From positions 6,446,236 to 6,510,235 of the forward strand of contig JAJEKV010000071.1 of assembly GCA_021234155.1 (NCBI GenBank): 64,000 nt of DNA. Direction: 5' to 3'. The first letter of the stretch is position 1. The number at the start of each line of letters is the position of its first letter. The translations under genes and the position numbers were made by a program. Below, one piece after another: positions 1 to 64,000 of the stretch. The notes under the pieces were generated by a model. The model made no database searches. It had not been told where the DNA came from and saw only the letters and a program-made list of their open reading frames with translations. The DNA comes from Isoetes taiwanensis. Taxonomy: Eukaryota; Streptophyta; Lycopodiopsida; Isoetales; Isoetaceae.

Positions 1-139
1 TGTTATCTCAGAATTCCTGGATTGGATCAAGCCCTAATTTGAATGCACAGATCATCTAGATGCATCTAAAGGCGAGATTTTCGCGACAACTTCCTACCAC
101 CGTCATTGACCATGGTATGATCTCTTATGGGGAAAGGGT

Positions 140-2056
140 AAGAAAAAGGGAGGAAAAGGAAAAAAGAGGAGGGAAGAGAGAACGTGAAGGGTTAAAAAGG
201 CAATGGGGAAAAGGGAAAAAGAGAAGGGAAAAAAGGGTGGGATAAGAGAAGAGAAAAATGAATGGGAAAAGGGAAAGGAAAAGAAAAATCAAAAGGGAGG
301 GAGGAGCGGAACACGAGAAAAGGCATGAGGAAAAGGGGAAAGAGGTAAAAAGGAAAAGGGAAAGGAAAATGGCATAGGAGAAAGGGAAAGAGTGGGGAAA
401 AGGGTCAAGAATGGGAAAAGGAAGGAAAAAAAAAAGAATGGGAAAAGGAAAGGAAAGAAAAAATCAAAAGGGAGGAGGAAGCGGAACACGAGAGAAAAAG
501 GCATGAGGAAAAAGGGAAAAGAGGTAAAAGGGGAAAAAGGGAAAGGAAATGGCATAGGAGAAAAAGAAAAGTGGGGAAAAGGGTCAAGAATGGGAAAAGG
601 AAGGAAAAAAAAAGAGCATGGGAAAAAGGGAGAAAAGGGAAAGGGTGAGGAAAGAGAAGAAAAGGGAAGGGAAAAGTGGCATGGAAAAAGGAAAAGAGAG
701 AAGAAAGGGAAGGGAAAAGGGGCACCAAGAAAAATAAAAAAGAGTGAAAGGTTGGGGAAAATGAGGAAAAGGGCAGGGAAAAAGGAAGCGGAGAAGGGAA
801 GGGAAAAAAAGGCATGAAAAAAGGGAAGTAAAAGCGAAAAAAAAAGGAGAGGCAAAGTAGGAAATGGAACCGGAAAAATGGCATTAGACAAAGGGAAGAG
901 GGAAATAAGAAAAAGGGGAAGGGGAAAAGGCACTAGAACAAAAAGGAAGAGGAGAAAGGGGTGAAGAGGAAAAGGGTGGGGGGAAAATAGGAAAAGGAAG
1001 GAAAAAAAGGAAAGAGAAAAAATGTGGGAAGGGCATGGGAAAAAGAAAGAAGGAGAAGGGTGAAGGAAAGGTAAAAAGCGGCAATTACGGATAAAAGGAT
1101 AAAGAGGAAAGGATCGAGAAAAAGGAGGAAATCGAAAGGAAAAAAGTCCATCATGAAAAGGGGAAAAGAAAAAAGGCGAGAAAAGAAAAAAGAGGGAAAG
1201 GATTGGAAAAAGGAGGAAAAGGAGGGGGAAAAACAAGAACGGGGAGAAGGGTGAGGTAATGAATTAAAAAAAGAGGAAGAGGAAAAGTGGAAAAGGCACG
1301 GGAACAAAAAGGAAAAGAGAAAGAGTGAGGAAAAGGTGAAAATATTAGAGGAGAGGGAAAAAGTGGAAAAAAGAGAAAAAAGGAGAGAGGGTGGGAAAAG
1401 GAGAAAAATGGGCACATAAAAAGGGTAGAAAAGGGAATGGAAAGAGGGGCATGGGAAAGAAAAAGAAAAAGAAGGAAGAAAAGAAAGGGAAAAAAGACAC
1501 GGGAAGGGAAAAGGGTGGTGGTAGAAAGAATGAAAAGGAAAGGAAAAAGGAAAAAGGAAAAAGGAAGGCGGAAAGCAGAGAAGGCAAGGGGGAAAATGGA
1601 CACGAGGGAAAATGGGAGAGGAAGTGGAAAAGAGAAGTGGAAAGGGCAAGGGATAATAAGGAAGAGGATGGGTAAAAAAAGGAAGGAAAAGGGCATATGA
1701 AAAGGTGGGGAAAAGAGAACGAAAAAGGGTCATGGGAAAAAGGGAAAGGGAAAGTGGAAAGTAAAAAAGAAAAAGGAAAAAAAAGAGAGGGAAAAATAAG
1801 AAGGGCAGAAAGGATGAAAAGGGAAGGGAAAAATCCGTCAGAAAAAAGGGGAAGGGAAAAAGGAAAAGGGGAAAGGGAAGGAAGTGAAGGAAAAAGGGTT
1901 GAAAAAAAAAGGAGGAAAAAAAAAAAGGGGAAGGGAAAAAGAAGGTAACATAAGAAAAAAGGGAAAAGGAGAAACAGAAAGTGTGTAGGAAAATGAGGGA
2001 AAAGGAAAATAACGGAATAGTAAAAAGGCAAAGGCAAAAAAGGAAGGGTGTCAATG
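140..2056 (+). repeat. Polypurine low-complexity array 1
   Basis: Almost every base on the + strand is A or G, in degenerate units such as GGGAAAAGG and GGAAAGG, with occasional GGCATGG or GGCACG interruptions. The long minus-strand open frames here are by-products: pyrimidine-only codons encode only Phe, Ser, Leu and Pro and cannot form stops. Such tracts can in principle form triplex DNA or R-loops (established for polypurine mirror repeats; not shown here). No gene is supported. Confidence 0.9.
261..612 (+). repeat. Higher-order tandem duplication inside array 1
   Basis: Two consecutive blocks of about 176 bases (about 261-436 and 437-612) match each other, including the non-purine marks: the AATCAAAAGGG start, GCGGAACACGAG, GGCATGAGG, GGCATAGGAG and GGGTCAAGAATGGG in the same order. 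The array therefore grew partly by segmental duplication and not only by slippage of a 9-10 base unit. Confidence 0.8.
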
Positions 2057-2190
2057 CACAAAAAGCCTCTTAAAGCTCAGCAATCTTTGAAGTTAGTTTC
2101 TATTATATTAGATTTAAGAAAAGAAGTCCTTTGAATAGGTTTTGTCACATAGATTCCCAACTTATGCCCGGCCCTGGGCACCATTACTAG
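2057..2190 (+). repeat. Array flank, copy 1
   Basis: Mixed-composition DNA directly after array 1. It matches 4269-4400, which follows array 2, through shared blocks CACAAAAA(G)CCTCTTA, AGTTTCTATTAT, GATTTA and CTTATGCCCGGC...GGGCACCATTAC. This shows that array plus flank were duplicated together with a period of about 2.2 kb. No open frame or gene is recognised. Confidence 0.8.
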
Positions 2191-2262
2191 TATCCTATAT
2201 TATAATGTTTTAAGCGTGTGTCCGTTTTCCATCAAGCCCTAAATCTAATGGTGTGGATTTGA
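2191..2262 (+). repeat. Single arm of the 9.3 kb MITE family
   Basis: The sequence TCCTATATTATAATGTTTTA, then GTGTGTCCGTT and an ..AAGCCCTAAATCTAATGG block, matches the left arm and following module of the inverted-repeat element at 9291-9450. Only one arm is recognisable. It lies just past the copy-1 flank, where copy 2 lacks it, so it is probably a later insertion. Confidence 0.6.
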
Positions 2263-2309
2263 TTGGCTTAATCAAGCAGTGATGATTTTATTGCAATATG
2301 AAGATTAAG

Positions 2310-4262
2310 GAAAGGGAGGACGAAAAGGCAAAAAGTGAAGGGAAAAGGCCGCGAGGAAAAGGGAAGAGAGGGGAAAAGGGCATGGGAAAAAAAGGGGAAG
2401 AAAGAAAATGGTGAGGAAATGGAAAAGTGACATGGGAAAGGGAAAAAAGAAAGGGAAAACAAAGAGGGGAGAGAGGAAGGGAAGGAAGAAAGGGCAATCA
2501 CGAAAAAGAGTGGGAAAGGAAGAAAAAGTAAAGGGAAAAGGGGCATTGGAAAGCGAAGGGGAAGGAAAAAGAAAAAGCAATACGGAAGGGGAAAAGGAGG
2601 GGAAAATGGGCATGAGGAAAAGGGGGAGAGGGAGATGGAAAAAGCCCAAAGGGAAAGGTTGGAGAAAGGGAAAAAAGAAGGAAAAAGAGCATGGAAAAAG
2701 TAAAAAAAAAGAAAAAAGGGGAGCGGACAAAGGAAAAGAAGAAGAGGATGGAGAAAGGAGAAAAATGGGTGCATGGAAAAGGTGGGGAAAAGGAGCGACA
2801 CAATGGAAAAGGGAAAGAGGAAAGGAAAAGAAAAGAGGGAGAAAAAAAAAAAAAGGCCACGGGGGAAAGGTGGGGGATTAGGGAAAAAAAAAAGAAAAAA
2901 GGGGTGGAAAGGTGAAAGGAAAAGGCAAAGAACCACGAGGGAAAAGGGGAAGAGGAAAAAGAAGGCTGGTGAGGAAAGGGATAAGTGGCATGAAAAAGAG
3001 AAAGAAAGGGAAAAAGAAAGGGAGGGAGGAAAGGGAAGGCAAAAAAAGCAATGGGAAAAGGGGAAGAGGAAAGGGTGTGGAAAGCAGGAAAAGGGAAGGG
3101 AAAAAAGGGAAGAGGAAAAATGGTGGAGAGAAGGGAGAAAGGGAAGAGAAAAAAAAAAAGGAATGCAGAAAGGGGAAGCGGGAAGGGAAAATGGAATGAG
3201 GGAGGAAAAAGGGAGGGAAATGGAAATGGAAGGCAAAGGGAAGCAGGAAGGGAAAATGGACCACGAGGAAAAAGGGAGAAATGGAAATGGAAAATGGGAA
3301 GGCAAATGGGCACCGGAGAAAAGGGAAAAAGGGAAAGGTGAGAAAAGGAGGGAAAAAAAAAAAAGGAAAAAAGGGGAACAGGAAAAAAAAAAAAAGAGAA
3401 AAAGGATGGCGAAAGGCGAAAAAGGGTCGGGGAAAAGGAAAAGGGAAGGAAAAAAAGAAAGAAAAGGAGGAAGAAAGTGAAAAAGAACGAGGAAAGGATG
3501 AAAAGGGAAGGGAAAAGAAAAAGAAAAAAAAAAAAAGGGAGGTGGAAAGAAAAAAGAAAGGGAAAAAGGGGCACGAGGAATGGGGAAGAAGGAAATGAAA
3601 AAAAGAGCGGGAAAAAGAGCATGAAAAGGGAAAGAGAGAAAGAGTGAGAAAAAGCGAAAAGTGAAGGGAAAAGAGCATGGGACAAGGAAAAAAAAAAAAG
3701 AAAAAGAAAGGGAGAAAACGAGGAAAAAGGGAAGAGTGCGAAAAAAAGAAAAAGGGGCACATAAAAATGGTGAGAAAAATAAAGGAAAAAAAGACACGAG
3801 GAGAATAGGGAAGAGAAAAAAAAAAAAGAGAGGAAAAGGGTATAATAAGAGAAAGAGAGAAAGGGCGAGAAAAAAGAAAAAAATGAACGGAAAAAGAGCA
3901 TAGGACAAAAAGAAGAAAAAGGGGCACATGAAAAAAGGTGGGAAAAAGGGAAGGAAAAAGAAATAGAAAAGTAAGAGGAGGGGGAAAGGAAAGGAAAAAA
4001 GAGCACAGGAAAAAGGGGAAGGGCGGGAAAGGATAAAAGGGAAGGAAAAAAAATCCATCAGAAAAAGGGGAAAGGGAAAAAGGAGAACATAAAGTGGAAA
4101 GGACAGGGAAGGAAAAAACGAGATAAAAAGAAAAGAGAAAAAGGAAAAAATAAATGTGTAGGGAAAAGGAAAAAGGAAAGTCTGTAGGAAAATGGGAAGA
4201 AAGGAAAAGAAAAAGGGAAATCAAGGATAGAGCAAAAAGCAAAGAGAAAGGGAAACGATACT
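2310..4262 (+). repeat. Polypurine low-complexity array 2
   Basis: A second A/G-only tract of nearly 2 kb with the same GGGAAAAGG-type units as array 1, with A-runs of 10-13 bases. The 596-codon minus-strand open frame is composed almost wholly of Phe, Ser, Leu and Pro and is a composition artefact. The tract ends at the second copy of the flank. Confidence 0.9.
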
Positions 4263-4268
4263 TGAGTG

Positions 4269-4400
4269 CACAAAAACCTCTTATAGCCCAGCAACATTGG
4301 GCTTAGTTTCTATTATCTAAGATTTATGAAAAGGAGTTGGTGAACATGTTTCCATCCCACAAGGTTCCTGACTTATGCCCGGCATGGCGGGCACCATTAC
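4269..4400 (+). repeat. Array flank, copy 2
   Basis: Diverged copy of 2057-2190, 2212 bases away. Shared marks include GCCC(A/T)GCAA.., TTAGTTTCTATTAT and TTATGCCCGGC. After it the sequence continues into unrelated DNA holding a short open frame (4337-4672, 111 codons, product not recognised). Confidence 0.8.
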
Positions 4401-4604
4401 AAGTACCTATAATAGAGGTGAATCCCCCGGGACAGGAAAAGTTCCATGACGGTCCACATAGTGCTTTTAATCAAGGTAACCCTGATGCCCAATGGGTATT
4501 ACAGCCTGAGAACAAATACCTTCATGATCAGCCTTGGATAAATGCCTTCAAGGTGGAGTACATGCCTGAGCTTGCTCATCATTTGCCACACGGATTGCGA
4601 AACC

Positions 4605-5530
4605 CTTGCGGCAAGTCCCAGAAGAACTTGGCGGGGAAGAAATGGGGATCGGTTTGGGCCAGATCTATTTAAAGCACCTTGGTGGTTTCAACAGTCTCCA
4701 TGCATATCTTGAAAGTGAGACCATTTCAGTTGAATGGGTTCCTTCCCCCTGTCAACACTCTTCTTTCTTGTTCCGACTGGGAACATTGGTGTCAAACCTT
4801 GGATCTTTGACCTCCCGAGAATTCCATGATCAAGCCTGGTGTGGATGATACAACCTCCTCCTCGGCACAACACTCAGTATCCGTCATTATGAGCACCTCC
4901 ACTGCAGTCAATTTCTCATTTGGATTGGTACTCTTCCTTTTGGACCAAGGCTTTTGGCTGGTCACTTATTTGATTGGACCCGACTCATATCTCCCTGGAT
5001 CTTACGTGGGATCCACGCTTTGTGCGCCGCTCTGTATGGGAGGAAGGAGAAACTTTAGAGCAAACTCGGAATTGGATCTACATTCTGAATGAACGTGGAT
5101 GGCAAAACCCCTTTCAGTACATGCAGGGCCTCACTCAATTTTGGGAGCGTCTTTGCTCGTCTCTTGATCCGTCAATTCATCATCAAGCGGCATTACGTGC
5201 GGCCACGAAGTGCCTCCTCCGGTGTTGCTTTCGAAGCGCCCTATCTATTAATGTACTTCAAATGCGATTGCGGTCTTTGGTGCCTTTGGCCTTCAGACTT
5301 GCCTACTCATTGAATGCCCATCGTGCCTTTAAAGACATGGCCGAATCCCGAGGGTTTTACGATTGATCGCCACCATCCATTGGGGTACATACCCGGATAT
5401 CTTTGAAAGAGCGGCAGAGCTTCGTCGAAATATCTGCTTGAGGCACATCCTCGCGGTTGGCGAGGATGATTTTGAAAAGGTTCTAGTTTTCCTCCGCCGA
5501 GACCAGGTTCACCTTTTCTCTCCTCAGGTG
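4605..5530 (+). repeat. Tandem unit A of an unrecognised coding-like repeat
   Basis: This unit matches 5660-6580 at an offset of about 1053 bases over most of its length. Both units hold the same conserved peptide blocks: one around GQIYLKHLGGFNSLHAYLES (about 4650-4730) and one beginning DPRFVRRSVWEEGETLEQTR and ending in SLDPSIHHQAA (about 5005-5200). In this unit the second block is open for 130 codons (4974-5366). Stops separate the two blocks, so any ancestral protein is broken. I do not recognise the family; a transposon-derived protein is possible. A CTATTTAAAGC stretch at about 4667 resembles a TATA element, but no start site is proven. Confidence 0.55.
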
Positions 5531-5659
5531 TTCTTTTTTTTAGGGGGGGGGAGGGGGGCGTGTTTATCACCGTGCGGCCGGACACATGACTAGTCCTAAG
5601 TACCATGCGGGGGCAAAAACAAGGGACGGATCAGCGTCGGACATCAGATCCACCCCCAA

Positions 5660-6580
5660 ACCTTGCAGCAAGTCCGTAGAACTGCAGGGAAAAAATGGGG
5701 ATCGGTTTGGACAAATCTATTTAAAGCACCTTGGTGGTTTCAACAGTCTCCATGCATATCTTGAAAGTGAGACCATTCCAGTTGAATGGGTTCCTTCCCC
5801 CTGTCAACACTCTTCTTTCTTGTTCCGACTGGGAACATTGGTGTCAAACCTTGGATGCTGACCTCCTTCAAGAATTCCATGATCAAGCACAGCAGCCGAT
5901 GATACAACCTCCTCCTCAGCACAACACTCTGTATCCGTCATTATGAGCACCTCCACACCGTCAATTTCTCATTTCGGATTGGTACTCTTCCTTTTGGACC
6001 AAGGCTTTGGCTGGTCACGCTGATTAGACCCCGACTCATATCTCCACAGATCTTCTGTGGGATCCACGCTTTGTGCGCCGCTCTGTATGGGAGGAAGGAG
6101 AAACTTTAGAGCAAACTCGGAATTGGATCTACATTCTGAATGAACGTGGATGGCAAAACCCCTTTCAGGCTGTCTGGGGCCTCACTCAATTTTTGGAGCG
6201 TGCTGCTACGTCTCTTGATCCGTCAATTCATCATCAAGCAGCATTCTGTGCAGCCCTGAAGTGCCTCCTCCAGTGTTGCTCGAAAGCGCCCTATCTATTA
6301 ATGTACTTCAAATGCCAGTGCCGGTGCTGGTGCCTTTGGCCTTCAGACTTGCCTACTCATTGAATGCCCATCGTGCCTTTAAAGACATGACGCAATCAGG
6401 GTTTCTGATTGATGCGCCACCATCCATTGGGGTACATGCCGGATATGCTTTGAAAGAGCGTGCAAGAGCTCGTCGAGAAATATCCTGCGGAGCGCACGCC
6501 CTCACGCGAGCGGGATGATTTTGAAAAGGTTCCTGGTTTTCCTCCATCAGAGACCGTTCCTGCTTTTCTCTCCTTTGTCT
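5660..6580 (+). repeat. Tandem unit B of the same coding-like repeat
   Basis: Second copy of unit A. The SVWEEGETLEQTRNW block is identical at the protein level and almost identical in DNA (6073-6150), whereas upstream and downstream parts carry substitutions and single-base indels. One indel near 6280 shifts the frame so that the peptide ends differently from unit A. The 3' part is open to 6714 and ends in a hydrophobic stretch. No start codon or splice sites could be chosen with confidence. Confidence 0.55.
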
Positions 6581-6719
6581 CATTTCATTCCTCTCGCTTG
6601 ACGAGAGTTCATGTTCCGATTGATATTCAACGAAGTCATATTTTGGCATATTGTCTCTTGAGTTTTTGTTGTTTCCTTCTTTCTTTTCTGATCTTTTTGC
6701 ACAATCTCGCATGACACTC

Positions 6720-7180
6720 AGCTAGGATTTCCCTGCTTGATCTAAGGGTCCTCACAGAGGGCTGTCTTGTAGGTGATCTCGAACCCAGACCCTAAAGATT
6801 AATTAGTCCCCCCTTATTAAATATCTGTACTATATATATACTTATCTTTAAAATTCGAATTTCTGCCAATGGTTTGATGTGTTAATTATGGATTTGCATC
6901 ATTTTTCACCCGGGTCTCAGATCGGGATGATTCTTCGACCCATTTTGGGTGAACTTTGATGCTCATGCATAATTTCCACTTCAATCTTACTAGAATGTTA
7001 ATTTGACTCATCCATTTTCCTACATCTATAATTTAGCCTAACTTTATGACCCTAATACTTGAGGGAAAATCTTTTCCCCCATCTTCGAGGTTCACTTGGA
7101 ATTTCTCTCCCATGATCTATTAGGTCGGTTAGACTACTAAGTCAAGGATATGGCCAGCCCTAGCTCTTGGTCAACCAAGA
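6720..7180. other. Stretch without a recognised gene
   Basis: AT-rich DNA with a short TATATATA run near 6833. I see no long open frame, repeat or RNA gene here. Confidence 0.5.
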
Positions 7181-7400
7181 ATATTGCCCTGATACCATTG
7201 TGATTATCCCTACTAAATATACGACACCCGGTTGTACATCTCGTAGGAAATCCCCATCCAGCCCTCTGGCCGCATGGGCCCTCCATCTATCTCGCACTCA
7301 AGATACTCCTAGTGCGGGAAAGGGACACGGAGGTGTCTTGACGCCCTTCCCCTATGGGCTCCTATATAACAGAAGCACAACATAATGTCAGCACTAACAA
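7180..7400 (-). mobile_element. LTR end and tRNA-Met primer-binding-site junction
   Basis: On the minus strand the sequence reads ATCACAATGGTATCAGGGC. TGGTATCAGRGC is the usual primer-binding site complementary to plant initiator tRNA-Met, and it directly follows the end of a 5' LTR. The LTR would therefore extend to the right from about 7197 (TGTGATTATCC...). I could not find the second LTR or any internal domain, so this is a solo or truncated remnant. A CCTATATAAC stretch at about 7360 lies on the opposite strand and may be chance. Confidence 0.45.
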
Positions 7401-9280
7401 TAGCAATATATCTAACTACCTCGAAGGGTAGCACATATCCATACATCCATAGATCCAACAATGATATCAACATACCATAAAACATGAGAGCTCCTACTCA
7501 GGCTCAGACTCGTAGGGAAGTAGACTGAGGCTGGGCTACAAGATAGAGCAGACCGAGATATAACAATGGCTATAGACAATGGCTAGGGTTGACCACTCTA
7601 TACGCCCCTCACAGGCATTACATGCGGCATCGGCTAGCGAACTCTGGCGTATTTCAGAACTTCGTCAATATGTAGTTTCGTGGTATCACCCATCGAGACT
7701 ACTCTGGGTTGCATCTCCCCGGTCCGATGAGGCAGGAATCTCCTTTTTCCGAGGTCTAGTGGTTCCGTGGGTGTCTAGAGAATCGTGGCGATACATGATC
7801 CGGCCCACGATGAATCCCCAAAACAGGAGCGGGCCAATACACACGCAACTCAAAAATGTTACAGAAAATTATGCCAAGAACTGCTCTTCCATCCAGTCCA
7901 CAGACATTTCAGAACAATCCAAATCTAGCATAAAACACAACAGAAACAACCAATGCAATAACAAATCATGCGAACCAAAATAAAGCCTCCATTAAGCAAA
8001 CATAACCTCAAGTTTGATTGTCTTACTTGGTAGAAAATAGGTCGTGAATGCAGAAACTTGTGGAGCCAAACTGGTAGGACAGAAAGAAGGATAAAACTAG
8101 CTCAAGAGAACATCAATGAGGAAGAGGAAGAAGAAAACCTATATATAAATGAAAGCGAGGCCCAAAATACCAGATGACATGCCTTGCCAAAGAATGATGG
8201 TTCTATTGTTTGCAATAGAACTGTGACATTCTCTTGTTGACATATATGTAATCCCCTTATGATCCAGAATGGAAGTTGGGTCTTCAAGTTATTTTATATA
8301 TCTGGTCTAGATCTTCATCCAGACTATGAAAATAAGCTTGGATTTCTTCCTTTTTATTTGTTTGCTTCCTTCCAACCCAGATCTATTCTATTTTCTTCCT
8401 TCTAGCTCAAATCTTCCATGTTTCTATTCTTTTAAATCCATGCCTCTGCAAATCTTCCTTTTATTTTTGGATGGTGTTAATATTTTTGCCACATGTAATA
8501 TAACATGCGACATTCTCTATCCCCCTTGCGGGTCGCAGTTGGTGGCAAATTTTGAATCCATTTGCTCCTTTTTAATGCTACCAATCTTAGAAGAAATTCG
8601 TATTGAAGCTTTGCAATTTTCCACTCCCCGCACTCTATGCTTGGCGCTTCCGAATTTTGGAGCATCAAAATTGCTCCGTTTGTGTGCCAATGGTTCTTGA
8701 GTTGCATCTTGTTGTGCCGAATCCTGCAGTTCACTTAGGGTGAGCCTTTTCTTCTATTCATTACTGTGTTTATTGTTGAATCTGATACCAAACTTGCAGG
8801 AACAGTTCATTAGTAGCTTGGGGCCGTTGATCTTCTCCTGCATAGAGGGACATCATCACAGTCCATTGCTCTAACGTAGGTGATACTATCATTTGTTCTT
8901 CGTCTTTGCTGTAGACTATGAGCTAGACTGAGCCTAGTGGCAGACTTCAGTTTCTTTGGCTATGGCATTTGCAACATCTTCCATCTCTATATTCATCTAT
9001 CCATGAAGATATGTAGTTTTGTATCAGCCTCAAAAAGTGAAACATTTCTAGGATACAAGGCACCCCTAGCTTCTGCAACAATTCTTCGTCATAATTATGG
9101 TTATGATCATGCCGTACCTCAGTAGTGGACATTGTGAAGAAGAAGTTTGCAACTTAATTGAGAATTTTAGTTCAATTCTGGAAAAAAAAGTCAAGCAATT
9201 CCCTTGAAAGGAACAAACCTAAGCCTAAAGCGAGCAGCTAGAATCCAATTATTTGATGTTGCAAAATGATTGCTTGCATT
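7400..9280. other. Stretch without a recognised gene
   Basis: Contains a 134-codon open frame (7579-7983, +) and a 124-codon one (8326-8700, +), neither of which resembles a family I know. The first turns Asn/Ser/Lys-rich at its end, as expected of AT-rich non-coding DNA. No RNA gene or inverted repeat was seen. Confidence 0.4.
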
Positions 9281-9290
9281 ATCCTATATT

Positions 9291-9450
9291 ATAATGTTTT
9301 AGAGTGTGTCCGTTATGCGTTGAACCCTACCTGACGGTCCAGATCATTCGGCCTAAGTTTGATGGTTAAGATATTGATGTTTATAATATTTTAAATTGAA
9401 AACATGTCCAGATAGGGCTCGACGCACAAAGGACACACTCTAAAACATTA
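9291..9450. mobile_element. Short inverted-repeat element (MITE)
   Basis: The left arm (9291-9330, ATAATGTTTTAGAGTGTGTC...) is matched in reverse complement by the right arm (9412-9450, ...GGACACACTCTAAAACATTA), each about 39 bases, around an 80-base AT-rich centre. The arms read outward to GTTGAACCCTA/TAGGGCTCGAC. A related single arm lies at 2191-2262, so this is a dispersed family. No coding capacity. Target duplication not resolved. Confidence 0.75.
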
Positions 9451-9506
9451 AATCTGACGGTCCAGACCATTCAGCCCTAAGTTTGACGGTTAAGATATTG
9501 ATGTTT
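9331..9506 (+). repeat. Direct repeat overlapping the MITE
   Basis: CTGACGGTCCAGATCATTCG through TTAAGATATTGATGTTT at 9331-9382 recurs at 9453-9506 with a few substitutions. One copy is inside the inverted-repeat element and the other is just outside. This suggests a partial duplication or a composite element. Confidence 0.7.
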
Positions 9507-10798
9507 TTTTTTTCTATCTATCTAGGTTAAAAATTCTTGGGCGGATGCCGTTAACTTAGAAGAGACAGCTCGAGGAGCTACACAAATAATGAGTTCCAGG
9601 TTCGACTTTGCTCACATGATATTGAATCGATGAGCTCAGATGGATTGATGGCTACTGGAAACTGCCCATTCAGTTTTAGACATGTGTTGAAGCTGGTTTG
9701 CAGATGGATTGATGGCTGCAAGTGTTGTATTTTCTTTTTCTTCAGCTAACAAAGACCGTAAGGGTACGTTGATGCAGGAAAAACATCTAATCATTTTGGC
9801 AAGATGGATTTGACCAGAAGCTTTTTTTGTTCTGAGCATGTGAATTCAAGAATCTGTAGGCCCAGGCTAGCTTCTTGGCAAAGATTGTGTTGTCTTCAAA
9901 TGCTTGATCTAAGTCTGAAAAATCTCAGCAGAGCCCTAAACAGGTATTGCTTCAGGCTATGGAGGATGATGGAGACGAGCACACAAGATCGTACCATTCC
10001 ATTTAAAAGTGAAGTAGAAAGTCGCTTGCATGAAGTGGCAGAATGTTTCCAAATATTAGGTGAACCCATAGGCATTGTCTCAGAAACATCAAGTCGTTGT
10101 CCTGGGCATCTTCATTTGTGTTTTTCTTCGATGCAAGCTATCCAGCTCATGGAGAAATGTGAAGCAGATTAAAGGCATATTTCATTGATGGAGGGCCATC
10201 TCCATAAGCTGCATATTACCGTTTTAAGTCCTTTCCATTTTGGTATCTATCTCTGCTATGGTATTTTCCAAACTTCTTTAGTTCTTTATTTTATTTATGT
10301 ATTTAAAATTCATATAACACGATTTTGACTGTAAAGACCTTCCGAAACAGATGTATTACTTTAGATGGCAGATGCGCATGCATGACAGATTGGTTCTTTA
10401 GTGTATAAAGAGCACTCAATTTGGAGCTATCGGGGCATTTGCTGATGCTGGAGTTGTAATTTATGGAAAAGCTAGAATTGTGATAAAACTTTGCTAACCT
10501 TGAACGAATTGGTATCAGATGTGATGAAATTTCTAAAGTTGATGGCATACTTCTATGAGCCATCCTCAAGCTATTTTTACCTTTTTCAGCCTTTATTTAT
10601 TTCTATTCCACGAGCGCAGCTACGTGTCAAGGCCTGAGTTTCTCAATTTGTTTCTTCATAGCTATGTTTGTTGCTCGCCCTCCATGCTCTGATTTAATTC
10701 AGATTGAAAAAGCACTTTCTTCAATTTCATCTTGATTGTAGTGATATTCACAGTTTCTGATACTGCAAAGGTTTTTCGAAGAGTTTTGATTGTGATTT
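9507..10798. other. Stretch with one unrecognised open frame
   Basis: A 122-codon frame (9804-10172, +) contains LLRALNRYC-like and LHEVAECFQILGEP segments and no domain I recognise. A second copy of GATGGATTGATGGCT occurs at 9639 and 9703. No splice-site pattern or RNA gene could be supported. Confidence 0.35.
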
Positions 10799-12610
10799 GT
10801 TTTTTTTTTTTTTGAAGAACTGTGTCATCAATATATTAAAAGAATGGCAAGTGAGGAGGAAGGAGAACTGCCCCAAAGAGACAGCGATACCTCGACACTC
10901 CACAACAAACTCACAGAAAAAGTGCAACTCTAATGCTGTACAAACCGATCATCACCATTTACAACACCCAAGAAGTCCCGCCAAATGGCAAACTTCCGCT
11001 CTACTAATCCCGAGAACACCAGAAAGCTTTGAAATAGCTTGTACCGAGTCGAGAAATCAAAGAGACTGAGGTTGCTGTCAATCCCCTAAAAAGATCCACG
11101 ATGTCCACCGCCCAAATCAGCCACCAACAAAGCTTACGCCGCAGGGTGCAAGGCTTCTTCGCCGCAAGGCCGCCAAGCACCGAGGATACACATGAAGCAA
11201 AGCTGGCGGCTAGTCAATCTGGTGAACAGCCCCTAACCCAATCCCGAAGGGCGGCACGCAAGTGAGGGCATAAAACCGGACAATGCTCCCACGTCTCACA
11301 ATGAAGGCCACAACAAGGGCGAGGGAGGGCTCACACCCAGCCCTAAACCGACTCCAAGGGCATTCACCTACGATCATTTGCGGGCATTGCACGGCCACGC
11401 GAAGCACCCCTAACCTTCGATTGGGGAAGTGAGCTCCATGTCCACGCCCAAACCGATGGCCATTGAGAACCCCTGCTGCAGAGACCACTTGGCTCGAAGG
11501 GGCAATGTGTCATGAATAGCCGACACCCGGTAAGAAAGGCGCACAAAACAAGAAGACACAACATCCGGATGAACCTTCAAACCTGCACCACCATATCATC
11601 CGAGGGACTATAGGTACCCGCCACTTGTTCCTAGATAGCGGTCCCTTTGCCCCTCAGCGAAAAAGCAAGCTCGAAAGAACTCCCCGGGGCTAGCTGACCA
11701 CCCCAATACCAAGGTGACCTGACAGCTGCGCCTCCAAGCTGCCACTAGCGTCAGCATGCATGCGGTGGCGACCAAGGGCAAGTGCAGAGGGGTAGAGGAA
11801 CCCACAAGAAAGGAGAAGAGTGGTGATAAACCCGAGGCATAATCTAGCTAGAAGAGCACATGCACATGATCCCAAGCCCGCAACCCCCCATGAGAAAAAA
11901 AGAGGATGCATGTGGGAAAGGTGGAGACCATACAATAGTGCCAGGGCAACTCCACATGCTGGGCGGCTTCCCAAATGCCACACAATGGTGAAGAGACGCA
12001 ACACAACTGGCCAACACTGGGAGAAGATGCTCCATCCTGCAGAATGCTCCAAACAAACTTGGAGACCAACACCTTACTATGCAGTGCCAAATCCAGAATG
12101 GCCAAGCCCCCATCCTCTCGGGGGCGGAGACACTTCCACCAAGCCACTTTAACAACCGCCCCTTCATCATCCCCGCCCCACACAAAATTTCGAACAATCT
12201 TATCCAAAGCCTGTATCTTACCCTCAGGAGCTAACATCGCAGATGCTGTATACACATGAGTGCTACAAAGTACTGACTTGGCAATAGTGATCCTACCTGC
12301 CATGGACAACTTGCTACCCTTCCACCAATTGAGGTGTTTCTGCAACCCTTGCAAAATCTCATCCCACACCCTCCCATGGAAACATTCCCTCCAAGGGGAA
12401 TACCCAACAGCTTAGTACACACATTACCTGGAAGCACCTTCTAAGGGAATAGAGCCAAACAAGGGGGGAGTCAGCTGGACCCATAATGCAGAGCATTTAC
12501 CCCAATTCAGAAGAATGCCCGAGGCCAAGGAGAAAGTATCCAGCAAACCCTTCACATTCTGCAAATTCCTCTCTTCTGCCACCAAGAAGAGGAAAGTGTC
12601 ATCGGTGAAC
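10799..12610 (-). mobile_element. 5'-truncated LINE (non-LTR retrotransposon) remnant
   Basis: On the minus strand the frame opens at about 12610 inside the reverse-transcriptase active-site block, reading KFTDDTFLFLVAEE (the position of the usual F/YADD). It continues, with frameshifts, through KLLGIPLGG, WWKGSKLSMAGRITIAKSVL, FVWGGDDEG, VAWWKCLRP and GGLAILDLALHSK, which are hallmark segments of plant L1-type RT C-terminal regions. Further on (11840-11210) it decays into the zinc-finger tail region with several frame breaks. The 3' end is a run of T on the + strand at 10800-10814, that is a poly(A) tail after a TTAATATATTGATGACACAG-like 3' UTR. Short imperfect flanking repeats TTGTGATTT (10790) and TTGTGAATTT (12611) fit a target-site duplication. 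The N-terminal RT and endonuclease are absent. Confidence 0.88.
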
Positions 12611-12621
12611 TTGTGAATTTT

Positions 12622-15170
12622 TCAAATCATCATGTTTTTGAAAATACTGATTTTTGTGACTGTCACTCTTTCTAAATTGTATATTTGCTTAAATTCGTTT
12701 TCCAGCATGCCATATGGCAGATTCAATGCATGCGGGTGCGTGGGTGATCTTCGCTCCTGCATCTCCTTTGACACAACACCAACGGCCAACAGTAATGCCT
12801 TGCATGGTCATCTCTTCAGCATTTGCTATTAACAAGGTATGTCCTCTTTGTCTTGAGCTTCATCAAAAAGTTTTCGTTAGCTTGCACAAATCGTTTGGTA
12901 TTTGTGCTTTCTCATTTTCTGACTACTTATTTTGTGTATCCATGCTTTTCTTGCGGCCCATTCCCCAAGTGAATACACTTTATTTTGAGATTTCTTAATG
13001 ATGTTTGAAAGTTGCAAATAATTGCAAGCACTTCAATTTCGATGTAGCTAATGTCAATAATGCGGGCTTTCTTTTAGGATTCCTATTGGGTGTGGTATTA
13101 CATATGATTGTGCATGGTTTAAGGGTGTATTCGTAAGCCAAAATAGTATTATCTTGATGTCGATAAATGGGGTATGGGTTTTATAAGGTGTGGCATTTTT
13201 TCCTTTCTCGTATTAGGAAAGTGGGATTCGCGGTAATTTGGGGCGTTAGGGGGGGGCATGGCGGAGTTCTTCCGTGGCGGCTGCTTGGCCATGGCGAGTT
13301 ATTCTTGTGGATGAGGTTCGGAGGCACCCCGGCGTCTTCAAATCGATTCCTCGCAGCAAAGTAAATATGGAGTTAATGAGGAGGTTGAGGCGGAGAGGGC
13401 ATGTGATGCGAGAATCCGACATCCTTCCTTACGCCATAGACAAAAGCATGTTCGATTTCTTACGCCATGTTAAAAAGAAGGAAATATGATTTCATTTTGT
13501 CTTGTAAGCCCTCTTCCTTCTTGTGCTTGTGTTTCGCTTCATGGGTGTTATGCGGGTTTGGCGGTGGTGGTGTTTGATTTTGAGGTTTTCGGAGCGCCTT
13601 TTAGGCGGGGGTTCAAATCCCCATGCTTCCTCCTATGCTGCAGCAGCGCATGCTAAATTTCAACTCCCCGTGCTTCATTATGTTGTTTGTTTCTTTCTTC
13701 TTGTTGGCAGAATGGCAGTGGATGCATAGGAGCCCATTCTTCAGCAGCAATGGAGGTCCTGTAACATGTGCGGCCGAGGTTGGTGCCGATTCGTGAAGGG
13801 AATGAGGTTCGGCCATGCATTTAGATTGCTTCATAGCGGATATGGTCGTTTAACTGTATGTTTGCAAAACAGCTTGAGTTGTTTGTTACTTGTGCGTATG
13901 TACGCAGTTGACTTCAATCGAATACATCCTCATCCACCTTAGAGTGACGTGGAAATGGGGTTTTGACCCCATCTTGACTTAGATTGGAGGGCTCTGGTTT
14001 AGGGACAGGGCATATCATTGGGAATATGCCCTTTTTCTATCAGGTATAAGTTGAATTGATATTCACCTATCCTGTTACATAATTTTGAAAGTGTTTATCA
14101 TATAAGAACATTGACATTGCTCTGCCTTTGTTTTTATATTTGTCACAACATGGGTTATTGATCTTAATCTTCTTTTGCATCACTGCTCCTCCATTAAATA
14201 ATGTAAATCTCAACTGCTTTTGTTAATTTTGCTTGACAATTTGTTCTTGATATTTTTTCATGTACACGCATGATGAAGGGGTTTGTTTCCACTGTTTAGT
14301 TCAGTCTGAAGCTAAAGCACTCCAATAACTACATGCCAATCATTGATTATGATATGGCATTTATTTTTCAGTCTGTGCTTCTTCTGGAAATTAGCATAGG
14401 TGTATCATTCAATGTCATGTTCCCTATGTTCAAATGTGAAAAGAGGAAAAGGTTCAGATAGAAAATATAGGTAAGCAATTTTGCAGCATTGGTAGGCCAA
14501 CAAGCAAAACTAGATCTGCAAATTGGATGACATGGCTTTCAAGGAGGCCCACTCTGAGTATCCCAACCCTTTCTTTAAAACAGTATGAAGGTTTGAATAG
14601 AGGGCATTCATTGTGTGTCATTTTAGCATCAGTCAGCATGCCCTCATTTTTCTGTCATTTCCTACATAGACCTCAAAAATACAATTTATCATTTTGGTGG
14701 TAAGTGGTATCATGTTATACAAAAATTTCACTCTCAAAGCAGTTTTCAACCATGCCAGTGTATAAAATATCTGTTCCACCAAGTGCACACTGTTAGCGTG
14801 CATTCAAGATTGTCCATGTGTCATCCATAGGTATATCTTCTGTGTGCAAGTCGAGAGAATCACGAAAGCTTTTCATTTTCTCTTATACATTGGAGGTAAT
14901 ACAAAATAGTGTATAGGCATATTTCTTTTCATCATTTTTTTTTTGGAAGTGCTGTGGAAGCAGAAATCCATTTATGAAGATTCCTAAAAGCTAGACAAGA
15001 AGTGGCCATTGCTTAACTTTTGTGGCCTTTGTCAACATGTGACAGATTTAATAACATGCTCTCTTTCTTGGATCATGTTGCGTGGAGCTCTGCTCTCACA
15101 TGCAAAATGTAGTTAATTTCTAAATTGGGTTATCTATTCAAGTCCTGCAAGGCAAAGTCTATGCTATAGT
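12622..15170. other. Stretch with weak exon-like segments only
   Basis: A segment from about 12707 (after TTTTCCAG) to 12836 (before GTATGT) is open, includes ADSMHAGAWVIFAPASP and has splice-like borders. A frame at 13274-13489 ends in DILPYAIDKSMFDFLRHVKKK and has higher GC than its surroundings. Both could be exons of one decayed or unannotated gene, but I recognise neither and cannot link them. The rest (13840-15170) is AT-rich with nothing recognisable. Confidence 0.3.
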
Positions 15171-15300
15171 TTGAAGTATCGCCATATTACGGGTAAATCA
15201 TGCATCCTATTGTTGATTCAGTTTCTTAAGATTTTGAATTTGCAATTGCTTCACTTGGTTGTATATCTAGAGGGGCATTTGTTGGAATTGTGTTATCAAA
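15160..15300 (+). mobile_element. Possible 3' end of a Copia-type element (PPT/LTR start)
   Basis: AGAGGGGCATT followed directly by TGTTGGAATTG (about 15270-15290) resembles a polypurine tract and the TGTTGGAA start of a plant Copia LTR. It is preceded by a frame with QFLKILNLQL, faintly like the end of Copia RNase H. A similar AGAGGGGCATTTGTTAGAA occurs at about 16327. No full LTR pair was found, so this is tentative. Confidence 0.25.
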
Positions 15301-15661
15301 GTGCTGACCATACATTATTGTCCAGTAGTTTGGAAAGATTTTTTTTATATGTGGAACATTCTCATTTTCAAAAATTGACAGAACAAAGGAAGAGTTTGTA
15401 AGTCACTGATGTGCTCTATATATATCCACCAAAGGACTACTGATTTGGAAAAGTGATGCATATCACATGTCTAGGTATTGTAATACTTTCACATTTTGAG
15501 GTTGTATAAGTAAAAAAAATCAATCATGTAACTTCAAAGTGCTTACCATAAAAGGACTAGAACCTACTATGTCATCAATGTCCAGTAGTATGCAAAGAAC
15601 ACTATATGTACTTATCCTTCTGTTTTGTTTCTAATGTGTATTCTTCTGGTTGTACCCATTA

Positions 15662-16200
15662 GGGTTTTTTTGAGATGACAAAAGGGCCTTTAAAATATGT
15701 CAATTAAGCCAAATGAGGAGAAATGAACTACCAATCAGAAATTAGAGCCTGAAGGGTTCAGTCAGCAAAAATTGTTATAACTACTCACTGGATCACATTT
15801 TCTAGCATAAATGTTGACAGAAAAGTCCAAATAAACTCTCCTTTAGCACAATATATAGATCTCATTGAGATATTTCCAATCTTGGATGCTTTGCACATAA
15901 TTTAACTACTTATGACTGTCAGAACTCCAAACAAATGTTGTTTTTTAATATTTTTTACTATTCTATGGGGTTAAAAGATATGCAAACCACTAAGATTAGA
16001 AAGATTTCAATGAGACCTATCTATTCCACCAAACGAGAGCTCATTTGAACTTTCTATCAATACTTATGCTAGAAAATGTTATCCAGTGAGTTAGTTATAA
16101 CTGTTTTGCTGATTGGATTACTACAATAGTTTTTGATTGGTGGTTCATATAGCTCAGTTAGCAATTCTTAGAAAGCCTTTTTATGATCTCAAAAAATCCC
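15662..16200. mobile_element. Foldback MITE with near full-length inverted arms
   Basis: The left arm (about 15662-15905) and right arm (about 15965-16200) are diverged reverse complements along almost all of their length. Ends read GGGTTTTTTTGAGAT and ATCTCAAAAAATCCC. Internal matched blocks include TTCTAGCATAAATGTTGACA, with its partner TATCAATACTTATGCTAGAA, and CTCACTGGAT/ATCCAGTGAG. The loop is about 60 bases. The dinucleotide TA flanks both ends, compatible with a TA target, but the flanking sequence is itself palindromic so this is not decisive. No coding capacity. Confidence 0.8.
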
Positions 16201-16654
16201 TAATGCATGCAAACATTATTAATAAATCACACATTCTATGTTGCCTCCATTTCTGTTGTTCGTAGCTTAGGGATCTGAATTTAGGTTGTTGTAGTTGAAA
16301 TTATTAAACCCTTTTGTATAATTTTAGAGGGGCATTTGTTAGAAAAGTTCACAAAATAATTGGGTTTCATAGGATTTCTGGTTGCTTAAAGGATATAACT
16401 TCCATAGTAAATTTAGCAATCTGCATCTATGATGGCATGGAATGAACAGGGTTTAACCTTTTCAAGGTCTTTGACATTTAAAGTACATTCTTGGAAGTGA
16501 TAGATATTGATAGGGTATGAGGCATATTGGTTTGATAGTTAAAGGCCCCTTCTAACATATTAGTACAAAAGATATCTTACGAATGATTTTCACATATGAT
16601 AAACTTAGTGGCGTTTCTGTTATGGATCTGATGCTATTAATAAGGACAAAATGA

Positions 16655-16830
16655 CACTTGGCAGTTAGTATGTGGAATCGCGATCGATCCGAGCCCTCGG
16701 ACGCCGCCCTTCCGACAAGGACGAGCCATTATATAAGTGCACTCCACGCGTTGAGACCGTTATCGGCGTCTTCTCACAAAGAAAGCACTTCTTTCATTCC
16801 CATTGCTTCCCTCCCTTCCCGCCCTGATTT
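16655..16830 (+). promoter_or_regulatory. GC-richer stretch with TATA-like element
   Basis: An abrupt GC-rich patch (CGCGATCGATCCGAGCCCTC...) is followed by CCATTATATAAGTGCAC at about 16728-16744 and then a pyrimidine-rich leader-like stretch. This is the usual look of a plant core promoter or an LTR. The 111-codon frame running through it (16658-16993) starts upstream of the TATA element and has no recognised domain. No downstream gene was identified. Confidence 0.3.
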
Positions 16831-17031
16831 CTTTGGGGCACTTTCGTCTCTTTTTTCACATGTGTTTTTGTTCATGCATTCTTTTATTGTTATCCACCTT
16901 GAAATTGTTGCTATAATAATGTTTTCTTTTCATCGCATCATGCCGCATTATTTTCCACCTAAAAGCAGAGTTTCATTAAAGTTGGAATTCTGAAGACAAG
17001 TTGGAATAATTTTTATATAGTATACCTTGGA

Positions 17032-17340
17032 GGGTTATGTATGCCTCAATACTTATAGTATGGTTATGTGTATTACAAAAGGTTATGTATACCTGTGCAT
17101 ACTAGTATACCTCAATACATATAGTATGGTTATGTGTATTACAAAAGGTTATGTATACCGATAACAATAAGATTACAATAAGATAACAATAAGAGTACAA
17201 ACTGTTACAATAAGATAACAAGTACTATTATTTTACTATTACTTATAGTAATGCGGTTATGTGTATTACAAAAGGTTATGTGTACCTGTTGTATACTAAC
17301 ACAACCCATTACAATAAGATAACAAGTATTATTATTCTTC
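17032..17340 (+). repeat. Imperfect minisatellite (GGTTATGTGTATTACAAAA)
   Basis: The phrase GGTTATGTGTATTACAAAAG recurs at about 17061, 17129 and 17254, each followed by GTTATGTRTACC. Between the last two copies are AACAATAAGATTACAATAAG runs and ACTATTA runs. This is locally repeated AT-rich DNA with no gene. Confidence 0.75.
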
Positions 17341-17399
17341 TACTATTACTTTCGAATGATCCGGAACTAGGCGGTGACGCTCCGAGGAGATCCTTTCGA

Positions 17400-17651
17400 T
17401 CATGAACATTTGATACTCCCTATTCCACGTGAGATGGATGATAACATCGGCGGGATCAGATAATGGCGAGGATTGAGAGCAACAAAGGTGAGCCAGTCTT
17501 CAAAGCGGTATATCTCGCCGCGGCACCGCTTGAAGTCCTCATGATTCATCTTGCAAGTGATAGAATCACGTTCAAGACCGTAATACGTCATAGCTAGGCT
17601 GAGGCCAATGTTGCCGCACTCGGCAATTTGATGTATATTTATACCCACCAA
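17400..17651 (-). other. Unrecognised 83-codon open frame
   Basis: Reads from a Met at 17651 with segments such as MTYYGLERDSITCKMNHEDF and YRFEDWLTFVALNPRHYLIP. Composition is protein-like and higher in GC than the minisatellites on both sides. It could be an exon or a transposon-protein fragment. I recognise no family. Confidence 0.25.
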
Positions 17652-17722
17652 AATTATTGATGGTATATACCCACCAAAATTATTGATGGTATATACTCAC
17701 CAAAATTATTGATAGTATATAC
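17645..17722 (+). repeat. 27-base tandem repeat, three copies
   Basis: CACCAAAATTATTGATGGTA occurs three times in succession, each continuing TATAC(C/T). The last copy has drifted (GATAGTATATACATAG). Its upstream edge overlaps the end of the minus-strand open frame. Confidence 0.85.
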
Positions 17723-17776
17723 ATAGAAATTATTGGATCATATACATGTATGGTACTGTGATAATGGCAATGAACA

Positions 17777-18490
17777 TCAATAATTCACATCAATAATCTT
17801 ACTTCACTATAAAAAGCAGCTCCATCCCAGGTGGTAGAGCCTCATTCATCTCCATGGCTTCCTTGCACCGATCGTCCGAGAGAACATCCGATCCCGGGGT
17901 GCTACCTTAGCTATAATGATGACTGGTGAATGCTACGTAAATGGTATCAAACTTGATCCATGGTTAAATCCAATGCAGATGGTCCTGCAGGAAGTGCTTG
18001 CAAGAAGCTCACTTTCGTGTTAAGGTCCACCTTTATTGGCTTCCCGATCAGGGAGATCTATGAGCTGAATAGCATCACGATGCTTTGATGTTGATGATGA
18101 GTGAATCAGACCGCTAAGGATATAATAATGACATGAGTACCTATGAACTATGCAAGTCATCTTTTATTTTCAATCACACCTATATTAGTCAAGCGGCAAT
18201 GACGAAAGTGAATCATCTATGATATGTATACCCCATTAAGGATATAATAATATAAGCACTTATGATTTGTGTATCATAATTGGGATATATATAAGCATAG
18301 TGAATATTAGTTGATGTATAGAATCGAGTACATGATAGAATCATACCTGCACGAGTACATGATACTTGTATACGCTCAATGATGGTGCTACTTTCTGATC
18401 CACCCCAATAATTCACATCAAAAATTTACTTCACTATAAACGGCTTCATTCGGGCTGGAGGTCATTCATCTCCCATGGATTATTTGCCTT
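17777..18490 (+). repeat. Diverged direct duplication with TATA-like motifs
   Basis: AATAATTCACATCAAWAATYTTACTTCACTATAAA-type sequence occurs at about 17777-17820 and 18405-18445, each followed by a C/T-rich segment with TCATTCATCTCC and CATGG. The repeated TTCACTATAAA resembles a TATA box and start region, so the two copies may be remnants of LTR promoters about 630 bases apart. No coding domain lies between them. Confidence 0.45.
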
Positions 18491-18817
18491 CTTACATTTC
18501 ATTACATGAGGCGATCAAGTGCTCAATGAGCGACTCGATCTTGTTGGTTGCCTAGATGGGCATCTTCTTCTTGATCCCTACCGCGAAGAAAGCTTTGGCC
18601 GAGATTCATTGCCCTCGTCAATTAGGTATTTATGATCCATCTGATATGGCTTCACGAAAGATGAGCTATGAGATATCGGGGATCACTACTACAGACGAAT
18701 CGAAGATGATTGAATCACACATTTCAACATATAAGCACGACCATCTTATCTATGAATCATGTATGCATTTATATATTAAAGATGTAATGATTATATATGA
18801 TCACAAATATAGTAATG

Positions 18818-18886
18818 TACAAGATCTTATGTATTAAGATGAAAGATATGTATTACAAAGTACAAGATCTCATGTATTAAGATGAA
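18818..18886 (+). repeat. Short tandem duplication
   Basis: GTACAAGATCTTATGTATTA occurs twice about 41 bases apart with one substitution, and each copy is followed by AGATGAA. It lies at the extreme 3' end of the GHTHxDID relic on the minus strand. Confidence 0.75.
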
Positions 18887-19527
18887 CAATGTGCTATGTC
18901 TTTCCACATGTCTACAATATATTTGAATTTGGACTGTTTCGGCCTCTTGCCATTGGCATCCCAAGCATAATGAATGGCATCTAAATTTTTCGCACCTTGA
19001 AGGATCGGAAGGATTAGGCCAACGCTTAGTCAAGCGATCTTTGTAGTCCCCTCCGGTGAGGCTTCCACCACGATACAAAAATATGGCCAAAATATGTAGA
19101 TTCCGGATCAAGAACAAAGATTCTCCTCTCGCATATCCTAACCAAGTGGCGTTGTTATCATCTCCGTGTCCGACTAGAACAAACATACCCTTTGTCACAT
19201 ATGCGTGAGGATCAAACTCTTCAAGAGGCAACACCGGACGGCCATCGGCGGGCCACAATAAGATGGTAAAGGTCGTGGTGACCAAAGGCAGATCGCCGAC
19301 CCTGGAACAAATGTTTGTTTGTTCTAGAGGAGCTTTTGTCTTGTTTGTGGCCCAAATGCATCATTTTGAGGGGCGTCACAGGCAACATCCTCCAAAGAGA
19401 TAAGAAGTCGGGCTCAATACTCAACACTTGCCGTGTATTGCCTTGCAAACAAGCTACTTTCTTGATTCTTACATATGTCCTTCCATAGGGAGATGTATTT
19501 GTTGATGCTATCCTTCAACCTGGAAGA

Positions 19528-19568
<41 letters not shown>

Positions 19569-22500
19569 TAGGCAAGTTTTTTAATTTTCTATTAATCTTA
19601 AAAACATAGTACAAGACCTTATTGGAGTAGGCTCCACAATAGGCCGGATAAAAATATTTGCAAGAACAATGGTCTACCAGATCCGGAAAAATAGTGTGAA
19701 TAACACACCAATCAAGATAAGAGTCCTAAGAGTAGTCTTTGTCCTTCAATTTCAAGCAAGAGTGCAGCCACTATAAATTCTACAAACATGGCCCTTTGAA
19801 GCTCCAACAACCGGTGATGCAAGCAAATGGAGCTTAAGTGAGAAAATGTCATACCATGCGTTAACTTGACACGGAAGTCATCACGCATTGCAATACTATA
19901 AGAGCTCGGCACCTTTCCAATCACGTACTAGGGGGTGAGTTAGCGACTCCATCTTCTGCTTTGCAAGAACTCATACAGGTCTACCTCAAGGAGGTGGTCT
20001 ACTTGCTCGTCTAATGCTCCTCCACCACCGGCATAGGCCACGTCTACAAAGTATGATTAAAGGAACCAAGGTCTCCAAGGCTTCTTTAAATGGCCTCCTT
20101 CTTTGCTCTACTTATCTGTTTACGCACTACCGCGGATACTAATCTCCCTAGCTGGGATAGGGATGGGCCGAACTCTAGAATAGCTCAACCAAAGTACTCT
20201 CCAAAGTACTAGAAAACAATGTCACGCCCAAAGGCGTAGACCATGACACTGTATTCCATAAGATTCCAGCCCTCTTAAGTCTCGAAGGCCCGGCCAACAA
20301 GATCTGCAGCTCCAAAGTGACTATAAAGGCTTCAAATGGTTCAAAAGAGGGCAGCTTAATATGTCTAGAGGCATCTGAATCTATCATTAGTTATCCCTTT
20401 GTCTTCCCATACATTAAGCTGCACAAAGCCAAGGTAATCTGATTCTTGTCGATTTTGAATAATATCAAAGCAAAGCAACCCGAAAGCTCCGGTATTTCGG
20501 GATATCATTCCCGATTCTATAACCGGCGGTAAGTGCGGGTTTGCAAAACCGCAAAGTGCAGCCTTCCTCTGCAATGAGTGCAAAGATGAAATCTGTCTGC
20601 CGTATTACTCAACATTGGACGATAGCGAACCGAATGACCAAGCTTATTTACTATTCAAAATCTCGTAGCATTAGCCCCGACAAAAGCAACTGGACCTTAA
20701 GCACACAAGCATCAAGTCTTTGGAAGCTCGAGGCGAAAACCGTTTTCAAATGCTTGCTAGATGCTACCTAATGCTGATCTATAGGCTCAAATCAAATGGC
20801 GTAAGCATGAGGACCAATTCTTACCCATCGGGCCGGACAAGCGGAGAGGAAAGATCCAAGAACAGCGGCCATGTCTTGAAAGCAGAACCCCTGTTGCCAA
20901 GATCCGATGAAGACCAAGTAGATGAGGGCTCTGGAGCATCAGCCATGGTCTGGCAAGACAGCAGCAAGCATTAGCTTACCGCTCTTCGACCATACGCTGC
21001 GGACTTTTGGAGCTCAAGACCTCGGGCGCCTGCCAGCCTAACTAAGCGGCTAGGGTTCCCTGGAAGATCTTTCAATGTTATTCTAGGAGGAATGATTTGT
21101 GGCACACCACTTGGTAGCATTGGCTGACCATGTTCATCCTCCTTCCACATTCTAACTCCTGGAGAATCTGATGGCAGCCACTCTTTATCTGTAGGATGCA
21201 TTTTGTATTGCATAAAAGGCCAATCTCCTGCCATCTTAAATTTGAAGAGCAAGGTTTCAATATGACCAACCAGGCATTGCCCTTATCAGGATGAATCCCT
21301 TCACGAAAGCCTTCCAATATGGGAATTCATCAATGAAGTATGGAATTGGAGATTTTGCATTGCACTTGTTGAACAAGTAAAGTACCTCTGGTAGTGTCAA
21401 AGCATCCGATGAACTCATCAAGATTGAATAAAGCATCAATATCATCATGGCTGTGGCCGACCATCATAAAGCCCACTTGGATCTCATCAAAGATCTTAAG
21501 CCAAGAAAAATAAAACAAGTATGAAAAGACATACCTATTTTTATTTTGCCGATGCATTATCAAGTTGCAAATAGAGATTTAGGGAGAGGGTTGAACACCT
21601 CGGGATTAGTTGTAGTTGAAGCATTTGGCAATACTTACGCCATAGAAGCAAGTTTGTTCTTCAAAGATTGGTATCCTTGATTTGCTTGCATCCATTTGCA
21701 ATCTGCTTACTTCCACATAAGTCACCTATCTTGTCCTCTTGTACCAATTCCAAGTTATGCAATATCCTAGAAAGTGAACCAATATGGAAGTTTGAATCAT
21801 CTTTCCATAAATCAAGTGAGAAATGACCATAGGCACGACCACCATGCCCATGAGTTAGAGCTCTGTCCAACCGCTCTTCAGCGATCACCTCTCCATACAG
21901 ATTTTGCTAGATGATGACTTCTAGGCACTAAAGTCTTAACCTCGATCCATCTTATCATGTATTATACATAGATGATTTTACGAGAGACATTTGTGACAAT
22001 GCTCTCCAATGCCAATATTGACTTACGCAAGAACATTTGCTCTAGCATATGAGGCCGGCGTTGAATTGCAAGATTTCGTCTCTCTCTTGTATCTTTTGTT
22101 TTTTTCCACTTTTTGCCTAATTACCACCTTGGATGTTGCATTTAGAGAGAATTTTGTATTTTTGCAATGCTAACATCTGGAAATTCCCTTTTCCATATAC
22201 TATAAAAGAGTTCAAGGCTACGGTTGTTTCTGTAAGCTCTTCCATGTTGCTCCAACTTCTTTATGTATAAGCTTCTTATTAAGAATGGAAGGAAGCTTGC
22301 GTACATTTTCTCTTACATCATCTCTACCTCTTTTTGCTCCTATGGGGGAATACTTTCAGCATTCTCTGAATGAATCATCTAGCACACATTAGGTGGCGAG
22401 TGTAGTGGATCACGGGCTTCTTAGAGCCGATATTACCATGTTGACTACCTTTGCACCTTCATATCTCTTTCTCCAATTGTAAAATGTTGGTCGACGATAC

Positions 22501-22905
22501 CTAAAGCCATCGCCACCCAATTGCAGAGAATTCCATCCCCTGAGGCACTATCTGTCCTCTCCTTCTCCTGTGTAAGTCACACTCAAGACGTCAAAAAAGG
22601 TAACCCTTGCATTGTATGGTTGGGATAAAATTCTTTTCTTAATTCACGCACTTGATTCTTGGTAAGTTTCTTGTTGCAAGTATTTTTGCGTGACTTGACT
22701 TCATGAACTTATTGATTGAAGTTGTGGAGCATAGCCTTTCCTCTTTGCTTTTCCCCTTGGGCTCTCTTGGAATCCTATGTGTGTAAGTATACTTCCTCTT
22801 TCGTTTGAATTGAGCACGAATGTTGTCCTCAAATGATTCAAGCTCTATATCCTCATTTTCTTTAGCTTCTCGAGCTTTGCAGATGTTGTGAGGCGGTCCT
22901 TCCAT
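18827..22905 (-). pseudogene. Relic 1 of a GHTHxDID-type element protein (DUF7869-like)
   Basis: Minus-strand coding blocks line up in order with relic 2 (59780-62700). They are: a basic N-terminal block (22905-22639), CIIHDKMDRG (near 21950), LTHGHGGRAYGHFSLDLWKD (about 21860-21800), NKNRYVFSYL...VGFMMVGHSHDDIDALF (21540-21430), TLPEVLYLFNKC..WKAFVKGFI (21400-21290), FKMAGDWPFMQYKMHP (21240-21190), LKDSINKYISLWKD (19525-19480) and a C-terminal FVLVGHGDDNNATWLGYARG (about 19190-19130). The VGHxHxDID signature and block order match the large uncharacterised eukaryotic family I know as DUF7869-type, whose members are often repeated like transposons; that label is from memory. Stops, frameshifts and the nested retroposon at 19533-21058 make it non-functional. 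An acidic frame at 23321-23118 could be further N-terminal sequence. Confidence 0.75.
19519..21072 (-). mobile_element. Poly(A) retroposon with 14 bp target-site duplication
   Basis: The 14-mer CCTGGAAGATCTTT occurs at 19519-19532 and again at 21059-21072. Between them lie a T-run at the left (through 19567, the poly(A) tail on the minus strand) and a 1.5 kb body ending at 21058. A perfect target duplication plus a poly(A) tail is the mark of LINE-machinery insertion. The minus-strand 5' end begins with GGAACCCTAGCCGC, like a plant 5' leader; a Met frame (MADAPEPSSTWSSSDL, from 20946) runs 41 codons. Farther on, 20583-20365 is open for 72 codons (PHLPPVIESGMISRN, LGFVQLNVWEDKG). No RT motif is present, so it is a processed pseudogene or a non-autonomous LINE. 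Removing it rejoins the host frame of relic 1. Confidence 0.85.
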
Positions 22906-23980
22906 CCAATGCTAAAGATCACATCGCTATTTTTCCCAATCGAAAAGTGCATTCTCGGTTGGCCTTTACAAGACAAGCATGACATCTCAGATCCTCTTTC
23001 ATTAGTTCTCGAAGCACCTTTCCAACACAAAGGCCAACCTTTGTGTCTCCTAAGAATTCATCATCAAAAAGATCCACGAGGATCTTGAATAGAATTATAG
23101 CTTACGCATATTTAGTTCTAGTACAAGAATGGAGAATGTGGCCTTTGCATTTCAAGAGTTCTCGTTCTTGAGTAACTAGGTGGTGGCTCATCATCATCGA
23201 TGGTATTCTCATGCGAGCAAACCCGAGTAGCTAAATCCAGCGATGGATCAATCTCTTCATCGCATCCGATCATGCCTCCCACAGATTCTATGTATGAGTT
23301 GTATGAGGTAGGTGTCCCCATGTCGATATTGGTGTCTCATCATGGGCTGCATCAATGCCATGAAAAAACGTGATATCGCTTGAGGCCATTCGATGAATGT
23401 GCCCTGATCTACAATATTATTATCGCACCCGCACATGCAATCGGAAGCACCGAAGTTGGCACCACGGCCTCTGAATAACTTGCACAACCACGTTCATTGC
23501 ATCCACATCCTTCCCATGGATGCTACTTCTATTCACCAATGACCTCTCGCCAACAACAACATTGTCAGCGCATAAGTTCACCAAGTTCTCCGTGTTGCTC
23601 ATTGGCTGAGATGAAGGAGAACGGGTGATGACGATGTAGAGGAACTACTAGGCGGGTTGGGGGTTTTAGTCTCGGATGATAATCTGGTGAAGCATGCGGG
23701 ATGATTCTCACATCACGCGTAGGCCATTCGATAAATGTGCCTACTGCCAAAGAACGTTATCCCTTTTGCACATGGAATGGGAAGCACATGGGATGGAATT
23801 ATGGAAAGCCCGGTAACCTCCCGACGGCGTTCTTAAAGTAGTCAATGCTCTTTCCATGTAGGTGCCCTCTATGCGGTTCATGCCCCCTAGCAACAACCCG
23901 CCCCCCGAGGGAAGTTTTGCAAGGTCCTTTTCTGCAAAGCATGCAATGACACACATTGTTAGAAACCCAGCGGAAATGAT
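22906..23980. repeat. Region with an imperfect internal duplication
   Basis: AGGCCATTCGATGAATGTGCC (about 23382; twenty of its bases shared) recurs as AGGCCATTCGATAAATGTGC at about 23722. Each is followed by GCAC(A)TG(C/G)AATCGGAAG-like and CTTTCCATG segments in the same order, giving two diverged units of about 200 bases, 340 apart. Open frames on the minus strand are short. They may be leader or N-terminal DNA of relic 1. Confidence 0.45.
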
Positions 23981-23999
23981 CATAAAATATTCACAAAAC

Positions 24000-24120
24000 G
24001 GGCAAATGGCTTGCACAAAACCAAAATGGCCAGCGCCATTTGAGTAAATAGCGCTTAAGCGCTATTTGAAGACAAATGGCGACCCCTGCTTATTTGATCT
24101 AATGGCCACCAAGCCATTTT
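24000..24120. repeat. Cluster of AAATGGC/GCCATTT motifs with a perfect palindrome
   Basis: CAAATGGC, AAAATGGCC, GCGCCATTTG, CAAATGGCG, ATGGCC and GCCATTTT occur within about 120 bases. At 24046-24067 there is a perfect 22-base palindrome with AGCGCT halves around TTAA. The same motif recurs densely at 25.7-25.9 kb. Confidence 0.75.
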
Positions 24121-24149
24121 AGCTTTTAGGAACAAAACAGAAAAACTTA

Positions 24150-24350
24150 GAGCATAGATTACGGTCTGATTACTACAGTTACTACATATAACTACAGGAT
24201 ACAACCAGACATCAAGATTACAGTTACACATTAGTAGAGATTACTACGGACTACAAGATTATTACAGACATTGTTACAGATTCGCAGATTACAACACACA
24301 CTGATTATTTCCCGGATTGTTACGGGTTACTACTGATTACTACGGTAGAA
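24150..24350 (+). repeat. GATTAC-type degenerate minisatellite
   Basis: GATTACTAC(A/G)G-like words recur about every 10-20 bases (GATTACGGTC, GATTACTACAG, AGATTACAG, GATTACTACGG, AGATTATTACAG, CAGATTACAAC, GATTACTACGG). No reading frame is preserved. Confidence 0.7.
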
Positions 24351-24489
24351 ACATTATTCGCACTTATAGGATAAATTGCGACAGTTAAACTAAAACAGAA
24401 CAGTCACTAACCTTGGGATCATTGTAGATCGAGAATACGCCATTGAAAGAAGGAAGAGCCTTGAATCAAGTAGGCCTTCAAAATAGAGG

Positions 24490-24645
24490 AAGCCCGCTAT
24501 GAAATGAAGAAGCGCTAACCAAGTGAAGCGCTCGCTATCAAATGAAGAAGCACGCTATGAAATGAAGAAGCGCATAATCAAGTGAAGCGCGCAACCAACT
24601 AAAGCGCCTACAACTGAAGGTAGCGCCCAAAGAAGCGCCTGTTGA
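24490..24645 (+). repeat. GAAGCGC minisatellite
   Basis: Irregular repeats of GAAGAAGCGC and CAAGTGAAGCGC with CTATGAAATGAAG linkers, about seven copies. The GCGC element echoes the GCGCCATTTG motif cluster nearby. Confidence 0.7.
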
Positions 24646-24849
24646 ACCAATGCCTAAGGCGGAATAGGCGTCGACTGGGGCGTAAGTCCTCTAAAGGCAT
24701 GCAAGTACATCGCGGATGTTGAAGGCGAGGGCGGGAGCGTAAAAATCGCAACCCGCGAATCTGAGGGGTGGCCTTACATTTACCATATCTGTACCAGCAA
24801 TTTTATAAACGGCTTTGAGGCGAGGGACCGCACAATATATGCGAAAAGT

Positions 24850-25200
24850 GGCGGAATTCAAATTTTAAAATTCTAGTGGCGGACTGGTGGGGAATTCAAA
24901 TTTTAGAATTCAATTGGCGGGACGGCTGGAAATTCAAATTCAAAATTTAAAATTCAAGTGACCCGGACCCGGAAGGAAGGGCTGACGGTGGCGGGCCAAA
25001 TCTGTCGGCGCCATTAATTCGTGAGGGTTTATTTTCTCTCATTTCATTTCTTTCATTTCATTTCATCCGCCATTATCGGCGCCTTCGCCCGGCCGCCAGT
25101 AGCCATTCCGCCTTCTCTCTCTTAGCGCCTTTGCTTTCTCTTTAAGCGCGCCGTGTTTTTCTCTCTAAGCTTCTTCGAGTAGCGGTTGATCCGGAGCTCG
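24850..25200 (+). promoter_or_regulatory. 5'-leader-like stretch
   Basis: Repeated GAATTCAAATTTT(A)AAATTC palindromic words (about 24852-24955) precede GC-rich DNA and then CATTTCATTTCTTTCATTTC and TCTCTCTTAGCGCC pyrimidine-rich sequence, the usual look of a plant 5' leader. GAAAAAAGGTGGAG at about 25205 could be a splice donor. No clear TATA box or coding exon follows, so this is an inference from composition only. Confidence 0.3.
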
Positions 25201-25338
25201 AGGAAAAAAGGTGGAGTAAATTTCTACGGTCCACGTGACGGGTCGCATATCTGATGGCCTCGTGTTCGGGTTAGTTAAATGCCGCATTTTTAAGCGTTTT
25301 CGGGGGTCATGGGTATTGAAATAGCAGCGGCGCTTTTC

Positions 25339-25480
25339 ATTTAGCCAGTGTCTAGGATAGTGAGTTTTACGTAGTTCCGTCTCGAAGAAATAAGCCTGAC
25401 CATGGCTGTTTCATGTAACCAGTGTCTAGGATAGTGAGTTTTGTGGTTCCGTCTGAAAGAAATATGGCGGGACGCCATTT
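25339..25480 (+). repeat. 78-base direct repeat
   Basis: CCAGTGTCTAGGATAGTGAG, then TTTT and GTTCCGTCT, then GAAGAAAT or AAAGAAAT, occurs at about 25343 and again at about 25420. One copy has an ACGTA insertion. It is a recent tandem duplication in non-coding DNA. Confidence 0.85.
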
Positions 25481-25483
25481 TTG

Positions 25484-25935
25484 GAATGTTACTTTTGTAG
25501 TTTGTTTAGATCGGATGTAGTGTAATGTAAATGGCCAATCGCCATTTCTCCACCGACCGGTCGCCTCTCCTCAACTTGCCAACAATCTAGAAAGTACGAG
25601 GCCTTATTATCGACTTTGGCGTCGAGAGAATGCCTCGACTTCATGGCGAGAATAGAAGTGTACACTCTGGATTGTTGTGCAGGCAGGGATTCCCAATTTC
25701 ACGGTCGAGAAATGGAGCGATGGCGCCATTTGCATGGAAATAGCGCATGCTGCGCCATTTGTATCGAAAATGGCCCTTTAGCGCCATTTGCCCGATCGAA
25801 ATGGCCTTGGGCGCCATTTGCATGAAATAGTTCCATGCAAATGGGCGCTATTACCATCATTCGGCCGCAAATGGCGATAAGCTTTTCCCGATACAAATGG
25901 CGATGATGGCTCATTTCCATGCAAATGTCAAATGA
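25484..25935. repeat. Dense array of GCGCCATTTG / CAAATGGCGC half-sites
   Basis: Between 25720 and 25935 there are about nine copies in both orientations: GGCGCCATTTGCATGG, GCGCCATTTGTATCG, GCGCCATTTGCCCG, GGCGCCATTTGCATG, then inverted ATGCAAATGGGCGCT, CGCAAATGGCG, ACAAATGGCG and ATGCAAATG. Earlier copies lie at 25484-25545. The left group points one way and the right group the other, giving a large imperfect palindrome centred near 25830. No gene is encoded by it. Confidence 0.8.
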
Positions 25936-25949
25936 GCGGGTTGGGTTTG

Positions 25950-28900
25950 GGTTTCATGATTTGAATGTTGATTTGTTGGTTTCTTGTGCAGCCGTTGTCC
26001 AAGGCCCAAAAGCGTTGTGGCGGAGAAGACCGTGGTCATGGCTGGAAGGCCATGGTGCATGGAAATTGTCAGGGTAATTCCCTTGGAGGAAGGGGTCGAC
26101 CCACAAAGGGGACAAGAGGAGAGAACTTTGCCTCCTCACAAAGTCGAAGTGGTGAACAAGGCGTTGTGATGCTTGGCATCATTGTCAACATGCGGGAGGT
26201 GGCGGGGAAGATTAGACTTCCTTGGTTGCTGCGATGGAGGATCCGTTAATTGCGGCATTGATCTCTCTTGCATGGGTAGCGGTTTCACGATCCATAGATG
26301 ATGGAATCCGGCATCAAGGACGAACGATCTACGCCAAAGAAAAAGGCTGGTCGTTGCCTTCATACGAAAGCAGAGAGGCAGCTGCTATTAATGGCACGGT
26401 CGAGCTACTTAGAGGATTTGGCATTCTCCGTTCGCTATGGGCGCATCAAAGAACTCGTGTGTCTCATATTGTCATGAGCCAAGACCTCTTGTGTATGCAC
26501 AACGTAATGGGCGGCACATGAAAGCCCCGACGGGGAGATTTCAAGGAAAAAGCGAGGCCAAGCCAAGACAAAGCCAAACAAGGCAAAGCCAAAAAGGGAA
26601 GAAAAAGGCAAACCAAAGGAAGTCCAAATGGAAGGGGGGCGGGAGGCATGAGGAAGAGAATCAAAGGAAAGGCGAGGAAAATCGAGTCTCCTCCCAAATC
26701 AGACTCCCAAGTCTCCTCCTATCGGGATCGGTTCTCCTATCAAGTCCCGGATAAGCGGAGGATTGAGAGAACCATTAGTGATACTAAATCCTCTCCACGC
26801 CGAGAGGTAAAGGGGACATCCATCGATGGCTGATAGCATTCCTTGAGAAAGGAGGAGGGAAACAAAGAAGGAGATGAGGGTCGAAGCGAGAGGAAAATGG
26901 AAAGTCTGGAGGTGCCCTCGGAGTTGAAGATGGACCGTGATGCCGAGGGAGGAGTTGGCAGAAGAAACTCTAAAAAATCTGGCCAGCCACGGTCACATGT
27001 TTCCTCTAGGTGTGACATATGTAAGAAAAATATCCATCGGGATATGGAAGAGGCACCTCCTAACATGGCAAAGACGAGTTGTAAAATCTTGAACATGTTA
27101 GGAACCGCCTGCAGAATCATTTCTTGAAAGATCCCCATCATCTTCCGCGCCCGGATGTGGTGCCCTTTGATCCAGTCTGGCGGCTAGTACCCGGTCGCAA
27201 GAATCATTTTGGCTGGTATGAGGTTCTACATTATCAACGGCAACCATTACGTCTCAGTAACTGACTCGTGTGTCGAAGTTGGGGGCCGAAGATGCGAGAA
27301 TAGAACTTCGAGAAAGATTTACACTTATAGAATGTGCGCGAGTTCTTTCTCGAGCATTGGTGACTTGGACCTTCTTATTTCGGTGTGGATGTCAATGACA
27401 TAAATGAGCGAGGACAATGTTTAAGGAACCCCACGCAGATCGGATACACCACCGCGTAGGCAATACCGAGAGTGCGGGAAGCCGGCACCAGCCAGGAAAA
27501 GGCCAATCAAGTTTAAGCGAATACAAGGTATGTACCATCGTATGAGCCAAATGGCACCGCTGCGCCATTTGAGTCAAATGGGTCATTTGACCTCAAATAA
27601 GTAGGCCATTGACACGACTTTGCCGCATTCAAGCTCTAACATATTTGGTTTGCCTTTCAAACGTACCTTGAAAATGGTTGACAAGATTCGAGGGAAAGCA
27701 TACCAAGGATGTCAACGGTTAGATTTTCATGGGGCGACATTTACGCTCTCTTTAGCCAAATGTGGAATAAATGGAAAAAGGGGAAAGATAACAAGGGCCA
27801 ACAAATAGCGATCAATTGGGCAAAGGATAAGGACTATTTTAGCGAGAACTACCTCGGATGCATGAGAGGCCGGATTAAGGTGCGTGAACTGTCCTCGGGG
27901 AAGCCATCGAGGGGACATTTACGTTAAAGGTCACATGGGATTACAAGGGTGATAATTTTTTTTCAAGGCGAGCCCGGAACTGGGATTCTTGCCTGCATGA
28001 AGAAGGAGATTCTCAACTACATCCATGATGAATTGGAATCAAGTCTGAAAGTTCGAGGACTTGAGAAAGGTGTCCGACGGATTCGGACTCAACCCTCCCT
28101 ATCGTGGGGTGTGGTGCATAATAAGTGGGTCTCGGGCGGAATCTTTTGAAGAGGGCGTCCATGGTAATGTGCCCTTCTCATTAAGGCAGATCCATCCAGA
28201 AGATTCTAAAGCGAGGCGAGGGCGAGTTCAAAGATTTTTTTGTGGAGTCGCGTTCTAGTGGTGGAATTGTCGGGGATGTCGGATCGTGTTGCCCCCAAAC
28301 ATGATCTGTTTGGATGCGAGGCAAATTACTCCGATTTGGGATCCCGCCACTACGGCCAAATTCTTTGATCTTCTAAGATGACGGATGTTGAGACATCTTG
28401 GGTAATATGTTTTGCTAAGCGGAACATACGAGTCTCTTACCTTTGCCACCAGAGAGACTAGAATCCGGATCTAGAGTTTACTTAGGCATGTCACGAAGAG
28501 GAAAGTGGGTGGGCACGGTGGTGGCACAAAAGAGCCAACGGTATGGTTCTAGCCACCGAGGGATCTCAGCCCAAGCACGGCTGATGAACACACGGATTTG
28601 AGGTTTTATGGTGAACATCCTTGGAAAGCACGAAGTTCTAAGACCCATAAAGATGCGATTGGTGCGAGCGAGGAGAATCGGCTAACAAGCTCTGAGGGCC
28701 GAGGTTCAAATCTGATTGGCAAAGGTATGGAAGGGAATACTTGGTTCACAAGCGAGGTTGGTCTGCTACAGCGCAATACCTTGTCGATAAGCTCTGCCCT
28801 CGGGTAACTTTGTTCGACTTTTTTTTTACGAGGTGGGGCTTTTTGCTAGGGTTTTATTGCAGCGATTAAAAAGGAGTAGTGTGGTCTATGAGCATGATGG

Positions 28901-28960
28901 AAAAAAGATCCAATGTATGCTAGGGATTCTTGGAAGAATTGGATTAACGTCATTAATCCC
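25950..28960 (+). pseudogene. Decayed coding-like region of unknown identity
   Basis: GC-richer DNA with many overlapping but short plus-strand frames. These are VVAEKTVVMAGRPWCMEIVR (about 26000), a 99-codon frame with RSIDDGIRHQGRTIYAKEKG (26222-26521), a Lys-rich stretch (26520-26680), and a 94-codon acidic/basic frame with SRCDICKKNIH (26843-27127) that looks like half of a zinc-binding site. Later come RPDVVPFDPVW and KNHFGWYEVL (about 27145-27225). The composition suggests former exons or a gag-like transposon gene, but frames are interrupted and I recognise no family. Another CAAATGGC palindromic pair lies at 27548-27600. Confidence 0.35.
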
Positions 28961-28978
28961 CTTGCTTGATCCGGCTGA

Positions 28979-29160
28979 CCATGGCCTCTCGTCGAGGGAT
29001 TCGACACTTTGCTGCGCCTACTCCGGGAGAGACATCACATGGTGGTGGAGGAGAGACATCACATGGTGGTGGAGGAGAGGTGCAGGCTGGTGCGAAGAGG
29101 AGACCCACGGGGATCCGGGGAAAAGTGGTACAAAGACCGATTCGCAGATTGGCCAAGTAA
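28979..29160 (+). CDS. Short C-terminal-like open frame with internal repeat
   Basis: An open frame from an in-frame Met at 28979 runs MASRRGIRHFAAPTPG and then two tandem copies of ETSHGGGG (an exact 24-base DNA duplication, about 29029-29076). It ends in a basic tail (GAKRRPTGIRGKVVQRPIRR) with a stop at 29158-29160. It could be the last exon of the decayed region upstream or a small standalone frame. Product unknown; a chance frame is not excluded. Confidence 0.25.
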
Positions 29161-29359
29161 GATCAACAGGATGATATTGATAAAGCTGGATGATCGTGTT
29201 TTTGGTGATGAATATTGAAACCGGTTGCATATCATACTTGTATATAAGATTTACCTCGTGGTATTGATGATTACTGTCTTGATTAATCTTTTGAATCTCG
29301 ATGACACATCGATCTTAATGTATTTGCCTTTTGTATATCTTACTTGTAAAGCAAATAGC

Positions 29360-29480
29360 AGCGACGCCATTTGCAATATGAATATATTACCTTAACAGGA
29401 GCTGCGGCGGCAGCTATTTGTTTGCCTTTTCGATGTATTGTCCTTATGATTCACTTCAAATGCGGCGACTTTTATTGATT
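29360..29480. repeat. Further GCCATTTG-type motifs
   Basis: GACGCCATTTGCAAT (about 29367), GCAGCTATTTG (about 29411) and CAAATGCGGCGAC (about 29458) extend the 24.0-25.9 kb motif family to the right. This suggests the whole 24.0-29.5 kb interval belongs to one element or amplified unit. Confidence 0.5.
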
Positions 29481-29705
29481 TTTTTCCACAATTTTTATTC
29501 AAATGGTATTAAATCGGAGGTTGTTTTTGTTCGTTTATCCCCATTTAATTGTGAAATAGAGCGGTTTTCGGGCTAATCCTCGTGCATTTTAAGTAAATAG
29601 CCAGATTTGATTCTTTGAATGTGTGAAAAACAACGAACAATTTCATTTTCGGCGAAAATGGAATCATTTTAAATTTCCAACTTTAATGAAACTCTTACGC
29701 TTCTA

Positions 29706-29815
29706 AGGGTGATCTTTGTTTTTATTTCCACCTCGAGGGTGACCATTTTTTTTTTAGCATGTTCGTTCTTCCACCCATTTGGGTGGCCTTTTCTCCACCC
29801 TACGGGTGATTTTAT
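29706..29815 (+). repeat. Series of GGGTG/CACCC mini-hairpins
   Basis: Three short hairpins succeed one another: CCACCTCGAGGGTG, CCACCCATTTGGGTGG and CCACCCTACGGGTGAT, separated by T-rich spacers. The stems are 4-6 bases. Function unknown; they may be minor repeats in the tail of the preceding element. Confidence 0.5.
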
Positions 29816-29819
29816 CTCC

Positions 29820-32340
29820 TCTTTTTGCTATGTATTGTTGTTTTCATATGTCCTCATCGGGCCACATCGTTTTGGGTGCTTGTTGTTGTGTGCGGCTTGC
29901 GTGTCCACGCACGCCATGCGCTTTTGGTTCTCTTTAACTATCCACGGGTGTTTTTCGGTGTTCTCTATTTGGCTTACAAGTCTTACGGCCCTCGCAAGGG
30001 TTCATTCCATTTTGCATTCGCCATCGATCCACCTCCTTTGATTCTCCAAGCAACACATTTAAGGTAGTTAGCGACCATTTCTCATTAGGGTTTTCTTCAA
30101 AACCCGAAATGAAGTTTTTTATCGGCGAGAAGTTGTCGCCATTATCCTTCTATACTGCTTGTGCATATTTCTTCTTTACGGGGTAGCTCGATAGTGTTCC
30201 TATGGTCAGCTACCCATCTCTATTATTCAAACATTGTATACTACTGCTATAATGAATGACAAGCCTGAAAAGCCAGAATGGTATCTTTCCAGGGACAAGG
30301 CAATTAGGACCTCTAAAAGCATTGCGATACTACATGAATGCATGTCAATAAAAACTTCAGCTTTGATTGTGACCAATGTGTGCATTGGGTATAATTGTGG
30401 TTGGATGGTATTATAGTGCAACATCCATTGAATTTTATAGTCAGCTTTTTTCTGGACTTTTGTTATCATGTGCAAAGGAAACCTTTTTCTCGTTGGCTCG
30501 TGCAAGTTGATGTTGCATTCCAAGAGATCAGTTGAATATGGGCTGCATATATTTAGAGCTCTTTTGTAGTAATAGGTAGTTGTTGTTGCAACAAAATGGT
30601 AGGCTGATGATGGTTAATTTCTTGCAAACTTCTAGAAGATTCGTAAACAGTGATAACACTAAACACACAAGTGTCCTTGGACTAGGACAGGACTTAGAGG
30701 GATATGACAAGGATCGTTATTACATACTACTACAAAGTAATTTTTAGATCCCATGGAGGTTCAAGTTCTCATATGAACAACTGTTCAAAACTTATAATTT
30801 CTAATTTGTCTTGAATACAAGAATGATACAAGAATTTGCTATGGATTTTTTCTAGGCCATAGATTAAATAATAAGAATAAGAATAAGAATAGTTTTTTTA
30901 TCGTCCACTGAGAATTGTATATAGATGCAAAATCAAGGTAACAAAATAACATAATATCTAATCTTAGAGTATGATACAAGATACACGTTGTGGAATTTTT
31001 CTAGGCGAAGTAGTTGTCATAATGAGAATTATGTATAAATGCAAAATCAAGGTTGCAAGATAACAAAACATCATTGAAGTTATGATGTTCATGTGATAAG
31101 GTATTTTTGCACGTTGAAAAGAATGTTCCATAGCCGCATTTATGAATTAGAAATAACATGAACATAAATGTCATAATAAATGAGGATGGTAGCAACTTGG
31201 AGTAACTGATTAGAACCTATATGTGATTGATGGTGAGAACTGTGGACGTGTGGAGTAAGGAGACATAATCCATTACACATAATCAACTCCACACTATATA
31301 TCCCATCATTCCAATCCATTCCACATTACCGTGGTTATCTGGCATCCGTAACCCACTTTGCAGTGCATTATGAACACGAGCACATTCAAAAAAAAAAAAT
31401 CCACTTACAAACTATATTAAATGTATTCGTGTTCTAATTTTTCAGCCAAAAATAGTAAGATATAGCTCTCTATGTAGTTCATGACATCTATCCATTCAGC
31501 TCCATAAAATCCATTATTTACGCCAATTCCATGCACCCATTGGGACTCCTTTCCAGATGGATAGTGGGGTCCCGCAACTGGCCACCGTCCACCCGGAAAG
31601 GTGTCCCAAGTGCCCTTCTTCCACACAACAGAAAACAAAGGGCCAACAGAAACCTAGAAAATAATAAAGATCAAATCGGTACTCTGCAATTGGGGAGGAA
31701 GGGGGTTTTTTTTTTTGGGGGACTTGAAATGAATCACCGGATTGGCAACTCCACAACCAGGTAAATCGACAAAACCGTAAGATAAATCGGCGATTTTAAA
31801 TTTGTTTAAATCCTAAAGTAATTAAAGGTTCAATGGTTGCATGCTATTTTCCAACCCTTAAAATACTCAAATACCAAAAGACTCTGGTCCAGCCTTCAAA
31901 TATAGACAAATTCTCATAAAAAATCAACGGCCAAGAAAAGGTGCACTATATATATACTATTTAATACACCTGGATGAATACTAGTAATCAAATCACAAAA
32001 CCCACTATTATGATAGATATTACAATGCGAACAAAAGACTGGGAGGAGAAAGAAGCTTATTTTATATGTATCCTCTCTTCAATTCAATTCAATGCAAATA
32101 ATTTTAAATTGCAAGGTCTCCATCATTTATAAAATTAATTACTCTGGCTACAATGACATGAAAACAAGCTTCAACAACTAACAAACCGCTTCATTTACTT
32201 CAACTTAACTTTTTTTTTCTTTTTCTTTTTAAGGTGAGAAATGAATTTGGTTATTTCTGATTTAGCAAAGCCTCTTAACTACTAGGTGAACCATAAACTC
32301 ATGGTAAATTCTAGCTAAATTGGTCCTATGAACTATTGTA
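29820..32340. other. Stretch without a recognised gene
   Basis: AT-rich DNA with an AATAAG run near 30866-30890 and short A- or T-runs. Open frames reach about 110 codons (29709-30041) without recognisable domains. I see no RNA gene. Confidence 0.45.
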
Positions 32341-32352
32341 AGCCTTCCTAAT

Positions 32353-32546
32353 TGCAATAGACACTGGACGTGGACGTCCAGAGAGGGATTGCATGCATTT
32401 GCATGCATCCCTAAGAGGTTGCATGCATGCATGGAGGGCTGCTAGCTATAAAGAGGCTCGGGGGAGAGCTCAAGGGGCATTCAGTTTTCTGTCTTTGAGC
32501 CTCGTGGTTGTGGTGAGTATAGCTAGCACGCCATTTGTGCGTTTGA
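32353..32546 (+). repeat. 5' LTR
   Basis: Begins TGCAATAGACACTGG, carries the palindromic words GGACGTGGACGTCC and GCATGCATTTGCATGC, and GCTATAAAGAGGC (about 32445) as a probable TATA box. Its last bases are TTTGA where the 3' copy has the canonical CA end. The primer-binding site starts at 32547. Confidence 0.9.
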
Positions 32547-32766
32547 TGGTATCGAGCTTCAAGTTGTGATGGACCAATCCGGGGAAGTGGATCGGATAAT
32601 GGAGTTGGAGACCGACAATGCGATTTTGAGCTTAAAAGTTGGAAGCTTTGGCAGCTCGCACGAGGAGCTTCCAGGACATGGACTACGCCGGGCGAAGTTT
32701 CGGTATTGAAGCCGCTCGCATGATGCAGGACATCCACGTGTCAGTGGTATTAAGACTGGCGCGAAT

Positions 32767-33426
32767 GTGAAAATTGAGTTCAAACCTTATTTGGCAGCCA
32801 CGGATGATGCGGAGGAACTCTTTGCATGGTTGCGAGACACGAACTCATATTTCGCCAAAACCAAAGATGATGATGACACTTTCGGCTTTATTTTTCTTGA
32901 ACGTCACTTAGGAGGGGTCGCTAAGGATTGGTGGCTTGATCTACTCAAGCACCCAGCCAAGGAAACTCCGATCACAACATTTGTAGAGTTTGAGACACTC
33001 ATTAAGGAAAGGTTTCGGGTCATAATGGGAGCGGGATTTGCTTTCGCGGAATGGAACCGATTGACCCAGCAAGACAAGGAGTCCGTTCGGTGATTTTTCG
33101 GCAAGAGTCTTTGCGTAAAGGTCTCCGACTTTGGCAAAATGATGTAGAAGAACTCTGACGGTTGATGGGCAAAGGTGTCCATCGTTGGATCGAGCCAAGT
33201 TGGATCTTCAAGCTGCAAACCTTTCTTTTGGGGCCCTCTACAAACCAGCGAGAAAAAGTTGAAGAGGAGGGTCTTCATTAACTTCGGGCCATCAATGCAC
33301 AAAGGGGGTTTAAATCTATGTTATATGATTCCCACGCTGGTCATTCTCACAAGTTTGTTAAACCTGCATCGTGAAGAGCGTACCAATGGAGATCATGTTC
33401 CTCCTATTTTACATCTTAGGAATTAG
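32767..33426 (+). pseudogene. gag: Gag remnant of the LTR element
   Basis: The frame contains the retrotransposon gag core: FKPYLAATDDAEELFAWLRD, FIFLERHLGGVAKDWWLDLL and FVEFETLIKERFR, the usual W-rich capsid pattern of Ty3/Gypsy gag. The reading frame is interrupted after KESVR (stop at 33091-33093) where a homologous sequence would continue; further in-frame stretches run to 33426. The upstream leader reads MDQSGEVDRIMELE from about 32569, a possible original start, also broken before the core. Confidence 0.8.
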
Positions 33427-33488
33427 GTGCAAAGCGTTTCGGGAGGAGGATAAGTCTTCGCCGGAGAGGGAGCCTAAAGAATCTATAT

Positions 33489-34145
33489 ATGGCTCGGAAG
33501 AATCGCCTCCGCCGTGAGCATAAGTGTTTTATTTGCTCTAGTCCCGACCATAAATTTTTGAATGTTCGGGTACACCCTCAAGGAAAAAGGGGATTCAAAA
33601 TCGATACATCTAAAGTTCCACGGAATCTAAGAAAGAAAGCGGGACAAAAAGCGGTGGCTTTTGTGGGTCATTCCTATACACTAGACCATCCCGAACATAG
33701 TCGACTTTTGCTTTTAAGGCAATCGTCAAGGGATCGAGAAAGTGCATGCTCTTTTTGATCCCGGTAGTGAGTTTGATGTGATTTCCGGACGTGTTAGTGA
33801 AGGCGTTGGACTTGTCCACTCTTCCATTGACAAATCGATGGATTTGTCGTCAAACTTTTCGTGGTCAAATTTCACCTGCGCCTTTGGTTGTTAAAGATTT
33901 GGAATACTCCATTCAAGGTTTTAACGCAAGCTGCATTTTTTTTGGTGGCTGACCTTGGCAGTGTGGATCTTTTGATTGGGATGCCCTGGCATCAAGAGTA
34001 TAATCCTTTGGTTGACTGGGTTTCTGGTACTCTTTTGTTAGCCTTGGATGGAGGGAAAAGGACCTTTAAGTTGGTTAAGGATCTTGTGATTGGCCCCATT
34101 CCAATGGTTTCTGTTGTCAATTTCAGTGCATGGGCACCAAGCTGA
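33489..34145 (+). pseudogene. Zinc-knuckle and protease remnant of the LTR element
   Basis: HKCFICSSPDHKFLNV (about 33519-33566) resembles a CCHC knuckle that has lost its last Cys. ALFDPGSEFDVIS (about 33748-33786) is the aspartic-protease active-site block (D[TS]GS altered to DPGS), and LLIGMPWHQEYNPLVDW (about 33972-34020) is the conserved downstream G-M-x-W block. The blocks lie in different frames, so the protein is broken. Confidence 0.75.
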
Positions 34146-34720
34146 GATTAAGCGCCAACTTGCTGAGTTACTTCAAGCTGGTTTGATTCGACATAGTTAT
34201 TCACCTTTTGGTGCACCAGTTTTATTGGTCAGGAAAAGGAACAATTCTTGGCGTATGTGTATTGCAAGTCTTTGGAAGAATACTATTTGCATTTGCAGTT
34301 ATTATAGACAAGTTTGTTAAGAATTTTGCTAGCATTGCTTTCGGAAGAATAATATGATTTGGGGCGGTTGTAGATTGTTTGACTAAGCAAGCCCACTTTA
34401 GTCCTTGTTCAAACAACTTAAAACTTATGATGCATGCAAATGACTTTTAAGGAATGTGATTGGGTATGGATGAGGATTCACAAAGGCCACTTTAAGAAGG
34501 GCGCCAAGAAAGAAAGACCTTAAGTTGGCCTCGATTAATGTTTGATTGAATGATAAATCCACTAGTGGTTCTAAGCAATATTTGGTTAAGTTTGCCAATC
34601 GGCCTTTGGAGGACGCTTCATGGGTTCGTGGCAATTTATTAGAGGCCTATTCCGATATTCTGCATGAATATAACGGCCGGAAGGCACAAGACATTGGGAA
34701 GGCTTCTAGTAGCCGGCCTA
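34090..34720 (+). pseudogene. Collapsed RT, integrase and chromodomain-like remnant
   Basis: AELLQAGLIRHSYSPFGAPV followed by LLVRKRNNSWRMCI (about 34155-34265) is the N-terminal part of Ty3/Gypsy reverse transcriptase (the S-P-x-G-A-P-V and S-W-R-M-C signature). VVDCLTKQAHF (about 34370-34402) is a short integrase core piece. QYLVKFANRPLEDASWV with NLLEAYSDIL (about 34576-34660) resembles a chromodomain C-terminus. Each junction is a deletion relative to a full-length element, so no activity is expected. Confidence 0.8.
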
Positions 34721-34797
34721 AAAGAGGGCCAAGACAAGATTATGCTAAGATGGCAAAGGACTCTAGCCCCTTGCGGGCAGAGGACCGCTGCGATGTC

Positions 34798-34809
34798 AAG
34801 GGGAGGGAA
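34798..34809 (+). other. Polypurine tract of the LTR element
   Basis: AAGGGGAGGGAA directly abuts the TG that starts the 3' LTR at 34810, the standard position of the plus-strand primer. Confidence 0.8.
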
Positions 34810-35007
34810 TGCAATAGACACTGGACGTGGACGTCCAGAGAGGGATTGCATGCATTTGCATGCATCCCTAAGAGGTTGCATGCATGCATGGAGGGCTGCT
34901 AGCTATAAAGAGGCTCGGGGGAGAGCTCAAGGGGCATTCAGGTTTTTCAGGTCTTTGAGCTCGTGGTTGGGTGGTGAGTATAGCTAGCACGTCATTTGTG
35001 CGTTTCA
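34810..35007 (+). repeat. 3' LTR
   Basis: Near-identical to the 5' LTR, with a small insertion around CAGGTTTTTCAGG and a CA end at 35006-35007. TAAT follows, as before the 5' LTR. Confidence 0.9.
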
Positions 35008-35011
35008 TAAT

Positions 35012-35700
35012 CTGTTAAGTTATTGGGAAATCACAATGTATTTTCTATTAAAGTTAAGAGATAACCATCCAGTTAAGCTAACATAACTAAAAGCGGAGTG
35101 GAAGATCACTTTAAGATGAGCATTGAAGGCCACCCAACAATGGAAATAGAGGATGCAAATTTTCGATAATCTAACATATATTCTAGGTGGAACATAGGTC
35201 AAATCAATCAATAGGAGATTCTCATTTTAAGTGATATGCCTCCACCATCCAGCATTTTTATCATTTTCAATGTCAAGGCCGCCGACATATGCACACACAA
35301 CATATTGCAGATGGTGATGGTGACAATTTCGGACAAAATACTAGTTTGGAATGATGCACGTTTCAAATCCTTTGAAAGCCTGATCCCCAGGCATGGCAAA
35401 TGGATCAAGCACCAAAAATTTGGAAGTTACGCGGACACTTCGGCTCGATCCCAAGAATGTTTACTACATTTGCATATTTTGTATGTGAATATATGGTTGA
35501 GAAGAATATGCCTTTTTTTTTGCAAAAAGAACCATACGTAACTTACAAAGATCCTGGATATTCGCATTTTTCTCTTGCCATTCTTCGCTGTTTGTCGTTT
35601 TGATTTGGCGAATTCTGATCTGCAGTATGGAGGCTGGTGGCCGTCGCAAGAATTCTTATAATTCTTTGCCACCTGAATTTCATAGCATAGGCGTTTCAAA
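35012..35700 (+). promoter_or_regulatory. Upstream region of the GDSL gene
   Basis: About 690 bases of AT-rich DNA between the LTR element and the start codon. No convincing TATA box was located within the last 100 bases. The LTR element sits close enough to alter expression, but that is speculation. No open frame here resembles a gene. Confidence 0.3.
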
Positions 35701-37067
35701 ATGCAGACCGCCATAGCTGCCCTAATTTTTCTCTGCACATGGATTCATGGCTCATTCGGTAAGTTTTCCCTTTTGTTTTGATAACGTTCTTGAGAAAATA
35801 ATTTCATTTCAACAAAAACTTATTAGGTCAAGGATCGAATATTGAAGCGCTGTTTGTATTTGGTGATTCATATGTTGATGTTGGAAATCTCGTACTCACC
35901 CGAGCTTGGAATAAGCCCTATGGGATCAGCTGGCCTGGATATCCAACAGGAAGATACTCAAATGGCAGAGTACAGACGGATTTTCTTGGTATAAATTTTG
36001 CAAATCATAATTTTAATTCATTTAACTTGTTATTTTAATCTATTATGATACTTGCACAGCTGCATATATGGGCCTGCCATCTCCCACTAATCTGATCCAA
36101 GTGAACATTTCAAGCTGGAAAAAAGGCATCAATTTCTCTGTAGCTGGAAGTGGAGTAACTATGGCATATGGTCTGAGTCCTTTATCCTGGCAAGTTTCAC
36201 AACTGGCCACCATAGCCAGTACTGGATATTATTCTAAGGTTTCATTGGCAAAATCTCTTGCAATTATATGTGAGGCTGGGAATGACTATGGTGCAAACAA
36301 GGACGTTATTAAAAAGGTAACTCACTTATAGGTTTTATGCTAGGATATGCTCTAACAATTTATAATTGATAAGATTTAAAAATCATCTCAAATTGGGAGT
36401 TTGGTATGAACTTGAAAAAAATAATCTTTGTTGTGATGTCGCAGGACTTTCATCCCCTGGTCACCACTGTAGTAAATGGAATTACAGAGAGTATAAAACG
36501 CCTGTATGATTTAGGTCTCAGAAACATGATTGTTTTTGATACTCCACCATTTGGGTGTCTTCCACTAAACACCATGGATTCAAATCATACATCTTGCAAT
36601 ACTGATACTGACACTCTGACCATCATGCACAACCAACTACTCAAATCAAGTATCCAGCAACTGATGAGAAATTTAACAGGAGCACATATCATTTTCTTGG
36701 AGCAATCGAAGGCCTTTCGGCAGATACTTGGCTCTAGCTCAGGTACAGACTGGTTTCTTCTAAATACAGGTCTAATTTTTATGTAATTTCTCATTTGCAC
36801 TACTAATACATTGGAGATACAGAATTCAGCAGAACTCTGGAGCCTTGCTGTGAAGGAATAAGCTCCACCAATGAGTGTGGAGATTTTGATCTTGGCAAGA
36901 AACTTTATACAGTCTGTGACAATCCAGAATCTGCAGTATATTGGGATCATGTCCATCCTACTGAAGCAGGATACAGAGCTGCAGTGAATCTCTACTTGTT
37001 TCACCAAGGATTTGTAGAATTTTCACCTACACTTTCTTCTTGGCTCAATAATCTACCCCAATCTTAA
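35701..37067 (+). CDS. GDSL-type esterase/lipase, five exons
   Basis: Exons 35701-35758, 35827-35988, 36060-36316, 36445-36742 and 36823-37067 join at GT-AG introns with all phases agreeing, giving 1020 bases and 339 residues, the usual plant GDSL length. The N-terminus is a hydrophobic secretion signal (MQTAIAALIFLCTWIHGSFG). Block I FVFGDSYVDVGN carries the nucleophile Ser, NFSVAGSG supplies the block II Gly, EAGNDYG the block III Asn, and DHVHPTEAGYR the block V Asp and His. Paired Cys residues (EPCC, NECG, TVCDN) near the C-terminus are typical. Plant members are secreted ester hydrolases acting on lipids or cell-wall acyl groups; the natural substrate cannot be told from sequence. The start was chosen because it opens the signal peptide and exon 1 splices in frame. 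It is the only apparently intact gene in the window. The exon limits are my own reading of splice sites. Confidence 0.93.
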
Positions 37068-38290
37068 ATGCACCTTGTAGACCGAATCTAGCGTCCCTAA
37101 AATCTAACGCATCTTTACACTAACCTTCCATCTATTCCTGCCATCTACGGTCTTTTATCCACAAGCCTTTTTACCTTGATCCGGTAATTTTAACTACTGG
37201 TTAATTTTCAGATCATAAAAATTGCATCAAGTTTTGACCGTAATGTTTGTCCCTCCCCCATCGTTTTATCTGAGGAATAAATATGTTAACAAGGTTGCCC
37301 ACATGGATGGAGTTGGTACCGAAAGCATAACCGTCAAATATCAAATATGTTAACAAGATGGTGTCGGGGAGAGAGGGGTTGCCCACGTGGAGTTGGTACT
37401 GAAGTGGCAAACAAGAAAACCCAATTTAAAAAAAAAAGAAAAAAGGGGTTGCTAGGAAACCCACGCACGGAAGCCGGTTTTCGCTGCAAAACCGCTATGG
37501 CGCCACGGGTGACTTCCCTTTGCAGCTAAGCCGGGCCACCATCTCTGCCTCTGGAACTCAAGGACGCTTCTGCGGGTTCCCCACGCAAGGCCCAACGTTA
37601 GGTGGAAATTTCAGAGACATGTGCAACAGGGGAAGAATCTACAAGAAGATGCAAAGCAGTGGGGAAGATGCAAAGAAATAGGGGAGGAAGATGGCGCTGA
37701 TGCAAAGAAAATGAAAGGATCGAAAGTGATGCGGTGCAGAGCGATGTAGCAAGATACTCCATATGCTTTGGCCTTGTTATAATGCAAAGGAGCTGCCCCA
37801 AACCCGTATTAGAAGCAAGCATCCGCCTAAAATGTGCCCCCGCAAGCATCGACGCCAAGAAAAATCTGCCCTGGAAGCTATGGCTTTACGAAAAACTGCC
37901 CTGGAAGTTATGGCGATGGAAGCTATGGCCCTGGAAGCTATTTGCGATGGACCTATGGCGGTCCTCTATCTTCGCCAAGCTTTGTCCATCCGCCATAGCC
38001 ACGAAAGAAATAAAACTTCCAAAACCTTCTAGAGGTTTCTTGGCGGAGCTGAAGCGGCGCCACCTGAGCTTCCAGGAAACTAGATACCTGAAAAAAATAG
38101 ACATCATAACCCACAGAAATTTCCACCTAAGGGTGGGTTACGACTTACGAGATATAAACATATCAAGGACAACTAAACACCTATTTATGCGGTTAGAATG
38201 TTGAGTTGTTAGATTGAAAATAAAACTAACGTATTTTTTATTGACATCAATGTGACGGAGTGTTGCTCCCATTCTTTAGAGCAAAAACTA
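37068..38290. repeat. Intergenic DNA with two local repeats
   Basis: AAATATGTTAACAAG and GGTTGCCCAC(A/G)TGG with AGTTGGTAC occur twice in the same order (37276-37320 and 37342-37400). Near 37868-37945, GCCCTGGAAGCTATGGC-like words recur four times and leave a Lys/Ala/Leu-rich frame open (37734-38204) without a recognised domain. No gene is supported. Confidence 0.55.
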
Positions 38291-38406
38291 CCAATTCACT
38301 CACCATAAATCTATCAAGAAATCGAGCCCGTGGTTGTGCATTTGACACCAATTCACTCACCATAAATCTATCAGGAAATCGAGCCCAGGTGGTTGTGCAT
38401 TTGACA
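38291..38406 (+). repeat. 57-base tandem duplication
   Basis: CCAATTCACTCACCATAAAT and the following 37 bases occur twice in direct succession (38291-38347 and 38348-38406), with a two-base insertion and a single substitution. It is a recent local duplication. Confidence 0.9.
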
Positions 38407-38488
38407 CCGTTTTCCCGTCCCTCACCTTTTGCTATACCTTGCTTTTCATTTGTTCTTTTTAATCTTTTTTATCCTTTTTCTTTTTTTT

Positions 38489-38590
38489 GGGTTGCCCCTA
38501 AGGGGGCAAACCCTCGTTTATGTGGGTTTATGGCATATTCCAAGTATATGTCAATATATACCGAATATGCCAATGATTGCTAAAAACCAA
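38489..38590 (+). repeat. Dispersed repeat, copy 1 (GGGTTGCCCCTAAGGGGGCA)
   Basis: Matches 42031-42128: a GGTTGCCCCTAAGGGGGCAA hairpin, then TTATGTGGGTTTATGGCAT, TATATG, and TGCTAAAAAC-like words in order. The hairpin end and T-rich approach suggest the terminus of a transposable element. Between 38590 and 42030 I see no matching inverted copy. Confidence 0.7.
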
Positions 38591-41500
38591 TATTGGGGGT
38601 AAATGCCGTGTCATTTCATTTGGTGGATAGGCCCCTCGAAAGGGTTAATTGGTGTTCAAATCAGAGGCTCCAAAACGCTTTTACGGCTTGTAAATCGCTT
38701 TCAAGATCTCTTCAAGTATAGCGAGATAGCTTGTCTTAGTTTTTATAGGTCCTAAGATCCACCTTCCTCCCAATCGAACTCCATCCATCCATATACACTT
38801 TCACATAGAATGATCTCGAAAGGCGGTACGGAATCTGGCGATGGCGTTTCTCTGCCGATGTATGAGTTGCAAGAGTTCCGCTTTGAAAATCTGGCTTGCA
38901 AAATGGGATTACAAAATCAAGGCGCGTGCCAGGATTTTAAGGGAGTTTGCATTGTTGTATATTTGTCTTTAATACCATTATCTTACATCCATTATTGTCT
39001 CTAGTTCTATTAAGAGACGCTTTAAGGGAAGGTTTTGGGAAAGCCTTGCTATTGAAAAACGAGTTTGATAAGTCTTTATTGTGAACCCTTTCTCGGTGGA
39101 TATTGATTATTGTGCTTTCCGAGCTTATTTCTCAGGAGCTCAAGAGAGATTGTAGAATTTAAATGGATCCAGCTCCTCAAGTTATAGTTGGAACTTGTAG
39201 AAAAGTGCGTGATTATGATATAGAAACCGGATATTAGAAGTCGTGAAAAAAAGCCTTAGGGAACTTTTTTCAAGTCGGTGGAACTTGCATTATCTCGCTC
39301 AAAAAGAACTCTAGTTTTATGATGGGGGAGCCATTCATAGGATTTACTCAAAAGAATACCATACAATAGTATTAACGGTTTACGATGGTTATCACTCTTT
39401 GCATGTCTATGGCTTGGGCTCAAAACAGGACTCAACTCTAGTTTTATGATAGAAGCATGGATGATTGGGTCATTCATAGGATTTAACTTTCGAAAATAAT
39501 GCCATGCAATATGAGCTTTTAAATGCACAAGGAAAAACTTACGTATGTTTAGTTATGGATCACTTTATTCTACTATACTCATAACATGCCGCTACCCTTT
39601 TATAGTATTTTCTATGCATCATCGTTAAACCCCTTTCCTCCTTTTAACGGTGGAGTACGCCGCTTGGCAACATTGAATATTGCATTTCTAGTGGCTTTTG
39701 CCCTCATGGCATTATTTTCGGGTTCTAGTATAATCGACCCTTCAAAAGCAGTATTCACTCACTTTATTCCGGTGCTATGAAATAGTATCTTTGGGGTCTT
39801 GTTTTCCTATTTGGTGGTTCAAAGCATTTTTTTAAACCAAGTCCGCTCAAGTTATGGATGAAGGCAAGCATTATGGCCACCATGCGGTTGGAGTAGAAAT
39901 GCTAGAAACACCAATTGAGCCAACCCCGTAAGTGCAAAGAAGGATTGTGGCTGGGTTTTAGAATTTGGATGGGTCCATCGGTTCTCTCCTCGATGATGAG
40001 GGTGGAGATTTGGATGAATTTCGGGATGATGAAGCTCAAGGACCTTATGGAATGTTGGATTCCACAAGGGTTGGTCATGAGTAAGTTATATAAATTTGTT
40101 ATGGAGGATATAGGGTCCCATTCCTTGGGCATTCAATCTCAAGACTTCGGTTTTGGAATGGTGGGAGCTGTGGAAATCACTTTGAGATTTGTAGTCCTAA
40201 ATCTCAAGTTCATCCCGAGCTTTAACCATCACATTGTCTCGTGCATACTAGTCGTATGTACCATGTCCTACAAATGTATACCCGCATATTATTTGGGAAT
40301 GCCCTTTGTGCGGTGCATCTTGAGAATCATTAATGGTTTTACGCTTTAAATTGAATTGACATTCTCATTTAAGCAAAGGACGCACCCTTGATCCGGGAAA
40401 CGATTCCTTTTCAAAGGACACATTGGGAAGGAAATAATCCCACATATGACTTCATAAATAAATAATTGTTGAAATGGCTTCGCTTGGGTGAAGGTTTTCC
40501 TTCGAAGGGACCGAAGATGTTTTCGGACTTTCGAAATGTCTAAAGTACCTTGAGCATTGTGAATAAGCAAGACACTTTGAACTTGAGCATTGTAAATAAG
40601 CAAGACACCAAGGTTGCTTTTCGGTTCGAATGTTCTTGGTTTTATTCCATTCATTTTTTGCATGTAAAACAAGGAATAAATAATGACGGGGAATAAATAA
40701 GTTGATCAAACTTTGAGAAGCTTCATCCGCTAAGAACTTTGTTACATGGCACTCGTAAATTTTTCCAAAACCACAAACTCAAGGAATAAATTTTCTGTGT
40801 ACCAACATGCTTTCTAGGTTGCATCATCACATCTGCTCTGAAATGATGCAAATTCCATCCTATAGGCTCAAAGAAGGGATTAAATTTCAAAAGCAGAAAT
40901 TACATAAAAGCAAGATGTGACCAGCCTTTTTAGTGAAGAGGATTATTATCTGATCAATAGGACTTTCAGATATTGCATGTTTCAATGCATTAAAATGAGA
41001 GCTAATTTTATGCTTTCTTTCATCATGATGTTCCTCCATGGAATCATTTCCACTGCTGGTACATTCTGCATTGCTCAGAGATTAGATCTCCCCTGAATGA
41101 CTTGGAATGAGAAGTTCCTTTAGGATCATTGTCATAGTAATATCCAAGCCATATGCCATATGCCATATGTAGTGCAGATGTTTTGCTTCGTGTGGATATC
41201 TCAAATGTAGTGCAAGGAAAGAAAGTAGAAAGGTCTGACGTATGTTGTATTGCTCACATCATTCAAGTTCTGCAGCACAAAGTTATGTACTGACTATTAT
41301 TTTTTCCCAACTATATAAGGTAATCACGTTAACAAAGGCATCTCCACATGCAAACATGTGGTTAGAATGAAAAACTAATTCCTTAACCTGGAAATGAGAT
41401 GACAAAGTGCAAATGCTAACAATTGCAGATCAGTGCAGTTTCTCTCTCATGTAGCAAATTTTATTGAAGCCATCTGTAGAGTAATGCAATAATCAGTGCT

Positions 41501-42030
41501 ATATTTTGCTCTTGAATGGTCCAAAATGACGCGGTATTTTTAATTGTTCTTTGTTCTTGTTTGGAAGAAGCTGTCTAAGTGTGACCATTATGGACTTGTA
41601 ACCAGATTCTGTTTTCCAGAGCTTCATGCTACATTATCTTTAAGAAATAAGATTTTAGAGTGGTAGTGTGGATTCCTGAATATGGTAATGGGAGGATGGA
41701 CATTTTTAAATGCTGATAAATGACATGCTTCTGCGCTTACAGGATGTGCACATCTCAGAATTTTATATGTCCTTCTGTTCTCTAGCTTTTGAGTTTCAAT
41801 AAAATCGTAGCATCTTCACGAACAAATGCAAGATAAAATGCCAGATCAAAAGGACCTAGATCGTTTATGACATCTTAAGTACTGCAACTAACTGTTACTA
41901 CATTTAACAGTGAATACCCAGCTCAACATGTTGATCGCCAGACCTATATCCTTCATGCCAAGTGATGTAGTTCCGTACATCTTCAAGTAGATTTTTCAAT
42001 GAATTCGTTGGGCGTCTTGTTGCAATTTTT
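38591..42030. other. Stretch without a recognised gene
   Basis: Contains an imperfect duplication (CTCTAGTTTTATGAT..CATTCATAGGATTTA at about 39308-39350 and 39435-39487) and a 33-base tandem pair (TTGAGCATTGTGAATAAGCA at 40550 and 40583). A 64-codon frame at 39586-39780 has a hydrophobic core. Nothing matches a known gene. The remainder is AT-rich unique DNA. Confidence 0.4.
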
Positions 42031-42128
42031 GGGTTGCCCCTAGGGGGGCAATCCCTTGGTTATGTGGGTTTTTGGCATGTTCTGGGTATATGCTAGTATA
42101 TATCTGGAATATGCTAAAAACTGCTCCA
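42031..42128 (+). repeat. Dispersed repeat, copy 2
   Basis: Second copy of the 38489-38590 sequence in the same orientation, with GGGTTGCCCCTAGGGGGGCA and GGTTATGTGGGTTTTTGGCA. Confidence 0.7.
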
Positions 42129-42353
42129 AATTCCCTATCGGCTATAAACTGGCAGTCGCCCTTGTTGTTGGGCGGCGGCTGTGCAAACCATCTAACCGGC
42201 CAGTGCAGGTTTGGTCGTCGTCCACAGCGGTGGCTTATCCGGCCTGTTTAAATATGGCCTGGACATGGCCAGATCGAAGATGACAGATAATGATATGTTT
42301 CTGCAAAATAATGGTGATCCCAACCAGATTTATGCCTCTTTGGTGAATCAGTT

Positions 42354-42607
42354 TATGGCCCCAATCAATTTCCTGAGAAGCTGATACCTAAGCTAATCCT
42401 TCTTGCAATGCAGGGCAGACCTCTTCCGATCCATGGAGATGCAGCAATGTAAGGAGTTATCTTTTCTGTGAAGATGTTGCTGAAGCTTTTGATGTTGTTC
42501 TTCACAAAGGAGAAGTTGGCCATGTTTATAACATTGGTACCAAGAAGAAGAGGCGTGTTTTGGATGTGGCAAAGGATGTCTGCAAGCTTTTTGATCTTGA
42601 GCAAGAG
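42354..42607 (+). pseudogene. RHM: UDP-L-rhamnose synthase exon fragment
   Basis: The frame reads [29 protein letters not shown] and, after a single-base loss near 42447, RSYLFCEDVAEAFDVVLHKG, then GHVYNIGTKKKRRVLDVAKD, ending at a splice-donor-like CAAGAG|GTAGCT. These are characteristic segments of the UDP-glucose 4,6-dehydratase domain of plant RHM (UDP-rhamnose synthase), an NDP-sugar short-chain dehydrogenase/reductase. The active-site YxxxK and the nucleotide-binding Gly-rich motif are absent, and no neighbouring exon was found upstream or downstream. The frameshift and isolation mark it as a captured or degenerate fragment. Identity is secure; the gene it came from lies elsewhere. Confidence 0.85.
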
Positions 42608-42756
42608 GTAGCTATTCAGTACATTGTTCAAGTATTCTATTGTCTAGAAGTAGCAATTTAAATTGACTGTCAAAACATGACTTTGAACTATGATTTAAGC
42701 CACTTCACTCTCTGACCATGAAGGGCAACCCTCCGTGCGCAGCACCTTGTTCATTC

Positions 42757-42850
42757 TTTTTAGCACGCCAGCCTAACCAAGCGTGCAACCTTCCTTGCAA
42801 TTCTAGGCTATCCACGTGTCGCCTCCACCTCAGCGAAAGATGATGTGGCA
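42757..42850 (+). repeat. Dispersed repeat, copy 1 (TTTTTAGCACGCCAGCC)
   Basis: TTTTTAGCACGCCAGCCTAAC, then TTGCAATTCTAGGCTATCCA and GATG..GTGGC, is repeated with substitutions at 57943-58045. The two copies share order and orientation. No coding or RNA polymerase III box signature is evident. Confidence 0.7.
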
Positions 42851-43728
42851 GTGCTTATGAACATTGGATCTAATTTTTCTAGCATCGACGACCTCCGAAA
42901 TTAGAAAAGGCGAAAAAATAATACGGAGATAGAATAGGTTGCCAAAAAAGAATGCCGCCGTTGTTCTTTCCTTGTCAAGCTGACTCGTAGTTTTCCTTCC
43001 TGTTTGACTGCGGTATTTATCCGGAATCAGAGTCTTGAAAGTTCCACAGTTTGCCTATAGATTAGGGGCTTGTTCCTTACGAATCTTGCATGCTTGGTCA
43101 TAATGGCGACGTCACGTCCTTCGCCTGTGTTGGGAGATTCGAACGACATCATCCAGCGGCCTGAAGGTGAAAATCAAAGAAGGTTTTCCTTTTTCTTTTT
43201 TCTTTTGCATGTGTGTGGCAGGCTTGTGAGTTTAGGAAGTAGCTATATCAGGACCACAACGTAGATTTGTCACAAAAGAATGGGTGGTCATATGTACGAA
43301 GATGCTCAACAGAGTCTAATTCTGCTTGCAAAATGCCTTCAAAAGATCTCCTTGTTTATCAGAAATACCCTGCAGCTAGACAATATAAAAAGGGGAATCC
43401 TTTCTTTGTTGAAATCTAAGCATTTCCTGAGCTGCCTTCGCCGCAGAATCAGGAAACCAAGCTTGACCTGCCTGTGCTACTACCCTTTTATATGTGACCT
43501 CCACTGCAATAATCCCAACAGGGATTCTTCCTAGTCTTGCTCTTCAAGAATGGTGCTGAACACTTCAACTTTGGAGCATTGTGTAGGAGCAGGAACTTGG
43601 TTTCTAGATGGGCATAATTTGCTTCAACCTTCAGATGTGCTTGCCGGGCAATGCAAGCTAGAGAGCAGTTATGGCATGCCTCTCTTTACAAAGTAAATGA
43701 ATCTAGCAGCCTTCCCTGTGTTTCATCT
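42851..43728. other. Stretch with short unrecognised open frames
   Basis: A 64-codon frame at 43070-43264 includes MATSRPSPVLGDSNDIIQRP, which looks like an N-terminus, followed by poly-Phe from a T-rich stretch. A frame at 43280-43534 has a basic middle. They may be exons of a decayed gene; I recognise neither. Confidence 0.3.
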
Positions 43729-44914
43729 AAGTCGTATTTAATTAAAGTGGGACTCATTCCATTTCCACTTTTTGAAGGACTCTGTTATTTTACACAAAAA
43801 GAAGCACCCCAGACCAAACGTCCATAATTGAATTTTTGTCATTAGTGTGCATCCAAGCTTTCTTCGGTTTTCTTCTATAGCGAGTCGAGAACAAGAACAA
43901 TGCAATGCAAACATAGGAATTTCATTCATGATTGAAACCAAAGTTCTAGTTGAAAAAGATTCTTAGTTGAACATTTTGGCTCAATTTTCTTAGGTGGGTA
44001 GACAAGACATCACAAATTCCAACAAAAATTAAAGCAACATTATTTACTTAATCACCAAAAAATACTAGTTTTGAGATACCTTATATTTATAAATGGGCTC
44101 ATTACAATATATATTACAAGTGGGTGAAGAGACCATAGTGGTCTTTATGGGCACAATGATTACACCCTCTTCACACATGAACCTCCTAGTGCAAAGGGGC
44201 GTGGAGCTCTCTCCAAGTCACGGCAACAACTTACGGATGATAGAAATTTGTATGAGAAGTTCCTTCATGGGTCACGTGCTTGTATGTCCAACCTGATGTC
44301 ACCACCCTCTTCCAAGATCTTTCTTCAATGAATTGGTCTTTTCATTGCTCCCAAGCATGTACTATCTGGTCGAGATAAGGACTGAAAAAGACAAAATCAA
44401 GTTAGTCAAGTGATGCTACAGGCAAAACAAATAAAATAAAACGAGTTCTTAGCAAAATTTTGTGCAGAAACAAGCTCCGTTTTGTTAGTTTTTCAATCAC
44501 AATTGCAACCTTACAATTTATGCCTAACTACAAAACTTGTCTTTCAATCTTACAACCTTGGGAGCCAAATTGTGGTCACTTATCCCAAGTTCTTCACTTA
44601 AGAATTCTTCAGCCAGATCACCTATTACCAATGCAAAAATTGGCTTCAAACAAAAATGCAATCATTAAACCATTGGAAACTCAAAGGTCAATAATTTAGC
44701 CCATCAAGCGTAGCTATATGGTATTGACCATAGCCTTTATGCTTGACATTGGTAGTATTTTTGAGCTCAATCCGACGCATCCTTTGCTCGAATAAGGTGA
44801 ATCTTATCGCTTCCCCTTCTATATTGTACCTCAGGCGGTTGTCGGTTGCATCGAACTTAGGCTGCTAAGCTTAGTTTTCTGATCAGGCTATAGGCCTTCA
44901 AAATTCTCGACTCG

Positions 44915-45150
44915 GGTTTTAGGGTTTTAGGTCAGGCCCAGGTTTTAGGGGTCAAAAGGAGACTCGCTTGTTAAGTGAAAAGCTTAAAAAACGCAGGTTT
45001 TAAAGGTTTTATGTCAAGGCTTTCTCGACTTGCGAGTCAAGAAAGGCAGCTCAAAACGAAAAACGCAGGTTTTAGGGGTCAGAAGGCTCCTCAAGATGAA
45101 AAACACAGGTCTAAGGCCATTTAGAGTGAAAAACACAACAGGTCCGAGGA
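44915..45150 (+). repeat. CAGGTTTTAGGGGTC minisatellite
   Basis: CAGGTTTTAGGGGTCAAAAGG (first twenty bases shared) or AACGCAGGTTTTARRGGT occurs about four times, interspersed with CTCGACTTGCGAGTCAAGAA-type and GAAAAACACAG words. One GGGTTTTAGGGTTTTAGG run resembles plant telomere repeats but is too short and irregular to be interstitial telomere DNA. Confidence 0.65.
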
Positions 45151-46104
45151 GGTCAAAAATGAATAACTTTCAAACATCATATCATAATACTATACCTTTG
45201 TTCAAATGTGATCAAACATACAACAAATGTGGCGAACCTACTTGCCTACAAACATAGTTTTCTACCTCCAATATCATAGAGTGCAAATCATTATTAGTTG
45301 CACCATATCCTATGTATTTTCTAAGTGCACACCATACCTATGCATTTTCTATGTATACATAGACCAAAAAATAGAACCCCTCCTCCCCCTCCCCCCGCCT
45401 TTTCCCCTTTTTAGTATGTCAATGTTTTCTAATAAAGACAATATCCTATCCTATATATTTTCTAATAAATACAGTATGCATTTTCTAAATGCCAAAACAC
45501 CATAGTTCTAAAACATAGAAAATACAGCTCTAAAACACCATAGTTTATTTTTTTTTCTCATCTTAGTTTATTGTTTTATCATACCATAGTTTATTGTTTT
45601 ATCTTATGTATTTTTTCCAATGGACACCATATATTTTCTACGAAAAAATAGACCATCCCTTTGATTTTTGAAAAGTTAAATTTGTACCTTAGAATAAGAA
45701 TATATGCCTAGAAGACGTGCACTATGGCAACATAATGTTTAACAATGTTTAACGTGTGAATACTTTTTTTTTCAAACGTATTTTTTTACCCCGCTTTATT
45801 CTAATTCCCCCCTTTTCCCAATTTCATCTTTGTAAATTCAAAAAAAAATTTCAAACGTATTTTTTTCCCCTTTTTCTAATACCCCGCTTTTTTTTCCGCC
45901 CATGGTTGAAATTCAAAATTTGGTACACACCTTTGAGACGAAAAATCCTTTGTACCCGGTTGGACTCTTTGTTTCGAAGAAGCTCCCATAGCCATAGCTC
46001 CCACAGGAATTGACCATAGCGAGAAAAGCTTCACGGCTATGGAGGGCCGACACATAGGGCTCTAAATTTTTATTTTCCCTTTGTTTTTTAAGCGAAGCCA
46101 TGGT

Positions 46105-47016
46105 CTAGTATTCAAACTCCCTCGATCCGGCCGAGCAAAAGGATCCGTGCTTCAAAGGAGAGAAAGAAGGAGGCGATGATGAAAGCGAGATCAAAGGAAT
46201 CCGGCGAGATGAAAAAAGCGGATGCAAAAGAATCCGTCGCCCTCTTTGGGAGAGAAAGAAGGAGGCGGATCCTCCTCTCCATCTTGTTCCCCACCATTGA
46301 AAGCCGCCAAAACCGGCATTTTGTAGAAGGCGCAAGAAAGGTTTGAAACTTGGAAAATCTGAAGCCCCGGATCGAAGATCTGATTGAATCTGTGGCGCCA
46401 TGCAGCGAGGGAAAAGGGGCAAAAAAAATCGGGCTTGAAGGCGCCCGGACTTGAAAAGGCCGAGACTTCCTCGGCAATTTTGCAAAATAAGGAATACCAC
46501 GGATTTAATGCAAGGAATACCACCAAAAAATGGAAAGCCTGCGGATTTAAGGCTAAGGCTCATATATTGCGGATGACATCTGCGGCATAGCCATTTACCT
46601 TTCGATCTGCACTCCACGATCTTTTCCCTCTTCAATGACCTCCTCCCCCCTTCATTTCGCCCCAATCCTTCATTTCTCCCCAATGTGTGTCTCAGGCTTC
46701 CACGATTCTTCCTTTCTTGAGTGCGGTTTCCTCATTTTTGTTGATTTATATCTCTGCTGCGATTACGCAAAGATCTTTTGAGCCTCACTTTGGGCGTCTT
46801 TGGCGATCTCCATCAGATTTCAAAGCTTCGGATGGAAGCTATGGTAACAAGAAATTTGCTGCAGATATCCTCAAAGCGGCATTGGCGATCTCCATGGGAT
46901 TCATCTCGTCAGGCCATTCCAATCGATCCTGGCGTCTTGACTGCTTGCGGAAGCAAGTTCCACTTAGAAAAAGTTCTCTACACCGTTGTGTCTCTGTTCA
47001 TCTTCTTGGTTTGTAG
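46105..47016. other. GC-richer stretch with unassigned open frames
   Basis: A 192-codon minus-strand frame (46683-46105) and a 109-codon plus-strand frame (46687-47016, MSQASTILPFLSAVSSFLL) lie back to back around 46685. The latter has a hydrophobic start and a WRSPSDFKASDG segment. They could be captured gene pieces inside the 4.0 kb element. No family is recognised and either may be chance. Confidence 0.3.
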
Positions 47017-47398
47017 CCACTTCCTTTGTTTTGTATGTATGGGATCCAAGTTATCCAAACCCACGGACTTATTCCCATCATCTAGTGGGCATAAATAAAT
47101 CTTTGGCTAAAATCGCTTGTATGGGTAAGGCGAAATACATGGGTGAGGCCCAAAGATGTCGACATATATGGGAAGCCGATATAAGGGTAAGGCTGAAAGA
47201 TGCTAACATATGGGTATTTTTACATATGGGCATTTTACACAATCGTGCCCATTCTACCTCGTGGAGGCGAAAAAGCTCTCTTTGTTTAATCATTTATTGT
47301 GTAATTAATTATAATTAATTAATTATATAATTAAGCTAATTAATTATATTATTTAATTAATTATATTTATTATTTTGTCGAATGGTTGTTTAGCCATG

Positions 47399-47697
47399 GA
47401 ATTGGAACCCCTCCTCCCTCCTTCTTTTTGTCATGTTCACCTTTTGCCCCTTCCCATATCCCACCCCTTTGCCCTACCCATACCCCTTTCCCTAACCCAC
47501 CCCCTTTGCCGCTACCCATATACCCCAGCCCTTTTTGCCCCTACCCATACCCTTTGGATATGGTCTCATAACCCCTTTGCCTCTTTGCTCCCCCTTTGCC
47601 CCTCCTCCTCTTCCCCATGCCTTGCCCCTCCCTTTTGTCCCTCACCTCCCCTCCCCACCCCCCCTCCCCTGTCCTCCCTCCCTCCCCTCCCCTCCCT
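47399..47697 (+). repeat. Polypyrimidine tract (CCCTACCCATAC-type)
   Basis: C/T-rich DNA with recurrent CCCCTACCCATACCC and CCCCTCCC words. Its 109-codon frame is rich in Pro, Leu and Ser for composition reasons only. It lies just inside the right end of the 4.0 kb element. Confidence 0.8.
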
Positions 47698-47768
47698 GGC
47701 ATGAGTCCCATTTTCAGTCCGAGTCCCAAAATTCGAGATTTGTCCACTTTAATTAAATCGACTTATCT

Positions 47769-48450
47769 TTGGTACTTCGGAAGGATTACTAAGTGAGAGA
47801 ATTTGGAGTATTTGCAATATTGAAGGACCTCCTTGGAGCCTTCAAGTACTCCCCGAAGGTGAGTCCATTCCTTAATCTAATTTAAGTAGTTGCTAAGTGT
47901 AATAGAAATTGCTCGGGAATTTAAGCAATAAATGAGGAATAACGAATATCTCTTGCATTTCCAAGTCCACGATTCTTGAAAGCGGTTTGACTTTTGCCAG
48001 ATTCGTAAGAAGAATCCTTTGCTTGAAAAAAAGAATGCGTTTTTATTCCAGGGTTGCAAAGAATTCGTGGGTTCACGCCATGAACTTAGGAAAAGACTGC
48101 GGCAAGTAGGAAAATTTAAACCGATACCGAGCTTTTCTGAATTTGTTGGATTCATGTTGATTATAAGGACTTGAGTTGTAGCGTGCTTACCTCAAAACCT
48201 AATTGCAATTCTAAATGGCAGTCACGTCCTTGTAAAAGTAGAGATTCTTAAGTTCTCTAAAAGGGACCATGCTGTTAACCTCTCAAGTGCCGCTAAGCAT
48301 TATACATAATTTCAGTTGTTTCTTTATTGGGAGCTTTCAGTACTTGGTCTTATCAACAACATTGAAGTTCTAATCTGACACATTATCTTCAGGAATGCTA
48401 GGTTCACAAGCGCTTGAGATGATGATGTAGATGTTATTTCAAAAGTTTTC
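47769..48450. other. Stretch without a recognised gene
   Basis: Unique AT-rich DNA. A 92-codon minus-strand frame (48155-47877) has no recognisable motif. Confidence 0.4.
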
Positions 48451-48453
48451 ACA

Positions 48454-48790
48454 TTGGTAGGAAAAGAAGGTATGCTGGCAAATGGCTCTGAAGTGAAAGC
48501 ACTATGTAAGAAAGGAAAATTAAGGGAAGCATTTTCTGTCCTTAAGACTATGGACCATAAAGATTTTAGGGAACATTTTGATGCTTGCATCTGTTTGCTA
48601 CAAAGCTGCATGATATTTGTAAAAACAAAGCAGATTCATGCATATCTGAGCAAAATGATGTCTGAAACAAGCTCCGTTTTAGGGAATCTTTTGATCAACA
48701 TGTACACAAGATGCGGAAGTGTTAGTGTTGCCATTGGGGTATTTAACAGGATGGCTAAAGTTCCTTGTGCCAGGTTAACTTCTTATTCCA
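48454..48790 (+). pseudogene. Pentatricopeptide-repeat (PPR) protein fragment
   Basis: The frame has the signature of plant PLS-class PPR proteins: VKALCKKGKLREAFSVLKTM, then FDACICLLQSC, KQIHAYLSKM and VLGNLLINMYTRCGSVSVAI followed by GVFNRMAKV. This covers roughly three repeats. Plant PPR proteins of this class bind organelle RNA and most are several hundred residues long. Here the similarity stops after MAKVPCAR, and the following residues to 49008 are unrelated, so the gene is truncated. No organelle targeting sequence or C-terminal E/DYW domain is visible. The first Met is not necessarily the original start. Confidence 0.8.
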
Positions 48791-49097
48791 GTTTTTTATT
48801 CATGTACTTAATTTCAAATACTTCTCCTCTGCTTTATTATATGGGGCAAGAACACGCCATGAAATCCTTTTTCAAAATTTCTTCCGAAGCTTTTGAAGAA
48901 TATTTGTGGTCTTTGCTGGAGGATCTGCAAAATATGTGCTATTCTCGAACATGTGCCAGTTCCGGGTTCCTCATCCTTGGCCTTCTTTTAATGCTCATAT
49001 ATTCTTAAGCTTATGGCTCAGATGTGATTCTGCTTGAATTGAGCAGAAAATTTTTGCACCCATCTATTATCGTGGCTTACTTGTGTATATTCTGTCT

Positions 49098-49343
49098 TTA
49101 AAGTGCTATTCTTTGACCATCTATGGCGGTTTGCATCTGGCTGGAGCATAATTTCGGGCATTTTTTGAAGTGCCCGATCACGGAAAATAATTCTTTCCAA
49201 CTCGTAGGTCTAGTTCTTTTGCACCAAAATGTATAAACTTTAGTACGCGCCTTTGTCCTCACAACCAAATTACAGGAGTTTACATCTCTGTGTACAATGC
49301 CAGTCTCATGCATCTTCTTAAGAGAGGCGATGATTTGGCGCAT
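49098..49343 (-). pseudogene. Protein-kinase catalytic-loop fragment
   Basis: The minus-strand frame begins MRQIIASLKKMHETGIVHRD and continues VNSCNLVV, the alpha-E helix and catalytic loop (HRDxxxxN) of a eukaryotic Ser/Thr kinase, with Asn for the usual Lys two residues after Asp (HRDVN for HRDVK). After NLVV the sequence departs from any kinase: no DFG motif follows. It is a piece of about 30 codons, probably captured or decayed. Its closest relative cannot be decided from so short a segment. Confidence 0.7.
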
Positions 49344-51800
49344 GGTTCTTTTTATAATCAGTGCTTTCCTTCTTGCTGGATCCTGTTCGTTTAGTTTCCC
49401 CTCAAATACTACTTTTGTTCAAGTCTATTTTTTTGGGAGGTTAAATGGTAGTTTGACAAAGATGTTATAATGCTCGGATCGGTGGTGACCTAACTTTAGG
49501 ACTTTCTGAAAGAAATGAAGAGTAGTGCAAACTTGTGATGTGGTTGTATTGAAGGATGTGATGTGACGTGGTCATGAGGATTTGACATGATAAATGTTTT
49601 TGTTGTAAGTTACCTATGTACTTTTGAGATACTTTTCATCTCATCTGTCCTCTTTCATTCCAGACATCTTGAACAACATGTTGAATGACATTGTCATATC
49701 CATTCATATATGAGAATGCACATAGAATCTGGTGTCACAATTTTTCTTAGAGCTTGGATCTACCAACTCTACTTGCATGTAACAGGGTTAAGTGCACATC
49801 ACTGGGTTTCTAGAGGAACTTTAGTGAAGTTGAGATCGTCTGTTCTCAGAGCGGAAATAGTGAGAATTCATTAGGATCCTTATTGTTTTAATCTCAAAAA
49901 TACATGATGTTGTTGATGGCAATAAATGCACAATTGTTTAAAGCGATATGTAGTAAGTATTAAACACATATGCATGCGTAGTTAGCACTTCGTTTTACCC
50001 CGTATATTTGGTTCCATTGGCTATGAATGAAAGTCAGCGTTCTTTTCACGTGAAGTAGCACAAGTTTATCAGCAACAAGAAAGCCGCTGGGCAGCAACTA
50101 CTGCAATTCAGATATTGCTATTGACTTCAAAAGCATACATTGAAGGAAAGGCAGTTCCATAAAGATAAGAAAATACCATGAAACATCCTTTTGCTAGGAT
50201 ATTGACCTTGAGTTGACCTGGAAACGAGCGAAGGATGCATATGCTAGAAATAATATCTAAGCATAGTTTTAGATTAGTGAATTGCTTATAACATTTAAGC
50301 CTGTGAAGGTGACTGATCATAGCTAAGCTGCTCTTAAGGACAAGCAAATATCATATCTTTTTATGATTTCCCTGCTAAGATTTTATAACCTGACCGTTCC
50401 TTCACTGTATTGGATTTCTTTTTTGGCTTATAAAATGTTGAGCTTTTCTAAGGATGTTGAAGATACAGCTTCCTGAATGCACTTGAGATGGACAGTGGAA
50501 CACTTTGCAGATAGACGTCCTCAGTGATATGTTTGCTGCAGCAACACGAGCTTGTGATCCTTTCACAGGTTGGAGTGCAGCAGCTCGCCTTCTTAGATTC
50601 CATTGCCCCCTTGTCAGTCTTTATTCACAGATTAGCCTGGCTAGTGCATTGGCAGCATCTTCTGCTAGATTGCCCATTGGAACACGATGCCCTGATCCTG
50701 GGCTTCCTTTTATAAGATTTGGCTCTTACTCACTGCATGACCCTGCATTTTCATTCTCTATTAAGAAGACGAATATATTACTACATTTACGCCTATCCTT
50801 TTCTTTGTCCTTCATTTAGTCTATCCTTTTCTTTGTCCTTTTATTCTTTGCTGCAATTTGTCCTTTTGCATGTCCTTGTCACATGGTTCACCTATCTATA
50901 TTCTGGAGTCCAAGTGTATGTGCAAAGGCTGTTAGTTGTATTCTCCTCAGGGACATTAGCAAGAAACGATAATGGCCTCAAATAACCTTCGCCTGTGAGA
51001 TGTGGCCTGTGAGATGTGGCTATCTTTGTATTCAGATAATGTCATTTTGACAGTATATACAGAGCATGGCTATGGAGGCAAGGCTCTTCAGCTTTATCAT
51101 GAAATTTAGATAGATAAGTACACTCACTCCTTTTGGGGAATGAACATGTGGGCTCTCTAGAAGAATTATTAATGTGATGTCTCAGTTGAATCGCCTCTTC
51201 AAGTTGTCTTAAAATATCAATGCAAGGCAAAACAAGTTTCAGTGGACTAGATTGCAAGCCACAATGTAATCAAGATTTGGAACCCCTTGCACGTGACCAT
51301 TGAGCTTCCCGAGTATCTTGAATGTTTTTGAACATGTATATTTTTTCATCCCACCTTGTTTGAACAATTCGACTATAAAATTATATTGCTAGCTACTTTA
51401 TCTATGGTCTACATTCTTAATTATTTTGCAATCTAGTTTTGGATATGTCTTGTTTGTAGGGTGCTTTATGTTCAATGCAACCGATTTGTTTAGATTGCAT
51501 TCCATTGTCATTGGATCTCAATTCTTGACATTAAATTACTAGTAAAAATGAAAACAGTTAATGGCATTTCTTACTTGTGAACACAAAACAATGTGCCAAC
51601 AAACGAAACTGAAGCAAACAATGCATTTCAAAGGAAGCAACAATGTATTTCAACTTCTCTAAACTAGATCAAACATCATTCCAAAATTACTAATAGTCAA
51701 ATGTAAGGAAAATGTCTAATATTCTTTCTTTCTTAATCATTGCACTCACAAACTGATATAGATATGTAACATTCCTCTATACCCCCATTTGGACTACCAG
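49344..51800. other. Stretch without a recognised gene
   Basis: AT-rich DNA. A 104-codon frame (50505-50819, MQIDVLSDMFAAATRACDPF) and an overlapping 63-codon frame are unremarkable. A CTATCCTTTTCTTTGTCCTT phrase is duplicated near 50787 and 50821. No RNA gene was seen. Confidence 0.4.
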
Positions 51801-51805
51801 TAGAG

Positions 51806-52628
51806 TTGTGCCCATATACAAGCGAGGGGACCCCACAACCCGCCAACTATCTCATTACCATTATGGTCGTTATTCTGTCTTTGCCAAGTTGCTTGCGGGA
51901 TTCTTGAGCAGCCGACACTTTGGGCGAGGATGGAGAAGTGCGGGCTCTCCGCGCGGTGGGCTTCCGCCCCGGCATTCTACTATTGACCATATCTTCACTC
52001 TGCGAACACTCATAGAGGATAGCTAGGAATCAACGCTTGAGAACTGTATTGTTGCTTTGTGGATTTCGCGAAAGGCTTTTGACCTGATGCCTCGGGATAA
52101 GTTGTGGAATGATTGGGGCAATTTGGGGACCCCGTCGACTTGCGAATGCTATATCTGAGGACTATAAGGAGGCTTGCTCCGGCCGTCTCCACCTTTGTCG
52201 GGGAGCCGTTGTTAGTAGCATTGAAGTGCGCCCGGGGCTGCCCTCTATCCCCGGCAGCTCTTCGGCTTATACATTGACCCGGCTAGAAGAATGGCTATTT
52301 GAGCGCGAGGAGGCGGCTCAGTTGATGCACCATATAATCCGGCAACTCATATATGCGGATGATGTTGACTGCTCGCATATACCCGGAAGGAGGACATGCA
52401 AGCGCCACTGGATGCTTTGGACACTACGCCTTGAGATTCGGCGAGAGTTAACTTGGCCAAGGCGAGGGGTTCTGCTGGTCCCATCATCCGGCACCACGCC
52501 TTCCCTCATTCACTTACCAGGGGGGGGTAGTGGAGGTGGCTCGATCTTATAAGTATTTGGGCATTGAGTTTTCTACTACCACACTTTGGGATGCATCCAT
52601 CAGTTTCGGAGTCCTTGCATTTTGGAAA
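51806..52628 (+). mobile_element. LINE reverse transcriptase, 5' part of split element
   Basis: Begins in RT domain I (VPIYKRGDPTTRQLSHYH-like), followed by PPRHSTIDHIFTLRTLIED, the conserved LINE RT block, FAKAFD-like WISRKAFDLMPRDKLWN in another frame, QLIYADDVDCS (about 52339-52371; the catalytic Y/F-A-D-D box), and RSYKYLGIEFSTT (about 52534-52575). Frame breaks occur between the blocks. The 5' half including the endonuclease is missing. The element continues at 56070 after an insertion; joining the two sides at the duplicated TTTGGAAA keeps the frame (GVLAFWKALYAMQ). Confidence 0.88.
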
Positions 52629-53899
52629 CAAGGTTTAAAATGAAACGCACTTATTTAAGAAGTGCGTTTGAAAGATTCCTTCTAAAAATTTACAAAATTC
52701 TAAAATACCCCTAAAAAGGACTCTTTTACTATCTTGTGTCTAAAGATTTATAAAACTGCTTATGAAAACAGACATTTTAGGAAGACTTAACATTAAGGAG
52801 GAGAAGAACAACAAGAAAAATATCTCATTTTAGAGGGGAAAAGGACCACTACTGAAAGCCAAAAGATTTATTATGGGGTAAACTCATATGATAAAATTAG
52901 ACGCTTTTGTATCTTATCCTTTAGAACATTTATATTGATTGTTATAGAAGACAAAAATTGGTTATTTCACAAACCATTTTGGCTAAACATCCTAATTGAC
53001 CTTAAAAGACATTGGAGACACTTGAACAAACTGCTTGAATGAAAAATTATTGTTTTTGCATCATATGGTATTACAAATGGTAATACATCCATGAAATCAT
53101 GCAGTTAGTTGAAGTTCCAACTGACGATGCCGTATAAATTTATACCGAGGAAACAGAAGTTGAAGTAGTGAAGCTCTGTGATTACATGGCCTTTTTTGTT
53201 GTTCTCGGAGATGTATTTATCATGTCTTTGGGCTTGCACAATACCAATCCACAATATAGTGATGTTGAGAAGATAGTCAAGCTCCTTGTCAATGTTGAGA
53301 GTCTTCAGCACAATTCCATCATCTGTAGCAGTGGGCGTCACTGCACATTTCTCCACAGAGAAGTATTTGTCTATCTTGCTTTTTTTTGTCTGTTTGCAAA
53401 GAAATAGGTAAACTTTTTTGGGGTTGCTACTCCTCGCACCCCTATGGACAAACTACGTAGTTTCCTTCTCGTTGAACACATGTGTCTCCATAACATTTTG
53501 GGGTCCTTTGCCTTTAGTAGCAGTTTTTGAGCTGCCTAAAGTGAAGTTAGCATGTGTGTAGAGAAAAAAAAGTAAAAAAAATAACAACGGATTCGACTAA
53601 TTTATGCTCTAACATTGCATTACAAGGTCGGAGAATTTAGAACTATTTTAGAACTTTTTGAACTAAAAACTAAGAAAAGCGCATAAAATTATCCCTTAAG
53701 TGTGTTATTTCAAAAGATTAAGTTGCAAAAACCTTTGGGAGCAAGAAAGACCCCACAAGATTTTGCACGATATAAACTTATACTCCTGGATATAAACTTA
53801 TAAACTTATGTATATATATATATATATATATTTATATACATCTTAATATATATATATTTAATATATATACGTTCACATATTTGTATATATAAAAAAAAA

Positions 53900-54305
53900 A
53901 AAACGGTATAAATTTATACCGCAGGAAGTCTCTCGGTATAGATTTATACCATAAGATTTTTTTTTTTAGGATATATATATGCAAATATATATGTTATATA
54001 TATATTATATATTTATATAATATACATATATATATATTTTGGTATAAATTTATACCGAAAACTCTTCTTATGATAAATTTATACGTTGCGGGTCCTCTTG
54101 TGGTATAAATTTATACCACTTGGGTCTCTTTGGTATAAATTTATACCGCTGAGTCCTTTTGTGTATAAATTTATACCTCGAGTTCTTTTGTTGTATAAAT
54201 CTATACGCTCAAGTCTTCTTCTTGCGGTATAAATTTATACCGTGCAAACTCTCTAGTATACTATGTCCACATATTACTATCTATTGAGGTATAAATTTAT
54301 ACCAT
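53900..54305. repeat. Palindromic minisatellite GGTATAAATTTATACC
   Basis: The perfect 16-base palindrome GGTATAAATTTATACC or one-to-three-base variants occur at about 53905, 53936, 54039, 54071, 54102, 54131, 54163, 54194, 54227 and 54288. A half-degenerate copy lies at about 53135. From 54071 to 54227 the spacing is regular, near 31 bases, with CTCTTTG/GGGTC-like linkers. A (TA)n-rich block (53810-54035) separates early copies. Interior location in the hAT-like element; function unknown. Confidence 0.88.
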
Positions 54306-54597
54306 CTTGAAATTTATTTGGAAGAAACTAAGGACTACAGAGAACAAATAAATTACAAAGTTTAAAAAGTCCGGATTGGATACATACGCCATCAAGCAGA
54401 TACGTAAGTCTATAGCAAAGTTTGGAGGAGCAAATAAGAGCAAGTGTATAAAGCAAAGCGCAAGCATCTTCAACTTCAACTCGCGTGTGAGGCATACTTT
54501 AAGGTGACAATATTTGCTTCATTGAGGCAATATCAAAATGTGTTGCATTTTGTGCAATTTTGTTCATAATTTTGTAGTGAATTCATAAACTTTGAAC

Positions 54598-55770
54598 TAA
54601 GGCCCTTTTTCCATGGCACCTATGTCTTATATTTAGAGTCACGTTATTGGGCCACGTAAGAAAATAAGTCACTATAGTTTTTCCATTGAATGTGATTTAA
54701 GACATGTCTTAAATTGGTTCCATTACAACATGAGAGGAGTATTTTACTCCGGGAAACCCCCGCCACAAAATAAGGTAGTCTCCTCGGATCCAATCATGAG
54801 ACCTTTTCCCGCATGATTCGGCTGTCTTAAAAAAAGGTGGGCAAGAAAGAAAGTAGAAGAGCCGGTAGGAATAGAAGCCTAATGGAATCGACAAAGCGAG
54901 AAGAGGCAAGAGGCAGCGGCGGAATGGCTGGTCCGATTTGCTCAAATTTTACGATTTTGCCCGCCATATCAAGGGCAAAATGCTTCTCGCCCCGCCAAAT
55001 CATAGACCCAAAGCTTCCATACATAAGTGTTTTCATACTCAACTGTGAAACGACATCCAAGGCGATTAAGCTCCCTGGCGGCTTTTCTTTTGTCCTTTTC
55101 ATGAAATCAGAGAAGCAAGACTTCGGGTCCGATTGTTAAGAGGTACCAAATCCCTAAGATACAAAATTTGCAGGCGATTCTAATACATATATCGAATCCA
55201 CAACCCTTTTTTTATGCTAGGAGACCTGTTATTGAGCCCTTTTTCATGCCCTTCCATCCAAGCTGCAATTTGCAAAAAAGCGAAGATGGGTATTGAATCG
55301 TGAGCCAATTCGGTGATTTTTTCAGTATGGGGATATATGGGTACTTCGTTTCAAAGATCCATCTCTCATCGAGACCATTTCCTAAAATTTTCATTTCTAG
55401 TTTTTTGAAGCCCAATTTGAACCCCCGCCCATACTCTCCATATTATACCAAATCGAACTTCAAATCGTGCTCTAGCGAAGGATCCCATTCCACTTAAAGC
55501 CCGGGAATTTGATCATGGGCGAGATATTTGGACGTGATTTGATATGGAAAGCCATGGATCAGGAAACTAGGGAGTAGAAAACCAAATTTATGAGACTAGT
55601 GGAAAACCAAATTTATGAGACATGTCTTATATTATAAGACATCTCTTATAATCAAGCCATGGAAAACTAATCTTTTTAAGACATGTCACAAGAATGATGT
55701 GGCACCTAAAATGCTGTCTTATAATTATAAGACAGCCATATTTTAAGTCAGCCGTGGAAAAAGGGCCTAA
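54598..55770. mobile_element. PIF/Harbinger-like element nested in the hAT-like element
   Basis: TAA flanks both sides (54598-54600 and 55768-55770). The ends of the 1167-base element (54601-55767) are inverted repeats GGCCCTTTTTCCATGGC and GGCCCTTTTTCCACGGC (17 bases, one mismatch). A TAA target and GGSCC-type ends are characteristic of PIF/Harbinger and Tourist elements. Subterminal TGTCTTATATTT and TATTGG words match the element at 62940-63369. Minus-strand frames inside (54827-55102, RTKEKPPGSLIALDVV.., YGSFGSMIWRGEKHFALDMA; 55212-55415, KKLEMKILGNGLDERWIFET) look protein-like but are not Harbinger transposase; they may be captured host sequence. Non-autonomous. Confidence 0.85.
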
Positions 55771-56069
55771 ATATGTTTTTGGGCACTCTTAGTGCTTGTT
55801 GTTTTTTTTCAATGTCTATTTTGTTTTGTCCTTAAAAATATTACTATTTCTCAAACCAAACTAGGAGGCCAAAAATGGTACCAAACAATTTTGAATGAAA
55901 GCTGAGTTCAAATTCCCCTCCAAAAATGGTGCCTAAAATATTCAAATTGTCACACTTGTCACAAATATACCAAGAAAAGGGCATTTTTAAAGGGAATTTT
56001 AGGGAATCTTTCAAAGATTTCTTTTGAAGTGCGTTTGCAGCAAATAAGTGCGTTTCATTTTAAACTTTG

Positions 56070-57206
56070 TTTGGAAAGCCCTGTATGCAATGCAAAACAA
56101 CAGTCACAAGGCAGAGCTGTATGCATGGGGTCACTGGGCACACTTGTTCAGGGCCTTGGTTGAGCCGGTCCTCCTCTATGGGGCAGAAGTGTGGGGCCCG
56201 GTGATATCCCTCACCACTTGGAACGATCTAGAGCAAGTACATGAAGGCCTTCTTGGCCGGGCATCGGAGGGAAATCCACGGTCCCATATCGATCTTGCTC
56301 GGGGAGACAGGCTTCCTTCCATTCTGTAGGGCTTCATTTGAACGTCCCACATTATTTACTTCGTAAGGTGGTGGCTATGGATGAAGCTTTGGCTGCCCAA
56401 CCTTGCTTTGGCAAGGGCGATGGGCCCTTGCGACTCAAAGCTTCTTTGGAAAGACAAGCAAGCCCAAAGTGGTTCTCGCGATGGAATGTGCAGCACACGA
56501 TTATGGGCAAAGGTATACACCGAAGGAACGCTTTGCCTTGAAGCAAGATTTAGATGCTTGCTTCATGGCCAAGCTTTGGGATGCAGAGGCCACTGTCACA
56601 TGTCAAGGTGGCAAATTATCGACAACAAAGTTAATCCCATGCTCACGAGGGCCCACACCACTACCGCGCACCCATCTACCCATGAAAACGCAGGAGATTG
56701 CTTCCATTCAAGACAGTGCACACCACCTCCGCATTGAGACAGGAGATGGATTCGGGGCCGCGAGGACGTCCGTCTGTCGATCTTTGTCAGTGGCGCCATT
56801 GAGGATGAAAGTCACGCCCTCCAGGGCTGTTCAGATGACGAGCATATCGGGGCTCGGTATGCTTTCGGTTAGTTGTGCCCCATCAGGCCCTCGCATGAGC
56901 TTACCGAGCACGGCCTCTGTGTAGGTTTGTTGGGATCAGACCTCAGGGGAGGTAATGGATCTGCTTGACCGCTTATGCCCCCTCGTCAGGCATTAACCTC
57001 ACCGTGCTTGTGATTATGTATATAATCGCAATGCGAGATATCAGCATCCTTATTGCTACTAAGGTTTTCCCCAAAACCCTTCAAGCGGGGTTTTTAATCC
57101 ACGTAGTAATGCTTTCGCCGCTCTCTTTTTGTACTTGGGTCCCATAGGCCAATTGGTCTCCGAAAGTGGACGATAAAATCATATTCTATTCTATTCTATT
57201 CTATTT
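56070..57206 (+). mobile_element. LINE, 3' part of split element
   Basis: Resumes directly after the hAT-like insertion with ALYAMQNNSHKAEL, HLFRALVEPVLLYGAEVWGP and W.DLEQVHEGLLGR, the region after the RT thumb seen in plant LINEs of the same type. It then decays with several frame breaks over about 56330-56930 (the usual zinc-finger tail region). The 3' end is GGACGATAAAATCAT followed by (ATTCT)n at 57183-57206, a microsatellite tail typical of some LINEs instead of poly(A). Confidence 0.8.
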
Positions 57207-57942
57207 TGCCATTTTCGTCATTATTGGTGCAATATGAAATATTCCCTGGCAACCTCAGGAAATGGGATGCTATTTTGATGTTCATAGACAAATGTTCTTA
57301 TACGGTGAATGGTGAGCTGAATTTCCATTACACCCGCAATAAATCCAGTGAACTGATGTTTAGTTTAGGGGGCTAGGTTATTCTTGAGGGTAGTCTAGGC
57401 TTAATTTTTTTACGTATGCAGTTTATCAACCTCTATCCACGTTATTTTCCGTTTTTCTTTTTTGTTCTCCACGGCAAATTCATTCTTATATTCACATGCT
57501 ACAAAAAAATGAACAGGACTTTTTGAGCAGATCACCCAAATCCATGAGCTCGTTCTAAGTGTCCGGAACATTTCTTTGGTTTAGAACATTCTTATGGAGA
57601 TGAGCACATACTTGTTCATATGAGGGGCAGTCTTATCTATGCTTTTACAAGGAAAGAAAATTTATGTTTTAATTTATTTCAAAGACAAAGAAAGAAAATT
57701 TATGGAGGATGGGGATGTGTGTGAAACCACTTCAAAAATTAAGTTCTTTTTGACAATGCACATCTATGCAATTAGTGATGCCTTCGAATGAAAAACAAGA
57801 AATAATAGCCATGTACAGTGGTGGGGGCAGGACCCATCTTGGTGTGTTGTAAATTGTCCCATAAGCTCCGGCTTCCCGTGGACGTTAAAACCCATTATTA
57901 TTATTATTATTATTATTATTAATAGGCCATCTCTACTTAGGA
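57207..57942. repeat. Intergenic DNA with (ATT)n microsatellite
   Basis: An ATT run of about nine units lies at 57892-57922. Otherwise AT-rich DNA with no recognised gene. Confidence 0.7.
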
Positions 57943-58045
57943 CATCATTTTTTTTAGCACGCCAGCCCAACAAAGGCAACCGCCTATCTTGCAATTCTAG
58001 CCTATCCATGTAGCATGTTCATCTCATCAAAAATTGACGTGGCGT
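57943..58045 (+). repeat. Dispersed repeat, copy 2 (TTTTTAGCACGCCAGCC)
   Basis: Second copy of 42757-42850: TTTTTAGCACGCCAGCC, TTGCAATTCTAGCCTATCCA and GACGTGGCG in order. Similarity fades near the right end in both copies, so element limits are not fixed. Confidence 0.7.
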
Positions 58046-59208
58046 TAAACTTTACCGTAAAATCTTATTTTTCCAAGATCTACGACTAGCAAAATTTAAA
58101 AATTGGCCAAAAATAGGCACGATAGATAACTCTTTGCGCCAATCCATTCTTTCAGTGCTACTGCCGCTACAGAAAGTTCGTTTGGTTCTTCGTTCTGCTA
58201 GCTTCTGCTCCATTTGTGTGTCGTACTCGAAGGGCAGGGAATTTCAGGCCTTTCTCTTGTTTTCATGGAAATTTGTATATAGACATTGCTCGCAACTTCA
58301 TGTCTATTGAAGTCTAACAAATAACATACTCTTACAAAGATGGCTAATTCAAATTAAATGGGGCAAGAACATATCAAATAATTAAGACGATATATATCTA
58401 TGAGCATATTGTTGATAATTCTAAATCCTAACCTTGGATTTCATGTTTTGTACAATCATGCAGACTTAACTAAGTTAACATCATGCTTCCAGTTGGACCC
58501 ATTCGAAAATTCTTGGCAGATTGGTGAGCTTTTACTCTATCATGCCTTTTACCATAGTAAGTGAACAATCATGCTTGGAATTTAGCATCTTGTTAGAAAT
58601 CATGCATTTTGTAAGCAACATCCACTATAAAAGCCTTGCAAATATATGATCACGTTGATAATGCTATTTTGGCTAAGAATATTTGAACCCCATCACAATA
58701 TGACATTCATCTTGGATCACAATATGACATTCTTGGACAAGAAAAACTAAAACTTAATGTCTCTTCCAATGAAAAACAAGGAATACAACACCTTGCAATC
58801 ATCTCCACCACCTACCAGATGAATGTCTTATCTCTAAACAAGCACTCGAGACAACAAATGATGACAACGCTAATGAAATTATACAACCATGATCACAAAA
58901 CGAGCAATCCAATGACCATCGAAAAGGCGACGTATGCTTTTGATGATAAGCTTGCCTTAGAATTGTTTGAAAATATTGATTTCTTTCCAGATCCGCCATG
59001 TGATGACAGTTAATACCCTTACAAACTTCAAATAAAACCTACGATAAAGATATATTGCCTAATGTGCAATAAGAACAACAAGAAATACAAAGGCAAACGA
59101 AATCGAAAGACATTATATAAACCTTTACAACACAACAAAAAATGACTACAACAACCTCGTATATTGCCCTTCCAAAACTAAGAAATACTGGTACCCTAAA
59201 CGAAGGGG
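58046..59208. other. Stretch without a recognised gene
   Basis: AT-rich unique DNA. Short overlapping frames on both strands near 58800-59013 carry no recognisable motif. Confidence 0.4.
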
Positions 59209-59385
59209 CATCTTCTGAACTGTCTAAACAACATATGCTATTTTAACCATAGACAATAAATTTTAATATAATTTTGCCTTGCTATCCAATTACCTTGCGA
59301 CATCATCTAAACTATCAAAACAACATATGCTATTTCATAGACAATAAATTTCAATACAATTATCTCTTGCCATCCAATTACCTTG
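59209..59385 (+). repeat. Tandem duplication of about 92 bases
   Basis: CATCTTCTGAACTGTCTAAA.. and CATCATCTAAACTATCAAAA.. begin two units, each continuing ACAACATATGCTATTT, ATAGACAATAAATTT and CCATCCAATTACCTTGC. The second is slightly shorter. Confidence 0.85.
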
Positions 59386-59584
59386 CCCTAATTTTCTTGC
59401 ATCTTTATTTTTCATGGCCTCTGGCGTGCCTTTTTGCTAGTTTTTTTTTTCTCTTAAATATTTTCTTCTTTTTGTTTTTCCTTTTTCTTTTTAAGAAGGC
59501 TTGCCTAACTTCCCCTACAACAATTCATAGAACTCTAGCCTACGATTGCCACATCATGAAGAAATGGTGTGGCGTAATACATTC

Positions 59585-59656
59585 AAGTCGTATTTAATTA
59601 AAGTGGGACAAATCTTGAATTTTGGGACTCGGACTGAAAATGGGACTCACACACCA
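59585..59656 (+). repeat. Third copy of the AAGTCG terminal repeat
   Basis: AAGTCGTATTTAATTAAAGT is identical to the left end at 43729, and the following GGGACTCGGACTGAAAATGG is matched by the reverse complement of 47700-47735, so this copy shares about 65 bases with the right end of the 4.0 kb element. It lies about 125 bases beyond the stop of GHTHxDID relic 2, with the inverted end pointing toward it. No partner end was found up to position 64000. Confidence 0.75.
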
Positions 59657-59779
59657 TAAAAGAAATTTCTGAATTGATTGCTTGAATAGAATTACACATG
59701 ACACACATAGAATTGGGTTACTTGTTTTCCTCATAAATTTTACAAACCACTAGTTGAGAAAGTTTTCAAACTTTCAATA

Positions 59780-62700
59780 TTATGCACCCTCATACAATGA
59801 TATAGCATGGAGGTTGCTCATGGCCTTGTCCATCTCCTTTCTTGGGATCTTGTGTGTGTTGTCTTTTTGCAATGTGAGAACTTGGATATGACCATACCAC
59901 ACACTCCACCAATTCCCTCCCTTTGAGGGTCAGCATAATTTGGCCTCCACTTCTTTCTCCCGCCAGTCAGTGTATTGCTCCTTCAAGTTGCCCTTCTTGT
60001 GCCTCCCAATGGGCTCCCAATATTGAATTTGGAATCCGTGATTAACTCCTCTCCATCGTGCATAGTGGTGGTCACATCGAGAGTGCCACCCCTAACCATA
60101 TTGGACAGTCCTCATCATCAGGCCTTACTAGCACAAAGTATCCTTCCTTGATGTCCTCAAAGGGATCCCACTCTGAGAAGATCAAACCCTTGGGGCTTTG
60201 AGGCCTTACTTCCCACAAACCACTTGGGACCCAAGTGAGCATTCTTAGACGTGCTTGCACCTTGAGAACCCTCCCATCTTGACTCTGGCAAGAACCCGTC
60301 TCTTAGCTCCCTCCCACATGGCTGTTCAGTTTCTAAGCATGTTACAACTTTCTCCCAGTACTTGATTAGGGAGTCCATTTGATTTTTCTTAAGAGTGGAG
60401 GTGTGCTTTCCATTTCGAACATCATCCCAGTGCGTTATGTAATCCTTGATGCCCTTCACCAGTTGGCTAGAGTCTTTGACTGTCTTGAAGGGAGGTAGTG
60501 GTTTTGGCTGCCCTTTAGGAATGAGAACTTCACCAAAGAACACCCCTTTGCCACAACTCGATACCTTGTACAGCATCCACAACTTGTCACCTGGTCTCCA
60601 CTTATATTGCATGATTGGTATTCCATCCCTAACCCAAAACTTGAATTGAAGTGGCTTTGTGTGTCCTGTCCAACCGTCCTTGCCATCTAGCAAGTATCCT
60701 TCTACAAATGATTTCCAATGCGAACCTCATCCATCAAGAAAGCCATTGGGTTGGGGTCAATGCAGCTCTCAAACACATCCATTAGTTCAGGGAGAGTGGT
60801 CACGTTTTCTCTCTTGAGCTTGGTGGAGAAAGTTCCAAAGAATCCATCAATATCATCATGCGTATGCCCAACCATCATGAATCCCACTTTCACAACTTTG
60901 AATACTCCCAACTTTGCCAAGTATGACATTGCCCCAAACATCCATCTATTCTTGTTTCTTTCCAAAGTTGTCCAACTGAACACATAGCTCCTCGTGCGTT
61001 GATTTTCTAGTAAGGGGAAATCATCCCAAGTCCTCCTTGATTCACTAGGCACCTTGGATGTGAGCTTTTTATCCGCCTTTGGTAACAAAGCGGTTGATCA
61101 TCCATCAAAGCCTCAAAATGGGTGCTGAAGGGGAATACCTCCTCCCTTCTATCGATCCTTTCTCTAGTGTTCTCAAGCACTTGAAAATAGAGCTCACATG
61201 GAAGTTTGGATCATCTCTCCATAGATCAAGCACAAAATGACCATATGTTCCAGTTCCATGACCATGTGTTAATACACCCATGGACTTACTTTCATCCGAA
61301 AAGCTGTTTTGACAACGCTTTTGGGTAAAGGATCTAGCTTTGGCAAGAAAGTCTTGTGTTGGTCCATCTTATCATGAATTATACACAAAAATTTGTCCTG
61401 GGTCAGCATCTCTAAAAAATGTTCTCCACCGCCAATACAACCGTCTACATGATATTTGGTCTCTTTGGTGATACGCAAATTGCTCCCTAATTGCCATTCT
61501 TTCTTTCTCTATTGCAGTTGATGCAAGTGTATCCTTGAGTTGAATGCAAGTGTTGCACTTTGAGAATGGCATGTGTTGTAGGACACTCACGTCCCGAGAA
61601 GTGAGTGCTCCATAACTTGCTGAAATGTGATTGAGAAAGAGGCCTACCTCCAGTAGTTTCTAGGATGGAGTTGACCTCCTTAAGGCACTCCCTTTTGGAT
61701 ATAGTGTTGTGGCAACACTTCTTGCACCACTTTCGCACACCGTGCTCGCTCACCTTCGACTTGTGGGGCATAGATTGAGACATGTATCTCACAAAGCTCT
61801 CGAAGACAGCAATGGCCTTTAGAGTATTTGCTCTAGGTTTCAAAGTGAGTGCATTACCATGTTGGAACAAAGTGTGCCCTTTTCTAACCTGCCCCAAGAT
61901 TCAGAAATGAAGACTTGCTCACCCCAAGAATCCATCTCAATGCTCTCATATATACCTTCATTCCCTCAATTGATATAGCAAAATTGGCCCTGCGGTTTTC
62001 ATCATATTTGGAATTCCTACACAAGGAGTAAATGAAATTAATCCTATCTTTTTGAAGCTGTCCAATGTATTGGGACCTTATCTCCAGACGAGGTCATCCA
62101 CATTGTAATGCATCAGGCAATCTAGGTTGCAACACTCTTGTCCCCTAATTGCCTCCGTGTTTTCTTTGGTTGGTGCCATACTTTCCATCCTTTCTAAATA
62201 TTTGTCACTTCTAGGCCTCTTGGGCACCTTTGGTGCCTTTTATGAAAGACATAGCGTCTCTTCCTTGTGATCAAAGGATGCTCATCGACCACCAAATCTT
62301 CCACATGGCCTTGGGTGGGCCTTTGGGGTGTGTAGTTCAAGAGGGGCATTCTAGAGTATCACCATTCTTGTGTGTAATAAATCTAATTGGCCATCTCAAT
62401 CGAGCTTGGGACTCCAGCACTCGGGGAAAGCACACAATGCAATCACTAGAGCTTCCTGGGACATGATAGTATCAACTTCGATAAGAAGCTTCACAATGCC
62501 AACTCCAAGATGTTCATCTCCCCACCTCTCATCATTCACACTATCAAATGGATCAACAAGTAGTTATTATGCCCTCCAGAATACCATCCGGGTTGCAAGG
62601 GTGCAACAAAAGGCAACCCATCCTCCTCCATTGGAGCCTAGGGCAATGGCCTCCTTTGGACTTCCCTGGCTCCATTTTACTCATCTCACATGCTCCCTCG
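59780..62700 (-). pseudogene. Relic 2 of a GHTHxDID-type element protein (DUF7869-like)
   Basis: Minus-strand blocks in order: RGQECCNLDCLMHY (near 62130; Cys-rich), KWCKKCCHNTI (about 61720), FSKCNTCIQLKDTLASTA (about 61565-61510), FLCIIHDKMDQHKTFLPKLD (about 61395-61330), LTHGHG..YGHFVLDLWRDD (about 61275-61215), RNKNRWMFGAMSYL and VVKVGFMMVGHTHDDIDGFF (about 60970-60830), TLPELMDVFESC, WKSFVEGYLLDGKDGWTG, LQFKFWVRDGIPIMQYKWRP (about 60660-60600), YFVLVRPDDEDCPIWLG (about 60140-60090), and a C-terminal frame ending at 59780. The order and spacing match relic 1. The VGHTHDDID signature places it in the uncharacterised family I call DUF7869-type (label from memory). Frameshifts at about 60700 and elsewhere break it. 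It lacks the retroposon of relic 1. Confidence 0.8.
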
Positions 62701-62936
62701 AATGAAAAAGCTCACATTAAAACCATATAGCCCCAAACACCACAAATATGACCATATGAACCATATAAAACCATACAAACATATTAAATATAACCATATT
62801 AAATCATACAACCATATTAACTAAAATCATATAACCATATTAAAGCATACAACCACACTCATTCTAAACCATATGTGAACATTGTAACCATATATACCAT
62901 TGATACTATTCAACCATTGAAACCTTATTAAATACA

Positions 62937-63372
62937 TAAGGGGCTTTTCACACGACTAGTGTGTCTTATATTTTAAGGCATACTATTGGTCCATGTCAAC
63001 ATTTAAGAACAATTGGTTTTCACACGGAACCATATAAGACATGTCTTATTTAGGTTCGGGTAGGTTTGGATAGGTTCGGTAAAGGCAATGGAGTCTTATT
63101 TTATACCGGGGGATTTCCCCCGCCATAAAATAAGACACCACTTATTATATTCTATTTTATTCTATTGACCAATCATATTCAAAATAAAAGGTGGTCTTAT
63201 TTTGTGATGGTTTTCACACTAGTATTTGTTAGTGTCTCATTTACATAAGACACCAGAAAGTGTGAAAACAACTTATATTTGTGTGTCTTATTTTTTTTGC
63301 TTTGAGTCACAAATGATGTCTTATATGAAATGGGACAGCCATATTATAAGACATCGTGTGAAAAGGCCCTAA
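62937..63372. mobile_element. Harbinger-like MITE, 430 bp
   Basis: TAA occurs at 62937-62939 and 63370-63372. Ends are inverted repeats GGGGCTTTTCACACGA and GGGCCTTTTCACACGA. Subterminal TGTGTCTTATATTTTAAGG and TATTGGTCCA match 54601 element words TGTCTTATATTTAGAG and TATTGGGCCA, so the two are one family at different lengths. In the centre, TTATTTTATACCGGGGG and CCCCCGCCATAAAATAAG form a long hairpin (63098-63136). No coding capacity. Confidence 0.85.
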
Positions 63373-64000
63373 GACAACATATATAAACATATAACTAACC
63401 CTTTCATATCTTGGCATGGCCACGCCTCTTCGTGAGGTCAAACCGTGGCCACGCCAAGAATCCGACTCGCCCGCCATGGAGGGCATGGCCTACACGTGGA
63501 CGTAAGTATATTATTGCACTTTTACCAGGTTCGGGGTGCAGCGTAATTAATCGCACCTCTTCCCCTCCCCACCATTCTTCCTCCCTGTTTTTCTCACGTC
63601 GGTCGAACTCCCTGTTTCCTTAGGGGCGCCTTTTACCGTCGAGCGATCGATCAAACCGATCGATTCAGCCATCTTATGACGGCTTTGGTCGACCGATCGG
63701 GGCGCCCAAATCCGAAGTTCTCCCTTACAGAGTTCATTGTTCGAGCGAGGGGCGCATCACCGAGAAGAAAGTGAGGCCCTTTTGTTTTTGCTTTTTAGTT
63801 TTCTGTAAGTCTTAAGTGCATTTTTCTTATATTGTTTGTTAGAGGCTCTTATTAATCCCCATTACAATTTCTACGGAAACAAATCCTTATTCACGCTTTG
63901 TCAACCACTATACCCACATGGAATCGAAGTCGGAAGCCTCCTCCTCATCCCGGAAATCTTCCGTATGTTTTGTAATATCATACCCTTTTAATCTCATTTT
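63373..64000 (+). promoter_or_regulatory. Palindrome-rich stretch and possible gene start
   Basis: GGGGCGCC, GCGATCGATC, CCGATCGATT, CGACCGATCG and GGGCGCCC follow one another between 63623 and 63700, forming nested inverted repeats. At 63918 an ATG opens MESKSEASSSSRKSS, followed by CCGTATGTTTTG, a plausible splice donor. This resembles the first exon of a plant gene that continues beyond the window. It is short, so confidence is low. Confidence 0.3.

What the first reader, a model, noticed from the sequence alone, without database searches (positions are those of the whole stretch)
18827..62700. Two relics of one GHTHxDID protein family, both minus strand, 38 kb apart
Ten or so blocks align in order between 18827-22905 and 59780-62700 (CIIHDKMD, LTHGHGxxxYGHFxLDLW, VGFMMVGHxHDDIDxxF, TLPExxxxF, WKxFVxGxx, FKFxxxxxPxMQYKxxP, FVLVxxxDD...WLG). 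The Asp/His-rich HGHG and GHxHDDID segments look like metal-binding catalytic motifs of a nuclease-type enzyme. If the family is a DDE-like transposase this would be an underdescribed superfamily. The family label is from memory; transposase activity is inference.
Basis: partly seen in the sequence, partly recalled or inferred. Interest (0 to 1): 0.8.

Follow-up and report, generated by a model that had tools for sequence, protein, structure and literature searches.

The report
Giant DNA transposons with methyltransferase genes
The two broken genes are decayed transposases of large cut-and-paste "jumping genes" in a quillwort-like plant genome; these elements also carry a bacterial-looking DNA-binding/DNA-methylating protein on the opposite strand and their own family-specific arrays of palindromic DNA sites, which suggests a self-recognition system that can now be tested.

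Summary
In detail: both stretches encode decayed members of Pfam DUF7869 (PF25273), in colinear order. Each lies in a complete DNA transposon with terminal inverted repeats (TIRs) and a perfect 4-bp target duplication: element A, 16963-29702 (CTAA); element B, 59585 to 8.1 kb beyond the window (ATTC). A third, non-autonomous element lies at 52627-56071 (TGGA). All 13 elements whose two ends I found have 4-bp duplications, and pre-insertion sites exist, one 100% identical over 400 bp. The genome (1.658 Gb) matches published Isoetes taiwanensis assembly statistics.

The elements carry a divergent second gene: a ParB-like region plus an N6/N4 DNA methyltransferase. This anatomy is published for giant Sola-1 transposons of algae, so it is a variant of a known kind. 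Direct Sola sequence comparison was impossible, and fold prediction failed.

Two things I found in no paper seen. (1) Each family has its own ~16-22-bp palindrome, about 2-14 sites per element, in family C regularly spaced (41-42 bp in 45 of 50 listed pairs), and kept in non-autonomous copies; these may be parS-like sites for the ParB-like protein. (2) In family A the methyltransferase lacks a conserved catalytic motif, yet its gene shows purifying selection.

The parts
16963..29702 (-). Element A: complete TIR-bounded DNA transposon (12,740 bp including a 1.5-kb later insertion)
   Evidence: Ends shared by L013, L014, L015 while flanks differ; TIR AAGCAGAGTTTCATTAAAGTTGGAA; flanks occur uninterrupted elsewhere
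16959..16962 (.). Target-site duplication CTAA, left copy of element A
29703..29706 (.). Target-site duplication CTAA, right copy of element A
18827..22911 (-).
21330..21906 (-). DUF7869 core of element A (GHSHDDID, HGHG segments)
19533..21058 (-). Later retroposon-like insertion in element A (poly-A end, 14-bp duplication CCTGGAAGATCTTT at 19519-19532 and 21059-21072)
24046..24067 (.). Family-A palindrome site AAATGGCGC-N4-GCGCCATTT (2 mismatches)
25710..25789 (.). Two family-A palindrome sites (25710, 25768; 1 mismatch each); a third at 25895 (4 mismatches)
27549..27570 (.). Family-A palindrome site (1 mismatch) between the ParB-like and methyltransferase-like parts
27207..27542 (+). Decayed ParB-like part of the accessory gene of element A
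   Evidence: tblastn 44-46% identity, E 8e-18 to the family-A copy in L015/L022
27640..29037 (+). Decayed methyltransferase-like part of the accessory gene of element A, opposite strand to the transposase
   Evidence: tblastn 38% identity over 508 columns, E 3e-56 to the 529-aa open copy in L022
52627..56071 (.). Third element: 3,445-bp non-autonomous relative of family D (TIR AACAA.GTTTAAAATGAAACGCACTTATTT)
   Evidence: no transposase match inside it
52623..52626 (.). Target-site duplication TGGA, left copy of third element (right copy 56072-56075)
53905..54303 (.). Array of nine palindromes GGTATAAATTTATACC (0-3 mismatches); steps 30, 106, 61, 30, 30, 30, 34, 62 bp
59585..64000 (-). Element B, part inside the window; it continues to position 72086 counted from window start (C1080:6518321), right duplication ATTC there
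59581..59584 (.). Target-site duplication ATTC, left copy of element B
60072..62093 (-). Decayed DUF7869 transposase gene of element B
62941..63369 (.). Small later insertion in element B (imperfect TIR GGGGCTTTTCACACGA / TCGTGTGAAAAGGCCC; flanked by TAAG)
   Evidence: absent from L009-L012; ends read

Best explanation
Both relics are decayed transposase genes (DUF7869, a probable DDD-type cut-and-paste enzyme) of two families of large, Sola-like DNA transposons. Each element has short TIRs, makes a 4-bp target duplication, and carries a divergently transcribed second gene whose product joins a ParB-like DNA-binding region to an N6/N4-type DNA methyltransferase domain (degenerate in family A). 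Shown here: element ends, duplications, empty sites, gene order, selection on the second gene of family A. Inferred: that the transposase cuts through a D-D-D site on an RNase H-like fold, and that the second protein binds the element's own DNA (probably the family-specific palindromes) to regulate or mark it.
For: DUF7869 hits. Dispersed copies: for B 39 others scored of 2205 first-look candidates, 31 of them over practically the whole 3.1-kb query at 92-95% identity; for A 39 others scored of 2014. TIRs and 4-bp duplications in 13 of 13 elements with both ends in hand, with 13 different sequences. Empty sites: joined flanks of the L010 copy found intact at 100% over 400 bp; joined flanks of window element A found unbroken at 38 places, 77-87% identity. 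N6_N4_Mtase (PF01555): 150 of 150 scored places over cut-off (1444 candidates); among the two lists of 150, 24 DUF7869/methyltransferase pairs lie within 15 kb against a control mean of 0.59 (maximum 5 in 2000 shifts), 23 on opposite strands, 22 of them with the methyltransferase upstream, 17 of those at 5.0-6.1 kb. The methyltransferase exon matches CcrM, M.MboIIA and M.RsrI in the PDB (E 2.6e-9 to 1.4e-6; profile 7.8e-12 to 1.8e-8). Published precedent: Sola1-1_Ec32 (PMC12477816, section 5 part 2 read).
Against: No Sola reference sequence was available, so the Sola name rests on features. Structure prediction failed and no PDB chain matched the DUF7869 profile. The ParB assignment by family searches is weak (best: DUF6551 E 0.0086, phrog_723 ParB-like E 0.018, TIGR03764 ParB family E 0.039-0.041); it leans on a motif read by eye and on the published algal case. 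Of 150 methyltransferase places, most have no DUF7869 partner within the listed 150, which may only reflect the capped lists. No expression or activity data.
Confidence: 0.88

Rival explanations
1. The family is a transposon superfamily distinct from Sola that has independently acquired a ParB-methyltransferase gene.
For: No direct sequence test against Sola was possible; Pfam lists it only as DUF7869 and 0 papers in the searched library name DUF7869.
Against: Same duplication length, DDD-like motifs, large size and the same unusual opposite-strand accessory gene as Sola-1 (passages read).
Confidence: 0.15
2. The palindromes are binding sites of the transposase itself (like subterminal motifs of CACTA elements, recalled) or of a host factor, not of the ParB-like protein.
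For: Sites are kept in non-autonomous elements (window 52627-56071, L010 outer element), which need the transposase in trans.
Against: Sites are mostly internal, between the divergent genes and within the accessory gene region, not subterminal; long perfect palindromes in arrays resemble parS/operator arrays (recalled).
Confidence: 0.35
3. Palindrome arrays are just tandem-repeat or hairpin-forming junk that hitch-hikes inside the elements.
For: Some family-B sites occur in A copies (L014 3, L015 1), one A site in a B copy, and two B sites lie outside mapped elements. In the decayed copies B_win and A_L014 the total number of palindromes (8, 6) is not clearly above simulation (1-7, 0-5).
Against: In family C the palindrome is conserved while many spacer sequences differ, and spacing stays 41-42 bp in 45 of 50 listed pairs (copies are related, so the pairs are not independent); each family has a different palindrome.
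Confidence: 0.2
4. Ordinary host gene paralogues that duplicated with their surroundings.
For: Both copies lie on one contig on the same strand (window).
Against: Element ends, target duplications, dispersed copies, empty sites.
Confidence: 0.01

Closest known systems
Sola1-1_Ec32, giant Sola-1 transposon of the brown alga Ectocarpus (PMC12477816, section 5 part 2 and found passages read)
   Same: Giant cut-and-paste element with an opposite-strand gene for a ParB-like plus N4/N6 DNA methyltransferase protein; authors propose it binds and marks its own DNA
   Different: Here in what is very probably a vascular land plant, about 8-12.5 kb rather than 21.5 kb, several families with many copies; family-specific palindrome arrays and a family with a degenerate methyltransferase. 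The word 'palindrom' does not occur in that paper's main text; its supplements were not seen
Sola superfamily in general (PMC10741241, passages read)
   Same: TIRs, 4-bp duplications, DDD-type transposase; known from the moss Physcomitrella, not common in flowering plants
   Different: That review gives most sizes as 2-9 kb, some over 15 kb; no accessory gene mentioned in the passages read
Green and red algal transposons with ParB-methyltransferase proteins (refs 50 and 51 of PMC12477816; not read)
   Same: Same accessory protein type as cited there
   Different: Not compared here
Bacterial ParB-parS partition systems (recalled)
   Same: ParB-like region together with short palindromic sites in the same mobile DNA
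   Different: No ParA-like gene turned up among the frames scanned (no dedicated search was made); eukaryotic transposon; joined to a methyltransferase; longer palindromes

Membership tests
DUF7869 (PF25273) | Profile match above the curated cut-off | tested here: met
   54.2 and 85.3 bits against 26
Sola superfamily (Sola1) | 4-bp target-site duplication | tested here: met
   13 of 13 elements with both ends; for the two family-C elements the boundary was chosen between two possible readings because the target is palindromic
Sola superfamily (Sola1) | TIRs | tested here: met
   About 20-30 bp in four families
Sola superfamily (Sola1) | DDD-type transposase on an RNase H-like fold | tested here: inconclusive
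   Conserved D motifs in order; models too poor to judge
Sola superfamily (Sola1) | Sequence relationship to Repbase Sola transposases | not testable with these tools
   No Sola sequence held
N6_N4_Mtase (PF01555) | Profile match; motif I and catalytic (D/N/S)PP(Y/F/W)-type motif, for families C and D | tested here: met
   Family C: E 2.3e-18, 2.7e-16, 2.1e-17 in 3 of 3 elements. Motifs: VLDAFSGSGTT in 4 of 4; DLPY in L033, L034, L035 and DIPY in L029. The family-D exon (L029) was aligned but not scanned against Pfam
N6_N4_Mtase (PF01555) | Same, for family A | tested here: not met
   E 0.051, below cut-off; motif I recognisable (profile E 3.9e-5, probability 71%); no catalytic-type motif at the place suggested by spacing in 10 of 10 copies; NVPF/NMPF lies about 45 residues upstream in 6 and is absent in 4; motif-IV exon comparison not significant (E 0.76)
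ParB/Srx-like | Profile match | tested here: inconclusive
   Only weak matches, E 0.0086-0.07 (that DUF6551 is ParB-like is recalled); GG-x-HS-x-KAR motif by eye

The most novel reading that the evidence does not exclude
These transposons carry a partition-like self-recognition system: a transposon-encoded ParB-like/methyltransferase protein binds family-specific, regularly spaced palindrome arrays within its own element and its non-autonomous derivatives. The protein has diverged together with its sites into at least four specificities, and in family A (perhaps B) it has lost methylation while its gene is kept by selection for DNA binding.
Probability: 0.45. Interest if true: 0.82.

Novelty: new variant of a known kind. 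Interest (0 to 1): 0.66.

Why it matters
It ties a Pfam 'unknown function' family to a mobile element with defined ends, shows bacterial-type DNA methyltransferase genes in many places (150 of 150 scored, 1444 candidates) of what is very probably a lycophyte genome, and supplies a missing piece of the published idea that such accessory proteins act on their own element: candidate cognate sites that can be tested directly by binding and methylation mapping. It also warns that adenine-methyltransferase-like genes in plant assemblies may be transposon passengers.

Tried and rejected
Host paralogy was rejected (ends, duplications, empty sites). HGHG as catalytic motif was rejected (not conserved). 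Fold test: two AlphaFold2 jobs on L037 plus window fragments gave mean pLDDT 45.6 and 41.2, so no fold search was run on them. PDB profile search with DUF7869: 0 matches at E 10. Relatives in viral contigs: none in four related-loci scans and two pattern scans; plasmids: none; prokaryote genome contigs: one (L037 in a cyanobacterial MAG; its other frames show no recognisable gene by eye, so a eukaryotic contaminant is my guess). Searches for Sola with lycophytes or Isoetes (3 papers, 20 of 119 listed) listed none reporting this element; only listings and abstract starts were seen. The B-family accessory region was checked for a catalytic motif only in two degenerate copies: SPPF and SLPF occur there, and whether either is a catalytic motif is unknown, so inactivity of B is unproven. 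The pair L034/L033 in the second methyltransferase exon (omega 0.79) is unreliable because the first part of the L033 frame does not align.
Full report
WHAT WAS CHECKED. Fragments 21330-21578(-) and 60702-61097(-) match PF25273 (DUF7869) with E 1.8e-14 and 5.3e-24, and an intact 963-aa homologue (L037, from a contig filed under an uncultured Synechococcales MAG) aligns in order to both. Copy A is interrupted by a 1.5-kb retroposon-like insertion, 19533-21058, with a poly-A end and a 14-bp duplication; in 37 of the 39 other scored copies the two sides adjoin directly. The insertion itself resembles 40 scored places of 372 candidates, itself included; many share its 3' end with variable 5' starts.

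ORGANISM. The genome (G000) has 1,658,258,908 bases in 1110 contigs. The published Isoetes taiwanensis assembly has 1658.30 Mb in 204 scaffolds plus 909 contigs (PMC8566536, section 6 read). I take the window to be from that quillwort; this is an inference from assembly statistics. That paper's main text has no occurrence of 'Sola' or 'DNA transposon'; its supplements were not seen.

IT IS A TRANSPOSON. DNA searches with each copy gave 40 scored places each, self included (of 2205 and 2014 first-look candidates); 31 of the 39 other B places cover practically the whole query at 92-95% identity. Fetching neighbours of three A and three B copies defined the ends. Element A: TIR AAGCAGAGTTTCATTAAAGTTGGAA, 11.1-11.3 kb in L013, L014, L015; duplications TAAA, AATC, AGCT and CTAA for the window copy 16963-29702. 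Element B: TIR AAGTCGTATTTAATTAAAGTGGGAC, 12.0-12.2 kb in L009, L010, L011; duplications ATTG, AGAA, CTTT, a further outer element around L010 with AACC, and ATTC for the window copy. The two TIRs are alike (AAG, TTT, ATTAAAGT, GGA). Two more families were met among the less decayed DUF7869 genes: C (L035+L036, 8373 bp, duplication TTAA; L033, about 8.1 kb, ATAT) and D (L001 with L028 and L029, about 9.5 kb, CTAC). In family C the targets are palindromic, so the exact boundary was chosen between two readings. A third element in the window itself, 52627-56071, has D-like TIRs and duplication TGGA but no transposase match. In total 13 of 13 elements with both ends in hand have 4-bp duplications. 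Not examined, because one or both ends were not fetched: L012, L016, L034, L030, L031 and L002-L008.

EMPTY SITES. The flanks of the inner L010 element, joined with one duplication copy, match C985:15825822-15826221 at 100% over 400 bp, plus three places at 87-91%. The flanks of window element A, joined likewise, match 38 places that run unbroken across the junction at 77-87% identity (40 candidates scored of 1540). So A landed in another dispersed repeat, and the L010 insertion is probably recent.

THE TRANSPOSASE. Open frames up to 987 aa exist (L030). Conserved blocks in order: DxMD, (L/M)DN...NKN, GHTHDxIDxxF. The D-D-D assignment and the fold are inference: both predictions failed, and there is no PDB relative by sequence. 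Nucleotide comparison of six DUF7869 domains gives omega 0.04-0.15 in the 6 of 15 pairs where dS could be estimated.

THE SECOND GENE. On the opposite strand, head to head with the transposase, lies a gene whose product has a ParB-like region (HYVLGGNHSFKARRQL in C) and a methyltransferase region (DLPYG; VLDAFSGSGTT). The methyltransferase exon of three family-C elements matches PF01555 at 2.7e-16 to 2.3e-18, and M.MboIIA, CcrM and M.RsrI in the PDB. ParB matches by family search are weak. Genome-wide, PF01555 gave 150 of 150 scored places over cut-off (1444 candidates), PF25273 150 of 150 (9909 candidates). Between these two lists 24 pairs lie within 15 kb (control mean 0.59, maximum 5 in 2000 shifts); 23 are on opposite strands, 22 of these divergent with the methyltransferase upstream, 17 at 5.0-6.1 kb; one pair has the methyltransferase downstream and one is on the same strand. 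In window element A this gene survives as fragments at 27207-27542 and 27640-29037 on the plus strand.

FAMILY A HAS A DEGENERATE METHYLTRANSFERASE UNDER SELECTION. A 529-aa open copy (L022) gave 82 scored places of 4212 candidates. Of these I took L022 and nine others without stops (10 in all; copies with stops were left out, and not all stop-free ones were taken). Motif I is recognisable (VLDFFS.GAF in most; profile E 3.9e-5, probability 71%, to the C/D exon). No (D/N/S)PP(Y/F/W)-like motif lies at the place suggested by spacing in 10 of 10; NVPF or NMPF occurs about 45 residues upstream in 6 and is absent in 4; the motif-IV exon comparison is not significant, so the correspondence of that region is uncertain. 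Yet omega is 0.07-0.13 in the 13 of 24 between-subfamily pairs where dS could be estimated (high, 1.9-3.2), and 0.24-0.62 within subfamilies, except 0.57-0.85 for the three closest pairs among L040-L042. A stop-free neutral control gave mean 0.97, range 0.61-1.49 (40 simulations), so three of the 45 pairs (0.62, 0.75, 0.85) lie within the neutral range. I read this as a functional protein that has probably lost catalysis.

PALINDROME ARRAYS. Each family holds its own palindrome. C: AAGTGTATTCCGGAATACACTT (12, 10 and 7 sites at up to 4 mismatches in L035, L033 and the incomplete L034). B: TTCTCGACTCGCGAGTCGAGAA (14, 7 and 11 in L009, L010, L011; 3 in the window copy). A: AAATGGCGC-N4-GCGCCATTT (11, 2, 11 and 5 in L013, L014, L015, window). 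D: GGTATGAATTCATACC (8 or 9 in L001, by two searches). Results against a strict pattern: B sites in A copies L014 (3) and L015 (1), one A site in B copy L011, and two B sites outside mapped elements (window 45022; one in the L010 stretch); in the decayed copies B_win and A_L014 the total of imperfect palindromes is not clearly above simulation (8 against 1-7, 6 against 0-5), and in family A no perfect 10-mer palindrome recurs more than twice. Non-autonomous elements keep sites: three B sites in the outer element of L010, and eleven GGTATAAATTTATACC-like sites (up to 3 mismatches) in the third window element, nine of them in 53905-54303 with steps 30, 106, 61, 30, 30, 30, 34, 62 bp; the same search found one further site in the rest of the 74 kb, inside element A at 17630. 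Genome-wide, the exact 22-mers occur 1810 (C) and 3678 (B) times with 0 for the reversed controls. On contigs C1-C97, the part of the C list that was printed, 6 of 7 PF01555 places have a C site within 2 kb (C29 does not). C pairs: 676 in the genome; of the 50 plus-strand places printed, 45 are 41 or 42 bp apart (26-56 allowed), although many spacer sequences differ (related copies, so not independent). B pairs: 1024, with broader spacing of about 46-69 bp in the printed part. The sites lie mainly between the divergent genes and within the accessory gene region.

MECHANISM. Most likely: the DUF7869 enzyme excises and integrates the element at the TIRs; the accessory protein, through its ParB-like region, binds the palindromes of its own family, several of which sit between the two divergent genes, and there regulates or marks the element (methylation in C/D; binding only in A). 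Shown: anatomy, association, selection, site arrays. Inferred: binding, methylation, regulation. The main rival is that the transposase or a host factor binds the palindromes.

COMPARISON WITH THE LITERATURE. Giant Sola-1 elements with an opposite-strand ParB plus N4/N6 methyltransferase gene are described in Ectocarpus, citing green and red algae (PMC12477816, section 5 part 2 and passages read). Sola: DDD transposase, 4-bp duplications, moss, not common in flowering plants (PMC10741241, passages read). 'DUF7869' occurs in no paper of the searched library. I saw no report of the palindromes: 'palindrom' is absent from the Ectocarpus main text, and apart from that paper the searches combining ParB, Sola and transposon (20 of 94 listed) or Isoetes, Sola, transposon and lycophyte (20 of 119 listed) showed nothing similar by title or abstract start. 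References 50 and 51 of the Ectocarpus paper were not read, so priority is not certain.

Noticed in passing
window 1-4300: About 4 kb of almost purely purine (GA-rich) plus-strand sequence, GC and AT skew both about 0.73, with many short degenerate tandem repeats; a 474-aa open frame on the other strand is probably spurious.
   Followed up: partly
window 52627-56071: A third, non-autonomous relative with family-D-like TIRs, TGGA duplication and a palindrome array; outside the two relics but between them.
   Followed up: yes
window 62941-63369: 429-bp insertion with imperfect TIRs and a 4-bp flank repeat TAAG inside element B; a MITE-like element of unknown family.
   Followed up: partly
window 19533-21058: Retroposon-like insertion with poly-A and 14-bp duplication; dispersed, often 5'-truncated copies in the genome.
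   Followed up: partly
window 11540-12618: Dispersed repeat shared at 87% with the region beside L001; open frames look like a LINE reverse-transcriptase C-terminus by eye.
   Followed up: no
window 32710-33093, 36373-36786, 48418-49008: Frames that by eye resemble a retrotransposon gag, a GDSL-lipase exon and a PPR protein.
   Followed up: no
beyond the window, positions 72111-72281 counted from window start: A further DUF7869-like fragment (45% identity to L030 residues 704-764) just past the right end of element B.
   Followed up: no
L024/L018 (B copy of L009), element coordinates 1529-2014, minus strand: NLI-interacting-factor-like (HAD) phosphatase domain, E 4.5e-4, 20.4 bits just below the Pfam cut-off of 21.8, next to the accessory gene of family B: a possible further captured gene.
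   Followed up: partly
L033 and L035 insertion sites: Family-C targets are palindromic (TTCTCATATGAGAA, CTTAAG); possible target preference.
   Followed up: no
L037: Intact 963-aa DUF7869 gene on a 4.3-kb contig in a cyanobacterial MAG; perhaps eukaryotic contamination.
   Followed up: partly
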